Below, piece after piece: positions 1 to 64,000 of a stretch of DNA of 64,000 nucleotides. Position 1 is the stretch's first letter. Each line of letters starts with the position of its first letter. This DNA is from Shinella daejeonensis (lineage in GTDB: Bacteria; Pseudomonadota; Alphaproteobacteria; Rhizobiales; Rhizobiaceae): assembly GCF_024281235.1 (NCBI RefSeq), contig NZ_JAHWXY010000001.1:1054001-1118000 (forward strand), written 5' to 3'. A model generated the notes under the pieces. That model was given only the letters and a program-made list of their open reading frames with translations, ran no database searches and was not told the DNA's origin. The translations under genes were made by a program, and so were the position numbers.

Positions 1-1
1 C

Positions 2-91
2 TACAAAGCCCCCACCAGTTGGCGCGCAGCATGGGTCAAACTCACCCCTGAGCGCCGCACCCTCATCAAGCGAGAAGCAAGGTACAAATGA
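2..91 (+). CDS. 3' end of an unidentified phage gene (partial)
   Basis: An open frame enters from the left edge and ends with TGA at 89-91, overlapping the ATG of the next gene in an ATGA junction, typical of coupled phage genes. Only 29 residues are visible. They are basic and end in REARYK. No family can be assigned from this tail. Confidence 0.5.
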   Translation, partial: YKAPTSWRAAWVKLTPERRTLIKREARYK

Positions 92-633
92 AGGAACGTA
101 AATCCAAGCGTGTGAACGAACAGCGTCGTATCGCTCGCCTGATCCGGGCTGATGGCGGCAAGGACGGCGCGGTGCTGGCCAAGGTCCGCCTGAGGGTTTC
201 CAGTCAGCGGAGCGCTCATCTGACCATCCGGTGCCGGCCGGGCTCCTTCGAATGGCGGTATGGTCGCGGGGAACCGTGCGCCCTGTTCTATGCCGGCAAC
301 CATTTCGCCATTCTTTGGGAGCGTGCCGGTGCTACGGTCGCGAGTTCGGCGGACTTCCTTCGTGGCACCAAGGCGGGTCACAGAACCGGTATATCGGACA
401 GTCGTGTTGCCGCGATCGATGCGCTGCGCGGTCTGGTCGACGAAATCGGGCGGCTCTCCTTCGAGCGCCTGATGCTCTACTGCGTCCAAGGCGCAACATC
501 GGATGAAATCGCTACACGGGAGCAGCAGGAGAAGCGCGCCATCGCCACGGTTCTTGCCAACGACCTGCGCCAGTGCGCCATCCATTTCAACTTTGTGAGC
601 CGAAAGACTCATTTCGATCGCGAAACCATTTGA
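88..633 (+). CDS. Phage protein with C-terminal helix-turn-helix-like region, possible late regulator
   Basis: 181 residues. The N-terminal half is basic (KERKSKRVNEQRR). The last 65 residues (SDSRVAAIDALRGLV...QEKRAIATVLANDLRQCA) resemble the helical end of DUF6456/ArpU-like phage proteins, in which a sigma-region-4-like helix-turn-helix follows a conserved 'RLRxLVDEIG' helix. It sits at the end of the early region, just upstream of a terminator and before the packaging genes, where lambdoid phages keep a late antiterminator. The regulatory role is an inference from position and the weak HTH. The ATG at 88 is fixed by the 4-bp overlap with the preceding gene. Confidence 0.5.
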   Translation: MKERKSKRVNEQRRIARLIRADGGKDGAVLAKVRLRVSSQRSAHLTIRCRPGSFEWRYGRGEPCALFYAGNHFAILWERAGATVASSADFLRGTKAGHRTGISDSRVAAIDALRGLVDEIGRLSFERLMLYCVQGATSDEIATREQQEKRAIATVLANDLRQCAIHFNFVSRKTHFDRETI

Positions 634-686
634 CTTCGGTAACGAAACCCCCTATTGGATTGTCATCATCGCAAAGTTGCGTCCGA

Positions 687-710
687 ACCCGCCTCCGAAG
701 GCGGGTTTTT
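687..710 (+). terminator. Rho-independent terminator after the 88-633 gene
   Basis: CCCGCCT-CCGA-AGGCGGG is a 7-bp perfect stem followed by five T. It closes the plus-strand transcript of the gene ending at 633 and faces the reverse-strand cluster that starts at 741. Confidence 0.85.
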
Positions 711-740
711 CATTTCCATTCCGGTTGATTTCTAAGGGTG

Positions 741-1115
741 CTATTTAAGACGCTCCGCTATCCGGCTTCTATTGAGAGCAGTAGCGGCGGCTGATGGTAT
801 CCATTCCCCATGCCACTCGACAGGAATGCCAGTGAGCAGGGCCTCCGGATTTTTGAAGCTTGGCGAATAGCCGCGCTTTAGCATTTCGTCGATCAATTCT
901 TTTTGGCGTTTAGCCAGGTACCCGAGGCGTGGATAGAAGAACCGAACATGTCCTTGGCCCAGGCGATATTCTGCCGGGTTACGGCTATCATCGGGTTTTT
1001 CTCCACGCTCTATTGCGGCACGGACCAGACCGAATATACGTGGAAGCTCGCGGTATTCAGCAATCAGGTGGGGTGTGGTGAGTTCGGCGGGCGGAACACA
1101 GTTGATACGCGTCAA
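741..1115 (-). CDS. denV: Pyrimidine-dimer DNA glycosylase/AP lyase (T4 endonuclease V type)
   Basis: The protein cuts the glycosyl bond at UV cyclobutane dimers and then nicks the abasic site. The start MTRINCV...LIAEYRELPRIFG aligns with T4 endonuclease V. Thr2 (the nucleophilic N-terminus after Met removal) and Glu23 are both in place, and GHVRFFYPRLGYLAKRQ matches the helical core. It has 124 residues against 138 in T4; the usual aromatic WYKYYG-type tail that contacts DNA is missing. It is encoded against the late operon, next to uspA, as an autonomous cargo gene. It probably helps lysogen or phage DNA survive UV. Confidence 0.85.
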   Translation of the reverse strand: MTRINCVPPAELTTPHLIAEYRELPRIFGLVRAAIERGEKPDDSRNPAEYRLGQGHVRFFYPRLGYLAKRQKELIDEMLKRGYSPSFKNPEALLTGIPVEWHGEWIPSAAATALNRSRIAERLK

Positions 1116-1230
1116 TTTAGCAAAGTCCTGATATTACGGGCGGTGAAACTTCAAACGCATAGCCTACTGCCTTCCCGATCCTTAACTGGAGAGTCGGGCT
1201 TAATCGTCCGGCTTCTCAGGTGTTTCTCTC

Positions 1231-1674
1231 TTACCGAACGACCAGAACGGGCACCGGACTGCTGGATACGACTTCCGCAGTCTGACTGCCGAGAAGAAGG
1301 CGGCTCACGCCTCGACGTCCATGGGACGCCATAACGATCAGATTGCATTCGGCCTGCCGTGCTGTCTCCAGAATGGCCGGCGCTGCCTTGTCGTTAGGAA
1401 CATGGACCGTAGCGGCATCGATGCCCATCTTGTCGGCCCTCGACTTGATGGAGGAAAGCAACTCTTCGGCTTCCTTTTTTTGTTCCTCGCCGTATCTGGC
1501 GATGTCATTGGGCGTAATGACCCAGCCAGCCCGGCCAACAGGCGCGGGGAATGGCTCGGTAACCGTCACGATCGTGACCTTGCTATCGAGCGCCTTTGCC
1601 AGCGAAAGGCCGTGATCGACGCCTTTTTCCGCGAGTTCCGAGCCGTCGGTGGAGATCAGGATATGTGTGTACAT
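1231..1674 (-). CDS. Universal stress protein, UspA family
   Basis: 147 residues, a single Usp domain. It has the opening strand MYTHILISTDGSELAEKG and the nucleotide-binding loop SHGRRGVSRLLLGSQ, in which nine residues separate the first Gly from GS. The first Gly of the usual G2xG9xGS motif is Ala, so ATP binding is probable but not certain. The ATG at 1674 is preferred because it gives the usual Usp N-terminus; a longer frame to 1884 adds an unrelated Pro/Arg-rich stretch. UspA genes are normally chromosomal. Here it lies inside a prophage beside a UV-repair gene, so it reads as stress-related cargo. Confidence 0.85.
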   Translation of the reverse strand: MYTHILISTDGSELAEKGVDHGLSLAKALDSKVTIVTVTEPFPAPVGRAGWVITPNDIARYGEEQKKEAEELLSSIKSRADKMGIDAATVHVPNDKAAPAILETARQAECNLIVMASHGRRGVSRLLLGSQTAEVVSSSPVPVLVVR

Positions 1675-1801
1675 GGCAAGCCTCGGGAACGAGTTAAGGG
1701 ACGCTGAAGGAAGCACATCTGTTGCCGGGTAGAAAGAGACAGGTGCTCTCCTACCCGTGTGGCACAATGACGCCAATTCCGGCCGCTCTATCATGCTGGC
1801 G

Positions 1802-1945
1802 TCAGTGGCAATGCACCTGACCGGTGCTGTTATCCATGTGGCAGCATTGCCCGGGCGGTGAGCTTTTCCGGCATCCGCCGCCATGCGCGTAGGCAGATAC
1901 CGACAGAGCCAAGGCCGCCAAGACGGCTACAATCGCAGATTTCAT
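1802..1945 (-). CDS. Small exported His/Cys-rich protein
   Basis: 47 residues. A clear signal peptide (MKSAIVAVLAALALSVSAYA) is followed by a 27-residue mature part, HGGGCRKSSPPGQC and CHMDNSTGQVHCH, with four Cys and four His. The layout recalls short phage and bacterial 'YHYH/HxCH' exported peptides that may bind metal. The AGGAGGGGGTT ribosome site directly before the ATG supports the start. Function unknown; metal binding is an inference from composition. Confidence 0.65.
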   Translation of the reverse strand: MKSAIVAVLAALALSVSAYAHGGGCRKSSPPGQCCHMDNSTGQVHCH

Positions 1946-1981
1946 AACCCCCTCCTGTTTCCCATCTACAAGGTATCCAGC

Positions 1982-2362
1982 ATGGCGCTTACCGGCAAGC
2001 AGCAGCGCCTGCATCGTCGCTCCACGGAGGCTCAGCAGTACCGCCGCCTCTACCGCGACAAGCGATGGTGCGGTCCGCACGGCATCCGACAACAGACGCT
2101 GGTCCGCGACCTCTACACCTGCCAGCGCTGCGACAGCCTGCTGGTTACCGGCGACCGTCATCATCCCCGCGCGGCGGTCGTCAATCACATCAAGCCTCAC
2201 AAGGGCGACGAGAGCCTTTTCTTCGACCTGGAGAACACGGAAGCCGTCTGCAAGTCATGCCACGACACGCTCATCCAGAAGGAAGAAGCACGCGGCTACA
2301 CCATCGGGTCGGACATCAACGGGCGGCCGGTGGACAAGAACCACCCATGGAATGCGAGGTAA
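1982..2362 (+). CDS. HNH endonuclease, phage packaging-associated
   Basis: 126 residues. The HNH core is CQRCDSLL...VVNHIKPHKGDE...LENTEAVCKSCHD: two CxxC zinc knuckles, the catalytic His in NHIKP, the Asn in LENTEAVC and the final His in CKSCHD. HNH proteins placed just before the terminase genes assist the terminase in cutting concatemers in HK97-like phages. The ATG at 1982 gives MALTGKQQRLHRR and fits the family length. A longer frame back to 1883 reads through an intergenic region. Confidence 0.85.
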   Translation: MALTGKQQRLHRRSTEAQQYRRLYRDKRWCGPHGIRQQTLVRDLYTCQRCDSLLVTGDRHHPRAAVVNHIKPHKGDESLFFDLENTEAVCKSCHDTLIQKEEARGYTIGSDINGRPVDKNHPWNAR

Positions 2363-2367
2363 GCAGC

Positions 2368-2538
2368 ATGGCACGTAGCGAGATCGTCATCGACGGCAGA
2401 GAACTGATGGAGAGCATCCGTATAGGTGTCCGCATGCCTCGCCTGTTCGGCCTGCGCATGTGGATGGCAACCAAGCTGTTCATGCTCGCCGGCTGGATGA
2501 GCGGTGCGAACGTGGTGATCGAGGGAGCCGAGGAATGA
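2368..2538 (+). CDS. Small phage protein of unknown function
   Basis: 56 residues beginning MARSEIVIDGRELMESIRIG. It has an amphipathic or weakly hydrophobic middle (MWMATKLFMLAGWMSGANVVI) that could be a membrane segment. It starts 5 bp after the HNH stop and so is probably translated with it. No recognisable family. Confidence 0.5.
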   Translation: MARSEIVIDGRELMESIRIGVRMPRLFGLRMWMATKLFMLAGWMSGANVVIEGAEE

Positions 2539-2649
2539 GCGAGCAGGATCGTCACGTCCGAGATCAACGAGCGCCGGCACCGCGTCATCATCGACCGACA
2601 CGAGTTGAAGCGCATCGTTGGTGAGACCATCGCTGTCCCGCTATTCTAG
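2535..2649 (+). pseudogene. Frameshifted small phage ORF
   Basis: An ATG overlaps the previous stop (ATGA at 2535) but its own frame runs only 29 codons. A phage-like sequence, VTSEINERRHRVIIDRHELKRIVGETIA, continues in a different frame to the TAG at 2647-2649 without its own start. A single-base change near 2545-2555 would join the ATG to it. It may be a real short gene with a frameshift, or chance. Confidence 0.3.
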
Positions 2650-2695
2650 AGCCGGGTTTAACCGTGTGGCGCGCCTTGTACCGCTTCACGCGGTA

Positions 2696-2983
2696 TCATT
2701 TGGTAGGACGGCGAGGTCCTTTAGGAGCGCCACCTTCATTGTCCCATGTGTCGATGCCAGCATTGCGATCACGGTGCAGTGAGGTCTTTGACAGCGGATA
2801 GGCCTCCGCACCGATGGTCGCAGCCTTGATAAGACGGATAATCCTCCGTGCCTCTTCGTTCTCTGGGCCCACACCTCCTGCAAGTTTCTCGGTTTCATAG
2901 TTGGCATTACTGAGAACTTGGTGGAGCAGTGTCTTTTTCAGCTTCGCCGTGGTCTTCGATGCTCTAAAGGTCAAGATCACCAT
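2696..2983 (-). CDS. Small hypothetical phage protein
   Basis: 95 residues starting MVILTFRASKTTAKLKK, with a helical, charged middle (NEEARRIIRLIKAAT) and a basic tail. The ATG at 2983 sits 5 nt after AGGAG. The ATG is embedded in the stop region of the 36-residue membrane protein upstream, so the two are translationally coupled. No family recognised. Confidence 0.55.
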   Translation of the reverse strand: MVILTFRASKTTAKLKKTLLHQVLSNANYETEKLAGGVGPENEEARRIIRLIKAATIGAEAYPLSKTSLHRDRNAGIDTWDNEGGAPKGPRRPTK

Positions 2984-3087
2984 ATCCACTCCTGCATCAG
3001 GATGTAGAGGACCATGATAAAGCTGGCCCCGATGGCCATGTTGGATATCGTTGTGACGATCCGGTAGCGGTCGAAGAGGAAAGACAT
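2977..3087 (-). CDS. 36-residue single-pass membrane protein
   Basis: Start MSFLFDRYRIVTT, then one hydrophobic segment (MAIGASFIMVLYILM). A strong AAAGGAGGACGAT ribosome site precedes the ATG. Its TGA overlaps the start of the 95-residue gene, so the two form a small reverse-strand unit between HNH and terminase. It is a moron-type candidate; function unknown. Confidence 0.5.
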   Translation of the reverse strand: MSFLFDRYRIVTTISNMAIGASFIMVLYILMQEWIW

Positions 3088-3484
3088 ATCGTCCTCCTTT
3101 CGTTTGGGGCCAGGGTAGCTAGCCCTCAAACAGCAGCGCCCGTGTCGATGGCTACTGAAGAAACAACCTTGCGCGCCTCAATCGGGTTTAGCAAGGATTC
3201 AAATAAGGTCATTGCGAGGCTCTGTACTTCGATCGCGAGGTGGGGAGCATTCGTATGCGGACACGCCCTGCTCCTGCCGACGCTGCAATGGCCTCAAGAG
3301 CGACCGGGTGATGGCTGAACCGGGTTGGCGTGTTCGCACCTGCGAAGGCATCCATTTTGCGATGCAGGAGGGGGTGGTCAAAAGTCTGGAGGCGATCGAT
3401 CTGGTGACCCGCGCCCCCCCTCCATTTTCACCGAGACCGATTTCAGAGCAAAAAGTTGGGGCCATCCCGAAGGGATGAGGTGTC
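3088..3484. other. 397-bp gap before terS: no convincing gene; likely cos/pac region
   Basis: No frame on either strand has a good start, ribosome site and protein-like composition. In HK97- and lambda-like phages the packaging cut site usually lies directly upstream of terS. A C-rich tract (CGCGCCCCCCCTCC, about 3411-3424) is the most unusual local feature. Assignment as cos or pac is inference only. Confidence 0.35.
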
Positions 3485-3919
3485 ATGAACGTGATTGAAG
3501 GCACCGGCAGCATTGTCGTCGAGCCGGACTGGCAGAGCCTGTTCAACGACGAACTGGAAATCCTCGCCGCCCAGGAGCATTGGCGCATCGTCACCACGGA
3601 GTTGAAGGACCGGCAGTTGCTGGCGGCGGCCAACGGCCATTCGATCCAGCGTCTGGTGTGCGCCTATCTGATGTTTGACCGTATGTATCGGGAAGTCGCT
3701 GAAAACGGCGTGGTGTCGAAGCCTCGGCGCGGCAACAGCAAAGCAATCGCGCGGGTGAGCCCGTATTTCACGGCGATGCGTGAGGCAGGATCGGACGCGG
3801 ATCGGATCGAAGCCGAGCTTGGCATCGCGCCGCGTCGTCGTGGGTCTGTCCAGAAGGTCGAGCGCAAGCAGCGCCGGGAGCGCGCGAGTGACGGTTATCT
3901 CGGCAAGACCGGCGGCTGA
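3485..3919 (+). CDS. terS: Terminase small subunit, P27 family
   Basis: 144 residues. It recognises phage DNA and recruits the large subunit. The helical pattern WRIVTTELKDRQLLAAANGHSIQRLVCAYLMFDRMYREVAENG followed by SPYFTAMREAGSDADRIEAELGIAPRRRGSV is typical of P27-type small terminases, with a basic C-terminal tail. It overlaps terL by 32 bp, the usual terS-terL coupling. Confidence 0.85.
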   Translation: MNVIEGTGSIVVEPDWQSLFNDELEILAAQEHWRIVTTELKDRQLLAAANGHSIQRLVCAYLMFDRMYREVAENGVVSKPRRGNSKAIARVSPYFTAMREAGSDADRIEAELGIAPRRRGSVQKVERKQRRERASDGYLGKTGG

Positions 3920-5717
3920 TGATCTGGCCACGCGATACGCCTGCGATGTGCTGGATGGAAAGGTTGTAGCAGGTGAATTTGTTCGGGCTTCCTGCCGGCG
4001 TCACTTGCGCGATCTGGATGATGGTGCTGCGCGTGGTCTTGTCTTCGACGTCGGCCGGGCCAAGCATCATTGCGGCTTCTTCCCGGCCGTGCTCACCGTC
4101 ACAGAAGGTATCGCAGAGGGCAAGCCGTTCCATCTCCTGCCGTGGCATGGCTTCGTCGTGGCCTCGCTGTTCGGCTGGAAACGGTCAGATGGGCTGCGCC
4201 GGTTCCGCATGGCGTGGCTGGAAACGGGCAAGGGTCAGGCAAAGTCGCCGCTGATGGCCGGCATCGGGATCGACATGATGGGATATGCCGGCAAGGAGCG
4301 GTCTGAAGTCTACGCCATCGCCGGCGACAAGGATCAGGCGAACGTCCTGTTCAAGGATGCCGTCGCCATGTGCCGGGCGAACCTTCCGGATCGCGACGAG
4401 GATGAATTCGAGAGCCTGGAAAGCCGCGGCGATGTGGTTATCCGCGGAACCGGCGACAATGCCTGGCGGATCGAGCACCCGGCGACCAGTTCGAAATTCC
4501 AGTCGATGGCGTCGGTGGATTCGATCTCCGGCCCTCGGCCCTATGCGGTGCTGGCCGACGAGATCCACGAGTTCAAGACAGCCTACTCGCTGCAAATCTG
4601 GAAGGCAGCCATCGACAAGATGTCCGGCGATCCGCTGATGGTGCTCGGCACAAACACGCCGGCTATCAACCAGATCGTCGGAACCGAGTATTCGGAGTTG
4701 TTCCAGAAGGTCATCACGGGGCAGGCCGAGGACGATAGCCTGTTCGGCTTCATCGCTCGGGTCGATGAAAAAGACCGCGAAACGGTCTTCGATAACGAGG
4801 CGGTGTGGGCGAAGGCGCTGCCGGCGCTCGATGTCACCTATCCGATCGACAACGTCAGGAAGCGAGTGAACACGGCCAGGCTGATGCTGTCGGAGGCGCT
4901 GTCGACGAAGCGACTGTATTTCGGCATCCCGGTTGGCACGGAAGGCTTCTGGACAACACAGGAGGCGTGGGACAGTTGCCAGGGCGTGGTTGACGAAGCC
5001 GCGATGGTCGGGCTGCCCTGTTGGCTTGGGCTCGACCTGTCGAAGAAAAATGACCTGACTGCGCTGTCGGCATGCTGGCGCGGGGAGAAAGCCGGCAAGC
5101 AGCACCTGTTCGTCAAGACCTGGTACTTCACGACCAGGGCCGGCATCCATGATCGCAGCCGCGACGACAATGCGCCCTATGCCGACTGGGCCGAAAAGAA
5201 GCTGATCGAGGCGGTGCCGGGTGCCACGATCGATTACGAGTTCGTCGGCGCGAAGGTGAAGGCACTCAACGATAAGCACGATGTGCAGTTTCTCGCCTTC
5301 GACGCGGCCAAGATCGGCGACTTCATCGATGCGTGTAGTCGGATTGATTTTCCGACCTGGCGCTTCGAAGGTCCGGATGAGCCGGAAGGCAGCGGTCTGA
5401 AGCTGGTCAGCCACGGTCAGGGCACCCGTATCGTGTTCGTGGAGCGGGCGCTGTGCATGCCGAAGTCAATCGAGAAGCTGGAAGACGCGATCCTCGACGG
5501 CGCGATCACCATCGACGCCAGTCCGGTGACAACGATGTGCGCCTCCAACGCGATCATCACGGCCGATCCGATGAACAACCGGGCGTTCGACAAGCGCAGG
5601 TCTCGCGGCCGCATCGATGGCATGATCTCGATTTCCGAAGCGGTCGGTGCGGCGCATTCCGAGTTCGAGGAACAAGGCCCGTCGGTCTACGAAGAGCGCG
5701 GCATCCTGATGGTATAG
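3888..5717 (+). CDS. terL: Terminase large subunit (packaging ATPase/nuclease)
   Basis: 609 residues from the GTG at 3888, which overlaps terS; a frame reaching back to 3780 would overlap terS much more. The ATPase half has a Walker-A-like loop (ETGKGQAKSPL) and Walker B (AVLADEIHEF). The nuclease half has acidic motifs LGLDLSKKNDLTAL, FLAFDAAKIGDF and the C-terminal RSRGRIDGMISISEA. It packages DNA into proheads using ATP and cuts the concatemer. Confidence 0.93.
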   Translation: MTVISARPAADDLATRYACDVLDGKVVAGEFVRASCRRHLRDLDDGAARGLVFDVGRAKHHCGFFPAVLTVTEGIAEGKPFHLLPWHGFVVASLFGWKRSDGLRRFRMAWLETGKGQAKSPLMAGIGIDMMGYAGKERSEVYAIAGDKDQANVLFKDAVAMCRANLPDRDEDEFESLESRGDVVIRGTGDNAWRIEHPATSSKFQSMASVDSISGPRPYAVLADEIHEFKTAYSLQIWKAAIDKMSGDPLMVLGTNTPAINQIVGTEYSELFQKVITGQAEDDSLFGFIARVDEKDRETVFDNEAVWAKALPALDVTYPIDNVRKRVNTARLMLSEALSTKRLYFGIPVGTEGFWTTQEAWDSCQGVVDEAAMVGLPCWLGLDLSKKNDLTALSACWRGEKAGKQHLFVKTWYFTTRAGIHDRSRDDNAPYADWAEKKLIEAVPGATIDYEFVGAKVKALNDKHDVQFLAFDAAKIGDFIDACSRIDFPTWRFEGPDEPEGSGLKLVSHGQGTRIVFVERALCMPKSIEKLEDAILDGAITIDASPVTTMCASNAIITADPMNNRAFDKRRSRGRIDGMISISEAVGAAHSEFEEQGPSVYEERGILMV

Positions 5718-5730
5718 GCGGGATAATTGG

Positions 5731-6990
5731 ATGAGTTTTATCGATCGATTTTTCTCGCCTCCCGCGGGACGTTCGACCGTACGGCCGGCGGCGGCAGTGC
5801 CATTCGTTCCGTTGGTGTCGGCCTCGATGCCGGAGAACCATTTCACGGTCGACGGCGACCGGCTTGCCGACCTGATGCGCGCCGTCTCAATGACGGAGAG
5901 CGGGGCGAACGTTACCGTCACGACCGCACTGAAGAACACGACGGTGTTTCGCTGCGTGTCGCTGGTCTCCTACACCATCGGCATGCTGCCCTTGCACCTT
6001 TTCGAGGCTGGCGACGAGCGGCTGAAAGCGGAAAGCCATTCGCTGTACAAGCTGCTGACCAGGCAGCCGAACGACTGGCAGTCGGCATTCGACTTCAAGG
6101 CGCTGATGCAGATGCGAGCACTGGTCAATGGCGATGCCTTTGCGTTGGTTGTGCGCTCGATGGGGCGGCCGATCAGGCTGGTACCGCTGCCGAACGGCAT
6201 GGTGACGATCAGGCAGAATGATGACTGGACGGTCGAATACCACTACCAGCCGGCAAAGGGGCCGAAGCAGATTTTCAAGGCTGAGGAAATCCTGCATCTG
6301 CGCGGCCTGTCCACCGACGGCCTGCGCGGCATGTCGCTGGTCAGGCAGGCGGCCGAGGCCATTGGCCTTGCGCTTCAGACCGAGAAGGCGGCAGCACGCC
6401 TGTTCCGCAACGGCATGCTCGTCGGCGGGGCGCTCAAGCACAAGGCGAAGCTTTCGCCCGAGGCCTATGAGCGGCTGAAGGCCAGCATGGCAGAACGCGA
6501 AAATGCCGACAATGCACACAAATGGCTGATCCTCGAAGAAGAAATGGACGCCACGCCGTTCAGCCAGACCGGCCGCGATAACCAGCATCTGGAAACCCGT
6601 CAGCATCAGATCGAGGAAATCGGCCGGGTGTTCGGCGTACCGCGCCCGCTGCTGATGGTGGATGATACCTCGTGGGGGTCCGGCATCGACGTGCTCGGCC
6701 AGTTCTTCGTCCGCTACGGTCTCGCTCCATGGTTCACCGCCTGGGAGCAGGCGATCCATCGCTCGGTGCTTCTCGATGCGGAGAAGGATCGTTTTTACGC
6801 CAAGTTCAATGAGGGCGCACTGTTACGCGGCTCGATGAAGGACCAGGCAGAATTCTTCGCCAAGGCGCTGGGTTCCGGCGGGCATCGGCCATGGATGGGC
6901 GTCGACGAGGTGCGCGCGCTTCAGGAGCTTGGAAAGGCCAAGCCGGGACAACTTCCCGCCGCACCGGGGCAACAGGAGGATGGGCAATGA
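5731..6990 (+). CDS. Portal protein, HK97 family
   Basis: 419 residues. It forms the dodecameric ring at one capsid vertex through which DNA passes. Family features: TALKNTTVFRCVSLVSYTIGMLPLHLFE, LLTRQPNDWQSAFDFK, then GVPRPLLMVDDTSWGSG and the C-terminal clip/crown region. It ends in a Pro/Gln-rich tail whose TGA overlaps the protease ATG. Confidence 0.93.
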   Translation: MSFIDRFFSPPAGRSTVRPAAAVPFVPLVSASMPENHFTVDGDRLADLMRAVSMTESGANVTVTTALKNTTVFRCVSLVSYTIGMLPLHLFEAGDERLKAESHSLYKLLTRQPNDWQSAFDFKALMQMRALVNGDAFALVVRSMGRPIRLVPLPNGMVTIRQNDDWTVEYHYQPAKGPKQIFKAEEILHLRGLSTDGLRGMSLVRQAAEAIGLALQTEKAAARLFRNGMLVGGALKHKAKLSPEAYERLKASMAERENADNAHKWLILEEEMDATPFSQTGRDNQHLETRQHQIEEIGRVFGVPRPLLMVDDTSWGSGIDVLGQFFVRYGLAPWFTAWEQAIHRSVLLDAEKDRFYAKFNEGALLRGSMKDQAEFFAKALGSGGHRPWMGVDEVRALQELGKAKPGQLPAAPGQQEDGQ

Positions 6991-7841
6991 GCCTTCGCCA
7001 GCTCCCTGAGATCAGGGCTTTTCAGCATACCGACCTGTTGCAGTTCGATCCGCCCGATGAGGCGATGGCCGAATTCAACGCCGATATCCGTGCCGCCAAG
7101 AATGAGGGCGACAACGTCATCTCGATCTATGGCCAGATCGGTCGCGATCCGTTCTCGGACGTCGACAACAGCGAGCGCCGGATTAGTGGTGCGCTGGCCT
7201 CGATCGGTCACCGCGATGTCGTGGTCAACGTCAATTCGCCCGGAGGTAATTTCCTGTCGGGTCTGGCGATCTACAACCTGCTGCGCGCTCATCCGGCGAA
7301 GGTGACGGTCAATGTGCTGGCAATGGCGGGTTCCGCAGCATCGGTGATCGCCATGGCGGGTGATGAGATCGCCATGGCGGACGGTTCCTTCATCATGGTC
7401 CACAAGGCCTCGGCCGTGGTCATGGGTAACGAGTATGACGCAAAGGATGCGGCCGAGCTGCTGGCTGAGGTCGATGGCGCGATGGCTGAAATCTATGCCG
7501 CGCGTGCCGGTGTCGAACAGCCGGAAGCCTCCGGATGGATGGACAAGGGGCGTGGCAAGGGTTCGATGTTCAACGCCAAAGCCGCCATCGAGCGCGGCCT
7601 TGCCGACCGCAAGCTGGCGGCAGGCGCGGCAAAGATCGCCGCCAATATCACCAAGCAACTTCCGCCAGAGCGTGTCGCGGAGCGTGCGTTCATGGCTCAG
7701 GGAATGTCGAGCGTCGAGGCCAAGAGCCTTGTCGCCTCGCTTAAGACCGGCGCGCGCGATGCCGCTGGAACCGTCACGCGCGATGCTGACGACCGTGTGC
7801 AGGCTGCCATGCGGCAGCTGCTTTCCACCATCCGCTCATAG
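6987..7841 (+). CDS. Head maturation protease, ClpP-like (S14)
   Basis: 284 residues. It cleaves the capsid delta domain during prohead maturation. The ClpP fold is visible: VVNVNSPGGNFLSGLAIYNLL, the nucleophile Ser in AMAGSAASVIAM, and the catalytic-loop His in FIMVHKASAVV. The ATG at 6987 follows AGGAGG and overlaps the portal stop. The C-terminal 90 residues form a charged extension that may act as scaffold. Confidence 0.92.
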   Translation: MSLRQLPEIRAFQHTDLLQFDPPDEAMAEFNADIRAAKNEGDNVISIYGQIGRDPFSDVDNSERRISGALASIGHRDVVVNVNSPGGNFLSGLAIYNLLRAHPAKVTVNVLAMAGSAASVIAMAGDEIAMADGSFIMVHKASAVVMGNEYDAKDAAELLAEVDGAMAEIYAARAGVEQPEASGWMDKGRGKGSMFNAKAAIERGLADRKLAAGAAKIAANITKQLPPERVAERAFMAQGMSSVEAKSLVASLKTGARDAAGTVTRDADDRVQAAMRQLLSTIRS

Positions 7842-7850
7842 GAGATCATC

Positions 7851-9167
7851 ATGAGCAAGCATCTTAATCCGCGCCGGCTGCGCGGTACGGTCGCCATTCG
7901 TGCAAATGGTGACGATCTGGCTGGGCTGTTTGCCCAGCTGAACACCAGCTTTGCCGAATTCAAGGCCTCGATGGCCGAGAAGGACAAGGAGCATTCGAGG
8001 AGGTTCGACGATGTCGTGACGACCGAAAAGCTTGGCCGTATCGAGGCGTCGATTGCCGAGACGAACGCCGCCTATCAGTCCGAAATCGACAAGCTCAACG
8101 CCAGACTGGCCGGACTGTCGGTCAATGGCGGCGGCGACGACGACGGCCTGTCCGAAGCAGATCGCGAGTATCGGGCGACGTTCGACGACTGGTTTCGTAC
8201 CGGCGACGGCGAAAGCCAGGTCAAGGCGGCAATGAAGGCCGGCGAGATCACTGCTTCCTATGAGGTCGGCGACGACTCCAAGGGCGGCTATACCGCGCCC
8301 GTCGAATGGGACCGGACCATCACGGATGCCCGGGTCGACATCTCGCCGATGCGCCGCTTCGCCTCCGTCCAGTCGGTCACCGGCCAGGGCTTCACCAAGC
8401 TCTACAACCAGCACGGCACAACATCCGCATGGGTTGGCGAAAAGACCGCACGGCCGCAGACCGACGGTTCGGTCCTGGCGACCTATGCATTCGCCTTTGG
8501 TGAAATCTACGCCATGCCGGCGGCGACCGAGCGCATCCTGGAGGACTCGGAAATCGACATGGCTTCCTGGCTTGCCGGCGAGGTCAATATCGAGTTCGCC
8601 TATCAGGAAGGTGCGGCCTTCATCAACGGCGACGGCGTGAATAAGCCGAAGGGCGTTCTGCGCTACGACGCGACGACGGAGGCGGCACTGCCGGCAGCGC
8701 AGCGTCATCCCCTCGGCCCGATTGCCGAGGTGCTGTCCGACGATGCCAATGGCCTCACACCGGATGGTTTGGTTGATCTGATCTACGATCTGCCGGAGGA
8801 TCGCTCGCAGGGCGCGGCGCTGTTTGCCAACCGCAAGACTCATGCCGTCATCCGCAAGATGAAGGATGGACAGGGCAACTTCTTGTGGCAGCCGCCGTTC
8901 CAGGCGGGTCAGCCGGCGCAGGTCCTCGGACAGCCGATCAACGAGCTATCCGGTCTGCCTGACGTGGCGGCCGGCACCATCCCCGTCCTGTTCGGCAACA
9001 TGGCACAGGCCTATCGCATCTTCGACCGGGTGGGCATGTCCGTGCTTCGCGACCCCTACACCAGCAAACCCTATGTGCTGTTCTATACCCGCAAGCGTGT
9101 CGGCGGCGGGCTCTGGAACCCGGAGTGGATGCGCTACCACCGCATCGGCGCGCCGGCGGCCCCGTAA
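7851..9167 (+). CDS. Major capsid protein, HK97 family
   Basis: 438 residues. The first ~110 residues are a coiled delta/scaffold region (FAQLNTSFAEFKASMAEKDKE) expected to be removed by the protease. The fold then shows GGYTAPVEWDRTI, the E-loop region, EGAAFINGDGVNKPKGVL and KDGQGNFLWQPPFQAGQP. The C-terminal 100 residues closely resemble the element B capsid. Nine bases separate it from the protease gene. Confidence 0.95.
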   Translation: MSKHLNPRRLRGTVAIRANGDDLAGLFAQLNTSFAEFKASMAEKDKEHSRRFDDVVTTEKLGRIEASIAETNAAYQSEIDKLNARLAGLSVNGGGDDDGLSEADREYRATFDDWFRTGDGESQVKAAMKAGEITASYEVGDDSKGGYTAPVEWDRTITDARVDISPMRRFASVQSVTGQGFTKLYNQHGTTSAWVGEKTARPQTDGSVLATYAFAFGEIYAMPAATERILEDSEIDMASWLAGEVNIEFAYQEGAAFINGDGVNKPKGVLRYDATTEAALPAAQRHPLGPIAEVLSDDANGLTPDGLVDLIYDLPEDRSQGAALFANRKTHAVIRKMKDGQGNFLWQPPFQAGQPAQVLGQPINELSGLPDVAAGTIPVLFGNMAQAYRIFDRVGMSVLRDPYTSKPYVLFYTRKRVGGGLWNPEWMRYHRIGAPAAP

Positions 9168-9215
9168 TGCACAGGCAGGCGGCTTCGGTCGCCTGCCACC
9201 CTTCCACCGGAGAAT

Positions 9216-9554
9216 ATGGCAATGAAGTTCACCAAACCGTTTCGCGGCGCCCGCCGCGGCGAAGCCTTCCCGACCGACTTCAAGATCGGCGACGACTGCC
9301 CGCCCGAGCTACTGGCAGCCGCAAGGGCAATCGGTGCTATCGAAGACGGTCCGACCGTGGCTGAATATGTCGCCGCCGGCTATCTGGCGAAGAACTATCC
9401 GCCGCAAGGCTACGCCTCGCGCAGCACGCCCGAGGAAAATGCGCAGGCGGTCGCCGCGCAGGAGGCGGAGGCCAAGGCAAAACTGGAGCAAAAGGCCAAG
9501 GACGCCTTGGGCAATAAGGCTGAGGGCGCTCCCAAGAACAAGGCGGCCGAGTAA
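9216..9554 (+). CDS. Hypothetical protein between capsid and connector
   Basis: 112 residues. A folded N-terminal half (FRGARRGEAFPTDFKIGDDCPPELL) is followed by a lysine/alanine-rich helix (ENAQAVAAQEAEAKAKLEQKAKD) with coiled-coil character. Its stop overlaps the next ATG. By position it may be a head-completion or decoration protein, but no family was recognised. Confidence 0.6.
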   Translation: MAMKFTKPFRGARRGEAFPTDFKIGDDCPPELLAAARAIGAIEDGPTVAEYVAAGYLAKNYPPQGYASRSTPEENAQAVAAQEAEAKAKLEQKAKDALGNKAEGAPKNKAAE

Positions 9555-10162
9555 TGCATCGCCCCGTTCTCGTCACGCCGCCTGCAATTCTGCCGGTCAC
9601 GCTGGAGGAAGCGCGGCGGTTCGTCATCGTCGAGGCCGAGGAAGACGGCCCCGTCCTTGAGGCCATGTTGGAAGCGGCAGCCGGGATGTTCGATGGTTGG
9701 AACGGGGTGCTTGGCCGCTGTCTGGTCGAGCAGGAATGGCGGCAGGATTTCGACCGCTTTGAGAGCTGCTTGCCGTTGCCTTTGCTGCCGGTCATGTCGA
9801 TTTCCAGCGTCACCTATCTCGGCGAGGATGGCGGCACGGTCGAGGTCGATCCGGATCGCTATTCGTTGGTGACGGATGCCGGTGGTATTTCGTATGTCGT
9901 CTTTAGAGATATGTCGGTCGGTGGGCCGGTGAGCATCACCTACAAGGCTGGGTACGTCACCGCTCCCAAGGTGCCGGCCGATGGCGATACGCCCGCCATT
10001 CCAGCGCGCTCCACCGTTCCAGCGCCCATCAAGACGGCCATCTGCATGCTCGTCGCGCAGTGGTTCAACAGCCGCGAGGCAACCGTCACCGGCACCATTG
10101 CGACTGAATTGCCGCTGGCGGTGGATGCGCTGATCACCCCTTACAAGGTTCGGAGGCTCTGA
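9554..10162 (+). CDS. Head-tail connector, phiE125 gp8/HK97 gp6-like
   Basis: 202 residues. Proteins of this family sit under the portal and start the neck. The diagnostic part is TPPAILPVTLEEARRFVIVE...LEAMLEAAAGMFDGWNG, then a beta domain (LLPVMSISSVTYLGEDGG; VSITYKAGY) typical of phiE125 gp8-type connectors. It overlaps the preceding stop by one base. Confidence 0.82.
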   Translation: MHRPVLVTPPAILPVTLEEARRFVIVEAEEDGPVLEAMLEAAAGMFDGWNGVLGRCLVEQEWRQDFDRFESCLPLPLLPVMSISSVTYLGEDGGTVEVDPDRYSLVTDAGGISYVVFRDMSVGGPVSITYKAGYVTAPKVPADGDTPAIPARSTVPAPIKTAICMLVAQWFNSREATVTGTIATELPLAVDALITPYKVRRL

Positions 10163-10164
10163 CA

Positions 10165-10371
10165 ATGGCACGTGTCCGCTTCATCCACGACTTCGATTAC
10201 AAGCCGACGCCCATGTCGACCATTGCCTACAAGGCCGGCATGGAACTGACAGTGAAGCGCGAATGTGTGGATAAGGCTGTCGCGCTCGGCAAGGCCGCTT
10301 TGGTCAGAATGCCGCGCAAGGCCATCAAGCCGATTGACGATACGGAGGTAGACGATGGCGGGCGCGGGTGA
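10165..10371 (+). CDS. Small hypothetical head-tail region protein
   Basis: 68 residues, mainly beta and basic (MARVRFIHDFDYKPT...MELTVKRECVDKAVALGKA). It ends 17 bp inside the next gene. Small proteins of this type (DUF-like 'gp' proteins with a VRFxxDF start) often lie between connector genes in rhizobial phages. No function can be assigned. Confidence 0.6.
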   Translation: MARVRFIHDFDYKPTPMSTIAYKAGMELTVKRECVDKAVALGKAALVRMPRKAIKPIDDTEVDDGGRG

Positions 10372-10720
10372 TCTTCGCTACCGCGTTGCCTTCGACCGGC
10401 GCGACCGGGTGAAGGATGATGCCGGAAACCATCAGCGCCAGTTCGTCGAGCAGTTCCAACGCCGGGCCGCGTTCATCTATGCCGGCGGCGGGGAGGCCGT
10501 CATGGCAGCGAGGCTGGAAGGCCGCGGCGTCCTGAAGGTGCGGGTGCGATCGTGCTCATTGACGCGCACCATCACGCAGGACTGGCAGATGCGAGACGCC
10601 CGTTCCGGCGAGTTCGTGAATGATGTCTGGACCGGCACGACCTATGCCATCAGGGAGGTGGACGCCCTGACAGATCGGCAGTGGGTGTATCTGGTCGTGG
10701 AACGCGGAGTGGCGAGCTGA
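10355..10720 (+). CDS. Head-tail adaptor (SPP1 gp16-like)
   Basis: 121 residues. The pattern AGDLRYRVAFDRRDRV...FQRRAAFIYAGGGEAVMAARLEGRG...WQMRDARSGEFVNDVWTGTTYAIREVD is the head-tail joining fold that plugs the portal. Its TGA shares a base with the following ATG. Confidence 0.85.
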   Translation: MAGAGDLRYRVAFDRRDRVKDDAGNHQRQFVEQFQRRAAFIYAGGGEAVMAARLEGRGVLKVRVRSCSLTRTITQDWQMRDARSGEFVNDVWTGTTYAIREVDALTDRQWVYLVVERGVAS

Positions 10721-11196
10721 TGGTCCGGGCAACCAAAATCCTCGGCCTGGCGAAGCTGCAACGAAAGCTGGATCGGCTCCCCGAAATTGCTAAGCAGCAC
10801 ATCACGGAAGCTTTGGAAAAGGCGGCCGACGAAATTGTGCGTATGGCCAAGAGCCTCGTCCCGGTACTGAAAACACCAGACGAGCGCCGCCGTGCTGGTG
10901 CGCTACGCGATAGTATCGGATGGACATGGGGTAAGGTTCCGAAGGGTGCCATGACGCTCGGCAAGGTGGCGGAGAGTGCCCTTGGCGGCGACCTTACCAT
11001 CACCATCTATGCGGGCACCCGCGACAAGAGCAGCGGTGTCGACGACGCGTTCTATGCGCGATGGGTTGAGTTCGGAACACAGAAGATGCAGGCGCAGCCC
11101 TATTTCTTCCCAAGCTACCGGGCGAACAAGAAGCCGGCCGCGCGCCGCATCCGGGCCGGTGTGCGCAAAGCCGCGAAGGCGGCGGCATCGTCATGA
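10720..11196 (+). CDS. HK97 gp10-family tail-joining protein
   Basis: 158 residues. Family pattern: LAKLQRKLDRLPEIAKQHITEALEKAADEIVRMAKSLVP near the start, then ALRDSIGWTW and ARWVEFGTQKMQAQPYFFPSYRANK. It helps attach the finished tail to the head. It overlaps both neighbours by 1-4 bp. Confidence 0.85.
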   Translation: MVRATKILGLAKLQRKLDRLPEIAKQHITEALEKAADEIVRMAKSLVPVLKTPDERRRAGALRDSIGWTWGKVPKGAMTLGKVAESALGGDLTITIYAGTRDKSSGVDDAFYARWVEFGTQKMQAQPYFFPSYRANKKPAARRIRAGVRKAAKAAASS

Positions 11197-11621
11197 CCTC
11201 GCCCAGCCATGAATTGCAGGTCGCCATCGTAGCGCGGCTGGAGACTGATGCCGGTGTCTCGGCGCTGGTGGCCGGCCGCGTCTATGACGATGTGCCGCCG
11301 GAGAATGAGCGCATCGAAGATACCGGCGCGGCCTGGCCCTATGTGTCGATGGGGCCGAGCGACGAGTTGAGCGACGATGCCGACTGCATCGACGGATTCG
11401 AGATCAGCTTTCAAATCGATTGTTGGTCGCGAGCGGTTGGTTTTCCGGAGGTCAGAAAGGTTGCGGATGCAGTGCGCCGCGCCCTCCATGATGAGGACTT
11501 GCCGCTGGCGGAGAACGCCATGGTGTCCTTTCGTCACCGGATAACCCGCGTCATGCGCGATCCCGACGGCAAGACCAGTCATGCCGCCCTGAGCTTTACT
11601 GCGGTTGTGGAGCAGCCTTGA
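11193..11621 (+). CDS. Tail completion protein, DUF3168 family
   Basis: 142 residues. DUF3168 signature: LQVAIVARLETDAGVSALVAGRVYDDVPPE...WPYVSMGPSDE...SFQIDCWSRAVGFPEVRKVADAVRRAL. The protein caps the tail tube end that joins the head. After its stop the operon is interrupted by a reverse-strand gene. Confidence 0.85.
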   Translation: MTSPSHELQVAIVARLETDAGVSALVAGRVYDDVPPENERIEDTGAAWPYVSMGPSDELSDDADCIDGFEISFQIDCWSRAVGFPEVRKVADAVRRALHDEDLPLAENAMVSFRHRITRVMRDPDGKTSHAALSFTAVVEQP

Positions 11622-11623
11622 GT

Positions 11624-11803
11624 TTAACCAGCAGTGGCCGCGACTGTGAGCACGATGCTGGTTCCGATGTATATCCACACCGCGAGCGCAAGGGCGAAAA
11701 GACAGGTCCGGTTGATAAGGCCGGGGCTCAGCATCCAAGTGCTAACGCGCTGCGCAAATCTGAAAACGTCGTTTGGCATGCCTGAACGTATCACGTCGGC
11801 CAT
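11624..11803 (-). CDS. Small membrane protein inserted against the tail operon (moron candidate)
   Basis: 59 residues from the ATG at 11803 (51 from 11779; neither has a strong ribosome site, so the start is open). The C-terminal half is a clear membrane segment (CLFALALAVWIYIGTSIVLTVAATAG). It fills the only gap between the tail-completion and tail-tube genes, on the opposite strand. Prophage membrane morons often block superinfection, but no function is shown here. Confidence 0.5.
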   Translation of the reverse strand: MADVIRSGMPNDVFRFAQRVSTWMLSPGLINRTCLFALALAVWIYIGTSIVLTVAATAG

Positions 11804-11895
11804 TGTCGCGCCACACGACCAAAACTCTAGCGACTTTTGGAATTTTCCTCCCCGTCATCCGGCGGGGCTTCCTACTGCCAACAATGGAGATACCC

Positions 11896-12348
11896 ATGGC
11901 AAAGCCCAAAACCCTGCGCGGCGGGAAAGTCCGCGTGCTTCTTGGAGATGACGCCACACCAATCGAATATACTGCGCCGTGCGGCTTCACGTCGAAGTCG
12001 ATCACGCTCACCAAGGGATTGGAGGAGGTCCAGATCCCCGATTGCGACAATCCCGATGCCGTCGATTGGCTCGGTCGCGATGCAGTCTCGTTGAGCATGG
12101 GCATCAACGGCGAAGGCCTGATGGCGCAGGAAAGTGTAGAGACCTGGCTGGATGCGTGGGAAAGCGTGGAAAGTGTGCCGGCGAAGGTCGAGTGGGAGTT
12201 TCCGGCCAAGACCATCACGTGGACTGGCTTCATGCATGTTGAAACCGTGCAGGCCGATGCACCGAACGGTCGCCGCGTCACGTCCAATATCAGCATGCAG
12301 AGTGATGGCGAGATGGTCCGTACCGTCACGCCGGAGGCCGGCGGATGA
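11896..12348 (+). CDS. Major tail tube protein
   Basis: 150 residues. The pattern LRGGKVRVLLGDDATPIEYTAPCGFTSKSITLTKGLEEVQIPDCDNPDAVDWLGRDAVSLSMGINGEG is that of tail tube proteins of rhizobial siphophages. The ATG at 11896 lies 6 nt after GGAG; an in-frame ATG at 11884 adds four residues. It overlaps the chaperone gene by 4 bp. Confidence 0.82.
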   Translation: MAKPKTLRGGKVRVLLGDDATPIEYTAPCGFTSKSITLTKGLEEVQIPDCDNPDAVDWLGRDAVSLSMGINGEGLMAQESVETWLDAWESVESVPAKVEWEFPAKTITWTGFMHVETVQADAPNGRRVTSNISMQSDGEMVRTVTPEAGG

Positions 12349-12707
12349 GCCGCGATGCCTCTGTCACGCTCGATTGGGCTGACGGGACCTATGTGTTCCG
12401 TCTGGCCTGGGCTGAACTGGAGATGCTTCAGGAGGCCGTCGATGCCGGCCCTTGGGTTGTTCTCCAGCGCCTCGTCGACAAGAGTTGCCGAGTAGGCGAC
12501 ATTTCGAATGTCATTCGCCTTGGGCTTATCGGCGGCGGGCTGGAGCCGGTGGCCGCACTCAAGCTGGTACGCTCCTACGTCGAGGCGCGCCCGCCAGCGG
12601 AAAGTCTCATTCACGCCTTTGCCGTCCTTAGCGCCGCATTGAACGGAGCGCCGGAGGAGCCGGTGGGGGAGCACGAGGCGGCAAATCAAGAGGCGGAGAA
12701 CGCCTAG
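12345..12707 (+). CDS. Tail assembly chaperone, GTA-gp10-like
   Basis: 120 residues. Contains the GTA-type signature NVIRLGLIGGGLEPVAALKLVRSYVE. Chaperones of this type coat the tape measure during tube assembly. Near its end a G5 run (12665-12669, GTG GGG GAG) lies where the -1 frame is already open and continues into the next reading frame. A programmed -1 shift as in lambda G/GT is therefore likely. Confidence 0.75.
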   Translation: MSRDASVTLDWADGTYVFRLAWAELEMLQEAVDAGPWVVLQRLVDKSCRVGDISNVIRLGLIGGGLEPVAALKLVRSYVEARPPAESLIHAFAVLSAALNGAPEEPVGEHEAANQEAENA

Positions 12708-12712
12708 ACGAA

Positions 12713-12913
12713 TTGCCAAATGGCAAGGTCAGATTTGCCGCCATCTACGGGAATGGTGCCGCCATGGGGTTTATCCCGCAAGATGTCGGCCGCATGTCGG
12801 TGTGGAAGTACCTCGCTGCGCTCGACGGCTATATCGCCGCCAACAGCACCGACGAGGACAAGAGCCTTACCGAGAGCGAGAAGGACGAACTGGCAGAGTG
12901 GCTGGGGATTTGA
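12713..12913 (+). CDS. Second tail chaperone domain, probably made by -1 frameshift from the 12345 gene
   Basis: 66 residues (PNGKVRFAAIYGNGAAMGFIPQDVGRMSVWKYLAALDGYIAA...ELAEWLGI), the usual short 'T'-type C-terminal chaperone domain. The frame has no ATG near its start; only a TTG at 12713 is available and it has no ribosome site. The same frame is open from 12632 and so overlaps the end of the upstream gene in the -1 register. Expression as a fused G-T protein fits better than independent initiation. Confidence 0.65.
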   Translation: MPNGKVRFAAIYGNGAAMGFIPQDVGRMSVWKYLAALDGYIAANSTDEDKSLTESEKDELAEWLGI

Positions 12914-12915
12914 CG

Positions 12916-13182
12916 CTAGTTCACCTCTACGATCTCGCGACCAATCAGCAGAAGCACAGCTCCAGCGAGCGATGCTGTGGCCAGCGTCGTAAAATATACC
13001 GATGAAAACTCTGGAACGGCGAGCACACCGCTCAAGTCTTCCAGCCGCTGCTCAAAGGAGCTTCGGTTCGCGAAGCGGCTTAAAGCTCCGTGGTACTCCC
13101 ATGCTGCCAGCGGCGTTGGTAGCACAAACATAGCCGCGCCCAGCCACCCCAGCTTCGTGAGCCTGTATCTCATGGTTTTCAT
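12916..13182 (-). CDS. Two-segment membrane protein inserted against the tail operon (moron candidate)
   Basis: 88 residues from the ATG at 13182, which follows GGAGGGGATC. Two hydrophobic segments: LGWLGAAMFVLPTPLAAW near the N-terminus and FTTLATASLAGAVLLLIG near the C-terminus, with a ~35-residue charged loop between. It lies head-on to the tail operon between the chaperone and tape-measure genes. Topology suits an inner-membrane exclusion or regulatory protein; function unknown. Confidence 0.6.
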   Translation of the reverse strand: MKTMRYRLTKLGWLGAAMFVLPTPLAAWEYHGALSRFANRSSFEQRLEDLSGVLAVPEFSSVYFTTLATASLAGAVLLLIGREIVEVN

Positions 13183-13221
13183 GATCCCCTCCATAAAGTT
13201 TTAGCGCCAAGGTAATGAATC

Positions 13222-16011
13222 ATGGCCACTGATCTAGAGAAATTGGTCGTTCAACTATCGGCTGACATTCGTGGTTTCGACAAGGAACTTGCGCGAATGA
13301 ACGGCGTCTCGAACCGACAGTTCAACGCTATTGAACGCCGCGCGCGTCAGATGAACAAGAACCTTGACGGAATTTTTGCGCGATCCTTCAAGGGGCTGGT
13401 TGCGCCACTTGCTGGCGTCGGGGCCGTGCTGGGTACAGCGGAGCTTGCGAGGCTTGCAGATACCTGGTCGGACCTGAATAGCCGCGTCCGACTTGCCGCT
13501 GGCGGTGTTGAGCAGGGCAATGCCGTGATGGAGCGCGTCGGTGAAGTTGCGCGCCGAACCTATTCCAGTCTGGAGCAGACTGCGGAGGGCTACCTGGCCA
13601 ATGCGACGACGTTGAAGGAGCTTGGCTACACCACCAGCCAGACTTTGGATTTCACGGAATCGCTGAATAATGCGCTGGTCGTTTCCGGCGCAAAGGGACA
13701 GCGCGCTGAAAGCGTCATGAATGCCCTATCGAAAGCCATGGCTCTTGGTAAGCTCTCGGGCGAAAATCTCAACACGGTGATCTCTCAGGGTGGACGCGTA
13801 GCGGAAGCCCTCGCGGAAGGTCTGGGCGTCGGGGTCAATCAGCTTCGGGCGCTCGGCACGGCCGGAAAGATAACTGGTCGTGACGTAGTGCAGGCGCTGT
13901 CATCGCAGATGGAGAAGCTGCGCAAGGAAGCTGCCGAAATGCCCGGCACAATTTCGGACGGCATCCAGCTCCTGCAAAACGCGATGCTTCAGTATGTTGG
14001 CAACGCCGATCAGGCGACTGGTGTCTCCCAGGAAATAGCCGAAGCGCTGGAGATGATGGCGGACAACTTCGACAAAACCGCAGACGTCGCACTGCAATTG
14101 GCTGCCGTTATCGCGGGTGCGCTTATCGGGCGATCGCTGACTGGAATGATAAAAACTCTAGGGTTGGCAGGAACGGCACTTGCGAATTTCACTCGCGCCT
14201 TGGTGGCTGCTCGCACTGTAGGCGGGCTTACTGCCGCCTTTGGTGGCCTTGGTGCGGCGGCAGGCCCTGTCGGCATGGTCATCGGTGGGGCGGTTGTTTC
14301 ATCGCTTATCCTGTTCAGCAATACCACGGCTTCAGCAGGTGAAGGCGCAAAGCGTTTCGCCGACCGTCTTCGCGAATTGGAAAAAGCAGCGGAAGATGCC
14401 GGCGATCAGGTTGAAAATGCTGCGAACAGGTTCAGTGCGGAGAAACTGAACGCGTTGACAAACGAGGTGAAGGCGGCAGAGGTCGAGCTTATCAGTGCGA
14501 AGGAGGCCGTCGAGGCGCTCTTTGCATCCTTGTTCACCAACGCCGATCTCTCGATTGTTCCGGATGCTCAGATAGACGAGCTTCGCCAATTGAAGCGCAG
14601 CCTTGACGATGGAACGATTTCTGCGGAAGAGGCGAAGAATAGATTATTCGCTCTGGCGAACCTCAATCCCAACTTCCAAGCGCTGGCAAATACGTTTCAG
14701 CCAGTATTGGACAACCTGACTCGCGTGTCACAGGGGGCCCGTGACGCAGCGGCGGAGCTTGCAGCACTTAGCACGGGCAGGCTGCAAGGAGCCTATCAGC
14801 AATACGCGGACTCCCGTATTGCCGGGAATGCAATCGAAGCGGATCGCAATGCTTATGTCGACGAGGCGCTGCGCCGGGCGAAGCTTGGCAAGGATCAGTT
14901 GGCACTCGAAAACGAGATCGCCAGCGTCCGGCGTGCATCCCTTGCCGACGGTAAGAAGCTCACGGAAGATCAGATCAAGCGCATCGCTGATGCCAACCTT
15001 GCCGGCAACGCTTCCCGTACTGCCGAAGGAAAGAAGCCGAAGAAGGAGCGCGATGACGAATACGAGCGCCTGACGAAATCCATCCAGGAACGAACCGCAG
15101 CGATTATCGCCGAGACGGCAGCGCAGCGGACCATTGATCCGCTCATCGACGATTACGGCTTCACGCTCGCCCGAGCGCAGGCTGCGCAGGATCTGCTAAC
15201 CGCAGCACAGAAGGCGGGCACGGCCGCGGGCAAGGAACTGAAGGACGTCCAGCAGCTTCTTGCCGGCGACTTCGAAAACCTGTCACCGGCCGCCCGCGAG
15301 CAGGCTCGGGCGATACTGGAAATGGCCAGCAGCTATGGCACGGCAATTGAGGCTTCCGAGCGCTTCGCCGAAAAGCAGGATGAAATCCGCCAGCGTGCCG
15401 AGGACGCGCTTTCGACGGCGAAGGACGTAACGCGTGGCGTGGTCGACGGCTTTATCGAGGGGGCCGACGCGGCTGACATCTTTGCCAACAGCCTCAAGAA
15501 AATCGGCAGTGCGCTGATCGACGATGTCCTGAACAACATCTTCAAGGTCAACAATGCCGTCGGCGGTGGCGGGTGGCTGTCGGGGATTTTCGGGTTGTTC
15601 GGGGGCGGGGGTTCGTTCCCTGCTGCTCCCACGGGTGGGTTGTATGCGAATGGCGGCTATACCGGCCCTGGCGGCAAGAACCAGCCGGCTGGCATCGTCC
15701 ACAAGGGTGAAGTCGTCTTCTCGCAGGCGGACGTTGCCCGTATGGGCGGCGTGGCCGCCGTGGAGGCGCTGCGTCGTGGTTATGCGAACGGCGGTCCAGT
15801 TGGTATCCGCGCCCCGGTCATGCCGAGGATGCGGGCGGCGGCGGGCGATACCATCGTCGTGAACTTTCAGCCGACGATCAATGCGCCGAATGCAGACGCG
15901 GCCGGGTTGGCCGAGGTCAGGCACGATCTGGCGGTGATGAAGAAGGAGATGCCGGCGCGCGCCGTCGCGGCGATCCAGGACGCCAGGCGGCGGAATGTGA
16001 AGGGGCTGTAA
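13222..16011 (+). CDS. Tape measure protein
   Basis: 929 residues. It sets tail length and is ejected into the host. The N-terminal ~250 residues carry the lambda-gpH-like module (DTWSDLNSRVRLAAGG, LNNALVVSGAKGQRAESVMNALSKAMALGKLSGENLNTVIS) shared with the element B tape measure. A hydrophobic stretch follows (LTAAFGGLGAAAGPVGMVIGGAVVSSLILF), then long helices and a Gly/Pro-rich C-terminus ending in GIRAPVMPRMRAAAGD. Its TAA overlaps the next ATG. Confidence 0.92.
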   Translation: MATDLEKLVVQLSADIRGFDKELARMNGVSNRQFNAIERRARQMNKNLDGIFARSFKGLVAPLAGVGAVLGTAELARLADTWSDLNSRVRLAAGGVEQGNAVMERVGEVARRTYSSLEQTAEGYLANATTLKELGYTTSQTLDFTESLNNALVVSGAKGQRAESVMNALSKAMALGKLSGENLNTVISQGGRVAEALAEGLGVGVNQLRALGTAGKITGRDVVQALSSQMEKLRKEAAEMPGTISDGIQLLQNAMLQYVGNADQATGVSQEIAEALEMMADNFDKTADVALQLAAVIAGALIGRSLTGMIKTLGLAGTALANFTRALVAARTVGGLTAAFGGLGAAAGPVGMVIGGAVVSSLILFSNTTASAGEGAKRFADRLRELEKAAEDAGDQVENAANRFSAEKLNALTNEVKAAEVELISAKEAVEALFASLFTNADLSIVPDAQIDELRQLKRSLDDGTISAEEAKNRLFALANLNPNFQALANTFQPVLDNLTRVSQGARDAAAELAALSTGRLQGAYQQYADSRIAGNAIEADRNAYVDEALRRAKLGKDQLALENEIASVRRASLADGKKLTEDQIKRIADANLAGNASRTAEGKKPKKERDDEYERLTKSIQERTAAIIAETAAQRTIDPLIDDYGFTLARAQAAQDLLTAAQKAGTAAGKELKDVQQLLAGDFENLSPAAREQARAILEMASSYGTAIEASERFAEKQDEIRQRAEDALSTAKDVTRGVVDGFIEGADAADIFANSLKKIGSALIDDVLNNIFKVNNAVGGGGWLSGIFGLFGGGGSFPAAPTGGLYANGGYTGPGGKNQPAGIVHKGEVVFSQADVARMGGVAAVEALRRGYANGGPVGIRAPVMPRMRAAAGDTIVVNFQPTINAPNADAAGLAEVRHDLAVMKKEMPARAVAAIQDARRRNVKGL

Positions 16012-16649
16012 TGGCGGTCACCTATCCTTTTGACCTTCTCGACGGCTTCCCCGGCTGGTCGACGGAATTCGAGCCGCTGATGCGGCAGGAGCATTCACGG
16101 ACGGCGGGCGGCGTCACCTATGTGAAGGACTTCGGTTCGCCGCTCTGGCGGGCAAGCTATGTGTCACGCTCGCTTACCCCCAACGATCTCGATGCATGGC
16201 GGGCGCGCCTCGATCTGATGGAGGGTGGGCTCCAGCAGTTTCGTGGCCGGCAACTCTCCCGCTGCTATCCGATCCGATATCCGCGCGGATCCTGGCCGAC
16301 GAGCAACGGTTTTAACGGGGTCAATGCCAAGATCAATACGATCAACGGCAATCGCAAGGTCGTTACGGTTGGCGGGTTGGGCGGAGGCCTTGTGCTGCTG
16401 CCGGGAGATTTGCTGAAAATCCGCGACAACCTGCATCGTGTCGTGGCAGGGGGAGCGGCGACCGGCGCGGGTGTGCTGTCCGGACTGGAGGTGCGGCCTC
16501 ATCTCTGGCCGGACACGGTCGTCAACGATCCGGTGTCGCTTGATCACCCTTACTGCCTGATGACGATTGTCTCCGGTTCGATCCGCTCCTCGGCGGATGC
16601 TGCGACCGGACGCGGTGTGATTTCCTTCGACGCGATCGAAAGTCGGTGA
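16011..16649 (+). CDS. Tail tip protein, DUF2460-like (GTA gp12 position)
   Basis: 212 residues. The start MAVTYPFDLLDGFPGWSTEFEPLMRQEHSRTAGG, the GSPLWRASYVSRSLTPNDLDAWRARLDLMEGG region and a late GVISFDAIESR match the general DUF2460 arrangement that follows the tape measure in GTA-like tails. It is probably a distal tail/baseplate component. It overlaps the tape measure by one base. Confidence 0.6.
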   Translation: MAVTYPFDLLDGFPGWSTEFEPLMRQEHSRTAGGVTYVKDFGSPLWRASYVSRSLTPNDLDAWRARLDLMEGGLQQFRGRQLSRCYPIRYPRGSWPTSNGFNGVNAKINTINGNRKVVTVGGLGGGLVLLPGDLLKIRDNLHRVVAGGAATGAGVLSGLEVRPHLWPDTVVNDPVSLDHPYCLMTIVSGSIRSSADAATGRGVISFDAIESR

Positions 16650-16650
16650 C

Positions 16651-17298
16651 ATGCGCACAATTTCCTCTGCCAATAACGCGGCGCTTGCCGCGCGCCTTCT
16701 GTTGCCTCGGGATTTCCTCTGGATCGTGGCGCGTGACCGTGACGACAACGGTCCGCAGGCGGTCGGCTTCTGGTCGGACGTGGGCAATGTCTCCGCCGAC
16801 GTTCTCGATCCCGATACGGGGGCGATCGTCACGCGCACATGGTACGGCTCAGGAACGCTGATCGGGATCGACGCCATACCTCTGGTCGCCAATCTGGCGG
16901 TCCAGACAGTGACGATCGCCATGAACCAGATCGACGACCTCGTGCAGCAGGCCGTGCGGCTCTACGATTGTAAACAGGCGCGCGTGGAAATCTACCGTGG
17001 CCTTCTCAACCCGCTCAATCGCCAGATGGTTGCGCCTGCCTTCTGTCGCTTCGTCGGCTTCGTCGACGAGGTTGACATCACCACGCCGGCCGAAAACCAG
17101 ACTGGATCCGTAACCCTCAAATGCGTGTCGCACACGCAGGAAATGACGCGCTCGAATCCCGATACGCGATCCGACGTCAGTCAACGCAACCGCGTTGCCG
17201 GTGACCGCTTCTATGCGGATGTCTCCACGGTCGGCGATCAGGAATTCTTCTGGGGCCGCGCCCGGGGCAAGATCGACGGAAAGAAGGCCAAGGCATGA
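16651..17298 (+). CDS. Distal tail protein by position (GTA gp13 slot)
   Basis: 215 residues, largely beta (DFLWIVARDRDDNGPQAVGFWSDVG; IAMNQIDDLVQQAVRLYDCKQARVEIYRGLLNPLNRQMV; GSVTLKCVSHTQEMTRSNPDTRSDVSQRNR). This matches hub-type proteins that carry DUF2163-like beta domains between gp12 and the fibre. The assignment rests on position and fold-like pattern, not a firm family match. Confidence 0.55.
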   Translation: MRTISSANNAALAARLLLPRDFLWIVARDRDDNGPQAVGFWSDVGNVSADVLDPDTGAIVTRTWYGSGTLIGIDAIPLVANLAVQTVTIAMNQIDDLVQQAVRLYDCKQARVEIYRGLLNPLNRQMVAPAFCRFVGFVDEVDITTPAENQTGSVTLKCVSHTQEMTRSNPDTRSDVSQRNRVAGDRFYADVSTVGDQEFFWGRARGKIDGKKAKA

Positions 17299-17726
17299 TC
17301 GTCCGTCCAGCGGAGAGCATTGACCGATCCGCCTGCATAGATCTGCTGCACGAAAGCCATGAGGCGGCCGGCTTCACCTGGCCGTTCCTGCCAGATCGAG
17401 CGGGACTGCTCTTCGATCTGCATTGCACCTCTCCGCTTGCCTGCTGCCTCGTCCTCGCTGCCGATACGGTTGGCGGGCTGCTGCTGGCATCCGTCTTCGA
17501 TCATCCCTTCGGCGCGGGTTTCTGGGCCAAGGAAACAGTCTGGTATGTCACGCCGTCGGCGCGAGGGCGAGGCGCTATCCGGATGCTCGACGCCTATGAG
17601 GACTGGGCGAAAAACCGGGGCTGCGCTGTTATCGGTATGGCGTCGCTCGCCACGAACGACGTCTCCAGCCTCTACGCCCGCCGTGGTTACGCGCCGGCGG
17701 AAACGCACTTCATCAAACACATCTGA
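17295..17726 (+). CDS. GNAT-family N-acetyltransferase inside the tail operon
   Basis: 143 residues. The acetyl-CoA loop TPSARGRGAIRMLDAYEDWAKNRGC has the R/QxxGxG/A arrangement, and DVSSLYARRGYAPAE is the GNAT C-terminal strand. The gene overlaps its upstream neighbour by 4 bp and lies 12 bp from the host-specificity gene, so it is translated with tail proteins. GTA-like tails normally have an NlpC/P60 peptidase here. It could modify a tail or host protein; the substrate is unknown. Confidence 0.8.
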   Translation: MIVRPAESIDRSACIDLLHESHEAAGFTWPFLPDRAGLLFDLHCTSPLACCLVLAADTVGGLLLASVFDHPFGAGFWAKETVWYVTPSARGRGAIRMLDAYEDWAKNRGCAVIGMASLATNDVSSLYARRGYAPAETHFIKHI

Positions 17727-17738
17727 GGTCATCTCTCC

Positions 17739-20700
17739 ATGGCTATATTCTCCGGCCTGTCGGCGATCGTCGGCGGGCTGCTCGGCGGTACGTTCCTGTC
17801 CGGAATTGGCGGGGCGATCCTCAAGATCGCTGTCGGTATCGGCATCAACCTACTGGCCGCCGCGATATCGGGTCAGGATGCGCCGAAGCCGCAGGAATTC
17901 GGCATACAGGGTTCCATCCGCGCGGGTGGCGACATCCCGCGATCCTTCCCGCTCGGCTGGACGGCAACGGCCGGTAGCCTGGTCTACGCCAACGAATGGG
18001 GTACGGAAGGCGGAACGCCGAACGCCTACTTCACGCAGGTCATCTCGATCTCCGATCTGCCCATCAACGGGCTGGTCGCGGTCTGGGTGAATGGTGTCAA
18101 GGTCACGCTCGATGGCACGGCCGATCCGGAGAAGGGGTCGCCGGTCCTTGAATATCGGGTGAACGGAAAGGATCACCTCTGGGTCAAGTTTCATGACGGC
18201 ACCCAGACGGTGGCCGACAGCTTCCTGACGGACAGGGTTTCCACCACGGAGCGTCCTTACGGCGAGGATCGTATCGGCTATGGCGTGGCCTACGCCATCT
18301 GCACGGCGCGCATCAATGACCAGTTGTTCACCGGGTTTCCCGAGTATCGTTTCGAAGTCAACGGCGCGAAGCTTTACGATCCTTCGAAGGACAGCACCAA
18401 ACCGGGCGGGTCCGGATCGCAGCGCGAGGGCAATCCTTCCACCTGGGGCGGCGACGGCGATCACCTTCCGGCTGTCCAGATCTACAATCTGCTGCGCGGC
18501 ATCAGATATGACGGCGAGTGGTTCTACGGCCTGCAAGGCATGTCCGCCGCCCGACTGCCTGCGTCAAACTGGGTGTCGCGCATCAAATATTGCCGCGCCG
18601 TCGTCAACGGGTCACCACGCTACCGCAGCGGCGGCGAGATCCCGGTGTCGGCACGGATGGCGGACACGGTCCCAAATCTTTTGACCGCGTGTCAGGGGAG
18701 GCTTTCGGAGGCTGGCGGCACCTATACACTCCTGCTCGGCGCTAGTGACGCATCCGTCGCGACCATCACTGACGGCGATATCCTGTCGACCGAAGAGCAG
18801 TCCTTCTCGCCGTTCTTCGGCCTTGCCGAAACTATCAACGGGATTTCGGCGACTTATCCATCGCCGGCCGAAGGCTGGAACAAAAAGACCGCCCCGCCGC
18901 GCTATAACGCGCAGTTCGAGACGGAAGACGGCAATCGCCGCCTCATGGCGGATGTCTCGCTGGATTTCGTGCCGTACAAGGTTCAGGTGCAGCGGTTGAC
19001 AAAGTCGGCGCTGGCCGAGGCGCGGCGTGCGCGACGGCATACGTTCACGCTGCCGCCGGCATTCTGGCCGCTGGAGCCGGGTGACTTCGTGACCCTGACC
19101 AGCGCACGAAACGGCTATAGCAACAAGAAATTCCGCGTCGACGGCGTGGTCGACAAGGAAAACCTCGATGTCATCGTCGATATAACCGAAGTCGATCCGA
19201 GTGATTACGACTGGAACCAATCGACAGACTATCGCGATGAGCCGGATGGGCGGCTGATCAAGAACCCACCGAAACCACAGACTATCGCCGACTGGTTCGC
19301 CAGTGCGGCGGCTATTGACGATTCGAGCGGCGCGGGACGGCGACCGGCCATTCGGCTTTCGTGGGATGGTGACGTTGATGACGTCGTAGCCGTACAGTTC
19401 CAGGTGCGGCACCAGGGGATCATAATTTACCGCGGCCGTTCCGACGATGTGCCTGCCGGATCGATCCTGATCAGTCAGGGCCTGCTGCCAGATGACGACT
19501 ATCAGGTGCGCGGCCGCTACATCCCTGCGTCGCCCCGCGAAACGACGTGGGGAGGCTGGCTACCCGTCCATACGTTGGATTTGCGGCTCGGAACGAACGA
19601 CATCCTCGACGAGGCGATCACGGAACTCAAGCTTGCCGACCGCGCGGTGTCGTCGCTTAAAATCCAGCTTGAGGCGATCACGAGCGATCTGGTCGACAAT
19701 GAGGCGATCATCGCCAGCAAGCTTGCCGCCGGCGCGGTGACCATCGCTAAGTTTGCAACGGGCCTGCGCCCGGTCGAGATCCTGTCGGCGCTGCCCGCTG
19801 CCCCGCACATGGCTGGCCGGCAGGTCTATCTGACGACCGACGGCAAGCTCTATCGCAACACCGGCAGCGGCTGGACGGCGGCGACGGCGGCGGCCGACAT
19901 CACCGGCACGCTGGCGAGTGCACAGATCGAGAGCCTCGCCGCCTCCCAGATTACCGGCCAGCTCACCAATAGTCAGATTGCCGATCTGGCGGCCGCCAAG
20001 CTCACCGGGCAGATCGTCGCCAGCCAGATCGCAGACAGCGCGGTGACCATCGGCAAGTTTGCCGCCGGCATCCGGCCGGTCGAAATCCTCTCCGCCTTGC
20101 CCGGAGCACCGCATACGGCGGGGCGGCAGGTCTATCTGACGGGCGACGGCAAGCTCTATCGCAACACCGGCAGCGGCTGGACGGCGGCGACGGCTGCGGC
20201 CGACATTACCGGCACGCTGGCGAGTGCACAGATCGAGAGCCTTACCGCCTCCAAGGTTACCGGTCAGCTCACCAATAGTCAGATTGCCGATCTGGCGGCC
20301 GCCAAGCTCACCGGGCAGATCGTCGCCAGCCAGATCGCAGACAGCGCGGTGACCATCGGCAAGTTTGCCGCCGGCATCCGGCCGGTCGAGATCCTGTCGG
20401 CGCTGCCGGCGAGCGGCAACGTCGAGGGCCGGCAGGTCTATCTGACGACGACCAAACGCACCTACACCTATCGCAACGGCGCGTTTGACGATGGCGTCGA
20501 CGCCAGCCAGATCGTCGGCAAGCTGGTGGCAGGCCAGATCGCTGCGGCGGCTATCGGTGCAACCGAGATCGCTGCCGGTGCAGTGACCGCGTCCAAGCTC
20601 TTCGTCGGTGACTGGTCCAACCTGATTGTGGACTCCAGCTATACGGACCTCTCCGGGATTGCAGCCGGTGGGTCGACCCTGGGCACCTTGGCTGGCAATG

Positions 20701-22745
20701 CCGCCTGGGGCACCGACCGCCTGTTGCGCGTCACGGCCACGGCAAACTGGGGGCAGGCTATCTTCCCTGTGTTCCCGGTCGTGGCCGGAGAGCAACTCTA
20801 TGGTGCCGTCAACACGCGATGTGTATCCGGCGACGGCATGCGCGCCCGGATGATGATCCAGTGGCAGGATCAAGATGGTGCGGGTATCGGCAACATCAAC
20901 ATCGGGACCAGCCAGTCCACCAGCGTCGTAGAGCTTGCGGGCTCCGTTACCGCTCCGCCGGGCGCGGCCTACGCGCGGCTACATCTTCAGGCGACGGATG
21001 CTGACGCCGGCGGAATCGTCTACTTCGGACGCCCGGTTGTAAGGCGCAAGGCGACTGGCGAGTTGATCGTCGACGGTGCGGTGACGGCCGACAAGCTTGC
21101 GGCGGCCAGCGTGACGACGAGCAAAGTCGCCGCCGGCGCGATAACCGCCAACGAGATCGCAGCTAACGCGGTCACCGCCGCCAAGGTGGCGGCCGGTGCG
21201 ATCGAGGCAGCTGCGCTTGCCGCCGGCGCTGTCGTCGCCGACAAGATCGCGGCCGGGGCCGTCACCACCGCCAAGCTCGATGCGCTCGCCGTCACGGCCG
21301 ACAAGCTGGCCGCCAATAGTGTCGTGGCCGGCAAGATCGCGGCGGCCGCCGTCTCGGCAACCGAGATCGCCGCCAGGGCCATCACCGCCTCCAAGCTCGC
21401 CGTGGGTGATTTCACCAATCTGATCGTTGACCCGGATTATGCGGATCTATCTGCGATCAGTGCCGGCGGCGGCACAGTGACCACCGCAGCGGCCGGAGAC
21501 CCGGCATGGGGTACGGACCGGTTACTGTCCGTCGTGGCCACCAACGATTGGGGTCAGGCGCTTTTCCCTTCTTTCCCGGTAACCCCGGGCGAGCAAATCT
21601 ATGGCAGCATCAAGGCGCGGTGTTATGCGCCAGCGGGGGCTCGCGCCCGGCTCGCAATACAGTGGTGGGATCGGACCGGTGCTGCGATAGCTTCTTCGGG
21701 GTTTGGCACGACCACGTCGACAAGCATTGTCACCCTCGCTGACACCGTTACCGCCCCGCCAGACGCGGCCTACGGCCGTATCCATCTACAGGCGACCGAT
21801 GTCGTCGGGGCGGCTGCTTTGTTCGGGCGGCCGCTTGTAAGGCGCAAGGCGACCGGCGAGCTGATCGTCGACGGCGCGATCACGGCTGACAAGATCGCGG
21901 CGGCCAGCGTGACGACGAGCAAAGTCGCGGCGGGCGCGATCACGGCCAACGAGATCGCAGCCGGCGCGGTCACCGCCGTCAAGGTGGCGGCGGGTGCGAT
22001 CGAGAGCGCCAAGATCGCAGCCGGCGCGGTCGTCGCCGACAAGATCGCGGCCGGGGCCGTCACCACGGCCAAGCTCGATGCGCTCGCCGTCACGGCCGAC
22101 AAGATCGCAGCCAACAGTGTGGTGGCGGGCAAGATTGCCGCCGGGGCAGTGACGGCGACCGAACTCGGCGCGGGGTCCGTCACGGCCGTCAAGATCGCGG
22201 CGGGGGCGGTCACGGCCAACAAGATCAACGTCAATAATCTGGCGGCGATCAATGCGACGTTGGGTAACGTCGATATCTCAAGCGCTAACATCGGCACGCT
22301 TACCGTCGGCACCAGTAACATCGCCGAGGGCGCTGTCACCGACGTGCAGTCGTTTTACGACAACTCGTCCGTTTCGATCGCCGCCGGGAGCAATACACTC
22401 ATCGCATCGGTCACAGTGACAACCGAAGCAAACCAGAAAGTCATCCTGGAATCCTTGTGCGATCTAACCCTCTTCTCAAATCCCGCCAATACGGCGTCTC
22501 TCGTTATCAGGAGGGCCGGCAACGATGTAGGTTTGGCGTATTCGATGAAGATGTGGGGGGTCATCACTCCCGCCCCGCCTGATTACGTGGATCCCTATCA
22601 ATACGACAACGTGACCTTGCGGGCGGTGGATACTCCGCCAGCCGGGACGCACGTCTATCAGTTGAGGCTTATTCGCGGGGTCACCGGCACCCAGACCGGA
22701 TCCGTCGACAGGCGCTGGCTCTCGGCGCTCGTCTGCAAGCGATAA
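17739..22745 (+). CDS. Host-specificity/tail tip protein with long repeat region
   Basis: 1,668 residues, gpJ/GTA gp15-like. The N-terminus has a hydrophobic stretch (LLGGTFLSGIGGAILKIAVGIGINLLAAAI). Residues ~230-500 hold the tail-tip fold (YNLLRGIRYDGEWFYGLQG; ASNWVSRIKYCRA). Residues ~530-620 resemble a fibronectin-III domain (PAIRLSWDGDVDDVVAVQFQVRHQG). Residues ~650-1,530 are repeats built from 'AGAVTADKIA'-type units plus duplicated modules. The last ~135 residues (VQSFYDNSSVSIAAGSN...RRWLSALVCKR) are a distinct tip domain, probably receptor-binding. Confidence 0.88.
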   Translation: MAIFSGLSAIVGGLLGGTFLSGIGGAILKIAVGIGINLLAAAISGQDAPKPQEFGIQGSIRAGGDIPRSFPLGWTATAGSLVYANEWGTEGGTPNAYFTQVISISDLPINGLVAVWVNGVKVTLDGTADPEKGSPVLEYRVNGKDHLWVKFHDGTQTVADSFLTDRVSTTERPYGEDRIGYGVAYAICTARINDQLFTGFPEYRFEVNGAKLYDPSKDSTKPGGSGSQREGNPSTWGGDGDHLPAVQIYNLLRGIRYDGEWFYGLQGMSAARLPASNWVSRIKYCRAVVNGSPRYRSGGEIPVSARMADTVPNLLTACQGRLSEAGGTYTLLLGASDASVATITDGDILSTEEQSFSPFFGLAETINGISATYPSPAEGWNKKTAPPRYNAQFETEDGNRRLMADVSLDFVPYKVQVQRLTKSALAEARRARRHTFTLPPAFWPLEPGDFVTLTSARNGYSNKKFRVDGVVDKENLDVIVDITEVDPSDYDWNQSTDYRDEPDGRLIKNPPKPQTIADWFASAAAIDDSSGAGRRPAIRLSWDGDVDDVVAVQFQVRHQGIIIYRGRSDDVPAGSILISQGLLPDDDYQVRGRYIPASPRETTWGGWLPVHTLDLRLGTNDILDEAITELKLADRAVSSLKIQLEAITSDLVDNEAIIASKLAAGAVTIAKFATGLRPVEILSALPAAPHMAGRQVYLTTDGKLYRNTGSGWTAATAAADITGTLASAQIESLAASQITGQLTNSQIADLAAAKLTGQIVASQIADSAVTIGKFAAGIRPVEILSALPGAPHTAGRQVYLTGDGKLYRNTGSGWTAATAAADITGTLASAQIESLTASKVTGQLTNSQIADLAAAKLTGQIVASQIADSAVTIGKFAAGIRPVEILSALPASGNVEGRQVYLTTTKRTYTYRNGAFDDGVDASQIVGKLVAGQIAAAAIGATEIAAGAVTASKLFVGDWSNLIVDSSYTDLSGIAAGGSTLGTLAGNAAWGTDRLLRVTATANWGQAIFPVFPVVAGEQLYGAVNTRCVSGDGMRARMMIQWQDQDGAGIGNINIGTSQSTSVVELAGSVTAPPGAAYARLHLQATDADAGGIVYFGRPVVRRKATGELIVDGAVTADKLAAASVTTSKVAAGAITANEIAANAVTAAKVAAGAIEAAALAAGAVVADKIAAGAVTTAKLDALAVTADKLAANSVVAGKIAAAAVSATEIAARAITASKLAVGDFTNLIVDPDYADLSAISAGGGTVTTAAAGDPAWGTDRLLSVVATNDWGQALFPSFPVTPGEQIYGSIKARCYAPAGARARLAIQWWDRTGAAIASSGFGTTTSTSIVTLADTVTAPPDAAYGRIHLQATDVVGAAALFGRPLVRRKATGELIVDGAITADKIAAASVTTSKVAAGAITANEIAAGAVTAVKVAAGAIESAKIAAGAVVADKIAAGAVTTAKLDALAVTADKIAANSVVAGKIAAGAVTATELGAGSVTAVKIAAGAVTANKINVNNLAAINATLGNVDISSANIGTLTVGTSNIAEGAVTDVQSFYDNSSVSIAAGSNTLIASVTVTTEANQKVILESLCDLTLFSNPANTASLVIRRAGNDVGLAYSMKMWGVITPAPPDYVDPYQYDNVTLRAVDTPPAGTHVYQLRLIRGVTGTQTGSVDRRWLSALVCKR
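19741..20430 (+). repeat. 306-bp tandem repeat within the host-specificity gene
   Basis: The phrase starting CCATCGG/CTAAGTTTGC recurs at 19741, 20047 and 20353, giving two full 102-codon units and a partial third. Each unit encodes KFA.G.RPVEILSALP, GRQVYLT.DGKLYRNTGSGW and a run of 'ASQI/AKLTGQI' repeats. The period is an exact number of codons, so recombination between units would shorten or lengthen the fibre in frame. Confidence 0.85.
20593..22200 (+). repeat. Two tandem ~804-bp (268-codon) fibre modules
   Basis: The sequence after AAGCTC at 20593 (VGDWSNLIVDSSYTDLS) recurs from 21397 (VGDFTNLIVDPDYADLS). Each unit holds a beta domain (GTDRLL.V.AT..WGQA.FP.FPV) and RRKATGELIVDGA.TADK, then nine-residue repeats. 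DNA identity is high in the linker repeats and lower in the beta domain, so the copies are diverged. Confidence 0.8.
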
Positions 22746-22775
22746 CGGTTTTTTCCAACCCGATAGGAGACCAGA

Positions 22776-23462
22776 ATGTATCGCATCGACAGCATGTATG
22801 AGGCCATGATCGAGGGGCTTCTTGAAGCCCGGGCGGAGGGCAAGGCCAACCGCTGGATGGCAACCGTCGCTTGGTGGCTCGCCCGCCAGCAGATTCACGG
22901 CGCAACCGATTACTGGCGGCTCCTGGCGGCGCGACTGACCAATGAGCTGCCGCCGGCCGAGTTTGATCAGCTGGTGGCGCAGCTCAACAAGCAGGAGGAT
23001 GACCTGCTCGCGACCGTCGGCGATGACTGGCCGGTTGTACCCGAGGGCCTGACAGACCTCATGGCCTCCTGGCAGCCAGCCCCGCCCGATCTGGAGGCTT
23101 GCAAGGCCGACGCGATCGCGCGGATCGACGCCTCGGCCGAGCACTATCGCCTGCGCTATCTGACCGCCGGCAGCGGGCAGGCCATGGCCTATCAGCAAAA
23201 GCTCGACGAGGCGCGGGCCTTCGTCGCCGACCCCGCGATCGATCCGGCCGAGGTGCCGCATATCTACGCCGAGGCGGCTGCCACCGACATGACGCCGGCC
23301 GACAAGGCGGCGGAGATCATCGCGACCTTCGAGGGCTGGCAACAGGTGTCGGCCGTCATCGAGGGCAAGCGCGCCGCCGCCAAGCTCGCGGTGCTGGCGG
23401 CGGAGACGCCGGAGGCGGCCAAGGTGGCCGCGAATGTGGATTGGGAAGGCGATACGGAATAA
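22776..23462 (+). CDS. Phage tail-region protein, unknown function
   Basis: 228 residues beginning MYRIDSMYEAMIEGLLEAR with a good ribosome site (ATAGGAGACCAG). The N-terminal half contains two Trp-rich helices. The middle resembles fibre-associated/DUF4376-like segments (ACKADAIARIDASAEHYRLRYLTAGSGQAMAYQQKLDEARAF). The rest is an Ala-rich helix. It directly follows the host-specificity gene, so it may be a fibre-assembly factor. That role is inferred. Confidence 0.6.
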   Translation: MYRIDSMYEAMIEGLLEARAEGKANRWMATVAWWLARQQIHGATDYWRLLAARLTNELPPAEFDQLVAQLNKQEDDLLATVGDDWPVVPEGLTDLMASWQPAPPDLEACKADAIARIDASAEHYRLRYLTAGSGQAMAYQQKLDEARAFVADPAIDPAEVPHIYAEAAATDMTPADKAAEIIATFEGWQQVSAVIEGKRAAAKLAVLAAETPEAAKVAANVDWEGDTE

Positions 23463-23467
23463 GGCGA

Positions 23468-23496
23468 AGCCCCGGCGACCTGCATCGTCCGGGGCT
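23468..23496 (+). terminator. Terminator-like hairpin after the tail genes
   Basis: AGCCCCGG and CCGGGGCT form an 8-bp perfect stem around a 13-nt loop, with no T run. It lies between the tail module and the lysis module and may attenuate transcription. Confidence 0.4.
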
Positions 23497-23585
23497 CCTG
23501 CGGCCAGCATCCAGGGTTATGGGGGGCGCTGGCCGCTCTCCATCATGACTGACCCCTGAAATTTATCAACATTGAGGATATGAAC

Positions 23586-24422
23586 ATGAACCGCACCATT
23601 CCCAATGGTGCGCGGATCCTGCTCGCCTTCATTCGCAAGACTGAGGTGGGCCGGGACGACCGCGCATCTTATGACGTCATCTACGGCCACAAGCAGGGCC
23701 GCCTGCCGAAGCGCCTCACGGCCATGACCTATGGCGATATCATTGATGCGCAGCGCCAGTGGTCGAAGAACCACGGGTCGAGTGCGGCCGGGGCCTACCA
23801 GTTCATGCGCGCGACACTCATCGATCTTGCGAAGGCGAATCCATCCATCGCCGGAACCGATCTGTTCACGCCGGAGCTTCAGGACCAACTCGGCTATCAG
23901 CTTCTCCTGCGCCGCGGTTATGATCTCTTCATGGACGGCAAGATCAGTCGTACAGAGTTCGGCAAGCGGCTGGCGCAGGAATGGGCGTCGTTCCCGGTAC
24001 TGGCGTCCGTGAAGGGCGCTCATCGGCAGGTGCCACGCGGCTCGTCCTACTATATGGGCGACAAGCTCAACAAGGCGCTGGTAAGTCCGGAGAAGCTTGA
24101 AGCGGTTCTCGACCAGGTGAAGGCGTCGAGACAGCCTGCGCCGATCACACCGCCTCCACAGCCTATCGTCGTTGAAAAGCCAGTCGTGGCTGACCCCGGC
24201 GAACTCGGCACGCCGGCTGGCAAGAGCAAGACGGTCCGGACGTGGGCGCTGGCTGGCCTCGGATCGATCGTCACGGCCGTGGGCAATTTCATGGGCGGCC
24301 TCGACTGGCGCGTCCAGCTCTTCATAAGCGCAATGATCGTGGCCTTTGCCGTCTATGGCATCAAGCGGCGGTTTGATCTCGCAAAGGCCGTTCGGGACCT
24401 CAAGGCGGAGTTTTCGACATGA
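23586..24422 (+). CDS. Endolysin, lambda-R-like muramidase/transglycosylase (GH104 type) with C-terminal membrane anchor
   Basis: 278 residues. The catalytic part resembles lambda gpR: KTEVGRDDRASYDVIYG (with the likely acid Glu in KTEVG), GSSAAGAYQFMRATLIDLAK, LFTPELQDQLGYQLLLRRGYDLFMDGKI and QEWASFPVLASVKG. A Pro-rich linker and a membrane segment (VQLFISAMIVAFAVYGIKRRF) follow, so the enzyme is probably membrane-tethered. ATG 23586 is preferred over 23580 because GAGG then sits 8 nt away. It overlaps the next gene by 4 bp. Confidence 0.8.
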   Translation: MNRTIPNGARILLAFIRKTEVGRDDRASYDVIYGHKQGRLPKRLTAMTYGDIIDAQRQWSKNHGSSAAGAYQFMRATLIDLAKANPSIAGTDLFTPELQDQLGYQLLLRRGYDLFMDGKISRTEFGKRLAQEWASFPVLASVKGAHRQVPRGSSYYMGDKLNKALVSPEKLEAVLDQVKASRQPAPITPPPQPIVVEKPVVADPGELGTPAGKSKTVRTWALAGLGSIVTAVGNFMGGLDWRVQLFISAMIVAFAVYGIKRRFDLAKAVRDLKAEFST

Positions 24423-24700
24423 TCGGCATCCTCGACGCCGCAAAGCTGGCCGGCGGCGCGCTTCTCGGAGCTGCCGCCGTCATGGCGTATGTCAGCCTCG
24501 TATCGCTCCCTGCGGCCCGCTCTGAAGGCAGGGCGCGCCTCATCGCGGAACAGGCCGCCCAATCTCAGCGTGAAGAACTCGAAAGGAAGGGCGATGACGC
24601 CAAAATCCAGCGCATGTCTGATTATGATCTCTGCATCGCTTATCTTGGCAGGGTGTCAGACTGTAACACCCTCCGGGTGCAGCCCGTTCACAGCGAATAA
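24419..24700 (+). CDS. Inner-membrane spanin (Rz-like)
   Basis: 93 residues. An N-terminal membrane segment (AKLAGGALLGAAAVMAYVSLVSL) precedes a charged periplasmic helix (SEGRARLIAEQAAQSQREELERKGDD). Placed between the endolysin and an overlapping lipoprotein frame, this is the Rz arrangement used to fuse inner and outer membranes in the last step of lysis. Confidence 0.7.
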   Translation: MIGILDAAKLAGGALLGAAAVMAYVSLVSLPAARSEGRARLIAEQAAQSQREELERKGDDAKIQRMSDYDLCIAYLGRVSDCNTLRVQPVHSE

Positions 24701-24806
24701 TCTTTCTCCGGCCGGAACAGTTGCGTTGCTGCAAGCCGACCGCCCCGGTGCTGAGCGGGTGATTGCAAATGACCGCGCCGGAGAGCGCAAAGGATGCTGG
24801 AAATGA
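24594..24806 (+). CDS. Outer-membrane spanin lipoprotein (Rz1-like), overlapping the inner spanin
   Basis: 70 residues, read in a different frame inside and beyond the Rz-like gene. MTPKSSACLIMISASLILAGC is a lipoprotein signal with a LAGC box. The mature part is 50 residues. The nested layout is characteristic of Rz/Rz1 pairs. The start ATG at 24594 is chosen because it gives the lipoprotein signal. Confidence 0.7.
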   Translation: MTPKSSACLIMISASLILAGCQTVTPSGCSPFTANNLSPAGTVALLQADRPGAERVIANDRAGERKGCWK

Positions 24807-25108
24807 CCCCATCGGAAGCCGACCCCGATCTTCGCAGCCGCATGGTGAGCGCAGAGCACACCATACAGAGCAACACGCAACGCATCACCGCCATCGAATC
24901 CTGGCAGCGGCAGCGTGACATCGATAGCGCGCGCCACGACGAGAAGTGGAATGCGATGGAGGCCCGGATCGACACGCGGTTCTCAGGGCTGGAAAGCTCG
25001 GTAGGCGACATCAAGAACGCGCTGTCTCGCATCAACTGGCTGATAATCGGTGGGATTATCGCCGGCATCGTCGCATTTCTGTTCACAGGCGGGTTCGCGA
25101 TGGGGTGA
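24794..25108 (+). CDS. Holin-like/XhlA-like membrane protein
   Basis: 104 residues. A long coiled helix (EHTIQSNTQRITAIESWQRQRDIDSARHDEKWNAMEARIDTRFSGLESS) ends in a C-terminal membrane segment (INWLIIGGIIAGIVAFLFTGG). This resembles haemolysin XhlA-type lysis accessory proteins. It overlaps the spanin gene by 13 bp and closes the lysis module. Confidence 0.65.
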   Translation: MLEMTPSEADPDLRSRMVSAEHTIQSNTQRITAIESWQRQRDIDSARHDEKWNAMEARIDTRFSGLESSVGDIKNALSRINWLIIGGIIAGIVAFLFTGGFAMG

Positions 25109-25191
25109 TGGGCGGCGCTAACAAGCTTCGCGGCGGTGTGGCATGCGCTGACGGGACGGCCGCCGCCGTGATCAATGCCCGCGCAAGGTAG
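25108..25191 (+). CDS. Possible 27-residue ORF after the holin-like gene
   Basis: ATG overlaps the preceding TGA by one base (TGATG). The product is short and Ala/Gly-rich and ends before a gap. Coupled translation is possible, but the composition is uninformative. Confidence 0.2.
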   Translation: MGGANKLRGGVACADGTAAAVINARAR

Positions 25192-25295
25192 GCTCGCCAT
25201 CATGCGGCTATTCGTAGCTGGTTCCTTGACGTTTCAGGTAAAGAGCGCATATCTGCATTATGGATCGGTTTGCACGAGAGCAGGGAGGTTATAGC

Positions 25296-25796
25296 ATGCC
25301 TATGCCCTACAAGCCTCTGGCGGTCGCGAATGAGTTCATCGTGATGGCCGGCCCCAGCGGCGTAAGCCACATGAAGCTTCAGAAGCTCGTATATTGTTCT
25401 TATGGCTGGTGGCTTGCTTACCACGACGAGCCGTTCATCAGTGAGCAGCCGCAGGTTTGGCAGCACGGGCCGGTGTTCAAAAGCCTGTACTTTGCCCTTA
25501 ATCAATTCGGCTGGCGCCCAATAACCAGTGTCCAGAACGACAATTTCACTACCCCGCCACCCCGGGTCAACGATGCTGACCATGAGATTTGCAGTATGTT
25601 GGAATGGACGTGGGGCCGCTATGGCATGCGGAGCGCAGAATGGCTATCTGACCTCACGCATAAGCCCGGCAGTCCGTGGTATGACACTGCTGCGGAATTC
25701 GGTTTTCGCGTTCCCAAAAATACGCCAATCCCGGTCGATCGGATAACGGCTCACTATCGGGATTTGGTGCATGAGTACGGACTCGCCGACGCCTGA
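25296..25796 (+). CDS. Panacea-domain (SocA/DUF4065) antitoxin
   Basis: 166 residues from the ATG at 25296 after GGGAGG. The Panacea/SocA pattern is clear: PLAVANEFI, HMKLQKLVYCSYGWWLAYHDEPF, QVWQHGPVFKSLYFALNQFG, then DLTHKPGSPWYDTAAEFG near the C-terminus. Proteins of this family neutralise many unrelated toxins and are frequent in prophages. The two short overlapping frames immediately downstream, one with two membrane segments, make a toxin-antitoxin unit plausible. Confidence 0.85.
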   Translation: MPMPYKPLAVANEFIVMAGPSGVSHMKLQKLVYCSYGWWLAYHDEPFISEQPQVWQHGPVFKSLYFALNQFGWRPITSVQNDNFTTPPPRVNDADHEICSMLEWTWGRYGMRSAEWLSDLTHKPGSPWYDTAAEFGFRVPKNTPIPVDRITAHYRDLVHEYGLADA

Positions 25797-25911
25797 TCCT
25801 GAGGTGGAATCGGGGGAGATCATCGCGATCAACCCCGATGAAACGTCCGCCCTTGCCGAGAGGGAGGAGACCTTCAGTGGGGCCGGAGCACCATGCAAAG
25901 GTGCTCAATAA
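25771..25911 (+). CDS. Small acidic ORF linking the antitoxin and the membrane protein
   Basis: 46 residues, acidic (MSTDSPTPDPEVESGEIIAINPDETSALAEREET). It starts inside the Panacea gene and overlaps the next gene by 35 bp. The arrangement suggests a translational-coupling leader, or the N-terminus of a longer protein that lost frame with the 25877 gene. No family. Confidence 0.4.
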   Translation: MSTDSPTPDPEVESGEIIAINPDETSALAEREETFSGAGAPCKGAQ

Positions 25912-26146
25912 CGAGCAGTTCCAGCAGGACATGCAGGAGCGAAAGAAGTACGCGGAAGCAGCTTTTAGGCTCACTCACCTCTGGGTCTGGTTCCTGATCG
26001 GCTCTACGGCCGCCCAGATGGTCATGAGTATTTTTGATGTCGGACTGACCGAGAATATGTTCATCACACTGCTGACAACCACCACAATTAGCGTCCTCGG
26101 AGTGTGGGCGCTTGTCGGTAGCTATCTCTTCGGTAGGCGCGGGTAG
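25877..26146 (+). CDS. Two-segment small membrane protein, candidate toxin partner of Panacea
   Basis: 89 residues from the GTG at 25877, which sits 7 nt after AGGGAGGAG. A charged helix (NNEQFQQDMQERKKYAEAAFRL) is followed by two membrane segments (LWVWFLIGSTAAQMVMSIF and FITLLTTTTISVLGVWALVGSYLF). Some Panacea antitoxins neutralise small membrane-acting toxins, which suits this protein. Toxicity is inference. An alternative reading joins it to the 25771 frame through a one-base frameshift. Confidence 0.55.
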   Translation: MGPEHHAKVLNNEQFQQDMQERKKYAEAAFRLTHLWVWFLIGSTAAQMVMSIFDVGLTENMFITLLTTTTISVLGVWALVGSYLFGRRG

Positions 26147-26438
26147 GCCTCACTGCCGCCTTAACCGCTCCTTCACCATCGCAATCCATTGTGCCGGCGC
26201 GGCAGTGTTTGAGTACCGCGTCTCAGGTCAACAGCCCCGCTGCCGAAAGGTGGCAGGGCTGGAGGCGCGGCAGGGATGACGGACGAATCAGCCGGATTGC
26301 AGCGCGCATTATAGTTGCAATCTGCAATCAATCCACAGCCAAAATAATGTGACTGTTTCGCGGATTTATCAGGGTTGCAGCACAACTACGGCGCGATTAG
26401 GCTCTAAGTTGCGGATTATCAATTTTAGGGAGGGGAGT
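26147..26438. other. 292-bp non-coding stretch with hairpin
   Basis: No gene seen. GCCCCGCTGCC-GAAA-GGTGGCAGGGC (about 26233-26258) can fold into a hairpin. The 18-base sequence GCTGGAGGCGCGGCAGGG at 26258-26275 recurs at 28161. The rest is AT-richer than the neighbours and leads into the promoter region of the 26439 gene. Confidence 0.5.
26258..26275 (+). repeat. 18-base repeat, copy 1
   Basis: GCTGGAGGCGCGGCAGGG is identical at 28161-28178. In both places one frame reads LEARQG followed by TGA, so each may be the end of a lost paralogous reading frame. Confidence 0.45.
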
Positions 26439-26669
26439 ATGAGTTGCGAGAGTGTTCAGACTGCCGGTGAGAGCCTGAAATATGTTTCCGTCCTGTTGGG
26501 GCAGCTGCACCGAATAGCCAAGCAACACGACGTGGAGTTGGCGTACTTTATCGGCATGGCGGAGTTGCACGCCTCTGATCTTTGTAGCGGGCGTGTCGCG
26601 CCGCGGCCGCCGACCGACAGTGAAGATCCTTATTTGTCGGCCGATTTAGTGCGTGCGGCGGCAATCTGA
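26439..26669 (+). CDS. Small conserved-looking hypothetical protein
   Basis: 76 residues (MSCESVQTAGESLKYVSVLLGQLHRIAKQHDVELAYFIGMAELHASDLC). The AGGGAGGGGAGT ribosome site is very close but strong. It is a helical, soluble, protein-like sequence. It overlaps the convergent gene at 26630 by 40 bp. No family recognised. Confidence 0.55.
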   Translation: MSCESVQTAGESLKYVSVLLGQLHRIAKQHDVELAYFIGMAELHASDLCSGRVAPRPPTDSEDPYLSADLVRAAAI

Positions 26670-26839
26670 TTGGTTGTATCTGACATAGAGGGGGGCGGGG
26701 GCTCGTCGGCGGCGGCCTGATTGGCGAGCATCCGTCTGACCAGCTCCCGCCCTTCCTCGACCGTTTGTCCATCCCGCAGAGCCTTACGGACAGCGGCCAT
26801 TGTCAGGCGGCGTTCTGCGATTTCTTTCGCGGTCAGCAT
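26630..26839 (-). CDS. Small helical hypothetical protein
   Basis: 69 residues from ATG 26839 (GAGGG 8 nt upstream); an in-frame ATG at 26854 adds five. Helical and charged (AKEIAERRLTMAAVRKALRDGQTVEEGRELVRRMLANQ), ending in a Pro-rich linker. Convergent with and overlapping the 26439 gene. Confidence 0.45.
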   Translation of the reverse strand: MLTAKEIAERRLTMAAVRKALRDGQTVEEGRELVRRMLANQAAADEPPPPSMSDTTNQIAAARTKSADK

Positions 26840-26854
26840 CAGCAGCGCCCTCAT

Positions 26855-27195
26855 GGCGTTTTGGGTACAACTCCAAACCTTACGTTGATTGCGTGCATTT
26901 GCAATCGCAATTCTCAGCTTAATTTCAATCAGCCGTTTTGAAAAAATTGTAATTCAGCGACCGTTGGACAGCGATACGGCGGCGCATTGCCATAGGGTCG
27001 CGCTCACAGCATTCGAAAAGTGGCTGCTGATCACGCTCGGATGGCCATTTGATCTGGACGGCCTCAAATGTGTTCTTTTTGCGAGCCGATGGACACGTGC
27101 GGAAAGCGGCGTATGGTGACCACTGGAACCGCTATTGGTAAGGGCGCAGTTCCTGAGAGCTTCATTGCTTCCGCCCCAAAAAAGGAGGGACAGCT
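26855..27195. other. Intergenic stretch without a convincing gene
   Basis: A 76-codon plus-strand frame (26889-27119) has no ribosome site and an unlikely composition. The region is AT-rich and holds the upstream region of the 27196 gene, whose ribosome site AAGGAGGGACAGCT lies at its end. Confidence 0.5.
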
Positions 27196-27417
27196 ATGAA
27201 CGGGAGATCCGCGAAACGAGCTTTCCAGCCAGAAGAACTTGCGTCGTTGCAGGACGTTTTTAAGGAAATTACGGAACAACCATGGTTTCCAGACTCTCCG
27301 CAGGTCCGTGAGGATTTCGCAAAATATCTGGTGGAGACTTTTCCGGGTGATTCTTACGATCCTCATTTGCACCGATCAGTCGTCGAGATTTCGGCACGAA
27401 AGTTCTGCGCGCAGTGA
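27196..27417 (+). CDS. Small conserved rhizobial-type hypothetical protein
   Basis: 73 residues (MNGRSAKRAFQPEELASLQDVFKEITEQPWFPDSPQVREDFAKYLVETFPG...ISARKFCAQ) with a strong ribosome site. The 'F.PEELA.LQ.VFKEI' opening is of a kind seen in short rhizobial proteins of unknown role. Single gene; the KGG gene follows 125 bp later. Confidence 0.65.
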   Translation: MNGRSAKRAFQPEELASLQDVFKEITEQPWFPDSPQVREDFAKYLVETFPGDSYDPHLHRSVVEISARKFCAQ

Positions 27418-27542
27418 GGACGGCGGCCCAATTCGGCGGTCCTTGGATCACGTTATATTTCAGGAAGGAACGACCCTCTCCCGTCATCGTTGGTTTGCTG
27501 CGAGGCGAATAGACGTCTTGCAGAAAACCCAGGAGAAGCATT

Positions 27543-27734
27543 ATGCCGAACCAAGGCGGAACTCACGAACAGCATGTCAAGGCGGGCCAGCAGAGCCACA
27601 AGAATGACGACAAAACGCGTCAGGCTTCCGGCGACAAGAACCAGAACGAAAGCAGCCACCGCGGCGGCAAGGGCAACTTTGCCGAAGACCGCGAGCGGGC
27701 CTCCGAGGCCGGCCGCAAGGGTGGCCAGCACTGA
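27543..27734 (+). CDS. KGG-repeat general stress protein (YciG/Con-10 type)
   Basis: 63 residues, very hydrophilic. It ends with GNFAEDRERASEAGRKGGQH, the KGG motif typical of stress- and desiccation-induced proteins. AGGAGAAGCATT precedes the ATG. A terminator follows directly, so it is a monocistronic gene. Such proteins are usually chromosomal, so its position left of a fragmentary attachment site marks it as cargo. Confidence 0.8.
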   Translation: MPNQGGTHEQHVKAGQQSHKNDDKTRQASGDKNQNESSHRGGKGNFAEDRERASEAGRKGGQH

Positions 27735-27758
27735 TCGCGTTACCTGCCCAATATCAAG

Positions 27759-27787
27759 AAGCCCGTCACCGTGTGGTGGCGGGCTTT
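27759..27787 (+). terminator. Bidirectional-looking terminator after the KGG gene
   Basis: AAGCCCGTCACC-GTGT-GGTGGCGGGCTTTT: a stem of about 10 bp with one G-T pair and a T run. The A-rich left arm (CAAGAA) gives a shorter T run for the converging reverse-strand gene. Confidence 0.85.
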
Positions 27788-27843
27788 TCGTATTTCGGGA
27801 TATGCGTGGGACGAAGTCTGCGCCCCGAGCATTGGCTTAAATC

Positions 27844-28056
27844 TCACGAGGCTCCGGCTGACTTTGTGGGATGCCTTGGCGCTTCGGCGTAAGTCCTCTT
27901 CTCGGTGATCTCTTTCACTTCCGGCCTATCGCGCGACGGCTTGTTTGGCCGTGGAGGATTTCCTTTTGCGGCTTCAGGGTGCGTTCCGTCAGAAACGCTT
28001 CCTGGATGCGGATCTTCGACTTCGGGCGTCTGTGTCGCCTTTTCAGAACCTATCAT
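27844..28056 (-). CDS. Small hydrophilic protein with VEDPHPGS motif
   Basis: 70 residues (MIGSEKATQTPEVEDPHPGSVSDGTHPEAAKGNPP...), Pro-rich and probably disordered. A ribosome site AGGAGATAAGCG precedes the ATG. It shares EDPHPGSVS and overall layout with the chromosomal protein at 52912, so the two are paralogues on either side of the three-element array. Function unknown. Confidence 0.6.
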   Translation of the reverse strand: MIGSEKATQTPEVEDPHPGSVSDGTHPEAAKGNPPRPNKPSRDRPEVKEITEKRTYAEAPRHPTKSAGAS

Positions 28057-28160
28057 CGCTTATCTCCTGTTTTGAGAAAAATGCGACGCTACGGCCTTGG
28101 TTCCATGCGTTACGATAGAATGCTGCCGACTGCCCAAAACTCAACGAGGCCGTTGGCCGA

Positions 28161-28178
28161 GCTGGAGGCGCGGCAGGG
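28161..28178 (+). repeat. 18-base repeat, copy 2
   Basis: Identical to 26258-26275; the flanks differ (CAGGGGTGA here, CAGGGATGA there). Confidence 0.45.
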
Positions 28179-28216
28179 GTGAGCCGAAGCAAAAGGCCCC
28201 CGACCCTTGTTATCAA

Positions 28217-28588
28217 TCACCTTCCAATTCTGGCCTTACGGTTGGCGTATCGTGCATCCCGCGCCGCCTTGCGGGCGGCTTCGTCTTCAATAACGCGGGA
28301 TATCATACTTTGCTCGGCTTTCTGGCGCGCGTCGATTTCCGCTTGTACGGCGGCATCTGCGGCAGCTTGTCGTTCGGCTACCTCTTTTGCTTCTGCGAGT
28401 TTTACTCTTTCACGTTCGCGCCGCCGATCCTCCCTCGCAGCCGTTACGGCCGCTCGCTCGGCCAGTCGAGCCAACTTGTCAGGGTCAGTCGCCGAATTCG
28501 CTTTGCGGAAGGCGTTCAAGGCCGCAGTTTTCGCTTCTGTCGCCGCTGTCAAGCGTTTGGAAAGATCGTTATTTGTGGCGTACTTCAA
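28217..28588 (-). CDS. DUF6481 family protein
   Basis: 123 residues, almost entirely a charged coiled helix (DPDKLARLAERAAVTAAREDRRRERERVKLAEAKEVAERQAAADAA; AARKAARDARYANRKARI), as in DUF6481. The TTG at 28588 is chosen because it follows TTAGGAAAAAAA and gives MKYATNNDLSKRL; upstream codons are not protein-like. Rhizobial genomes often carry this family near cold-shock genes. Function unknown. Confidence 0.75.
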   Translation of the reverse strand: MKYATNNDLSKRLTAATEAKTAALNAFRKANSATDPDKLARLAERAAVTAAREDRRRERERVKLAEAKEVAERQAAADAAVQAEIDARQKAEQSMISRVIEDEAARKAARDARYANRKARIGR

Positions 28589-28616
28589 TTTTTTTCCTAA
28601 CGATAATGGTAATAAC

Positions 28617-28841
28617 TCAGGCCACGTTTGCCCGTCTAGCAAGGAGAGAGGCTATCGCTGCCTCACGGTCCCTTAGTTCTTTTGCAAGGCGAGCTTGACG
28701 AAGCCGGAGCGTCTTTTCCTCGCGGGCGAGAACGATAGAATCAAGTTCCTCACCAGCACTGTTGCGAGCAAAAAATTGTGATTGGGCATTGGCGAAAGCG
28801 ATCTCCGCCTTCTGGCGAGATTTGCTGTGTGTCTGTGACAT
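28617..28841 (-). CDS. Small charged helical protein beside cspA
   Basis: 74 residues (MSQTHSKSRQKAEIAFANAQSQFFARNSAGEELDSIVLAREEKTLRLRQARLAKELRDREA). It is all-helical and probably coiled. It lies between cspA (with a terminator in between) and DUF6481 on the same strand. No named family. Confidence 0.6.
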   Translation of the reverse strand: MSQTHSKSRQKAEIAFANAQSQFFARNSAGEELDSIVLAREEKTLRLRQARLAKELRDREAAIASLLARRANVA

Positions 28842-28882
28842 GGTTTTTTTCCGGATTGGATGCCGCATGGTGCCGCGGTAAC

Positions 28883-28911
28883 AAAAAAGGCCAGGCAATC
28901 TGCCTGACCTT
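28883..28911 (-). terminator. Rho-independent terminator of cspA
   Basis: On the minus strand AAGGTCAGGCA-GAT-TGCCTGGCCTT is followed by T6. It lies 67 bp after the cspA stop and separates it from the 28617-28841 gene. Confidence 0.85.
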
Positions 28912-28977
28912 GCTGGTATCGTACTCTCGACAGTGCCAGTACATCCGTGGTCAACGGAGAGCGGATACCGGGATGAG

Positions 28978-29187
28978 TTAGGCGGCTTGCAGGTTGCAGG
29001 CCGACATCTTCCCCGATTTGTTGTCGCGCTCCAAGTCGAAGCCGATCTTCTGTCCTTCGACGAGTTCACGCATACCTGCGCGCTCGACGGCGGAAATGTG
29101 GACGAACGCGTCAGCGCCGCCATTGTCAGGCTGGATGAAGCCGAAGCCCTTGGTGGAGTTGAACCATTTAACTGTGCCAGTGGTCAT
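28978..29187 (-). CDS. Cold-shock protein, CspA family
   Basis: 69 residues. Single cold-shock domain with RNP1 (KGFGFIQ) and RNP2 (DAFVHIS): [38 protein letters not shown]. It binds single-stranded RNA/DNA and keeps mRNA unfolded in the cold. About 400 bp upstream carry no gene, consistent with a long regulatory leader. It is the last gene before the first tRNA-Val fragment. Confidence 0.93.
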
Positions 29188-29600
29188 AACGAACCCTTTC
29201 ATAGCAATATTGAAGAACCGCAGCGCGAGAGCGCCACGGACGATAACGATTTTGAATGGAAAGGTTCGTTCAGGACGCGGTGTTAATCGCGTAACAATCA
29301 AAGCTTCATCAAGCAAATTCGACATCTCCTTATAGGCGTCGCTCCACCGAGCGTCAACCAATAGTTTATTTGCGCCCTACGGGGCGCCGGCAACTTTCTG
29401 CCGGCAAGATGGGTATTCCTCGCAATTTGACGGTTAGCCGCGGTAGCGCGAACATCTGTGAACGAAACAAGCCTGTCTGTTCCTCTTGCACGCAACTTGC
29501 ACGTTGATCCGTTTACGTTCTGTACCCGTTCGTCAGACGTTCGCCCTTGATCTTCCACGGTTTTCCTAGGTTTCCTGCGGGTTTCAGCTTCTGCCCGTTA
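29188..29600. other. Non-coding stretch: probable cspA promoter and leader, then element A right end
   Basis: No frame on either strand is protein-like. The first half should contain the reverse-strand cspA leader. The last 40 bp before the attachment site contain no tRNA D-arm or acceptor sequence, which shows that the tRNA-Val fragment at 29601 is not a full gene. Confidence 0.5.
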
Positions 29601-30797
29601 CGTTGACATCGTAGGGGTCACAGGTTCAATCCCTGTCACGCCCACCATTCGGCCCCTTGATTTTGTTGATGAAACCGCTTCGGCGGTTTTTTCTGTTTCT
29701 GGCGACTGACACGCAACTGACACGCAAAGCCCTTTCGGCACGGGCAGTGACACGCCCAAGTCTGCGAAGTAGGCATCAATCGCTTCCCTGCCCTGCGACA
29801 GATAGTCGGGCGCATAGACCGCATAGGTTTCCGTGACACCCGCTCTACGATGGCCTAGAAGCCCCTCTACCTCCCATGCAGGGACGCCGCGCTTGCGAAG
29901 TTCCTTCGCCATCGTATGCCGAAGGCTGTAGGGATTGATTTCATCGTTAAGCCCAGCGGCCCGCACCACGGTCTTGAAGCCCTGATTGATGCTCTCAATT
30001 GGGTTTCCGTGCCAGTTCACGAAACGCTTCACGCCACGCTGCTGGACAAACGGAAGCAGCGTGTCCGTGATCGGCACGATTGGCCGATACTTCTTCGTCT
30101 GTTTTCTGCCCTTCGGGTTCAGGTTGATGCGAAGGTCGTCAAGGTCCACCTGTGCCGGGGCAAGGTCAAGGATAGCGTCCGGCCTTCCCAGCGTGTTCAG
30201 AGCGATGACGGTGTAGGCATACAGGTGCGGCCATCCCTGCACCTTGGTGAGGAACGTCTTCATTTCATCCTTGTTGAGGCGGTAAGGCTCCTTGGCATCG
30301 GACCTATCTGGTTCATCCATGATGAAGGGTGCGGACGTGATTTCCCCATGCTTCCACGCCATGCGGATTGCAGCACGCCCCACGGACATGGTGCGGCTCA
30401 CGTAGCTGTTGCTGTAGCCCTTGGCTTTCAGCCACGCGATGAACTCCTTCTGTCGGGGAATGGTGAGGTCTGCGACGGTCGCCTCCCCCCAAAACTCGTT
30501 CCAATAGCCAAGGGCATATTGCGCCGCTTCGCTGGATGGGATGTTCTTCGCGTGGTTCTCCCAATACCGGACAAGGATCGTCGCCAACGGCATTTCAGCC
30601 GGAGTATGGTCCTTGAACGTCGCCTGCTTGGTGACGAACTCCGCTAGACGGATTTGGGCTTCTTGAAAGTCTTCTGTGCCAAGAGAACGGCGGATTGTTT
30701 GTCGGGAAGTGGCGTCGAACCAAGTGGCTTTCCATACAGGGGAGTTTTTGTGCTGGGAGAGGTAGTAGGCTCCGATTTGGAAACGGTCTTCTGACAT
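29598..30797 (-). CDS. int: Tyrosine integrase of element B, C-terminus encoded by the attachment site
   Basis: 399 residues. N-terminal arm and core-binding domain to ~residue 165, catalytic domain 170-340. Active-site residues: Arg205 (TLGRPDAIL), Arg293 with His294 (YSLRHTMAK), His316 (LLGHRRAG) and Tyr325 (TETYAVYAP). The box-II His three residues before Arg293 is Tyr. The end, GVTGIEPVTPTMS, is the reverse complement of the tRNA-Val 3' half. It recombines attP with the tRNA gene. It overlaps xis by 154 bp. Confidence 0.95.
   Translation of the reverse strand: MSEDRFQIGAYYLSQHKNSPVWKATWFDATSRQTIRRSLGTEDFQEAQIRLAEFVTKQATFKDHTPAEMPLATILVRYWENHAKNIPSSEAAQYALGYWNEFWGEATVADLTIPRQKEFIAWLKAKGYSNSYVSRTMSVGRAAIRMAWKHGEITSAPFIMDEPDRSDAKEPYRLNKDEMKTFLTKVQGWPHLYAYTVIALNTLGRPDAILDLAPAQVDLDDLRINLNPKGRKQTKKYRPIVPITDTLLPFVQQRGVKRFVNWHGNPIESINQGFKTVVRAAGLNDEINPYSLRHTMAKELRKRGVPAWEVEGLLGHRRAGVTETYAVYAPDYLSQGREAIDAYFADLGVSLPVPKGLCVSVACQSPETEKTAEAVSSTKSRGRMVGVTGIEPVTPTMST
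29601..29648 (+). repeat. Attachment site 1: 3' end of tRNA-Val(GAC)
   Basis: The sequence from the anticodon loop (TTGACAT, anticodon GAC) through variable loop, T-arm (ACAGG-TTCAATC-CCTGT) and acceptor 3' strand CACGCCC-A-CCA is present; the 5' half is not. It recurs at 47572 and 52741. This is the left junction of element B and the right junction of element A. It also encodes, on the minus strand, the last codons of the element B integrase. Confidence 0.9.
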
Positions 30798-31030
30798 GGC
30801 TTTGAACTCTTACTTGTTACGTAGGATTGAAGGTCTTCGAGGGTGTATTGGGCGCGGTTGCCAACCTTGGCGTGGCCGATCTCCCCGCGCTTCCTGATCC
30901 TCTGTAGGGTGAACACGGACACGCCTAGCCAATCGGCGGCTTTCTGTTCCGACATGCGGTCGGAAGCCGGTTTCGCTGGAACGCCCCGCATCATCTGAAT
31001 GACGGCCTTCATGCCGCCCGTCTTAGGCAT
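30644..31030 (-). CDS. xis: Excisionase/MerR-like helix-turn-helix protein
   Basis: 128 residues from the ATG at 31030. The DNA-binding part MSEQKAADWLGVSVFTLQRIRKRGEIGHAKVGNRAQYTLEDLQSYV is the compact winged HTH of excisionase-type proteins. A Ser/Thr/Lys-rich tail of 60 residues lies over the start of int in another frame. It probably directs excision or controls int. The large int overlap implies coupled expression. Confidence 0.75.
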   Translation of the reverse strand: MPKTGGMKAVIQMMRGVPAKPASDRMSEQKAADWLGVSVFTLQRIRKRGEIGHAKVGNRAQYTLEDLQSYVTSKSSKPCQKTVSKSEPTTSPSTKTPLYGKPLGSTPLPDKQSAVLLAQKTFKKPKSV

Positions 31031-31262
31031 CCCTTTTCCCCTTCGGGATGAAGATACCGCCACGGGGGAAGCGGATCACGTTGCCGTCGCCACGGTCGGC
31101 AACACCATCCCCATAGCCTTCGCTGTAGGCTCTTGGGAGGTTGCCGGGGCGCATGGGAGAACCGTAGTAGCCTTCTTGATACCCCACGAAAAAAACACGG
31201 GTTTCGTCATTGCGGCCATCATAGTCGCGACCTAATGCTCGCATAAAAGGTTGCCACGCCAT
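31023..31262 (-). CDS. Small element B protein of unknown function
   Basis: 79 residues (MAWQPFMRALGRDYDGRNDETRVFFVGYQEGYYGSPMRPGNLPRAYSEGYGDGVADRG...), rich in Gly, Tyr and Arg. GGAGG lies 7 nt before the ATG at 31262. It overlaps both xis and the Arc-like gene by a few bases, so it is part of the arc-xis-int transcript. Confidence 0.6.
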   Translation of the reverse strand: MAWQPFMRALGRDYDGRNDETRVFFVGYQEGYYGSPMRPGNLPRAYSEGYGDGVADRGDGNVIRFPRGGIFIPKGKRDA

Positions 31263-31414
31263 CACGCGGCCTCCTTCACGGCGGTGGCGAGGGCAGCTTT
31301 CAGGATTTGAAGAACCTCCCCGTTCAAAGTTCGATCATTGCGGGTTGCCTGTTCCGCCAGCTTCTCTTTGAGGTCGGACGGAACGCGGATGCTGAATGTA
31401 ACTAGCTCGCGCAT
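31262..31414 (-). CDS. Arc-type ribbon-helix-helix repressor, reverse
   Basis: 50 residues, the full length of an Arc monomer: VTFSIRVPSDLKEKLAEQATRNDRTLNGEVLQILKAAL. The beta strand precedes two helices, and 'R.LN.EVLQIL' is the Arc helix-B pattern. It is the first gene of the int transcript and faces another Arc-like gene 90 bp away. It probably represses its own and/or the divergent promoter. Confidence 0.8.
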   Translation of the reverse strand: MRELVTFSIRVPSDLKEKLAEQATRNDRTLNGEVLQILKAALATAVKEAA

Positions 31415-31448
31415 GGCTTCTCCTTGTTGGTCCACTATTGAACCAGTT

Positions 31449-31500
31449 TGGTTTTATCAGGTTCGTGAATTGAAGTCAAAACCACTTCGGTCTATGACCG
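31449..31500. promoter_or_regulatory. Divergent promoter/operator region between the two Arc-like genes
   Basis: Two inverted repeats lie in the 90-bp gap: TGGTTTT (31449-31455) with AAAACCA (31478-31484), and the perfect palindrome CGGTC-TAT-GACCG (31488-31500) four bases before the plus-strand ATG. Their positions suit binding by dimers of ribbon-helix-helix repressors. This is inference from symmetry; no footprint data exist. Confidence 0.5.
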
Positions 31501-31504
31501 GACC

Positions 31505-31804
31505 ATGACCGAAGATGCGCAAATGAAGATCAGGCTCCCTCGCGTTTTGAAGGAGCGCATAGAAGCCGCCGCGACGGCAGCGAACAGGTCGTGGAATGGG
31601 GAGATAGTCCAACGGCTGGAGGCGAGCTTCCAAGGGCAGGTAACAGGCTTGCCCCCTACCCCTTTGCACCAACTGGAGGAAGAACTCGCGGACCTACAGG
31701 AGAAGTTCGGAAAGGTGATGTCCGAGCTTCAAGCCGTTAGGGGGCAGGTCGGGGAAATCGACACGCGGACGCAACATCTGCTGCCCGGTCGCAAGAAGGG
31801 TTAG
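31505..31804 (+). CDS. Arc/Mnt-type ribbon-helix-helix repressor with coiled-coil tail
   Basis: 99 residues. KIRLPRVLKERIEAAATAANRSWNGEIVQRLEASF is the RHH domain. A C-terminal coiled segment (LHQLEEELADLQEKFGKVMSELQAVRGQV) resembles the tetramerising tail of Mnt. The ATG has no ribosome site (a palindrome sits there), so translation may be leaderless; ATG at codon 7 is an alternative. With the reverse Arc-like gene it resembles the P22 immI arrangement. Confidence 0.78.
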   Translation: MTEDAQMKIRLPRVLKERIEAAATAANRSWNGEIVQRLEASFQGQVTGLPPTPLHQLEEELADLQEKFGKVMSELQAVRGQVGEIDTRTQHLLPGRKKG

Positions 31805-31814
31805 CCGCGCAACG

Positions 31815-32741
31815 TCACTGTGACGTTTTGGCCGTTGAGCCAAGGCGCTCGCGCTTAAGCGCTGCGATACGCGCGCGAAAGTCGCTGGACAGGAACTCGA
31901 ATGCTTCGTCATTGATGCGCTTGAACTCCGCATCAATGATGTCCCGCCCTTCCACAATCTGCGACATGCGAGGTTTTTCTAGGCGTGGCAGGGTCACTCC
32001 TAGCAAGGTTTCACAATCGCCAGACGTGTTGTTTCTGGCAATTTCAAAAAACTCATTGGTATTGAAATTCAGGCTTAGCTGATTGATGCGGCAACCTGTG
32101 ACTTCATAGGGAACCGCGTCAATCTGATTGTTTTCCCAGCGAGTAATTCGGTAGCTCTCATTTGCGATCTGCCCGACGCTATAGGATTGCGTCCATGAGG
32201 TTTCGTCGGGCAACGTCAAGGCAATCTGCCGATAGTTACATCTGTTTGCTGCGCGCTCGCATTCGATAACTAAGTGGTTGATCGGATAGGCGATCCTTTC
32301 ATCAAGGATTTTGGCTGTTCCCTTCACGGAAGCCCAACTTTCGGTGATTACGCCGCCGAAATCAAAAGGAAAAAAGCTGACATAAGTCATATTCCTACGG
32401 GATGCTCTGTAGCCAAGGGTGTGAATTTGGTGAACCGTAAGTTCGCCAGTAGCCTTCTCTCCAAGGTCTTCCTGAAACGCCTTCTTTGCCGCTTCGTAAT
32501 CCGCTAAACCGTTATACATCAATGCATTTAGGTTTGCCTGCATGACAACATCGCCGGCTTCCGACACCGCCAGATTTGCAGCGCCGATATACATCATGGG
32601 AACGGAACTAGATCGGTCGCTTTCCGGCATGTCAACGATTTGACGCGGAAGATAGTCTCGATAGCGGGCGACTGCATCCTCTGCGGCATATGAGTATCCG
32701 CAACAAACTAACGCAAAAAAGAATGTAGCTGTCCGAACCAT
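31815..32741 (-). CDS. Secreted protein of unknown function (possible conversion gene)
   Basis: 308 residues. Signal peptide MVRTATFFFALVCCGYSYAAED with likely cleavage after YAA. The mature part has Cys residues spaced as possible disulphides (IECERAANRCNY; TGCRIN; GDCETLLG). AGGAGG lies 8 nt before the ATG. It sits between the tape measure and the integration module, where lysogenic-conversion genes are common. No family recognised. Confidence 0.65.
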   Translation of the reverse strand: MVRTATFFFALVCCGYSYAAEDAVARYRDYLPRQIVDMPESDRSSSVPMMYIGAANLAVSEAGDVVMQANLNALMYNGLADYEAAKKAFQEDLGEKATGELTVHQIHTLGYRASRRNMTYVSFFPFDFGGVITESWASVKGTAKILDERIAYPINHLVIECERAANRCNYRQIALTLPDETSWTQSYSVGQIANESYRITRWENNQIDAVPYEVTGCRINQLSLNFNTNEFFEIARNNTSGDCETLLGVTLPRLEKPRMSQIVEGRDIIDAEFKRINDEAFEFLSSDFRARIAALKRERLGSTAKTSQ

Positions 32742-32818
32742 ATTGCCCGCCTCCTAGGAAGACAGGGTTTCTCATATCGCGCCTCTGGTCAACTGCTATG
32801 AGATACGGTGCGAATGCA

Positions 32819-35800
32819 TTACCCATTCCGCCCCGCCGCGTGCTGCATTTCCTGTGCCTGCTTGGCGAGGGCCTGCGACTTCGACATGCGAACTCCGTCG
32901 CGGGGCTGATTGGCCTTCAAGGTCTTGTCCACGGTGTCCGCGATCATCCCGGCAAGGGCGGCGTCCTGTTTCTGGTTCCCCGAACCTTGGACGTTGATGG
33001 CGAGGCTGGGGGCATAGGTGTTGGACAGGCTCCCGCCGACGAAGCCCCCGGATGCGAGGCCGATGGTCTTCCCGCTGTTGATCGCCTCCAGCGCGGCGCG
33101 GTGCTTCTTCGTGGCCTTGGCGTTCACCACGAACTCCCCGTCCGACAGCATGGCCGGGATGCTATCACTGGTCGCCGTTCCCGGTCCCCGGACGTGTCCG
33201 CCATCCGCGAAGCCGAGGAAGCCGCCAAGCATCCCCATGCCCTTCTGTGTCATCATCTGCCGTATCATCTGCATGAGGGCATCGGAGAACGCCCCCGTCG
33301 CGGCTGGAGCCTGCGCAAGCGGCCCCATGAGCGAAGACAGGTTCTGCCCGAGCCCGCCAAGGTTCGGCACAACCTGCGTTGCCGCCGTGCCGATGTTCTG
33401 GATTGGCATCTGCATGGACTGCGTGGCCTGCTGCGTTGCAGCCATCTGTTCGGCAAGGCGCTTCTGGGCTTCAAGCTGTTCCTGAACGGCCTTCTGCGCG
33501 GCCTCCTGTGCCTGCTGCGCGGCGATGGAGCCGGTTGTGTTCATGTCGAGACCGGGCGGCACGGTCTCCTTCGGAAGCTGAACCCCGAAGTCACCGGGGC
33601 GGAAGCGTTCAAGGTCCGCCGTGGTGCCGTGCTTGTGGCCCCCGAACCTTGGCCCCTGTAGCTTGTCGATCCATGCGAAGTTGTTCGGGGTCGAATATGC
33701 CCGGTTCGCATAGTTCAGGTGGTCGCCCACGCCGGAGGGTGTCCCCGCCGCGCGCTGGGGAAGGTATTCATCCACAAGGCGCGATGCCCTCGCATAGCGC
33801 GGATCGTTGACGGAAAGCTGATCAACCGAATTGCGCCCGTGCTTCCATGCCGGTGGCCCGTTCACGTCGCTGAACTGCTTGCGGGCGTTCACCACGTCCG
33901 TGATGCTGTTGCCCCAGCGGCCCGACGCCCTGCGGTTCAGGATGGTGTCGATGATGCCCTTGCCCTGCATGTCCCCTTGGCCCGGAACCCATTCCGTCAT
34001 GAGGGTCTTTTTCAGGTCGGTGATTTCCTGCGGGGTGAGCGTGATGGACTTTGCGAAGCTGGTGGCCGCGTCCTGCATGGCGGGTTGCACGGCGTCCGCA
34101 ATCGCGGGCTGAACCGTCTTAGCGATGGACGCGCCGTCAATGCCGAGCGTGCCGCGCAATCCAAGGTCAGGCGTCGTGATCGGGGGAAGTGCGGCCCGCT
34201 CCACATTGCCGAGGTGAGCCGAGAAGGTCTGTTCCGCGACCGTGGCCGGAGCCGACGCGGGGAGTGAAATTGATTTCACGGGCGACGCGGACGGGGCGAA
34301 CGCCTTGGCCCATGTGGAGAAGATGTTGTTCCCCCGGCTCCCCCCGAATATCTGTTCCCACAAGGCGTCCATCGCCATGTCGAGGAGCTTTTCGGACAGG
34401 CGTTGCAGGGCGTTCAACAGGGCTTCGGCTGGCGACTTCGCGGCGATCAGGTCTTTTACGAACCCCTTGAAGGCGTCCTTGCTCGCGTCCTCCAGTTCCT
34501 GCGACCGTTGCGCGGCCTCCTGCTGCGACTTCGCCAGCTTCCGGGCTTCTTCCGCCGCGACGGAATAGTCGTCGGCAAGGGAGTTGATCTTGCTGCGAAC
34601 GTCATCGGTGATTTCAACGCCCGCCTCCTGCGCAGCGTTCAGAAGCTCCTGAACCATACGGGCCTTTTCGATGACCCGTTGCTGTTCCTCATAGGTGCCG
34701 GTGGCGTTGCGGCGTGCTTCGGTTTCCGCCTGCAACATGGCGATGCGCTTCTGGACGCGGGCAATCTCCTTCTCGAATGCATTGCGGTCGGCGGCATCGG
34801 GGGTCGGGATGCGAGGATCGTCCCGCGTGTCTATGATGGTGTCGTCGGCGTCGGTGTTCTGGCCTGCCTCCCGCTGGCGAGCGCGTTCGTTCGCCCGTTC
34901 CCGCATATTGCCCAGCACTTCGCCCACACGATCCCGCGTCACCTTGCGCAGGGCCTCCAGATAGGCTTGACCCGCCGCTTCACCGGCCCCGGCATAGCCG
35001 TTGGCGATGCGGCCAAGCTGCACGTCCCCGATGGTGCCGAGCGTGACGCCGACATGCTCGCCCACGCCGTTGATGGCCTCCACGGCGGCGTTGACGCCCG
35101 CGATGACCGTGTTCAGCCCGCTTTCCACGCCCGCAATCAGGGCGTTGACGGCGTTCAGCACGGCCTCCGCGATGGCCTGCGGCAGCTTGGTGAAGGTGAT
35201 GACGATGGTGTCGTAGACCAGCACGAACGCATTCATGATGGTGTTCGCGGCCTGCTTGGCGAAGTCGGCAAGATCGGCAACGCTGATCTCTGCCCCGCCG
35301 AGTGCGTCGGCAATTAGGTTCACGGCGGACACGAACACGTCGCGCACCGTGGCGGCGGCATCGGACGCGCCATCACGGATCATGTCCCATGCAGCGCCCG
35401 CATAGTCGTGGAGGTTCGCAAGCTCCCCCTGCACGGGCCGGATTTCGTCCCCGAAGGCGGCAAGGGCGAAGGTGGCCCCGCCGATGGCGGTTGCAAGCAG
35501 AAGCCAAGGGTTCGTCGCCACGGCGGCAACCTGCGCAATGGTGGCCCGTGCGAGGGCTGGCACATACTGCGCAAGCAGGACAGCGGCGGCAGCGGCAGCG
35601 CCCTTCGCCACGCTGTCTATATTGTCGGCCACGCCGATGATGCCGTCCGCGAAGGCGGCGGTGATGCCATGCGCTTCGTCCACCTTGCCCACATATTCGG
35701 TCATGCTGTTTTTCAGGATGACCATCGCGTCTGTGATGGTGGCGGGCATGCCGTCCGCTTCTTCCCGGAGCTTGCCAAGCTGCCCCGTGAGCGCCTTCAC

Positions 35801-36466
35801 GATCACGTCGCCCGTGAGCTTGCCCTGTGCGCCCATCCTGCGCAGTTCGTTGACGGTGACGCCAAGGCCATCGGCAAGGGCCTGTGCGACACGCCCGCCC
35901 GTGGCGATGACGGTGTTCAGGTTCTCCCCGCGAAGCTGGCCCAGCGCCATGGCCTTCGCCAGCGCGTTCGTGACGCTTTCGGCCCGCTGGCCTTTGGCCC
36001 CGGAGACCACAAGGGCGTTGTTCAGGGCTTCGGTGTAGTCGAGTTGCGTTTGCGTGCTGTAGCCAAGGTCTTTCAGCGCCTGATTGTTGGCGATGAAGGC
36101 TTCGGTGGTGTTGCCGATGTCGGAATAGGTGCGGCGGGCGATGGTGGACAGGCGGGCCATGACAGCCGCGCCCTTCTCTTGGCTCCCCACGGCGACGTTG
36201 ACGCGGGAGGAAAGATCGCTCCAGCTTTCGGCAAGCTGGCGAAGTTCATTCAGCCCGACGCCCGCGCCGATGGTGCCGAGCAATCGGTTGATGTTCGCCG
36301 TGGAGCTTCGCAAGGTGGTTTGAAGCCTGTCCGCCGACTGCTTGGCCCGCCGTTCGATCCGGTTGAACTGTGTGTCCGCCGTGCGGCTGGCACGCTGGAA
36401 ATTGCGCTCGAAATCCCGGATGCGGGCTTCAAGAGCGACGACTAGCTGTTCCGTGTCACCGGCCAT
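32819..36466 (-). CDS. Tape measure protein with internal SleB-like cell-wall hydrolase domain
   Basis: 1,215 residues. Residues 1-250 match the element A tape measure (ESWSDLSSRVNVAVGS, LNNALVVSGAKGQRAESVTNALAKAMALG). Membrane-like segments lie around 290-340. Residues ~830-960 (GIIDTILNRRASGRWGNSITDVVNARKQFSDVNGPPAW) resemble SleB-type hydrolases, which would open peptidoglycan during DNA entry. The C-terminus is Gln-rich, then GFADGGHVRGPGTATSDSIPAMLSDGEFVVNA. No tail-tip genes follow. Confidence 0.9.
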   Translation of the reverse strand: MAGDTEQLVVALEARIRDFERNFQRASRTADTQFNRIERRAKQSADRLQTTLRSSTANINRLLGTIGAGVGLNELRQLAESWSDLSSRVNVAVGSQEKGAAVMARLSTIARRTYSDIGNTTEAFIANNQALKDLGYSTQTQLDYTEALNNALVVSGAKGQRAESVTNALAKAMALGQLRGENLNTVIATGGRVAQALADGLGVTVNELRRMGAQGKLTGDVIVKALTGQLGKLREEADGMPATITDAMVILKNSMTEYVGKVDEAHGITAAFADGIIGVADNIDSVAKGAAAAAAVLLAQYVPALARATIAQVAAVATNPWLLLATAIGGATFALAAFGDEIRPVQGELANLHDYAGAAWDMIRDGASDAAATVRDVFVSAVNLIADALGGAEISVADLADFAKQAANTIMNAFVLVYDTIVITFTKLPQAIAEAVLNAVNALIAGVESGLNTVIAGVNAAVEAINGVGEHVGVTLGTIGDVQLGRIANGYAGAGEAAGQAYLEALRKVTRDRVGEVLGNMRERANERARQREAGQNTDADDTIIDTRDDPRIPTPDAADRNAFEKEIARVQKRIAMLQAETEARRNATGTYEEQQRVIEKARMVQELLNAAQEAGVEITDDVRSKINSLADDYSVAAEEARKLAKSQQEAAQRSQELEDASKDAFKGFVKDLIAAKSPAEALLNALQRLSEKLLDMAMDALWEQIFGGSRGNNIFSTWAKAFAPSASPVKSISLPASAPATVAEQTFSAHLGNVERAALPPITTPDLGLRGTLGIDGASIAKTVQPAIADAVQPAMQDAATSFAKSITLTPQEITDLKKTLMTEWVPGQGDMQGKGIIDTILNRRASGRWGNSITDVVNARKQFSDVNGPPAWKHGRNSVDQLSVNDPRYARASRLVDEYLPQRAAGTPSGVGDHLNYANRAYSTPNNFAWIDKLQGPRFGGHKHGTTADLERFRPGDFGVQLPKETVPPGLDMNTTGSIAAQQAQEAAQKAVQEQLEAQKRLAEQMAATQQATQSMQMPIQNIGTAATQVVPNLGGLGQNLSSLMGPLAQAPAATGAFSDALMQMIRQMMTQKGMGMLGGFLGFADGGHVRGPGTATSDSIPAMLSDGEFVVNAKATKKHRAALEAINSGKTIGLASGGFVGGSLSNTYAPSLAINVQGSGNQKQDAALAGMIADTVDKTLKANQPRDGVRMSKSQALAKQAQEMQHAAGRNG
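34260..34279. repeat. 20-base palindromic repeat, copy 1 (in tape measure)
   Basis: GGGAGTGAAATTGATTTCAC; the inner 16 bases form two 7-base arms (GTGAAAT/ATTTCAC) around TG. Identical to 46293-46312 in the portal gene. Here the minus strand reads VKSISL, in the portal EINFT, so the identity is at DNA level. Confidence 0.75.
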
Positions 36467-36475
36467 GATCCTACC

Positions 36476-38140
36476 TCACCAAACCAGAAGGCCATCGGCC
36501 CGTTCGTCGCTGTCATAGATTGAGCGGGTGTCTTCGCCCGTGGCGGCGCGGGCCACGGCCATGGCGGATGCCACCGCGCCGTCAATGCGGTCGCGGGACT
36601 TGCCCTTGTGGAAGGCTTTGTTGCCCGCCTTGTCCGTCTCGACTGCGATGTTGTCGAAGCACCATCTAAGGACCGGGTGGCCCCCGTGGATGAAGCGGCC
36701 CGCGATGATGGCCCGCTCCAGTTCTTTGATGGCTGGGGCCATCGTGACCCAGCCCTGTCGCATTTCCACGGCGGGGTAGCCGTCTTCCCGAAGCGTGTTC
36801 ATCATGTTGCGGGCAAGGTGCGGGTCGAAGGCGATTTCCCGCACGTCGAAGCGTTCGCACAGGTCGCGAATGGTGTCTTCCACGACGCGGAAGTCCACGA
36901 CATTGCCGGGGGTCGGTTCGATGAACCCTTCTTCGGCCCATAGGGGATACGGCACGCCGTCACGTTCGGCACGGCGGTGGAGATTGTCCCGAGGGCAAAA
37001 GAACCACGGATGAACGATGTAGCCGTCATCCTGATCGGGGTCGCGCCAGCATGCGACGATCACGGTCAAGTCGCTGTTACTGGACAGGTCCACCGCAAGC
37101 CAGCACGGTTCGTGTTCGAGGTCGGACAGGTCGAAGGGTTCGGCCCCCTGATCGTAAACCGCCATGTCCACGAACGGGTCGGACGAATGGTCCTGCCAGA
37201 TGTTCAGATGGTAGCGTTGGAAGATGGAGCGTTCGGACGGCTTGTGTTCCGCCTCCCGCGCCATCTGGCGAAGCCCTTCAAGATCGGGATAGCCGTATGC
37301 GAGGCCGGGGTTGACCGCGTGCCACAGGGCTTCGTCCTTCCAATCGGCATCGCGCGGTGCCTCGAATAGGATTGGCAGCGTAGCCGGGTCTTCGATCTCG
37401 CCCCGCGCCACCTTGCGCGCATAGTCGATCACGTCGAAGGCGAGGTTTTCCTGTCCGGCTCCCGCCGTGGTGGTCACGACAGTGAGGGAGTTCGCCACCT
37501 TCGCCGCACCGGCACGCATCGCGCCCCATAGCTCGCGGGGGTCGCGTTTCAGCCATGCGTGGATTTCGTCCGCGATGATCAGGCTGGGGGTGCGGCCCTG
37601 CGCGGTCCCGGCATCGGACGCCAGTGCCTCATATTCGATGCCACCGGGGAACACGATCTTGGACACATAGTCCCTGATCTTCGCGCCGCGTGCTTCGTCC
37701 ACGGTCTTCGCGCTGTTCCCGATGTTCGGGGCGAAGGCATAGTCCCCGTCGATCATGCCCGCGACTTCCTTGAAAACGCCCTTGGCCTGTTTCTTGTCCA
37801 CCGCGACACTGACAAGCTGCGCACCGGGGCGGCGTTCCGGTCCCTTGGCGTGCAACAGGGTGATGGCCCCCGTGAGCGTGGTCTTGCGGTTGCCGCGCGG
37901 GACCAGAAGCACGGCGGTCTTCACGATGCGGGAGCCGTTCAGGTGCCGTGGTCCGTATATCTGGCGGATGATCTTTTCGGCCCACGGGTCCAGCGGAAAC
38001 GCATGGTCCGGCGCGCTGGACAGCGGGTGCTTCAAGGACCGGATGAAGTCCACGGCCCGTTGCCCGTATCCCATCGGGTCCGGGATTTCCGGGAACGGGT
38101 TCGGCGCGGTCTTCTTCTTGCGGATGATCTTCAAGGCCAC
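36476..38140 (-). CDS. terL: Terminase large subunit of element B
   Basis: 554 residues from the GTG at 38140, three bases after the adaptor stop. Walker A-like LVPRGNRKTTL, Walker B LIIADEIHAW, coupling TTTAGAG, nuclease motifs LAVDLSSNSDLTVIVA, EIAFDPHLARNM and the C-terminal KSRDRIDGAVASAMAVA. Phage-type packaging ATPase/nuclease, only distantly like the element A enzyme. Its place between the adaptor and tape measure, far from the portal, is unusual. Confidence 0.93.
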   Translation of the reverse strand: MALKIIRKKKTAPNPFPEIPDPMGYGQRAVDFIRSLKHPLSSAPDHAFPLDPWAEKIIRQIYGPRHLNGSRIVKTAVLLVPRGNRKTTLTGAITLLHAKGPERRPGAQLVSVAVDKKQAKGVFKEVAGMIDGDYAFAPNIGNSAKTVDEARGAKIRDYVSKIVFPGGIEYEALASDAGTAQGRTPSLIIADEIHAWLKRDPRELWGAMRAGAAKVANSLTVVTTTAGAGQENLAFDVIDYARKVARGEIEDPATLPILFEAPRDADWKDEALWHAVNPGLAYGYPDLEGLRQMAREAEHKPSERSIFQRYHLNIWQDHSSDPFVDMAVYDQGAEPFDLSDLEHEPCWLAVDLSSNSDLTVIVACWRDPDQDDGYIVHPWFFCPRDNLHRRAERDGVPYPLWAEEGFIEPTPGNVVDFRVVEDTIRDLCERFDVREIAFDPHLARNMMNTLREDGYPAVEMRQGWVTMAPAIKELERAIIAGRFIHGGHPVLRWCFDNIAVETDKAGNKAFHKGKSRDRIDGAVASAMAVARAATGEDTRSIYDSDERADGLLVW

Positions 38141-38143
38141 GGA

Positions 38144-38470
38144 TCACACTCCCGCGCCTTGGGCCACACATCGAAGCTCCAGCCCCTCCCTGCGTCCAAG
38201 CTCCTTGATCTCCTTCACGTCGAAGGAGCGCCCGTCATGCGTCACGCGGTCGGCGGTGGTCACGCCGTCCAGATACCGGATGCGGAAGATGACGGCGGTT
38301 TCCGCGCTGATCCCGAAGGAGCGCATGAACTCCTCCACGGATGACTGAATGAGGTCGGCGCGCACGGTGGCGACGGTCGTCCAGCCCTCAATCGGGGTGC
38401 CGTATTCGTCCACGGTGGTGGTGACGCGCTGAATGACGATGGTCTTGGTGAGCTTCCCGGCGCGCATCAT
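38144..38470 (-). CDS. Head-tail adaptor
   Basis: 108 residues. RAGKLTKTIVIQRVTTTVDEYGTPIEGWTTVATVRADL...FRIRYLDGVTTADRVTHDGRSFDVKEIKELGRREGLELRC is the SPP1 gp16/HK97 adaptor pattern. It overlaps the DUF3168 gene by 4 bp. Confidence 0.85.
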   Translation of the reverse strand: MMRAGKLTKTIVIQRVTTTVDEYGTPIEGWTTVATVRADLIQSSVEEFMRSFGISAETAVIFRIRYLDGVTTADRVTHDGRSFDVKEIKELGRREGLELRCVAQGAGV

Positions 38471-38877
38471 GCGATCTCCACAAGCCGGGCTTCCAAGGAC
38501 AGGATGCCGTGAGAATGATGCCCGCCCGGATCGCGTAAGAACCGGCTGGAGGCGATGCGCAGGTCCACGACATGAAAGCCCGGAACGGAAAGGGGACCGT
38601 CCGACAGGGCGGCACGGATCGCGCCGACAACCTGCTTCGTCCCGACAAGCCCCGGCTCCTTCCGCCAGACATGCACGTCCGCGACGATCATGTGACGGTG
38701 GCGGGCAAGGCCATCGTCCGGCCCGGTCATGGCCTCCCCGATCACGATGGAGTTGTCCAAGGCGGGCGTGGCGTTCCTATCCACGATAGCAGACGCGGGG
38801 ATGATGGACGTGACGGCGCTGGCGGCGACAAGGCGTGCGCGGATTGCGGCCTGTAGCGGAAGGGAGGGTTCGGTCAT
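38467..38877 (-). CDS. Tail completion protein, DUF3168 family
   Basis: 136 residues. EPSLPLQAAIRARLVAASAVTSIIPASAIVDRNATPALDNSIVIGEAMT...ADVHVWRKEPGLVGTKQVVGAIRAALSD matches DUF3168 tail terminators. Overlaps its neighbours by 4 bp on both sides. Confidence 0.85.
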   Translation of the reverse strand: MTEPSLPLQAAIRARLVAASAVTSIIPASAIVDRNATPALDNSIVIGEAMTGPDDGLARHRHMIVADVHVWRKEPGLVGTKQVVGAIRAALSDGPLSVPGFHVVDLRIASSRFLRDPGGHHSHGILSLEARLVEIA

Positions 38878-39278
38878 GTCGCCTCCCTCACGGCCTTGCG
38901 TGCCGCCCGCTTGATGCGGTTCGCGATGCGCGTCCGCGACAGGCGATAGGCAGGCCAGAAATACGGCTGCGCTGGAGCGTCCGCCGTGCCGTGCTCGACA
39001 AGGTGCGGATACCGAACGCCGTCATTGCCCGCCGTGACCAGCACTTGGTTTTCCGCCGCCACGCGGGAGCCTCCCGGCTGGGAATAGGGCGGCGTGCTGC
39101 TACCGGGCGGGGTGACGGCGATGCTGTCCGCCAGCGCCCCGGTGTCCTTCGGCGCAAGGTGCTTCATCCGTGCCGCCAGTTCCTCCCCCGACTTCAAGAG
39201 GGCGGGAACAACCGCCTGTTTGACGGCGGCGGGGATGGCGGCAAGGCGGCGGGCGAGTTTGCGGGATTGCGCGCTCAT
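38874..39278 (-). CDS. HK97 gp10-family tail-joining protein
   Basis: 134 residues from ATG 39278 (139 from 39293, which would overlap the connector; neither start has a clear ribosome site). SRKLARRLAAIPAAVKQAVVPALLKSGEELAARMKHLAPKDTGALADSI...LVEHGTADAPAQPYFWPAYRLSR is the gp10 pattern. Confidence 0.83.
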   Translation of the reverse strand: MSAQSRKLARRLAAIPAAVKQAVVPALLKSGEELAARMKHLAPKDTGALADSIAVTPPGSSTPPYSQPGGSRVAAENQVLVTAGNDGVRYPHLVEHGTADAPAQPYFWPAYRLSRTRIANRIKRAARKAVREAT

Positions 39279-39280
39279 AG

Positions 39281-39583
39281 TCAGAAGACCCATTCGCGAA
39301 AGGGGTTCAGGAGGTCCACGACGCCGAACGGAACTTCGTCGGCGGTGATGCCAATCAGCACGGCCTCCCGCTGTTCATACCAATAGGCAACAAGCTGGCG
39401 GGTCGCTTCCCTGATCGGTTCGGGGGTGCCATCGGGAAAGGCTTCGGCATCGTCCAGCGCGGACCCAACGAATTTCCCGATCCACGCTTCCGCCGCCCCG
39501 ATCTTCCCCGCGATCAGGTCATCATCGGCGTCCGTGGTGACATTCATGTGCGCCTTCGCGTCTTCGACGGTGATCACGCTCAT
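39281..39583 (-). CDS. Head-tail connector, HK97 gp6-like
   Basis: 100 residues. VITVEDAKAHMNVTTDADDDLIAGKIGAAEAWIGKFVG...PIREATRQLVAYWYEQREAVL is the short gp6-type connector. GGAAGGGAAATCGGC precedes the ATG. Confidence 0.87.
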   Translation of the reverse strand: MSVITVEDAKAHMNVTTDADDDLIAGKIGAAEAWIGKFVGSALDDAEAFPDGTPEPIREATRQLVAYWYEQREAVLIGITADEVPFGVVDLLNPFREWVF

Positions 39584-39729
39584 GCCGATTTCCCTTCCAA
39601 ATCTGTTTCGTGCCTCCCCCCGCCGGTCCCCATGGAACTGGGGAAAGTCTTGGATGCTCCCCCGGTCATGCTGGTAGTAGGCCGTGCGCGGATGTAGGCT
39701 TGTTCTTCGTTGATCGGAGACGTGATCAG

Positions 39730-40233
39730 ATGGACTTCAGTTCGATTGAAAGTGTGCTTGGCCTTGCTTCGACGGCATTGGGTGCCACCGGGAAGGCTGT
39801 TTCCACAGTCGAAGCCGTCAAGAAGTTGCTCGCTGCCGACAAGAAGCCTGACAACAGCGAAGCTCAGACGCTTCTCAATACACTCGCGACCGAATTGACG
39901 GCTGCGAACATGATGAATGTTCAGCTTAGCGAAGCCCTCAAAGCCCTTAGCCGCGAGTGGAAACGGCAGGATGACTACGAGAGGGAGAAAGCCCGTTACG
40001 AGCTTTTCGAGACTGGTCAGCATGATGTGGTTTTCAGGCTGAGAGAAGATCAGGCGAACGGCCAGCCAATCCACTTCATTTGCCCGGTGTGCCTCAACTC
40101 CGACAGACTGATCAGCTACATATCCGGCGAAGGCGACTTCAAGACCTGCCAAAAGAACCGGGACCATTTGTTCAGGTTCAGCAGCAGCCAATACAATCGA
40201 CCGACGCGAGCACGAACTGATTGGGCTGTCTGA
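39730..40233 (+). CDS. Plus-strand cargo gene: helical protein with C-terminal zinc-ribbon-like motif
   Basis: 167 residues. The N-terminal 90 residues are helical (ESVLGLASTALGATGKAVSTVEAVKKLL; NTLATELTAANMMNVQLSEALKALSREW). A C-terminal CPVC...C pattern (FICPVCLNSDRLISYISGEGDFKTCQKNRDH) may bind zinc. It is the only plus-strand gene in the structural block and has its own upstream gap, so it is a moron: independently transcribed in the lysogen. Function unknown. Confidence 0.65.
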   Translation: MDFSSIESVLGLASTALGATGKAVSTVEAVKKLLAADKKPDNSEAQTLLNTLATELTAANMMNVQLSEALKALSREWKRQDDYEREKARYELFETGQHDVVFRLREDQANGQPIHFICPVCLNSDRLISYISGEGDFKTCQKNRDHLFRFSSSQYNRPTRARTDWAV

Positions 40234-40241
40234 CCAGCGCG

Positions 40242-40805
40242 TCATGCCAAGAACTCCGCAAGATCGGGGCAAGCACGAAAGGTGGCTGCGATGCGGCGGA
40301 TGACACGGCGGTTGTGCTTGAAGACGAAGCGTTCGTTCGGGCGCATCGGGGGTTCAGTGAGGGCGCGCTCTATGCTCCAGCCCCGATTGATCCGGTTGCG
40401 TAGGGTGGCATCCGTGATCCCCAGCCGCTGAGACCATCCCGCCACCGTGTCCGTCCTGCCCTTGAAGGTGAGAAGGACAAGGTTGTCCTTGAGCAGGTCC
40501 GTCATGTGCATGTCCTCGCCCTCAAGGACACGGTTGCCGCTGACACGGGTGCGGGTCTTGGTGACGCTCCATCCCGTGAGGGCGGCAATCTCCTTGATGG
40601 TCAGGCTACATCCCCGAAACTCGTATCGCTTGCGCTTCGGCCCCGGCGTCCGGCGCGGCATGTCGAGGGCAACGCCGTTTTCTAGGCGGCGCTGAATGGT
40701 CCGCACGCTCATGCCGGTGGCCGCTGCGATCTCCGCAACGCTGAACCACGTGCCCCTGAACAGGTGGCGGATTGGGGCCTTCTTGGTAGCGAAGGGAGGC
40801 ATCAT
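40242..40805 (-). CDS. DNA-binding protein with three helix-turn-helix repeats; candidate small terminase
   Basis: 187 residues. Three similar units: FSVAEIAAATGMSVRTIQRRLENG, LTIKEIAALTGWSVTKTRTRVSGN and DTVAGWSQRLGITDATLRNRINRGWSIERAL. It directly follows the HNH gene (ATGATG overlap) and no other small terminase is present in element B, so a terS role is plausible. It could instead be a transcription factor. Confidence 0.6.
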   Translation of the reverse strand: MMPPFATKKAPIRHLFRGTWFSVAEIAAATGMSVRTIQRRLENGVALDMPRRTPGPKRKRYEFRGCSLTIKEIAALTGWSVTKTRTRVSGNRVLEGEDMHMTDLLKDNLVLLTFKGRTDTVAGWSQRLGITDATLRNRINRGWSIERALTEPPMRPNERFVFKHNRRVIRRIAATFRACPDLAEFLA

Positions 40806-41140
40806 CGCCGTTCCTCCCGCTGCTTGCGGCTGGAGTGGCAGGGCGTGCATAGGGGTTGCCAGTTGGACCGTGACCAGAACAGGCGACGGTCGCCACGATG
40901 CGGCGTCTTGTGATCCACGACTTGCGAGGGTGCGCCGCACATGACGCAACGGGGATTGGCGGCAAGGAAGGCTTTGGCCTCCTTCTGCCATTTCGACGTG
41001 TAGCCCCGTTCCCGTGCGTTGGGGCGCTGCTGATCGAACCGGGCTTTCCGCTCCCGGTCCCGCTGAATGGAGTGCTGGCAACGTTCGCCCGGTGCGAGCA
41101 CGCATCCGCATGAACGTATCGAGGGGGCGCGCATCGGCAT
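40802..41140 (-). CDS. HNH endonuclease of element B
   Basis: 112 residues from ATG 41140 (GGAG 8 nt upstream). HNH core: ANPRCVMCGAPSQVVDHKTPHRGDRRLFWSRSNWQPLCTPCHSSRK, with two CxxC knuckles and DH/N/H catalytic positions. Packaging-associated, as in HK97 gp74. The start overlaps the upstream stop (TGATG). Confidence 0.87.
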   Translation of the reverse strand: MPMRAPSIRSCGCVLAPGERCQHSIQRDRERKARFDQQRPNARERGYTSKWQKEAKAFLAANPRCVMCGAPSQVVDHKTPHRGDRRLFWSRSNWQPLCTPCHSSRKQREERR

Positions 41141-41358
41141 CACGGGCGCTCCTTTCGAGGGACCACGCCAAGCACGTAGTCGAAGACGGCAAGGACGGTT
41201 TCCAGCCGGTCCATCGGAAGGGAGCCGTGGCCGTGGAGGAAGCGCGCGATGGCCTTCCGGTTGATGCCGGTGATGCGCCCAAGGCGGCGCATGGACACGC
41301 CGTGTTCAGCCATCAATTCGCGAAGGAGGTTGCGCCAGAAGTCGGAAGGACGTGCCAT
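41140..41358 (-). CDS. Cro/CI-type helix-turn-helix protein
   Basis: 72 residues. LRELMAEHGVSMRRLGRITGINRKAIARFLHGHGSLPMDRLETVLAVFDYVLG is a lambda-repressor-like HTH with a short tail. It lies within the structural operon and so is probably a late or feedback regulator rather than the immunity repressor. Confidence 0.75.
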   Translation of the reverse strand: MARPSDFWRNLLRELMAEHGVSMRRLGRITGINRKAIARFLHGHGSLPMDRLETVLAVFDYVLGVVPRKERP

Positions 41359-41359
41359 T

Positions 41360-41944
41360 TCACGCGGCCCTCCCTCGCTTGACGACAGTGGTGCCGAAGG
41401 AGCCGAATGCCACCTTGAACTTGTCGTCCAGCGGCATGTCGGACTGCTTGTCGATAGTGTCGTCCTTGCCCCCGAAGATGGAGCGCAGGAGGTCGAGCCT
41501 GCCCTTGTAGGCTTCCATGATCTCCGCTGGGGTCGCGTCCAGCGTCTCTGTCGGGGTCCAGCCGAGCCATCCCGTTCCGATGCGGTAAAGGCTGGCGAGG
41601 TATTCGGAGAATGGCGTGTCCCGCCGCTGCTTGACCGGCTTCACGTGGTCATTGGCCGGGGCGTCGTCGGGGTCGATCCCCGCCAGCGCCATCACATAGA
41701 GCAACAGGGGATTGGCGAGGCGAGCAACGCCGGTTTCAAGGATGCGCTGGGGGAGGTCCGACAGGTCAGTGTGGTCGCGGACGATCTCCACGGCGGCGGA
41801 CAGGCTTCCGTCCATGATCTCCCGCGAAAGGCTGGAGAAGGAACCTTCCCGGCGCTCCAGCCTGATCGCAAAGCGAAGACAGGGGCGAAGCGTGATGGCC
41901 TCGCCCCCGATGCGGACGGTGATGTCGTCCGCCAGCTTCGTCAT
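41360..41944 (-). CDS. Tail assembly chaperone of element B
   Basis: 194 residues. It follows the tail tube gene with a 4-bp overlap. DDITVRIGGEAITLRPCLRFAIRLERREGSFSSLSREI is the usual chaperone opening. The second half (ASLYRIGTGWLGWTPTETLDATPAEIMEAYKGRLDLLRSIFG) is the region often supplied by frameshifting, so here the two chaperone parts are one frame. Confidence 0.7.
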   Translation of the reverse strand: MTKLADDITVRIGGEAITLRPCLRFAIRLERREGSFSSLSREIMDGSLSAAVEIVRDHTDLSDLPQRILETGVARLANPLLLYVMALAGIDPDDAPANDHVKPVKQRRDTPFSEYLASLYRIGTGWLGWTPTETLDATPAEIMEAYKGRLDLLRSIFGGKDDTIDKQSDMPLDDKFKVAFGSFGTTVVKRGRAA

Positions 41945-42678
41945 GCCGAAACCACGATGCTGTATTCGCCTTCGGCTTCACCTGAGCCGGTATAGGTCGC
42001 GGTGATGGTGAAGTTCGACGTGCCAGCGGCGGACGGCGTGCCGCTGATCGCGCCCGTTGCCGCATTCAGGGTCAGGCCAGCCGGAAGGGTGCCCGCCGTG
42101 ACCGCATACGACACGGTGCCGATGCCGCCCGACGCGGTGACGGTGGCGGAATAGGCGTTGCCTTCGCTCGCCCCCGCCAGTGCGCCCGATGCCGGGGACA
42201 TGGTGACGACAGGCGCGGCGGGAACCTCCAGAATGGCCCCGTCGATGCCAAGGCTGAACGTTGTCTTGGTGATCTCGTCTGCGGTCCCGAAGCTGTTGCG
42301 TGCCGACATGACCGGGGCGCGGAAATAGAACACGGTGTTCTCGCCCGTGGGGGTCGGCTTGTCGTTCAGGACAACCTTGAAGGAATAGGGCATCCAGTCT
42401 TCGACGGCGGCGCGGGTCTTGTTCTGGCCGGGGTCGGACGGGTCACGCCCCACGATCAGGGCGACGGTGCCGCTGTCGATGGACCCCTTGCGGCGGCGCA
42501 CGTGACCATCGGCAAGCGACAGGAAGGTGACTTCCGTGCCTTCCGCGCCCCATTCCCCGAGGTCTTCGACTTCCTTGATTTCGGTCCAGTCCTCGCCCTC
42601 ATATTCGTTCAGGAGGGCGATTGTGGCGTTCGGGTTGCCGATGAAGACCCGGCTCTTTGCAGTCGTTTGGATAGACAT
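41941..42678 (-). CDS. Major tail tube protein with C-terminal Ig-like domain
   Basis: 245 residues. Residues 1-150 (VEDLGEWGAEGTEVTFLSLADGHVRRRKGSIDSGTVALIVGRDPSDPGQNKTRAAVE) are the tube fold. Residues ~155-245 (PVVTMSPASGALAGASEGNAYSATVTASGGIG...YAVTAGTLPAGLTLNAATGAISGTPSAAGTSNFTITAT) are a putative Ig-like (He_PIG) domain displayed on the tail surface. Confidence 0.88.
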   Translation of the reverse strand: MSIQTTAKSRVFIGNPNATIALLNEYEGEDWTEIKEVEDLGEWGAEGTEVTFLSLADGHVRRRKGSIDSGTVALIVGRDPSDPGQNKTRAAVEDWMPYSFKVVLNDKPTPTGENTVFYFRAPVMSARNSFGTADEITKTTFSLGIDGAILEVPAAPVVTMSPASGALAGASEGNAYSATVTASGGIGTVSYAVTAGTLPAGLTLNAATGAISGTPSAAGTSNFTITATYTGSGEAEGEYSIVVSA

Positions 42679-42708
42679 TGATCAGTGCCTTTCAGGATGG
42701 AGACGGGT

Positions 42709-43095
42709 TCAGGCGACAGGCCGGGACGCGGCGTGGCCGAGGATGGCGACGGCCCCGGCTGCGATGGACGTTCCACCCGCCTTGGTGAGGGCGAGACGGA
42801 CGAACCGTTTGTGGCCCCGGTAGCCGAGCTTGTAGGTGCTGGCGGCTGCGAGGGTGGCCGGTGCGGTGCTGTCCACGTGCGAAGCGTCTGCGTCGGTGAA
42901 GTCACCGGACACGTCCGTGTCGCTTTCCTGAACCTTGGCCCCGAACTCGCCGTCGCCAGCGATGGCCCCGGTGTTCAGGATGAAGGCCACGCCGTTGAAG
43001 CCGAGCGTGTCGATTGCCGCACCGTTGGCGGCGGCGGACTGGACGGCGGGTGCAAGGGCTGCAACAGCGCCGATGTTGGATGCGAGGTCACGCAT
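42709..43095 (-). CDS. Capsid-adjacent structural protein, possible decoration protein
   Basis: 128 residues (MRDLASNIGAVAALAPAVQSAAANGAAIDTLGFNGVAFILNTGAIAGDGEFGAKVQESDT...YRGHKRFVRLALTKAGG). Beta-rich and Ala-rich. It lies between capsid and tail tube, where decoration or head-completion proteins are found. Assignment by position and composition. Confidence 0.6.
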   Translation of the reverse strand: MRDLASNIGAVAALAPAVQSAAANGAAIDTLGFNGVAFILNTGAIAGDGEFGAKVQESDTDVSGDFTDADASHVDSTAPATLAAASTYKLGYRGHKRFVRLALTKAGGTSIAAGAVAILGHAASRPVA

Positions 43096-43125
43096 GGGAG
43101 TGGTCCTTTCGAGGTTCGGCGCTGG

Positions 43126-44286
43126 TTAGGAGGTCGCCATTTTCAGCTTGCGGAACTTGGCGGCCTGAATGACCCCGCCGCCGACGCGCCGCGTGGCGTG
43201 GATGCGCGTCATGCCGTTCGTGGCGAGCAGATACGGGTTGACCAGAATGGACAGGGCCACGCGGTCCACGATGCGGTAGCCGCTGAAATCGCCGTAGATG
43301 ATCGGGAAGGCTCCCGACGCCACGTCCGCCATGTCCATCATTTCGACCACGGGACGGCCAAGCAGGGTTTCCGGCTGGCCTGCCTGATAGGACGGTTGCC
43401 ACAGGTAGTTGCCCTGTCCGTCTTTCAGGCGGCGGACGGTCGCGAGCGTGGTTCCGTTCATCGCCCACGATCCCGCGTTCCGGTAGGGAGCCGGGAGGCT
43501 GTAAAGCAGGCCGATCAACGCATCCGCCGACAGGTTCGTGGCGTGGCCGTTCAGGAAGTGCGTGATGGCCGCATTGACCATGAACCCTTCCGGCTGCAAC
43601 GCACCATCGCCGTTGACGAACGCCGCGCCTTCCTTCTGTCCGAAGTCTTCGGCAAGGGCCAACCGGACTTCCTGTTCGGCCTGTCCCGCGCTGTCCGCCA
43701 GAAGCTGGTTCGACACGTCCACGAACGTGTTGACTTCCTTCACGACGATTTCAGCCTGACCAAACCCCGGCTCGCTGGCCTCCTGTGCCTGCCCTTCGCC
43801 CTTCCACTTGGCGTTCGTGATGCTGGTCCGCTTCGGATAGATCACGGACGGTGCGCCCGTGCTGCGGATGCTGGCGACGGAACGAACCGGGCTGAACAGG
43901 GTCAGGTCGCGGATGAACTCCCCGGACATTTCGGCGGGTGCCAGATAGCCGCCCTGCGGATCGCTGGAGACGGTGAGGGCGCGAAGTTCGTCGGCGGGTG
44001 CGCGGTCGCCCATGCGCAGGTAGGTTCCGAACGCCCGCGTTTCGGCGGCGGGTTCGTTGCGCTGTTCCTGCTGAGTGCCCGGACGGTTCAGCCGCGTCTC
44101 GATACCGGCGATGCGGTCGGTGACGGTGCGCAGTTCGGTCGCCAGCCGTTCGTCAAGCTGGGTGCGGTGCTGTTCGGCGGCGCTGCGAAGTTCCTCCACT
44201 GCTGCCGTCGCGGCGGCAAGCGGATCGTCTTCACGGGTTTCAATCGGGAGCGCCGAACGGGTCTCGATCTTCTGGTGCTTGGTCAT
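43126..44286 (-). CDS. Major capsid protein, HK97 family (element B)
   Basis: 386 residues from ATG 44286, overlapping the protease stop. Delta region: coiled residues ~20-75 (AAATAAVEELRSAAEQHRTQLDERLATELRTVTDRIAGIETRL). Then GGYLAPAEMSGEFIRDLTLFSPVRS, EGAAFVNGDGALQPEGFM and KDGQGNYLWQPSYQAGQP. The last segments align with the element A capsid, but overall the two are distinct. Confidence 0.95.
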   Translation of the reverse strand: MTKHQKIETRSALPIETREDDPLAAATAAVEELRSAAEQHRTQLDERLATELRTVTDRIAGIETRLNRPGTQQEQRNEPAAETRAFGTYLRMGDRAPADELRALTVSSDPQGGYLAPAEMSGEFIRDLTLFSPVRSVASIRSTGAPSVIYPKRTSITNAKWKGEGQAQEASEPGFGQAEIVVKEVNTFVDVSNQLLADSAGQAEQEVRLALAEDFGQKEGAAFVNGDGALQPEGFMVNAAITHFLNGHATNLSADALIGLLYSLPAPYRNAGSWAMNGTTLATVRRLKDGQGNYLWQPSYQAGQPETLLGRPVVEMMDMADVASGAFPIIYGDFSGYRIVDRVALSILVNPYLLATNGMTRIHATRRVGGGVIQAAKFRKLKMATS

Positions 44287-44816
44287 TTCAGGGTCTCCAA
44301 TGAGCGCGTGGCCTTGCGGATGGCATTGACGAAAGCCACGGCGCTCGCGTGGCTGGGTTCTTGGTGGACGCGGACGCTGGTGACGCGGGAGCCGGGGACG
44401 GAAGGCATGGCGACGAAGGAGACTTCGACCAGTTCCGCCTTGGTGATGTGGCGGATGCCCTTGGCGCGGGGTTCGTCGGCAAGGCGGCGGAAGCCGATGC
44501 TGAGACCCGAAATGTCGCCCGCGATCAGCATGGCGCGGATTTCCCGTGCCCGCTGAACTTCCATGTTCAACCGTCCCCGGACTTTCAGCCCGTCGCCGTC
44601 CACGGACACGGCGCGGACGCTCCCGACCACTTCGTCCGTGCGGTGGTTCCACAACATGGGGAGACGGTCGCCCTCCCATGCGAAGGCGCGGCGGTCGAAG
44701 CTGGTCCGATAGCTGTCGATCACGTCGAAGCGGACGGCCACGCCCTCAATCGTCCCGTCTTCGGCGGGAGGCGAGAACCGGACTTCGCAATCCAGATGAT
44801 CGTTCTGGCGGGTCAT
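44283..44816 (-). CDS. HK97 prohead protease (caudoviral U35 type)
   Basis: 177 residues. EGVAVRFDVIDSYRTSFDRRAFAWEG...MLWNHRTDEVVGSV (catalytic His in LWNH), then ISGLSIGFR (catalytic Ser in GLSIGF). Unlike element A, which uses a ClpP-type enzyme, B uses the herpes-assemblin-like fold. Overlaps both neighbours. Confidence 0.92.
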   Translation of the reverse strand: MTRQNDHLDCEVRFSPPAEDGTIEGVAVRFDVIDSYRTSFDRRAFAWEGDRLPMLWNHRTDEVVGSVRAVSVDGDGLKVRGRLNMEVQRAREIRAMLIAGDISGLSIGFRRLADEPRAKGIRHITKAELVEVSFVAMPSVPGSRVTSVRVHQEPSHASAVAFVNAIRKATRSLETLK

Positions 44817-45142
44817 TCCACGCCCTCCTTCTGGACGTGGCCGAACATCACGGTTTCGATGACCGGCAAGGCGAGCGCGTATAGGTCCATGATCGGGAGC
44901 GGCGCGGCATAGACGGCGACAAGGGACGCGGCCACGGCAGGGCTTTCCCCGCCGCCGATCAGCCCCAGCCGCACGAGTTCAAGAAGCTCTTGGTGCTTGA
45001 ACTCACCTGCGAACATGCGCCGCGACAGGCCACCGATGCCCGCGCCGGTCTTGCGTTCCAGTTCGGTGACAAGATCGGCGTTCAGGCGGAAGTCGCGTTC
45101 CGCGTCCCCAAAGAACTGGCGATGACTGGGGGCCTCACGCAT
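44813..45142 (-). CDS. GTA-gp10-like tail chaperone placed in the head module
   Basis: 109 residues from ATG 45142 (AGGGGG 5-6 nt upstream). The GTA-type motif LVRLGLIGGGESPAVAASLVAVYA is clear and FGDAERDFRLNADLVTELERKTG is its usual start. It overlaps portal and protease genes. A second, longer chaperone-like gene sits at 41360, so this one is out of its usual place. Confidence 0.72.
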   Translation of the reverse strand: MREAPSHRQFFGDAERDFRLNADLVTELERKTGAGIGGLSRRMFAGEFKHQELLELVRLGLIGGGESPAVAASLVAVYAAPLPIMDLYALALPVIETVMFGHVQKEGVE

Positions 45143-46355
45143 CCGTGCCCCCTGCGGTCGTGTTCGGATTGATGAACTGGTCCCCGCCTGCATACGGGGG
45201 GCGGTTCTCCATCGCCCGGACTTCGTTCGGGTTCAGGACACGGGCGGCGATCAGCGTGGAATAGGCGGTGGCGCGGGCAGCAAGATCGGTGCGCAGAAGA
45301 TCGTCCGTCAGGAACTCCGCATAGAAGGTTCCCCGGTCTTCCGGCGCGATCAGCTTCAACCGGACTTCGCCCTGCCAAGCCTTCAACCATCGGTCCAGCG
45401 TGAAGCGAAGGAAGGTCGCGCCCATTTCGGCGGCGTTGCCCCACGTCGCGCGGCCAAGCTCGAACACCATGTGCGGCGGCACGCGGAACACGCGGCAGAT
45501 TTCGAGGATGGAATGCTGCCAAAGCTGTTGGAACTGCGCATCCACGCTGTTCAGGGTCAGGGCTTGGAACTCGCCACCCTCCTCCAGCACGGCGGTTCCG
45601 CCTGAGTTCTCCCCGGCATGCGCGGCCTGCCACGATGCCTTGATGCGCTTCGCCGTTTCCGCGCCAAGGCGCTGGGGGAACTTCAACAGGCCGGACGGAC
45701 GGCCCCCGCGTCCGAACAGGCGGGCGGCGTGGCGCTCCATCGTGATCGCAAGGGCGATGGCCTCCTTGCACTCCATCACCGGGGACGCGCCCTTCACGCC
45801 GTCGATGGACGGGGCGGCGATATGGAGGATGTCCCGGCGATCAATCACGCGGTTCGTCGCGCCGTCGCTGAGCCGGTAGAGAGGTTCGGACGTGGTGCGG
45901 TCCAGTTCCACCGTGACGGCGGTCGGTGCCAGCCGGATCAGTTCGCGAGGCTGTCCGTCCTGTCGGTTGATGAAGCCATATCCGTTGCCGTGAAGGAGGG
46001 CGTCCCGCGTGACCTGTTCGCGGAACATCGCGGCTGGGGTCCATTCGTTCGCCTGATCATGCAGGAGGGCATAGGCGGGATGTTCCGGGGCGCGCTCCCG
46101 TGCATCGCCGTCGCGGCGGTAGACGTGGAGGGGAAGCCCGCCGATGGCCTCGCTGATCGCCCCCACGGCGGCGCGGACGGGCGTGGAGCGCATGGCGGTG
46201 GAGGGATTGACCGTGACGCCCGACAACGCCGGGGTCGCGCCGAACAGGTCCAGCAACCACGGCGCGGGGTCGGCAAGCGAACGGGTTTCGGCGGGAGTGA
46301 AATTGATTTCACTTCCTGCCTGTTCGGCCCTGCGCTGCTTGAAGAAATGGAACAC
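45135..46355 (-). CDS. Portal protein, HK97 family (element B)
   Basis: 406 residues. TPVRAAVGAISEAIGGLPLHVYRRDGD, AMFREQVTRDALLHGNGYGFINRQDGQPRELIRLAP, CRVFRVPPHMVFELGRATWGNAAEMGATFLRFTLDRWL are the portal core. The N-terminal codons 14-20 (SEINFTP) lie on a 20-base DNA repeat. Confidence 0.93.
   Translation of the reverse strand: MFHFFKQRRAEQAGSEINFTPAETRSLADPAPWLLDLFGATPALSGVTVNPSTAMRSTPVRAAVGAISEAIGGLPLHVYRRDGDARERAPEHPAYALLHDQANEWTPAAMFREQVTRDALLHGNGYGFINRQDGQPRELIRLAPTAVTVELDRTTSEPLYRLSDGATNRVIDRRDILHIAAPSIDGVKGASPVMECKEAIALAITMERHAARLFGRGGRPSGLLKFPQRLGAETAKRIKASWQAAHAGENSGGTAVLEEGGEFQALTLNSVDAQFQQLWQHSILEICRVFRVPPHMVFELGRATWGNAAEMGATFLRFTLDRWLKAWQGEVRLKLIAPEDRGTFYAEFLTDDLLRTDLAARATAYSTLIAARVLNPNEVRAMENRPPYAGGDQFINPNTTAGGTDA
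46293..46312. repeat. 20-base palindromic repeat, copy 2 (in portal)
   Basis: GGGAGTGAAATTGATTTCAC, identical to 34260-34279 in the tape-measure gene, 12.0 kb away. The reading frame relative to the repeat differs between the two genes. Confidence 0.75.
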
Positions 46356-46452
46356 TCGCCACGATCCCGGTGAATACGTGGCTATCCAATTTGCACATGT
46401 CGGAGGCTATGTCATCAAGCCCCCGCGTGCGTGGACCCCGCTGGGGTCCGGT

Positions 46453-47409
46453 CTATGTGTTCGCGTTCTCTTTCAGCCAAGCGTCGTTCTCGGCCATGGC
46501 GTTCTGGTATTCGGCTTCGTCCGCGTCCGTCCATTCCGTCGAGGTTTTCGACTTCCCGCCGAACTTGCCGTGCTTGCCCTTCGCTGCCAGTTCGTTTTCG
46601 GCATAGGACTTGTATTTGGCATGGGTGACGGCCTGCGCTTTCGGGGAGAACTTGAACCATTCGTCCCCCCACATTTTGGGATGCGAGGGATGAACCGTCT
46701 TCACGGCGTCGGGAATGACCGGGAACAGTTCTAGCAGCTTTGCCCGCTTCCCCGCCTTTGCAGCGGCGATCATCGCATCAACGTCATCATCGTCGGGCGG
46801 CGGGGCTATGGGGGCTTTCGGGACTGGTTTCTTAAAGATCAATTTCTTTTTCTTGACCTTCCCATCTTCCCCGGCACTTCCCTTCCCTCCCGTGGGTGCG
46901 TGCGCATGCGGGATTAGGTTGGTTGGTGAGGAAGGAGAGGAAGGGAAGGAAGTGATATGTGGCTCCCCGTTTGGTTGCCCCTTCGGTGGCTTCTTCGGGT
47001 TCGACTTGGGATGCCCCGTCTGGTTGGTTTTCGCCGGTCGATCATCCCCCAATTTGGCATGATCAGTCGGGCGCATTCCCATGAAGGTGAGCGCAAGACG
47101 GGTTGGTCGGATGAACGTCCGAGGCTTGAAGCCCTCCCATGAACCGGGTTGGCGCTCAATCAGCCCGTCCAGTTCCAAGCGGAAGAACTCCAGCTTCATC
47201 GCGTTTAGTGGCAGTCCGGATTTCTCCTGCCATTCAGTCTGTGAATAGGCCACCCACTTGCCGGGGAAGCCCCGAAGGGTGGCATTCCGCCCTCGCCACT
47301 CGAATATGACGGTATCCAGAAGGTGATAGGCGCGCCGATACTGAACCCGCCATGCGGCGAAGTCCTGCTTGTCGTTCAAAGGATAGGGATGCTTGGGGCG
47401 TTGGGTCAT
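46453..47409 (-). CDS. Winged-helix protein at the head of the structural operon; possible replication initiator
   Basis: 318 residues. The first ~110 residues look like a winged helix (RAYHLLDTVIFEWRGRNATLRGFPGKWVAYSQTEWQEKSGLPLNAMKLEFFRLELDGLIERQPG). A Lys/Pro-rich linker follows, then a C-terminal helical domain (MIAAAKAGKRAKLLELFPVIPDAVKTVHP). Replication initiators of small elements and DnaD-like proteins have this layout, and no other replication gene is seen in element B. Also compatible with a regulator. Confidence 0.5.
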   Translation of the reverse strand: MTQRPKHPYPLNDKQDFAAWRVQYRRAYHLLDTVIFEWRGRNATLRGFPGKWVAYSQTEWQEKSGLPLNAMKLEFFRLELDGLIERQPGSWEGFKPRTFIRPTRLALTFMGMRPTDHAKLGDDRPAKTNQTGHPKSNPKKPPKGQPNGEPHITSFPSSPSSPTNLIPHAHAPTGGKGSAGEDGKVKKKKLIFKKPVPKAPIAPPPDDDDVDAMIAAAKAGKRAKLLELFPVIPDAVKTVHPSHPKMWGDEWFKFSPKAQAVTHAKYKSYAENELAAKGKHGKFGGKSKTSTEWTDADEAEYQNAMAENDAWLKENANT

Positions 47410-47571
47410 AGTTTAACAAGCTATTCAGAATGAGCGGCAAAGCAAATCGACACGCGGTGACACGCAACTGACACGCAACCCCGCGCAAAAACCTACAAAA
47501 CCGTGGTTTCCGCTGGGGTCGCGTGCTAGAGTTTGCTATCGCCTAGCGTTGTTTTTCTTGTTTTGGGGTGG

Positions 47572-47619
47572 CGTTGACATCGTAGGGGGCACAGGTTCAA
47601 TCCCTGTCACGCCCACCAT
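47572..47619 (+). repeat. Attachment site 2: tRNA-Val(GAC) 3' fragment
   Basis: Same 48 bases as 29601-29648 except G for T in the variable loop (GTAGGGGGCACAGG). Right junction of element B and left junction of element C. No 5' tRNA half precedes it. Confidence 0.9.
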
Positions 47620-47735
47620 CCGAAGCTCCAATAAAATTAAATCCCTGCGATCACGGGGCTTTTGTTTTGTAGGCCAGCCGACATACGGTTTGGGTAGCGC
47701 TTTACCCGCGTATTACACATACATTGAGGCTAGGG

Positions 47736-48134
47736 TCAGGACTCATTGATCCAGAAGATTACGGTTGCGGCGATGCATATTGCCGAGAAGAAGGTGTGAG
47801 CACATCTGTCGTATCGGGTTGCGATGCGACGCCAGTCCTTGAGCTTTGCGAACAGGTTCTCGACGCGATGGCGCTGGCGGTAGAGGGCCTTGTCGTAGGG
47901 GAAGGGTATCTTTCTGCTACGGCTTGAAGGGATGCAGGGCTCGATCCCTCTGTCGACCAACGCCTGGCGGAACCAGGCGCTGTCATATTCCCGGTCTGCA
48001 ATCAGATGCGTCGCTGCGGGCAGGTCATCGAGGACCATGGCGGCACCCTTGTGATCACTGACCTGTCCGGCGCTGAGCTTGAGGATGATCGGCCGACCGG
48101 CCTGATCGCATACGGCGTGGAGCTTGGAGTTCAA
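47736..48134 (-). CDS. IS5-family transposase, C-terminal frame (orfB)
   Basis: 132 residues. NSKLHAVCDQAGRPIILKLSAGQVSDHKGA; second Asp in LIADREYDSAWFR, Glu in RHRVENLFAKLKDWRRIATRYD. It completes the DDE site. The full enzyme is made by -1 slippage at the A5G4 run near 48175, the usual strategy in this IS group. Both frames look intact. Confidence 0.88.
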   Translation of the reverse strand: MNSKLHAVCDQAGRPIILKLSAGQVSDHKGAAMVLDDLPAATHLIADREYDSAWFRQALVDRGIEPCIPSSRSRKIPFPYDKALYRQRHRVENLFAKLKDWRRIATRYDRCAHTFFSAICIAATVIFWINES

Positions 48135-48535
48135 CCCGCCCTTGGTGCGCCCGATATGGCGGGGAACATCCCCTTTTTAAGCAGGCTCGCCGCGGTGCGG
48201 TGGGCCTTCAGGTGAGTGGCGTCGATCATGATCCGCTCCGGTCTGGGGCCGACCTGACTGAGCGCGACGAAGATCTTGTCAAACACACCCAATCGGCTCC
48301 AGCGCATGAAGCGGTTGTAGAGCGTCTTGTGCGGGCCATAGGCCTTGGGCGCATCCTTCCACTGCAAACCGTTGCGGATCACATAGACGATCCCGCTCAC
48401 AACCCGCCGGTCATCGACCCGCGGTACGCCGTGTGCCAGCGGAAAGTGCGGCGACAACCGCGCCATCTGAGCTGGGCTCAACAAAAACAAATCACTTATC
48501 AGATCCTCCAGGCGAGAATCTGAATCACAAATCAA
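48131..48535 (-). CDS. IS5-family transposase, N-terminal frame (orfA)
   Basis: 134 residues. DUF4096-type N-terminal domain: LSPAQMARLSPHFPLAHGVPRVDDRRVVSGIVYVIRNGLQWKDAPKAYGPHKTLYNRFMRWSRLGVFDKIF. It ends the DDE part one with MIDATHLKAHRTAASLLKKG, with the first Asp in IDATH. At TTAAAAAGGGG the frame can slip -1 into orfB. Confidence 0.88.
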   Translation of the reverse strand: MICDSDSRLEDLISDLFLLSPAQMARLSPHFPLAHGVPRVDDRRVVSGIVYVIRNGLQWKDAPKAYGPHKTLYNRFMRWSRLGVFDKIFVALSQVGPRPERIMIDATHLKAHRTAASLLKKGMFPAISGAPRAG

Positions 48536-48624
48536 TCCAGATTAATAGGTCCTGACCCTAGGTCGCCGAAGAGCGCACACCTGCGTTCCTGGTCTGCGGC
48601 CTCCTGTTCGGCCTGCGCTTGCTG

Positions 48625-49319
48625 CTATGCAGCGCGCACCTGCATGAAGTTCGCGACGGCGTTTCCGGCCGTCGGCGGGGCGAACTGAGACGCCTGTGCA
48701 TTAGCCAGATAATCACCGAGCGTCGGGGCAACTCTGGACGTCTGGACCACATTCGCGAGGACGCCGCCAGTCGCGCCGGCGCGTCCGGCCACGATGGTAG
48801 AAGGCATTGCGCCAGGGACCGGCTGCGGCAGTTGCCTGTCGCGCAGGCCCAGCCACTCAAAGTGCATGGCATCCGGCCGTCGCCAATTCCCACCCCACTC
48901 CAGACCGTTCTTGGCCGCGAGCTCAGCGACGTTCGGCGGCAGGTCGGTGACGACCTTCGCGCCGCGTGAAAGCAGCGGGTTGTTCGCCGCGCCGATATCG
49001 ATGGCCGTGCCGAATGCGTGCTGGCTCAACGAACTGCCGCCGCGGATGTTGCGGTAGTTGAAGCGGCCGCTCGACGTCGGGTTATAGCCGGCCGCTATAA
49101 GGTCGCCGAACACACCCTCAAATGCCTTGGCGGCGTCCCGGTGAACGCGCCACTTCTGGCCGTTCTTGGCGGTGACGTCGACGAGGTGCTGGCTCTGCCA
49201 GTCCGGCGCGGACGGATCGCCTTGACGCGCGGATCGTCGCCAGCCTCGCGCAGGATCGCGTTCATGTCGTCGAGACCGTCGGCCTGAACGAACCGGCCGC
49301 TGACCGGGTTGTCGTTCAT
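48625..49319 (-). pseudogene. Broken M15-type peptidase (peptidoglycan D,D-carboxypeptidase-like)
   Basis: Starts MNDNPVSGRFVQADGLDDMNAILREAGDDPRVKAI, changes frame near 49200, then continues VHRDAAKAFEGVFGDLIAAGYNPTSSGRFNYRNIRGGSSLSQHAFGTAIDIG...GLEWGGNWRRPDAMHFEW, the zinc-peptidase M15 pattern (HxxxxxxxD and a late HxxW). A TAG after FMQVRAA is followed by protein-like sequence up to the IS. It is probably a fibre-associated or lysis peptidase, now inactive. Confidence 0.75.
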
Positions 49320-50053
49320 CTCGTAGCCGCCACCCTCACGCTTGCGGAGCGTCTCGGCGGCCTTGTTGATGTGGGTGCGGATCAGCAGGTACACCGCCAG
49401 CGCGACGGCTCCTGCGACCAGCACCATCAGCGCCCACGCGCCGAGCTGGTCGAGATTTTCCTGTCCGACCGGGAGCACAGTCGAACTGCCGCTCGCTCCG
49501 CCGCCTGCGGCCTGCGGCCTGCCTGGCAGACTTGCTGTTGGCGGCCTTGGCTTCCTGGTTCAGGGCGTCCTTGACCTGCGCTGGCGTTGAGCTCGCCATC
49601 GCCCATGCGACGGCCTTCGCCTCGATGCCAGCAATCCGGCTCGCCCAGCCCTTGCCGAACGTCGCCCAGGTCTTCAGAGCCTGGTAGCTGGTTAGCCAGC
49701 GCGCGCAGAGCTTCTTGACGGTGTTGACGTTGGAGCCGCCGATCACCTTCAGAAGCTGCTTGGGGGCCGTCGCGGGGCCGGAATTGACGCCGTAATCGAA
49801 GGTCGCGAGATCGACGCCGGCCGCCAGCGTGTCGCCCCTGATGGGGGCCCGATAATCCGCGCGATAGATCTCCTCGACCATCGGCTGAGAGATGTTTTCA
49901 GGTCCTGCTTGGTCGCCTACGGCACCAGCGCCGGAACGTCGCCAGTGTGATGCCCTTCATGGTCGCGCCGCCGGGATCTTTCGGATGATCCGCCCAGCCA
50001 CCTTCCCATTTCAGCGTCTCGTTCAAGCAAGCCACGAAATTCAATGCGGTCAT
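49320..50053 (-). pseudogene. Broken phage muramidase (GH108) with membrane anchor
   Basis: The GH108 start is in one frame (MTALNFVACLNETLKWEGGWADHPKDPGGATMKGITLATFRRW, catalytic Glu in WEGG). The middle is in another (MVEEIYRADYRAPIRGDTLAAGVDLATFDYGVNSGPATAPKQLL). The end, with a membrane segment (WALMVLVAGAVALAVYLLI), is in a third. At least three frame changes, one at a short A run near 49910. No stop separates it from the M15 frame. Confidence 0.8.
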
Positions 50054-50212
50054 GTCGCGCGCCTTGGTTTATTGGTCGTTATTTCATATACTTCATATGC
50101 CGAAGCAGCAACTAGAGCTCGTCTTTTCCACGCACTATCAACCCGGTCATGGCCGTTTGCTTTCGCAGTAGTTCAGGTTATGAGAGGGGGGAAATCAATT
50201 AGGAGGGACAGA

Positions 50213-51031
50213 ATGCAAGAACTCAACAACGACAAGCTGTCTGAAGTCGTCCTGTCGAACCAAATCGCCGCATGGTTCTCGGGTATCCATCATGAGATAG
50301 ATTTCTGGAACCGCTACATCGCCGACCGGGGCGGGAAATGGCGGAGTGAATTTGATGCTCGGCTCGACAGCAGGGCTGAAAACCCAGAATGGGTCATGAA
50401 GTTTCTGGGATTGTCTAACGCCGCGAATATGCGTGTCCTTGATGTTGGCTCCGGCCCACTTACTTCGCTATTTCCCAATTTTAGAGGCGCGCGCATGCGC
50501 GTAACGGCTGTTGATCCGCTCGCGCCACTATACAATGCGGCGCTCGACCGGAACGGAATAACGCCTGTTACTCGGACGGAACAAGGGTTCGCAGAAGATC
50601 TCACCGCCGTCTTCGATAGCGATACTTTCGATGCCGTACATTGCAGAAATGCGCTTGATCACTCATTCGACCCGATGCGTGGGATCTGGCAAATGCTTGG
50701 CGTGTTAAAGACCGGCTCCAACATTTTCCTTTCCCATTTCCGTAACGAAGCCGAAGAGGCAAATTACGCGGGATTCCACCAGTGGAATTTCGATGAAATT
50801 GACGGAAGGTTCGTCATATGGAACAGGCAAAATCGGATCGATGTCGCAAACGCTCTCAGTGAGCATGCTGATGTATTGGTCGGAGCCAACGCAGACGCAT
50901 TGCAGGTTTCGATCCGCAAGAAACGCCCGATTGACTCGGCAAGTCCTCAGATTTATCGCCGCCGGGTCCAAGAACTTTTGGGCTCCTTCGTGATGGCGGC
51001 GGCTGGAGCTAAAGCGACAACCGTAGGATGA
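50213..51031 (+). CDS. Class I SAM-dependent methyltransferase (intact cargo gene)
   Basis: 272 residues from ATG 50213, 5-9 nt after AGGAGGGA. Motif I VLDVGSGPLTSLFP (residues 75-88), acidic AVDPLAP (Asp101), and motif IV-like FDAVHCRNALDHSFDP. The N-terminal ~70 residues (WFSGIHHEIDFWNRYIADRGGKW) recall methyltransferases acting on sugars or small polar substrates. It is the only undamaged non-IS gene in element C. Substrate unknown. Confidence 0.82.
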   Translation: MQELNNDKLSEVVLSNQIAAWFSGIHHEIDFWNRYIADRGGKWRSEFDARLDSRAENPEWVMKFLGLSNAANMRVLDVGSGPLTSLFPNFRGARMRVTAVDPLAPLYNAALDRNGITPVTRTEQGFAEDLTAVFDSDTFDAVHCRNALDHSFDPMRGIWQMLGVLKTGSNIFLSHFRNEAEEANYAGFHQWNFDEIDGRFVIWNRQNRIDVANALSEHADVLVGANADALQVSIRKKRPIDSASPQIYRRRVQELLGSFVMAAAGAKATTVG

Positions 51032-51042
51032 TTTTCCACTCC

Positions 51043-51844
51043 TTACGGCACCACCTTTACAGTCCCTGTATCGTTCCAAAGATCGCCACTCGACAGGCCT
51101 GACGTTGATGTAGGAAGGCCAGAAAGGCGTATGTTCTGGGCGTAGATTTTGCGGACGCGCGACGTAGTAGTGCCAATGTCATAAGTGTTGTCTGCCCCGG
51201 ATACATACAGGTCGTATTCCAACCCCACACCTGCGTAAGGGCGCGCCGCCGATACGGAGATACATGAGCCAATCGCCAGTAACGTTGCTCCCTGAAGGGC
51301 TTCTGTTGCGGGCCAACAGCGAGGCGACTTCGATTGCAGCGCCGCCATTCGGCGGGACGGCCATGCCTGAGAACTTCGCAGCCGATGAGAAGTCGCCAAC
51401 GCCTGCCGGGGTCTCGACAGTCCCGCCAACACTCATGCGTGCAAATACCAGCGTGCCAGTAGAAATCACGACGTTGTAAGCGTTGCCGTTCCTAGCCACG
51501 GCCCTTTCTGTACCGGCAGGTACTAGCCCACGCGGCGGGCTCGCCTCGCCATCGATTTGGTGAAGTCTAGCAGAACGTTTCCAGCCCCGGCGAGACCGCA
51601 CAAAATTTCCGCCCCACCTTCCCATTCGATATGCAGTCGTTTCCTGCGCTGCGGTCACAAACTCACCAGCGTCGTCCACCTTCGCGGCGGCCTCATCTCT
51701 GGCCGCATTCGCGAACATGCCGCGAAGCTCATCGACAAGGTAGCTTGTCACCGCCTCCGGCTGCTCATCGCGCAGCGCTTGCCGAAGTTCCCCAACAATC
51801 TGCCAAAACAGACAGAGCTCTTTTTCCTCGAAATGCGCCTTCAC
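51043..51844 (-). pseudogene. Frameshifted phage tail fibre/structural protein end
   Basis: The first part, in one frame (51844-51240), has helix (EKELCLFWQIVGELRQALRDEQPEAVTSYLVDELRGMFANAA) and beta repeats. The last 70 codons, in another frame, read GLEYDLYVSGADNTYDIGTTTSRVRKIYAQNIRLSGLPTS...GDLWNDTGTVKVVP, a typical fibre C-terminus. A one-base change near 51240 splits them. The start (GTG) is uncertain. Confidence 0.65.
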
Positions 51845-51867
51845 GAAACACCACCCATATACTTTGC

Positions 51868-52596
51868 GAGGCTCACCGGCTGGCCGCTCTCAAGTTCGGC
51901 AATGACCCGACGCATAAGCAGAAGCTGATACCGGCCAGCTCGATTGAACCTATTGACCTGCCGGCGGCCGGTGAAGTCCGCGACAGGTGGCTCCGCACCA
52001 CTGAGATCCAGCAGTTGCTCAATGCCGCCGGAGAGTGCCGGCGTGGCCCTCGCCTGTCGCGCGTGAAGCGCTTCCTGTGGCTGGCGCTGGAGACGGCCGG
52101 TCACAAGTCGGCCATCCTCGAGCTGTCTTGGGATCGCGTCGACTTCGAAACGAACGTGATCGAGCTCAACGTACCGGGCCGCAAGCTCACCAAGAAGCGG
52201 CGCGCGGTCGTGCCGATCTCGAAGTCACTCCGGCCGATCCTGCTGCGCGCCTACGAAGAGCGACTCAACAAGAAGTCGCACGACGGTCTGGTGTGCAGCA
52301 ACCTTGGGGCCATTTGGGCTCCGATCCAGCACGTCGTCATCAGGTCCGGGCTGCCCGGCAAGCGTGCCAAGGTTCCAGCTGGCACGAAGCCGAAGAGCAC
52401 CGGGATCTCGCCGCACGTCCTGCGCCACACTGCGGCCACGCACATGGCCCGCCGCGGGGTGCCACTCTGGATCATCGCGAAGGTGCTCGGCAACACACTG
52501 GCGATGGTCGAGAAAGTCTACGCGAAGCACTGCCCGGACGACCTGCGCCAGGCCGTGGATCAGATTTCAGCCGGTGCGTTGGAGGCCGCCGAGTAG
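51868..52596 (+). pseudogene. N-terminally truncated tyrosine integrase
   Basis: Only the linker and catalytic domain are recognisable (AALKFGNDPTHKQKLIPASSIEPI; DRWLRTTEIQQLLNAA; HVLRHTAATHMARRGVPLWIIAKVLGNTLAMVEKVYAKHCPDDLRQA). The first catalytic Arg region reads TAGHKSAILELSW, with His-Lys where related enzymes have Arg. The core-binding domain is absent. It reads toward attachment site 3, 145 bp away, and is the likely former integrase of element C. Confidence 0.75.
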
Positions 52597-52740
52597 GGTA
52601 GCGCATGCAAACAGACGGGGTAGCGCTTGTCGGATTGGTAGTCATTTCCTGCCTACAAACGTAAGACACCGACCGCTGAACGCCGCAGAAATGCTCGATC
52701 TCTCGTGTCATACAAATCAGACAGAAGCATACAGTCTGTA

Positions 52741-52786
52741 TTGACATCGTAGGGGTCACAGGTTCAATCCCTGTCACGCCCACCAT
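52741..52786 (+). repeat. Attachment site 3: tRNA-Val(GAC) 3' fragment
   Basis: 46 bases identical to site 1 from TTGACATCG to CCACCAT; the bases upstream (CTGTA) differ. This is the right end of the array; ordinary chromosome follows. Confidence 0.9.
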
Positions 52787-52911
52787 CCGATCCAATCACT
52801 TGAAATCCATCGACGAAACGCCCGTCAGGTTCGATCGCGTTCGTGAATTCAGGCGGGCGAGGGAACGTTCTCTTCCTGGTCGCATTTGCTCCTCACAGGA
52901 GGACTTGCATC

Positions 52912-53124
52912 ATGGCGAACCACCCGAAGAACACCCCTTCCGAAACTCCGGATTCCGACGTCGAGGATCCGCATCCGGGCAGCGTCTCGCAGCAGAGGCT
53001 TCCGGAAGCGGATAAATCGACGTATCATCGCCCGGATGGGGCGGGCGTGGAAGCCGAGACAAAGCGCAAGCAGGCGGAGAAACCGGCGCTCATGCCCGGT
53101 GGCGATCCTGCGGGCGCGGCCTGA
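52912..53124 (+). CDS. Small hydrophilic protein with VEDPHPGS motif (chromosomal paralogue)
   Basis: 70 residues (MANHPKNTPSETPDSDVEDPHPGSVSQQRLPEADKSTYHRPDG...), probably disordered. Ribosome site AGGAGGACTTGC. Shares VEDPHPGSVS with the protein at 27844 in element A. It is the first gene after the array. Function unknown. Confidence 0.65.
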   Translation: MANHPKNTPSETPDSDVEDPHPGSVSQQRLPEADKSTYHRPDGAGVEAETKRKQAEKPALMPGGDPAGAA

Positions 53125-53156
53125 CGAACCGTTCCCTTCGTACAGGAGGAGTTGTC

Positions 53157-53255
53157 ATGGATCGACCCGACAGTGGCCCGACGCTTATTCCGATGCTTGT
53201 CGCCGGCCTCGTCCTCATCGTCGCGGGCGGGGTCGTCGTGATGCTGGTCACCTGA
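53157..53255 (+). CDS. 32-residue single-pass membrane peptide
   Basis: MDRPDSGPTLIPMLVAGLVLIVAGGVVVMLVT: one membrane segment, strong ribosome site (CAGGAGGAGTTGTC), 32 bp after the previous gene, so probably in its operon. Function unknown. Confidence 0.55.
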   Translation: MDRPDSGPTLIPMLVAGLVLIVAGGVVVMLVT

Positions 53256-53340
53256 GGCAACGTTTGAACGCGTCCCCGGTTGGAAACGCCGCCTGTCTTT
53301 CCGCCTCACCGGCGTTGGCAGGAGGATACCAGTCGTCGAA

Positions 53341-53805
53341 TCAAGCGCCGACGCTGAAGCCGATACGCCAATCCGGAACGGAAAGCGCGCAGAGCATCAG
53401 CCACAGGACTACGAACAGCCAGGGCAGGACATTCAACTTGTCATAGTTCGGATCGGCCATCGGGACATTCTTCATCCACGGGCGAACGCTGCGGATATGG
53501 TGATCCAGAGCCCGGTAGTAACCGGTATAGGGGGAGTCCGGATCGCTGAGGAGATAGGTTCTCTTCAGATGCAGGACGCCGAAGATAAGCCGCCGGTTCA
53601 TACGCCAGCAATAGAGGCTGACCAATATCGCCACCGCGCCGATGCAAAGCTGATAGGAAAGGCCTTTCCCGCCTTCCAGATCCGCCACAACGAAAAAAGC
53701 GGCGACGAAGATCGATTCCATGATCAGCATCGCATTTATCCGATGGTGCAGCAGAGCATCGGCATCCTTGTGAATTTCCCAGGCAAACACCTGCTCGGGC
53801 GGCAT
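53341..53805 (-). CDS. Membrane protein of unknown function
   Basis: 154 residues from ATG 53805 (AGGGAGAG upstream). Three hydrophobic segments: INAMLIMESIFVAAFFVVA, LSYQLCIGAVAILVSLYCW and LNVLPWLFVVLWLMLCAL, separated by a basic/aromatic loop (TYLLSDPDSPYTGYYRALDHHIRSVRPWM). Resembles small rhizobial inner-membrane proteins of unknown role. Confidence 0.7.
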   Translation of the reverse strand: MPPEQVFAWEIHKDADALLHHRINAMLIMESIFVAAFFVVADLEGGKGLSYQLCIGAVAILVSLYCWRMNRRLIFGVLHLKRTYLLSDPDSPYTGYYRALDHHIRSVRPWMKNVPMADPNYDKLNVLPWLFVVLWLMLCALSVPDWRIGFSVGA

Positions 53806-53877
53806 GAGGCTCTCCCTGACGATCTGTCCGGCCGATTGAAGAGCATTCTCGAACCGCTGTCCATGCGCGTTTGAGGG

Positions 53878-53904
53878 GGTTCCCCGACCCGCAGGGCGGG
53901 AACC
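53878..53904. other. Inverted repeat in the gap upstream of the 53341 gene
   Basis: GGTTCCC...GGGAACC around a 13-base spacer. It could be an operator or a hairpin in the leader of the reverse-strand gene. The rest of 53806-54040 shows no gene. Confidence 0.3.
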
Positions 53905-54040
53905 TTCCCGAAACTTCACTGTCTCACGGAAATGGCGCACGACAGGAAACATTCGATCGGGGGAACGACCCGCCCGCCGGTTTTTCAATCGGCGTGGCGA
54001 TATCTGTGCGAATCCCGCCGTCGGGCAGGACACAGGCCCG

Positions 54041-54175
54041 TCAGTCGAGCGGCATCTGGAAGGAACTGCTGGCTTCCGGACGGGCGTAGGTGGTGTTGTC
54101 GCCGGCGGTGGTCGTGCAGCCGGCAAGAGCGAGCACGACGAAGGCGACGGTGGTCAGGCCGGTGATGAGGCGCAT
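54041..54175 (-). CDS. Small lipoprotein
   Basis: 44 residues. MRLITGLTTVAFVVLALAGC is a lipoprotein signal with LAGC box; the mature peptide TTTAGDNTTYARPEASSSFQMPLD is 24 residues. CAGGAGAGAACC precedes the ATG. Such tiny lipoproteins are common in Rhizobiaceae; function unknown. Confidence 0.65.
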   Translation of the reverse strand: MRLITGLTTVAFVVLALAGCTTTAGDNTTYARPEASSSFQMPLD

Positions 54176-54524
54176 GGTTCTCTCCTGTGAGATTTGCTTG
54201 CAACACATAGGACGGCGACGCCCGCGCGTCCACCGGAAGACACCGGCAACGAGCCACTGATTCGCCATATTCGGACACTTTTCCCCCGCCTGCCGCGCCG
54301 GCGGCGTCCCGCTTTTCCACAGGCCCGGAAATGACCGTCCCGTTCTGGCGCGTCGCGCCGGCCACGCGCGCCCGGCGGACCGGGAAGACTGCGAAAAACC
54401 GGCATCCGTCGGCAACCTTTCGTTAACCATGAGCCGTGCCGCAGCCTCGCCGACGATCGTTCCCGGCCCTAGACTCTCACCATCGACCCGGACGTCATGA
54501 AGGCGGCCGGGATGAGGAGGTGAC
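54176..54524. other. 349-bp stretch without a convincing gene
   Basis: Open frames here are shadows in GC-rich DNA with no ribosome sites. It should contain the promoters of the reverse-strand lipoprotein and the plus-strand gene at 54525 (ribosome site GAGGAGGTGAC). Confidence 0.5.
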
Positions 54525-54740
54525 ATGATGTCGAAACACGACCCCCGCCGCCCTGCCGGCGATGATGGCCCGTTGCCGCGCGAGCGCCTGCTGCGCGCCA
54601 TCGTCGATATCGATCGGCAACTGGCGGAATACCGACGGACGTCCAGCGCCGTCCCGCTTGATCTGCATCGGGCCAAACGCATCCTGAAAGCTGCGCTCCG
54701 GCGCTGCGGCCAGCCTTTCCACCCTCCCTTCGCGTCATGA
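54525..54740 (+). CDS. Small basic helical protein
   Basis: 71 residues (MMSKHDPRRPAGDDGPLPRERLLRAIVDIDRQLAEYRRTSSAVPLDLHRAKRILKAALRRCG). Two helices rich in Arg. Good ribosome site. Family not recognised. Confidence 0.5.
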   Translation: MMSKHDPRRPAGDDGPLPRERLLRAIVDIDRQLAEYRRTSSAVPLDLHRAKRILKAALRRCGQPFHPPFAS

Positions 54741-54786
54741 GGGGATGTACGCGCGACCGGCCAACTCTCCTCCCACCGGTTGCGCG

Positions 54787-54825
54787 GAGGACCCGGCTGG
54801 CGACACGAGGCGCTGCCGGGTCCTC
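54787..54825. terminator. Strong hairpin between convergent genes
   Basis: GAGGACCCGGC and GCCGGGTCCTC, an 11-bp perfect stem around a 17-nt loop. No T run on either side. It lies between convergent genes ending at 54740 and 54877 and may stop both. Confidence 0.5.
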
Positions 54826-54876
54826 GAACTTCGCCAGCCCCCGCGTCGGGGAAGGGCCGGAACCTTTCGGACCGGA

Positions 54877-56061
54877 TCAGACCTTGACCCAGGCTCCGTT
54901 CCTCTTCGAGGACTGCACGCAGGCCTCGACGAAGACCATGCCCTTGAGCCCGTCGTCCAGCGTCGGATAGACGACGGCCGGATCGGCCGGAACGCCGGCG
55001 CGGCGGGCGAAGATGGCGCGGGCCGCCTCGGCATAGATATTGGCGAAGCCTTCCAGATAGCCTTCCGGGTGACCGGCGGGAATGCGGCTCATGCGCATCG
55101 CGGCGGCGCCCGTTCCGACGCCGTTGCGCGTCAACAGGCGCTTCGGCTCGCCAAATGGCGTATACCAGAGATAGTTCGGATCGGCCTGGACCCAGTCGAG
55201 GCTCCCCTTGGCGCCATAGACACGCACGCGCAGGCCGTTTTCGTGGCCGGGAGCGATCTGGCTACACCAGAGCATGCCCTTCGCGCGAACGCCGTCCTTC
55301 TCCTTGAAGCGCAGCATGACATGCGCATTATCGTCTAGCCGGCGGCCGGCGACGAAGCTGTCGAGATCGGCGGCAAGCTCCACCAGTTCCAGCCCGGAAA
55401 CGAAGCAGGCGAGATTATACGCATGGGTGCCGATATCGCCGGTCGACCCGCCCGCACCGGACTTTGCCGGATCGGTGCGCCAGGCCGCCTGCTTGTTGCC
55501 GCTCGCCTCGATATCCTCGGTCAGCCAATCCTGTGGATATTCCACCTGCACCATGCGGATGGGACCGAGTTCGCCCTTGAGCACCATGTCGCGGGCCTGC
55601 CGCACCATGGGATAGCCGGTGTAATTGTGGGTGAGCACGAAAAGGGCCTCGCTTTCGTCGGCGGCCTTCTTCAGCTTTCGGGCATCGGCAAGCGTCGAGG
55701 TCAGCGGCTTGTCGCAGATGACATGGATGCCGCGCTTCAGGAATTCCCGCGCGGCCTCGTAATGCAGATGGTTCGGCGTCACGATCGCCACCGCCTCGAT
55801 ACCGTTCTTCAACCGGGCTTCGCGGATCGCCATTTCCTTGAAGTTACGGTAGCTGCGCGTCGGATCCAGCCCCAGTTGGCGCGCTGATTCCAGCGCCTTT
55901 TCCGGCGAGGACGAAAGCGCGCCCGCCACCAGTTCATAATGATCGTCCAGACGCGCGGCATAGCGGTGGACCGCACCGATGAAGGCGCCAGATCCGCCGC
56001 CGACCATCCCGAGCCTGATACGCCGCTCGTGCGGCTGCGTTGCGCTTCCTTCGATTGCCAT
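54877..56061 (-). CDS. Gfo/Idh/MocA-family oxidoreductase
   Basis: 394 residues from ATG 56061 (AGGGAGAAGACG upstream). NAD(P)-binding N-terminus LGMVGGGSGAFIGAVHRYAA, catalytic Lys in VICDKPLTST, C-terminal beta sheet with STGDIGTHAYNLACFV (His for substrate). It oxidises a sugar or polyol, probably inositol- or keto-sugar-like. Same strand and adjacent to a TIM-barrel isomerase and xylulokinase, so a catabolic set. Confidence 0.9.
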   Translation of the reverse strand: MAIEGSATQPHERRIRLGMVGGGSGAFIGAVHRYAARLDDHYELVAGALSSSPEKALESARQLGLDPTRSYRNFKEMAIREARLKNGIEAVAIVTPNHLHYEAAREFLKRGIHVICDKPLTSTLADARKLKKAADESEALFVLTHNYTGYPMVRQARDMVLKGELGPIRMVQVEYPQDWLTEDIEASGNKQAAWRTDPAKSGAGGSTGDIGTHAYNLACFVSGLELVELAADLDSFVAGRRLDDNAHVMLRFKEKDGVRAKGMLWCSQIAPGHENGLRVRVYGAKGSLDWVQADPNYLWYTPFGEPKRLLTRNGVGTGAAAMRMSRIPAGHPEGYLEGFANIYAEAARAIFARRAGVPADPAVVYPTLDDGLKGMVFVEACVQSSKRNGAWVKV

Positions 56062-56183
56062 CGTCTTCTCCCTGGAATGTTGTCTTGAGCCTCCCGCCCG
56101 CCCCCGGCCCTTCCCCGGCGGGAAGGCGGACCGGTCCGGCCTCCTTGCCGGCGGCGGAAAGCGGGTCGGGCAGGCGCCCGGCG

Positions 56184-57236
56184 TCAAAGGCCAAGCATGC
56201 GCCGGTTGGCGGCCTCGTCCGTGCCGCTGTCGGCAAAATCGTCAAAAGCCTTGTCCGTCACGCGAATGATATGCGCCTTGACGAATTCCGCCCCCTCGCG
56301 CGCGCCGTCTTCCGGATGCTTCAGCGCGCACTCCCATTCGACCACGGCCCAGCCGGCGAAATCATTGGCCGCCATCCTGGAAAAGACCGCGCCGAAATCG
56401 ACCTGCCCGTCACCGGGCGAGCGGAAGCGGCCGGCCCGGTTCACCCAGCTCTGGAAACCGCCGTAGACGCCCTGCCGGCCGGTCGGGTTGAATTCCGCAT
56501 CCTTCACATGGAACATGCGGATACGGTCCCGGTAGATGTCGATATTGTCCAGATAGTCGAGGCATTGCAGCACATAGTGCGAGGGGTCGTAGAGCATGCA
56601 GGCGCGTGGGTGATTGCCGGTGCGCTCCAGGAACATCTCATAGCTGACGCCATCGTGCAGGTCTTCGCCCGGATGGATCTCGTAGCAGATATCGACGCCG
56701 CAATCTTCCGCATGGTCGAGGATCGGCCGCCAGCGGCGGGCCAGTTCGTCGAACGCGGTCTCGACGAGACCGGCCGGACGCTGCGGCCAGGGGTAGAGAA
56801 ACGGCCAGGCGAGCGCGCCGGAAAAGGCCGCCATGGCGTCCAGCCCGAGATTTCGCGAAGCGCTCAGCGCCAGTTTGACCTGCTCCGTCGCCCATTGCTG
56901 GCGGGCCTTCGGATCGCCCCGCACCTCCGGCGCCGCAAAGCCGTCGAAGGCTTCGTCATAGGCAGGGTGCACGGCGACGAGTTGTCCCTGGAGATGGGCG
57001 GAAAGCTCGGTGATCTCGACGCCGTTTTCGCGTGCGCGGCCGGCGAACTCGTCGCAATAGGCTTTCGATTCGGCAGCCTTCCGCAAGTCGATGAGGCGCG
57101 CGTCCCATGTCGGCACCTGCACGCCCGCATAGCCGATATCGGCGGCCCATTTCGTGATCGAATCCCAGGAATTGAACGGCGCGGCGTCACCGGCGAACTG
57201 CGCCAGGAACAGACCCGGTCCCTTGATCGTCTTCAT
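56184..57236 (-). CDS. TIM-barrel sugar phosphate isomerase/epimerase
   Basis: 350 residues. AP-endonuclease-2-like barrel: ADIGYAGVQVPTWDARLIDL, ITELSAHLQGQLVAVHP, DAMAAFSGALAWPFLYPWPQRP, CGVDICYEIHPGEDLHDGVSYEMFLERTGNHPRACMLYDPSHYVLQ, FHVKDAEF, with metal ligands Glu/Asp/His in these motifs. Probably isomerises the product of the neighbouring dehydrogenase. Lies 122 bp upstream of it on the same strand. Confidence 0.88.
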   Translation of the reverse strand: MKTIKGPGLFLAQFAGDAAPFNSWDSITKWAADIGYAGVQVPTWDARLIDLRKAAESKAYCDEFAGRARENGVEITELSAHLQGQLVAVHPAYDEAFDGFAAPEVRGDPKARQQWATEQVKLALSASRNLGLDAMAAFSGALAWPFLYPWPQRPAGLVETAFDELARRWRPILDHAEDCGVDICYEIHPGEDLHDGVSYEMFLERTGNHPRACMLYDPSHYVLQCLDYLDNIDIYRDRIRMFHVKDAEFNPTGRQGVYGGFQSWVNRAGRFRSPGDGQVDFGAVFSRMAANDFAGWAVVEWECALKHPEDGAREGAEFVKAHIIRVTDKAFDDFADSGTDEAANRRMLGL

Positions 57237-57368
57237 CTGCGGCTTACTCCCATCACAGGCCGCCGCCGTCGTTGCGATACATACGGCAGCGGCCGAACGC
57301 TATCGGGCTTTCCCGGACGGAGCAATGCGAAACCACCCCCGACGCGGAAAAAGCCCGGAGCGAACGCT

Positions 57369-58826
57369 TCAGGCCGTCGCGGCGCGGATCGCCGGATAGA
57401 GCCGGCGGAAGCGCCGGTAGGCCTCCTCGTAAGCCGCGGCAAGCGACGGCTCGGGATCGACGGTATCGGCCGTGGCGGGCGGCGTGCAGACGGCGAAGGG
57501 ATCGGCTCCCGTCGCCGCCACGAGGCCGAGGCGGGCCGCGCCGAAGGCCGCGCCGAAATCGCCGTCGGCCGGCAGGTCGACGGGCAGGCCGAGCGCGGTG
57601 GCGATCGCCTTCAGCCAGTAGCGGGAGCGGGACCCCCCGCCGATGGCGGTGACGCGCGACAGGCTGGTCCCGGCCGCCTTCAGCGCCTCCAGACTGTCGC
57701 GGATCGAGAAGGCCACGCCTTCGAGAACCGCCTGGGTCAGCACGGCGCGCCCGCTTTCATGGCCGAGTCCCACGAATGCGCCGCGGATCGCCGCATCGTT
57801 ATGCGGCGTGCGCTCGCCGGAAAGATAGGGCAGGAAGGTGACGCCGGACGGCGCATGCAGGCTTTCGCCGAGTTCCGCCGTCAAGGCCGCGGCGGTCGCC
57901 CCGGTGACGCGTGAATGCCAGTTGAGCGCGTCGCTGGCCGACAGGATGACGCCCATCTGGTGCCAGGTGTCCGGAAGCGCATGGCAGAAGGCGTGGACCG
58001 CGCTCGCCGGATTCGGCAGGTAGCGGGCATTGGCGGCAAAAAGCACGCCGGACGTCCCGAGCGAGACGAAGGCCGCGCCCTCGCGCACCGTCCCCATGCC
58101 ACAGGCCGAAGCCGCATTGTCTCCGGCCCCGCCGGCAATCACGACATCCGCGGCAAGGCCCCATTTCGCAGCAAGCCCGGCGCGCAGCACGCCCGCCGGA
58201 TCGGTGCCCTCCACCAGCCCCGGCATCTGCCGTTCGTCGAGATCCGTGGCGGCGAGAAGATCGGCCGACCACCGCCGGGCGCCGGTGTCGAGCCAGGCGG
58301 TGCCCGCCGAATCCGACATGTCCGACAGATGCTCGCCGGTAAGCCAGAGGCGCAGATAATCCTTCGGCAACAGCACGCGCCGCACGGCGGCGAAAATAGC
58401 AGGTTCGTTCGCGCGCACCCAGGCAAGCTTCGGCGCGGTGAAGCCCGGAAACACGATATTGCCGGTGATCGCCCGGAACCGCGGGTCGGCGTCGAGCGCG
58501 GCGGCTTCGAGATGGCTCCTCGTATCGTTCCACAGTATGCAGGGCCGAAGCACCCGGTCTTGCGCATCGACCAGCGTCGCGCCATGCATATGGCCGGAAA
58601 GGCCGATGCCGCGCACGGCAGCGAACGCCGGCCCATGGCTATCCCGCAGGCCGGCAATCGCCTCGTCCGTCGCGCGGATCCAGTCGGCCGGATCCTGCTC
58701 CGACCAGCCGGGATGCGGCCGCGCGATTTCGATGGCCCGGCTCGACGCCGAGCCGATCACCTGCTGATCGCCGTCGATCAGCATGGCCTTGACGCTCGAG
58801 GTGCCGAGATCGATCCCGAGATACAT
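57369..58826 (-). CDS. xylB: Xylulokinase
   Basis: 485 residues. FGGY kinase: phosphate 1 motif MYLGIDLGTSSVKAMLIDGDQ, substrate region IGLSGHMHGATLVDAQDRVLRPCILWNDTRS, phosphate 2 VSLGTSGVLFAA, C-terminal GGGSRSRYWLKAIATALGLPV. It phosphorylates D-xylulose with ATP. ATG 58826 is preferred (AGGAG 8 nt upstream) over GTG 58835. It lies directly after a LacI relic. Confidence 0.92.
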   Translation of the reverse strand: MYLGIDLGTSSVKAMLIDGDQQVIGSASSRAIEIARPHPGWSEQDPADWIRATDEAIAGLRDSHGPAFAAVRGIGLSGHMHGATLVDAQDRVLRPCILWNDTRSHLEAAALDADPRFRAITGNIVFPGFTAPKLAWVRANEPAIFAAVRRVLLPKDYLRLWLTGEHLSDMSDSAGTAWLDTGARRWSADLLAATDLDERQMPGLVEGTDPAGVLRAGLAAKWGLAADVVIAGGAGDNAASACGMGTVREGAAFVSLGTSGVLFAANARYLPNPASAVHAFCHALPDTWHQMGVILSASDALNWHSRVTGATAAALTAELGESLHAPSGVTFLPYLSGERTPHNDAAIRGAFVGLGHESGRAVLTQAVLEGVAFSIRDSLEALKAAGTSLSRVTAIGGGSRSRYWLKAIATALGLPVDLPADGDFGAAFGAARLGLVAATGADPFAVCTPPATADTVDPEPSLAAAYEEAYRRFRRLYPAIRAATA

Positions 58827-58831
58827 GGCGT

Positions 58832-58948
58832 TCACTCCTGTCTGTCCGTTTCAGGCCGTTCGCCCCCATGGGGCGCAAGGCTGACGCGCGCCCGTCCGGC
58901 AATGTCGTGAACCGTGGCGCGCCCTCCCCTTCTTCCGGGGTTAGCCAT
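58832..58948 (-). pseudogene. Relic of a LacI-family regulator (HTH only)
   Basis: 38 codons: MANPGRRGGRATVHDIAGRARVSLAPHGGERPETDRQE. RATVHDIAGRARVSLA is the first helix-turn-helix of LacI proteins; the next expected residues (TVDRVLNG) and the whole sugar-binding domain are absent. The stop lies at the xylB ribosome site. Probably an internal deletion fused the start and end of a regulator gene once located before xylB. Confidence 0.6.
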
Positions 58949-59013
58949 AGAAGAATTCCGGGTGTCCGCAAATCGGAAACTTTCGGGAAGCGTGAAAGCG
59001 GCGACGCCCGGCC

Positions 59014-60603
59014 TCAGTGCCCGCTGCCGCCCCCTGCATCCGGACGGGGCTTGCGGATCGCCAGAACGCAGATGATCAGCACCGTGAACAGGACCGTCAG
59101 CAGCAGGAAAATATCGATGAAGGACAGGACATAGGCTTGCTGGCGGACCATGCCGGACAGCTGCCTGATCGCAACCATCGCCCCGTCGAGGCCATAGGCG
59201 TCGTAATTGGCCGCCATGTCGTCCAGGCGCTCGACCGCGCCGGGATTGCCCCATTGCACATGTTCGGACAGGCGCAGGTAATGCTCCTGCGTGCGCTGGG
59301 TGAGCAGCGTGTTGATAACCGCCAGCCCGACCGCACCGCCGAGATTTCGGGTCAGGTTGAAGAGGCCGGAGGCGCTGCGGATACGATCGGGCGACAGCGT
59401 GCCGAGCGCCACATTGTTGATCGGCACCATGCAGATCATCAGCGAAACCCCGCGCAGGATCTGCGGCACCAGCAGTTCGTGGAAATCCCAGTCCGACGTG
59501 AGAAAGGTCATGCTCCACGTACCGAGCGCGAAACCGGCGAACCCCATGGCCATCATGACTCGCGGATCGAGCCGTGACGCCAGCGCGCCGGCAAGCGGCG
59601 CGGTGAAGAACATGGCAAGCCCCGAGATGAACAGGGTCTCGCCGATCATCAGGGAATCATAGCCGCGGATGTGGGCGAGATAGAGCGGATAGAGATAGGT
59701 CAGTCCGTAAAGCCCGATCCCCATGGCGAAGGAGAAGATCGAGCCGAAGGCGAAATTGCGGTTTGTGAAACTGCGCAGGTCCACGACGGGAAACGGCACC
59801 CGGAAGGCGCGCCAGAAAAAGACGGCCCCGCCGACCACCACGGCGAGCGTACCCCAGACGATATGCGCGTCGCTGAACCAGTCCTTGTTGTTGCCCTCTT
59901 CCAGAACATATTCCAGCGAGCCGAGGAAAACGGCCATGGCGGCAAGACCCCACCAGTCGAAGCGCTTCATCAGGCCGGGTTCCGGCTTGTCGAAATCGAT
60001 CAGGTTCCAGGTCAGCACCGCCACGATGATGCCGGGGACGACGTTGACCAGAAACAGCCAGTGCCAGGAAAAGGCATGGCTGAGATAGCCGCCGACCGTC
60101 GGGCCGATGGTCGGCGCAAGCGTGGCCACGAGCCCGATCATCGGCGAGACGATATTACGCTTCGAAGGCGGGAAGATCGTGAAGGCGGCGGCAAAGACCG
60201 ACGGGATCATGCCGCCGCCGATGAAACCCTGGATCGCCCGATAGACGATCATCTGATCGATATTGGTAGCGGTCGCCGCAAGCGCGCTCGCCATGGTGAA
60301 ACCCGCCGCCGAAACGCTGAACAGCACCCGCGTCGACACGATGCGCGCCAGCGTTCCCGACAGCGGGATCATGATGACCTCGGCGATCAGATAGGATGTC
60401 TGGACCCAGGCGATTTCATCCGCGCCTGCCCCCAGACCCGCCTGGATTTCCGCAAGCGACGCCGAGACGATCTGGATATCGAGGATCGACATGAACATGC
60501 CGAAGACCATCGCCAGGAAAGCGACGACCCGCCGGACGGGCATCTTGTCGACCTGTGGCGGCGCGACCAGCGGCCGGCCTGTTCGTCGAGCGGTGGCGAC
60601 CAT
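59014..60603 (-). CDS. emrB: DHA2-family multidrug efflux permease (EmrB/QacA type)
   Basis: 529 residues from ATG 60603, 28 bp after the membrane-fusion gene. 14 membrane segments expected. DHA2 motifs: LDIQIVSASLAEIQAGLG (motif D-like), YLIAEVIMIPLSGTLARIVSTR, GGGMIPSVFAAAFTIFP, APTIGPTVGGYLSHAFSWHWLFLVNVVPG (motif C). Works with the HlyD-type partner to span the envelope and export drugs or lipophilic compounds. Confidence 0.93.
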   Translation of the reverse strand: MVATARRTGRPLVAPPQVDKMPVRRVVAFLAMVFGMFMSILDIQIVSASLAEIQAGLGAGADEIAWVQTSYLIAEVIMIPLSGTLARIVSTRVLFSVSAAGFTMASALAATATNIDQMIVYRAIQGFIGGGMIPSVFAAAFTIFPPSKRNIVSPMIGLVATLAPTIGPTVGGYLSHAFSWHWLFLVNVVPGIIVAVLTWNLIDFDKPEPGLMKRFDWWGLAAMAVFLGSLEYVLEEGNNKDWFSDAHIVWGTLAVVVGGAVFFWRAFRVPFPVVDLRSFTNRNFAFGSIFSFAMGIGLYGLTYLYPLYLAHIRGYDSLMIGETLFISGLAMFFTAPLAGALASRLDPRVMMAMGFAGFALGTWSMTFLTSDWDFHELLVPQILRGVSLMICMVPINNVALGTLSPDRIRSASGLFNLTRNLGGAVGLAVINTLLTQRTQEHYLRLSEHVQWGNPGAVERLDDMAANYDAYGLDGAMVAIRQLSGMVRQQAYVLSFIDIFLLLTVLFTVLIICVLAIRKPRPDAGGGSGH

Positions 60604-60631
60604 CGCCGGCGCTCCCTGGCTGGAGGAAGGG

Positions 60632-61837
60632 TCAGTCGAGCGTTGCGGCGAAAGCCGCGCCGCCCGGCGCGGTCCGGCTGTCGACGTCGACGACGACGCT
60701 AAGGCCCGCACGCAGCTTTCCGGTTTCCAGCGCATCCTGCGGAATGGCGATCCGCACCGGGACCCGCTGGGTGACCTTGGTGAAATTGCCGGTGGCGTTT
60801 TCCGCCGGCAGCAGCGAAAACACGGAACCGGAGGCCGGAGCGATGGATGTGACCGTACCGACGACATCCTCGTCCTCATAGGCGTCGACATGCAGATGCA
60901 CCTTCGAGCCCGGCACGAGATGGGCGATCTGCGTTTCCTTGAAATTCGCCTCGACGTAGAGCGCCTTCACCGGAACGAGCGCCGCCAGCCGCCGGCCGGC
61001 TGAAACGAGGTCGCCGACCTGCACCGAGATATTGCCGATAACGCCGTCATAAGGCGCCCTGAGCACGGTGAAGGACAGATCGCGAACGGCCTTGTCCCGT
61101 GCAAGTTCCAGCGTACGGATACCGCTTTCGGCTTCGGCGCGCTGCGCTTGCAGAACCGTGATATTCGCCGTCGCCACCTCGATGCTGGCGTCGGCGCCCG
61201 CAAGATTGGCTTTCGCCTGGTCGAGCGCCACGGTCGCGCTGTCGAGCGAGGCGGCGGTGCCGACCTCCTTGGCATTGAGATCCCTTGCCCGCCGGGCAGC
61301 GACTTCGGCTCCCTGGAGGGCGGCCTGAAACGCGGTCTTCTGGGCCATGGCCTGTGCGAGTCCCGCACGCGCCCCCGCGATCTGCGCGTCGATACGGTCG
61401 AGGGCAAGCGTCTGGGTGGCGATCTGCGCCTCGGCCTGCGCACGGGCAAGCCGGTAATCGCCATCCTCCAGCGTCACCAGCGGGTCGCCCGCCCTGACCG
61501 TCTGGTTGGCGATGACATCGACCCTGGCCACATAACCGGAAACCTTCGGGGAGATGGTGGCGATATCGCCCGCGATATAGGCGTCGTCCGTGGAAATCAT
61601 GAAACGGCCGTCGGTCCACCACTGGTAGCCATACGCGCCGGCAATCGCCAGCAGGACGACGCCCGCCACCGGCAGTAGAAAACGACGGCGGCCCTTGTTC
61701 GCAACCTCCGGCACGGCTTCGGCAGCGGGCGCCGGCGCATCAATCTCGGCAGAGAACGGCGCGTCCTCGATTCCCGGCTCGAAATCTTCGTTGACGGGGC
61801 GGACCTTCGCCGAGCCGGTGCCATGGGAAGTCGACAT
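60632..61837 (-). CDS. emrA: HlyD/EmrA-type membrane fusion protein
   Basis: 401 residues. Cytosolic N-tail, one membrane segment (RRFLLPVAGVVLLAIAGAYGYQW), biotinyl-lipoyl halves (STDDAYIAGDIATISPKVSGYVARVDVIANQTVRAGDPL; LRAPYDGVIGNISVQVGDLV), long helical hairpin and beta barrel. First gene of the efflux operon, divergent from tetR with two palindromes in the gap. Confidence 0.92.
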   Translation of the reverse strand: MSTSHGTGSAKVRPVNEDFEPGIEDAPFSAEIDAPAPAAEAVPEVANKGRRRFLLPVAGVVLLAIAGAYGYQWWTDGRFMISTDDAYIAGDIATISPKVSGYVARVDVIANQTVRAGDPLVTLEDGDYRLARAQAEAQIATQTLALDRIDAQIAGARAGLAQAMAQKTAFQAALQGAEVAARRARDLNAKEVGTAASLDSATVALDQAKANLAGADASIEVATANITVLQAQRAEAESGIRTLELARDKAVRDLSFTVLRAPYDGVIGNISVQVGDLVSAGRRLAALVPVKALYVEANFKETQIAHLVPGSKVHLHVDAYEDEDVVGTVTSIAPASGSVFSLLPAENATGNFTKVTQRVPVRIAIPQDALETGKLRAGLSVVVDVDSRTAPGGAAFAATLD

Positions 61838-61873
61838 GAGCGTGCGCCGTTCCAATAAAGTGAGGATAAGACT

Positions 61874-61887
61874 GAACCGTTCGGTTC
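61874..61887. promoter_or_regulatory. TetR operator candidate 1
   Basis: GAACCG-TT-CGGTTC. Perfect 6-bp arms 36 bp upstream of the emrA-like start. Confidence 0.6.
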
Positions 61888-61928
61888 GATTTGACTTAAG
61901 GCAGCCTCTCGCGCATATCAAGTAAAAT

Positions 61929-61944
61929 CGAACCAACCGGTTCG
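61929..61944. promoter_or_regulatory. TetR operator candidate 2
   Basis: CGAACC-AACC-GGTTCG, same half-site (GAACC/GGTTC) as candidate 1. It lies 47 bp upstream of tetR. Two related palindromes in the 154-bp divergent gap suggest control of both directions by the TetR protein. Confidence 0.6.
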
Positions 61945-61991
61945 AAAACCTTCGCCGGCTGCCCGGCAAACGGAATACGCGGGATGCATAT

Positions 61992-62696
61992 ATGACAGGA
62001 GGCGGACTTCCAGGCACCGCAGCGGGACGGCGCGCCGCCGGCGAGGACCCCGCCAAGCGGGCGCAAATTCTCGACGGCGCCAAGCGGGTCTTCATGGAGC
62101 GCGGCTACGAGGCCGCGAGCATGAATGACGTCACCCGCGCCGCCGGGGTCTCGAAAGGCACCATCTACGTCTACTTCGAGAACAAGGAGGACCTTTTCGG
62201 CTCGATGATCGAACGCGAGCGCCAGCGCCTCACCGAAAGGGTCGGCCATGCGCTGGACGGCGGGCGCCCGCTGGCCGAAACGCTCAGGGAATTCGGCATC
62301 CTCTTCGCCACCCATATCACGGCGGATGAAACCATCCGCGCCATGCGGATGGTGATTGCCGCCAACCACCGCCTTCCCGCCCTGTGTTCCCGCTTCTTCT
62401 CCACCACCCCGATCAATCCGGTGTCGGTGCTGCAACACTATCTGGATGCCCGGATGGCGGCCGGCACGCTCTTCTGCGACGACACGACCCGGGCGGCCAG
62501 GCAGTTCATCGACATGACGACCGTCGGCCTGTTCAAGCCGCGACTATTCGGGGCGATGGAGGCTCCGCCGGACACAGCCGAGATCGAACGCAACGTGGCC
62601 TCGGCGATCCGTGTCTTCCTCGCGGCCTATGCCGTCCGGCCGGAAAAGGCGCCGGCCGTGGCTTCCTGCGATAACGAATTCGTGAATACGCCGTAA
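61992..62696 (+). CDS. TetR-family repressor, probably of the divergent efflux operon
   Basis: 234 residues. HTH in the first 65 residues: RAQILDGAKRVFMERGYEAASMNDVTRAAGVSKGTIYVYFENKEDLFGSMI. The C-terminal domain contains FFSTTPINPVSVLQHYLDARMAAGTLFCDDTTRAARQFIDMTTVGLFKPRLFG. The effector is unknown. It probably represses emrAB and itself. Confidence 0.9.
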   Translation: MTGGGLPGTAAGRRAAGEDPAKRAQILDGAKRVFMERGYEAASMNDVTRAAGVSKGTIYVYFENKEDLFGSMIERERQRLTERVGHALDGGRPLAETLREFGILFATHITADETIRAMRMVIAANHRLPALCSRFFSTTPINPVSVLQHYLDARMAAGTLFCDDTTRAARQFIDMTTVGLFKPRLFGAMEAPPDTAEIERNVASAIRVFLAAYAVRPEKAPAVASCDNEFVNTP

Positions 62697-62771
62697 GGCT
62701 GCCGCCTGCCGCTTGTCAGCAGACGGCACGAACATACATAGGCTCTCCATTGCCACGCAGAGGATAACCGT

Positions 62772-63521
62772 ATGGACAGCCTTCTTGCCCTTGCGCAAGA
62801 CCCCGCCGCCTGGATCGCGCTTGTCACGCTTGTCGTGATGGAAATCGTTCTCGGTATCGACAACCTGATCTTCATCTCCATCCTCACGAACAAGCTGCCG
62901 CCCGAACACCGGGTCAAGGCTCGCCGCATCGGCATCGGCCTTGCTCTTTTCATGCGGCTGGCGCTGCTCGGGACCATCGCCTGGATCATCAAGCTCACCA
63001 CGCCGGTCTTCGAGATCTTCGGCCAGGGCTTTTCATGGAAGGACGTGATCCTGATCGCCGGCGGCCTTTTCCTCGTCTGGAAAGCCACCCGGGAGATCCA
63101 TCATAATGTCGACCCCGCCGAGAAGGGCGAGGACTTCATCGCCAGTTCGGCAACCTCGACGCTTTCGGCCGCCATTGGCCAGATCCTGCTGCTCGACCTC
63201 GTGTTCTCCGTCGACAGCATCATCACCGCCGTGGGCATGACGCCCCATCTGCCGATCATGGTGATCGCCGTGGTTACGGCCGTGCTGGTGATGCTGGTCG
63301 CCGCAACCCCGCTTGCCGATTTCATCGAGAAGAATCCGACGATCGTCATGCTGGCGCTCGCCTTCCTGCTGATGATCGGCATGACGCTGATCGCCGAGGG
63401 CATGGGCGTCCATGTGCCCAAGGGCTATGTCTATGCCGCCATGGCCTTCTCCGCGCTGGTTGAGTTTCTCAATATGCTGTCGCGACGCGCCCGCCGGCGA
63501 AAGAGGATCGAGAATCCGTAA
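62772..63521 (+). CDS. TerC/YgdQ-family integral membrane protein
   Basis: 249 residues with seven likely membrane segments. [23 protein letters not shown] and [20 protein letters not shown] carry the conserved intramembrane Asp/Asn (IDNL and SVDSI) typical of TerC proteins, often linked to Mn2+ export or secretion stress. Basic C-terminal tail. The 75-nt leader is too short for a yybP-ykoY riboswitch. Confidence 0.9.
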
Positions 63522-63528
63522 GCGCGGA

Positions 63529-63554
63529 AGGCCGGCGGCACAGGCCGCCGGCCT
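63529..63554 (+). terminator. Hairpin after the TerC gene
   Basis: AGGCCGGCGGC-ACAG-GCCGCCGGCCT: 11-bp perfect stem 8 bp after the stop. No T run (CTCGAAAA follows). Likely terminator of this transcript. Confidence 0.55.
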
Positions 63555-63821
63555 CTCGAAAACGGATGCAAGGACGGCCGGACGGGTCGGGAGCTCGACT
63601 GCCGTTTCGTTGGCCACGGGAGGAAACCGGAAAAACTCCCGTGTTCTCCATCCCCGTCCTGTCCGGTTGACACGGCACGGTCCTGCTTGACAAACCCGCC
63701 GTGACGGGGATTGTTCCGATTATCTGTCCGACGGATCACCCGCCGCGCCGTCATCCGGCGGGCGGGCCGGTCGGGGCGGAACCCCTCGACGAAGCAAACC
63801 CGCCGGGCAGGCCACCGACCA
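63555..63821. other. 267-bp gap with a second hairpin before the permease
   Basis: No gene seen. CCCGCCG...CGGCGGG at 63739-63762 is a stable hairpin 60 bp before the permease start. It could be a terminator-like attenuator or part of a leader; no known riboswitch was recognised. Confidence 0.35.
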
Positions 63822-64000
63822 TGACAATGCAGCAGATCCTCGCCTTCGCAGTCATTGCACTGATGATGGGGGCCTTCATCTGGGGACGATTCCGATACGA
63901 TCTCGTGGCCTGCTGTTCGCTGCTGCTGGCGGTTGCCGTCGGCGTCGTACCCTTCGACAAGGCATTTTCCGGTTTCAGCGACGACATCGTGATCATCGTG
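63822..64000 (+). CDS. SLC13-like anion permease, N-terminal part
   Basis: 59 residues before the window edge: MTMQQILAFAVIALMMGAFIWGRFRYDLVACCSLLLAVAVGVVPFDKAFSGFSDDIVIIV. The first two membrane segments and the FSGFSDD phrase are typical of SLC13/CitT-type (DASS) permeases with TrkA-C inserts. A second ATG at 63828 is possible; ribosome site weak. Confidence 0.7.

What the first reader, a model, noticed from the sequence alone, without database searches (positions are those of the whole stretch)
29601..47619. 18-kb element B builds a head and tail shaft but has no tail-tip, lysis or clear replication genes: candidate phage satellite
Seen: intact int, xis, two Arc-like repressors, then portal, U35 protease, capsid, tail tube, chaperones, HNH, connectors, terL and tape measure, all open, tightly overlapping, no frameshift. 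After the tape measure comes a secreted protein and then the integration module. Known: a self-sufficient siphophage needs tail-tip/fibre and lysis genes; capsid-forming satellites carry part of the virion set and borrow the rest. Inference: B may hijack the tail tip and lysis of a related helper. Element A in the same cell has a homologous tape-measure N-terminus and GTA-like tail. Satellites that encode their own tail shaft are not a standard class. The alternative is a prophage that lost one segment.
Basis: partly seen in the sequence, partly recalled or inferred. Interest (0 to 1): 0.82.

Follow-up and report, generated by a model that had tools for sequence, protein, structure and literature searches.

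The report
Phage satellite with its own tail
This 18-kb stretch belongs to a family of small bacterial-virus parasites that carry genes for their own head and tail shaft but not for the tail tip or for bursting the cell, which they probably borrow from a larger virus; in one relative the end of the tail-length gene is identical to that of a virus lying in the same genome.

Summary
Element B (29601-47622) is an integrative element between two copies of a tRNA-Val 3' end, with intact integrase, head, packaging and tail-shaft genes and no recognised tail-tip or lysis gene.

It is not a one-off deletion. Of 69 usable non-redundant TerL-related loci, 53 carry all tail-shaft markers, 12 none, 4 some. 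In the 27 loci showing tape measure then integrase, the gap is 1.4-5.1 kb; no hub or lysis gene was found. Fourteen att-bounded tail-type elements measure 16.3-18.5 kb. Two relatives are circular plasmids. TerL forms one clade apart from the phages compared.

Helper evidence comes from relatives. In genome G038 the last 131 residues of a satellite's tape measure are identical to those of a prophage whose next gene is the distal tail protein. In Shinella curvata a tail-shaft satellite sits inside a prophage's tip-hub gene and carries a Dit 66% identical to that prophage's (64% to another genome's).

Best reading: a capsid-forming satellite that also makes its tail shaft and borrows tip and lysis. 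This is inferred from sequence, and B's own helper is not identified. Closest precedents: cf-PICIs (heads only) and PLE11 (chimeric tails, 2026).

The parts
29601..29651 (+). att copy, int end (3' end of tRNA-Val)
   Evidence: 51-bp direct repeat; intact tRNA-Val L116:7572-7646; four copies of the 27-base core in the genome
29598..30797 (-). tyrosine integrase, 399 aa
   Evidence: PF00589 E 2e-14, phrog_1
30644..31063 (-). HTH_17 excisionase/AlpA-like protein
   Evidence: PF12728 E 6.5e-7, phrog_66
31262..31414 (-). second small Arc-like ORF, 50 aa
   Evidence: gene caller; clusters with Arc
31505..31804 (+). Arc-like repressor, divergent
   Evidence: PF03869 E 3.4e-8
31815..32741 (-). 308-aa protein with a signal-peptide-like start (by eye), in a low-GC stretch; cargo position; no family
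   Evidence: no Pfam/PHROG match; no homologue in the loci searched; single-sequence model poor, mean pLDDT 32.5; GC 0.51
32819..36466 (-). tape measure protein, 1215 aa; Cell Wall Hydrolase match aa 840-932; C-terminal FADGG module, last 130 aa
   Evidence: PF20155 E 6e-56, PF07486 E 3e-6; module
36476..38140 (-). terminase large subunit
   Evidence: PF20441/PF03354
38144..38470 (-). head closure (HCP)
   Evidence: PF05521
38467..38877 (-). tail terminator / completion gp17
   Evidence: PF11367, phrog_176
38874..39293 (-). HK97 gp10-like neck / tail completion
   Evidence: PF04883
39281..39583 (-). head-tail connector Ad1
   Evidence: PF05135
39730..40233 (+). 167-aa ORF on opposite strand, shared with Aliihoeflea element L013
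40242..40805 (-). HTH / homing-endonuclease-like protein
   Evidence: phrog_3377
40802..41143 (-). HNH endonuclease
   Evidence: PF01844, phrog_589
41140..41358 (-). Cro/CI-type HTH
   Evidence: PF13443
41360..41944 (-). tail assembly chaperone-like
   Evidence: phrog_7493 (no function given); plasmid relative annotated phage tail assembly chaperone
41941..42678 (-). major tail tube protein with Ig-like domain
   Evidence: phrog_158, PF05345; 40% over 154 aa to tail tube protein of Rhizobium phages
42709..43095 (-). small protein next to capsid, probable decoration
   Evidence: phrog_5707 (no function given); also present in loci without tail markers
43126..44286 (-). HK97 major capsid
   Evidence: PF05065 E 4e-78
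44283..44816 (-). S78 prohead protease
   Evidence: PF04586
44813..45142 (-). GTA-family small protein (chaperone-like)
   Evidence: phrog_8985, labelled tail tube protein; relatives annotated gene transfer agent family protein
45135..46355 (-). portal
   Evidence: PF04860 E 1e-97
46453..47409 (-). winged-helix protein, candidate replication initiator (first gene)
   Evidence: family of 8 rows; one member matches phrog_270 replication initiation at E 3e-4; block pLDDT 78-94 over residues 11-120; of 15 viral fold matches at E <= 0.001, three are named as replication proteins, TM-scores 0.16-0.28; PDB best are MarR-like at E 6e-3
47572..47622 (+). att copy, far end

Best explanation
B is a satellite of tailed phages, from a family whose named hosts are alphaproteobacterial with one exception. 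It encodes its own head, packaging motor and tail shaft (tube, terminator, chaperones, tape measure) but not the tip (distal tail protein, hub, fibres) or lysis genes. When a helper siphophage grows in the cell, B excises from tRNA-Val, replicates (probably from its winged-helix initiator), packages its ~18 kb into its own capsid, and grows its tail on the helper's tip complex, so that its particles adsorb with the helper's tip and leave by the helper's lysis. The tape measure's C-terminal module (FADGG to the stop) is the likely docking piece and can be exchanged with resident prophages. Shown: gene content, ends, family, size uniformity, an identical module in one genome, a Dit match in another. 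Inferred: excision, replication, particle formation, use of the helper tip, and which phage is B's helper.
For:: att-bounded element at tRNA-Val; 30 + 69 TerL loci; 27 of 27 non-redundant loci with tape measure then integrase in view have 1.4-5.1 kb between them; no hub, Dit or lysin among the families shown, while PHROGs finds tip proteins in both host prophages and an endolysin in A; 13 tip/lysis proteins against 122 loci; Dit in two elements (L032, L040; a third, L148, is labelled so), hub only flanking L040; 14 att-bounded tail-type elements, mean 17.6 kb, sd 0.54; tail-shaft markers all present in 53, absent in 12, partial in 4, of 69; best listed phage TerL 35%, all 1805 records under 60%; family members 48-91%; one clade, SH-aLRT 99; circular plasmid relatives; dN/dS about 0.2-0.6 in tail genes; tape-measure C-terminus identical over 131 aa to a prophage of the same genome (G038); the own-genome prophage ranks first for the tape measure in 4 of 10 satellites (0.0018 of shuffles), against gp10 0 of 10, gp17 1 of 10, capsid 1 of 10, tube 0 of 6. 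S. curvata satellite inside a hub gene, Dit 66%; where the B-like module occurs in L199, L201 and L204, Dit and hub follow; hub prophages in 9 of 17 satellite genomes against 30 of 134 others, Fisher p 0.015.
Against: No experiment. B's own C-terminal module matches no other tape measure in its genome at E 1e-10; A matches only the N-terminus. The tube protein shows no own-genome preference (0 of 6). Portal and TerL are no control in that test, because the fetched prophage stretches rarely reach them. The S. curvata satellite's Dit is almost as close (64% over 190 aa) to a prophage of another genome, G014, and its tape measure scores higher against one of G074. 8 of 17 satellite genomes have no phrog_5616 hub. 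The exact module identity rests on one genome, whose satellite (L160) is a basal member with no integrase, ends or tube protein recognised, and its direction is unknown. Related hosts carry related phages, which could inflate the ranking test. Some relatives do carry one early tip gene (gpM-like or Dit). Pfam recognised only one of four tip/lysis proteins of A, so it is a weak negative; PHROG tables show 25 of 71-73 families, so singletons are hidden. A tip protein with no recognisable sequence cannot be excluded.
Confidence: 0.8

Rival explanations
1. B is an autonomous mini-siphophage whose tip and lysis proteins are too diverged to recognise (for example the 308-aa secreted-looking protein, or the tape measure itself with its hydrolase domain).
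For: The tape measure has a Cell Wall Hydrolase match, and among 57 tape measures scanned (55 from the family) VanY was found in 8 and Hydrolase_2 in 3. In 13 att-bounded relatives 127 of 310 genes lie outside the core set, many without a family.
Against: The largest ORF outside the core set in those 13 is 365 aa (the 520-596 aa c24 proteins, annotated integrase, are counted as core), against hubs of 701-1668 aa in the host's prophages. The 308-aa protein has no homologue in the loci searched, so it is not a conserved tip. PHROGs finds tip proteins readily in control prophages.
Confidence: 0.1
2. B is a defective prophage that lost its tip and lysis segment.
For: A 5.2-kb remnant with peptidase and glycosyl-hydrolase fragments lies next door, showing decay at this site.
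Against: 53 of 69 non-redundant loci share the tail-shaft set, sizes are uniform, tail genes look to be under purifying selection, gene order differs from the three phages looked at (TerL follows the connectors and precedes the tape measure; compare), and no record among 50,697 phages has a TerL of 60% identity.
Confidence: 0.05
3. B is a capsid-forming satellite whose tail genes only interfere with the helper's tail assembly, its DNA being carried on whole helper tails.
For: Loci without the common tail markers are interleaved with tail-bearing ones in the TerL tree (at least 7 changes over 79 rows), so the tail set is dispensable over evolution.
Against: Tube or chaperone, terminator, gp10 and tape measure vary as a unit, more than interference would need; the tape measure matches the co-resident prophage at its C-terminus in one genome.
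Confidence: 0.04
4. B is a gene transfer agent or tailocin-like domesticated cluster.
For: One gene is of the GTA-family type.
Against: Intact int, xis-like gene, repressors and att sites; plasmid relatives; capsid and terminase present.
Confidence: 0.01

Closest known systems
[quoted passage not shown] Alqurainy 2023 is not held, known here from passages of PMC10690885, PMC13230959 and PMC13345910)
   Same: Satellite size, integrase, xis-like gene, HNH, portal, protease, capsid, connectors, TerL; family members without tail genes look like cf-PICIs
   Different: cf-PICIs are described there as depending on the helper for tails; B and 53 of 69 loci encode the tail shaft. An Extended Data legend in PMC12987554 shows a sampling of cf-PICIs with putative tmp genes, without further description in the passages seen
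PLE11 of Vibrio cholerae (PMC12987554, passages read)
   Same: Satellite-encoded tape measure and chaperone in a chimeric tail with helper parts
   Different: PLE11 is described as using ICP1's tube, sheath, baseplate components and fibres; B encodes head and tube too. No sequence comparison was made
Helper-embedded PICIs (PMC10111431, passages read)
   Same: The S. curvata relative (L040) sits inside a late gene of a prophage and carries its own homologue of another late gene of it
   Different: Those lie in cognates of lambda late genes, 97% in A, B, C and E, and belong to one integrase clade found from an E. coli element; B sits in a tRNA gene and its integrase was not compared
cf-PISP satellite-plasmids (PMC13230959, passages read)
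   Same: Circular satellites with head genes; plasmid relatives L117-L120 here
   Different: Those are described as lacking tail genes; L117 and L120 have tape measures

Membership tests
Phage satellite (general) | Mobile element lacking part of the virion/lysis set, with own integration module | tested here: met
Phage satellite (general) | Mobilised by a helper phage | not testable with these tools
   only indirect: tape-measure and Dit matches to co-resident prophages of relatives
cf-PICI | Own head, connectors, HNH, large and small terminase | tested here: inconclusive
   all but TerS found in B; a TerS-like gene stands before TerL in many relatives
cf-PICI | No tail genes, tails taken whole from helper | tested here: not met
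   tube, terminator, chaperones and tape measure present
cf-PICI | Primase/replication module and AlpA | tested here: inconclusive
   HTH_17 xis-like gene; winged-helix initiator candidate rather than a primase
cf-PICI | Sequence kinship of capsid/TerL with published cf-PICIs | not tested
   no reference cf-PICI was compared
Helper-embedded PICI | Integrated within a prophage late gene | tested here: not met
   B lies at tRNA-Val; relative L040 meets it
PLE | Own tape measure with helper tube and baseplate | tested here: not met
   B has its own tube protein
Autonomous temperate siphophage | Tip hub, Dit and lysis genes | tested here: not met
   B; relatives; control 73

The most novel reading that the evidence does not exclude
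There is a widespread class of tip-stealing satellites: they build head and tail shaft, and the last ~130 residues of the tape measure (with or without an own Dit or gpM) form a swappable adaptor that fits the shaft to the tip of whichever phage is resident. Helper choice is then set by recombination of this module, and lineages trade the tail shaft for cargo within a fixed ~17-kb package.
Probability: 0.5. Interest if true: 0.87.

Novelty: new variant of a known kind. Interest (0 to 1): 0.76.

Why it matters
Described satellites either remodel helper heads or make heads and take whole tails; tails holding a satellite's own tape measure were reported in 2026 for PLE as the first such family (PMC12987554, passages). 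A family that makes everything except the tip moves the division of labour to the last piece, predicts that helper specificity sits in a short tape-measure adaptor, and makes the question of how satellites change helpers directly testable. It would also mean that some 14-20 kb elements scored as incomplete prophages in Alphaproteobacteria are complete satellites.

Tried and rejected
Deletion of a larger prophage: rejected on shared architecture, sizes and selection. Remnant C as the lost tip segment of B: it lies outside B's att site, holds lysis-like fragments and an int fragment, and reads as a separate remnant. A as proven helper: left open, because only the tape-measure N-terminus matches. 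The 308-aa protein: model too poor to search. The initiator model against PDB gave only winged-helix matches at E 6e-3 or weaker among those listed first. PHROG 'tail fiber' family phrog_12296 (86 positions) in two relatives: by position probably the 87-88 aa ORFs beside the decoration gene of L019 and L038 (an inference from coordinates), not taken as a tip. The loci without tail markers were first overcounted as head-only: L018 (one of the 12) and L020 (one of the 4 partial) carry an unrelated tail shaft. Portal and TerL were meant as controls in the co-residence test but are void there, because the 12-kb prophage stretches rarely hold them; gp10, gp17, capsid and tube are the usable ones. 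For this, and for the nearly as close Dit in G014, the odds of the novel case were lowered from 0.55 to 0.5. The gene caller is a home-made hexamer model. No reference cf-PICI was compared. Literature: that no tail-shaft satellite without a tip was found described rests on searches of open-licence papers; the cf-PICI paper and the satellite survey themselves are not held.
Full report
What is there. Element B runs from 29601 to 47622. Some two dozen genes, all but two on the minus strand, read from a winged-helix first gene through portal, S78 protease, capsid, tail tube, chaperones, HNH, connectors, tail terminator, head closure, TerL and tape measure to a repressor and integrase module. The ends are a 51-bp repeat, the 3' end of tRNA-Val(GAC). 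The genome holds four copies of the core, all in one row: in an intact tRNA gene, then after element A (42.0 kb), B (18.0 kb) and C (5.2 kb). A has its own integrase, a primase-helicase, TerL, a tail with Dit, tail protein and hub, and an endolysin. The host is probably a Shinella: G012, labelled as the same genus, matches the Shinella curvata C3 contig of L040 in length and position.

Is the gap real? Between tape measure and integrase B has only a 308-aa secreted-looking protein, the Arc genes and xis. TerL searches gave 30 genome loci (29 with alphaproteobacterial titles, one MAG named Cytophagaceae) and 69 viral-contig loci. After dropping seven duplicates, 27 loci show a tape measure followed by an integrase or serine recombinase, three of them on contigs without the portal; the space between is 1.4-5.1 kb. 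Loci reach about 10 kb past TerL, so an element with a much longer insert would not be among the 27. Of the 165 ORFs in these gaps, 126 (at most two per cluster) were scanned: Pfam and PHROGs showed Arc, HTH, chaperone and gpM-like minor tail matches, but no hub, Dit or lysin among the 25 families listed of 29 and 71. In 13 att-bounded tail-type relatives the 127 ORFs outside the core set, of 310 genes, were scanned with PHROGs, with the same result (25 of 73 families listed; gpM-like in 5); ten of the larger ones scanned by themselves gave one HNH-like match and nine nothing. As control, PHROGs found Dit, tail protein and hub in both host prophages and an endolysin in A, eight of ten control proteins getting a tail or lysis family; Pfam recognised only one of four tip and lysis proteins of A, so the Pfam negative is weak. 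tblastn of 13 tip and lysis proteins against 122 loci found Dit in two elements (L032, L040; L148 is a third by label), hub only as flanking sequence of L040, and endolysin-like hits that lie inside tape-measure genes. The largest ORF outside the core set in the 13 is 365 aa.

A family, not an accident. 119 TerL loci fall into 90 groups at 97% identity; 69 have portal, TerL and at least 2.5 kb beyond. Of these 53 have tape measure, gp10, terminator and tube or chaperone together, 12 have none, 4 have some. L018, one of the 12, and L020, one of the 4, turned out to carry an unrelated tail shaft. Sizes of tail-type elements bounded by repeats of at least 23 bases, B included, are 16.3-18.5 kb (14 elements, mean 17.6; L042 was left out because merged it into another group at 97%, L158 for its 17-base repeat); four others without the common tail set are 15.5-17.6 kb. 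Repeats were not found in every locus. Of 18 loci fetched from 16 related genomes, 17 have a tape measure and one does not. Closed circular plasmids of Paracoccus marcusii (17.5 kb, tape measure across the record start, tube not recognised) and Methylorubrum populi (23.4 kb with a Tn3 element, TerL in two pieces, gpM-like gene present) carry head and tail-shaft genes, with no hub or Dit match. The best listed TerL match among 50,697 phage records is 35%. A quick tree of 97 rows puts 89 family rows on one side of a branch with support 99 and the phages and one other element on the other; it is a short search with some long branches. Tail presence changes at least 7 times over 79 rows (L018 counted as tail-less), including one near-identical Ancylobacter pair. 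Compared with four relatives, tail genes have dN/dS of about 0.2-0.6; dS is near or at saturation in most, so these are rough.

Evidence about helpers. Ten satellites from eight genomes were compared with 23 prophage tails chosen by me: 12 from those eight genomes and 11 from others with the hub family phrog_5616 (G022, a satellite genome with a hub on a short contig, was left out). For the tape measure the best match is a prophage of the same genome in 4 of 10 and second best in 2; the shuffled mean is 0.53 and 0.0018 of shuffles reach 4. Controls: gp10 0 of 10, gp17 1 of 10, capsid 1 of 10, tube 0 of 6, chaperone 1 of 4. Portal and TerL (1 of 10 each, B to A) are no control, as most stretches do not reach them. 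In G038 the match is exact: 131 residues at the end of the tape measure, a 400-bp tract at 99.75%, starting in frame at an F-S-D-G-G motif and ending at the stop codon; in the prophage the next gene is the distal tail protein. In S. curvata a tail-shaft satellite (about 1037.25-1055.92 kb of its contig) splits the hub gene of a prophage that has terminase-like, portal-like, tube, tape-measure, Dit and further late genes, with the best 30-base repeat of the area at just the expected place (23 of 30). Its own Dit is 66% identical to that prophage's and 64% to one in G014; its tape measure matches that prophage over the C-terminal 223 residues (43%) but scores higher against one in G074; its head genes reach at most 39% to the six phages compared. 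Hub-bearing prophages occur in 9 of 17 satellite genomes and 30 of 134 others (p 0.015, not corrected for kinship).

What this means for B. B's tape measure is closest to A over its first 297 residues (53%), but its C-terminal module finds no partner in the genome at E 1e-10. In viral contigs the module occurs both in elements of this family and in contigs where Dit and hub follow (L199, L201, L204). So the helper type is plausible but B's actual helper is not identified; A, the C22 prophage (L122) or an outside phage are all possible. That the tape-measure C-terminus faces the tip in siphophages is recalled, not tested here.

Compared with the literature. cf-PICIs encode heads and take tails (passages of PMC10690885, PMC13230959, PMC13345910). 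PLE11 makes chimeric tails with its own tape measure and chaperone, called the first such satellite family, and an Extended Data legend there shows cf-PICIs with putative tmp genes (PMC12987554, passages). Helper-embedded PICIs lie in prophage late genes (PMC10111431, passages). None of the passages seen describes a satellite with its own tube and tape measure but no tip. I therefore file B as a new variant of capsid-forming satellites, failing one defining feature of cf-PICIs (no tail genes), with helper use inferred.

Noticed in passing
L040/L152 with L172:6174-7295 and L173 (G012 C12:1036174-1059136): Tail-shaft satellite of Shinella curvata integrated inside the tip-hub gene of a prophage.
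   Followed up: yes
L160:7188-7586 and L178:7256-7655: 400-bp near-identical tape-measure 3' ends in a satellite-like element and a prophage on different contigs of one genome.
   Followed up: yes
L018, L020: Family members with a different, non-homologous tail-shaft set (tape measure like that of Rhizobium phage 16-3).
   Followed up: partly
L016, L017, L025, L029, L031, L073, L078: Loci without recognised tail genes carry large cargo in that place that looks, by eye only, like defence genes (kinase, reverse transcriptase, nucleotidyltransferase, ATPase).
   Followed up: no
window 47623-52785: Element C, 5.2-kb remnant at the third att copy: transposase-like ORFs, M15 peptidase, glycosyl hydrolase 108 fragment, integrase fragment.
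   Followed up: partly
window 17295-17726: GNAT acetyltransferase gene inside the tail-tip operon of prophage A.
   Followed up: no
L117-L120: Circular plasmid members of the family, some with replication-initiation or ParA-like genes and no family integrase recognised.
   Followed up: partly
window 28880-29017 and 63575-63682: Rfam sRNA matches ar35 and Atu_At1; ar35 overlaps the end of a cold-shock-like ORF (by eye) near the att site.
   Followed up: no
L163, L167: Elements with TerL, capsid, protease and portal in another order next to an integrase, possibly another satellite lineage; TerL of L163 is called as two pieces.
   Followed up: no
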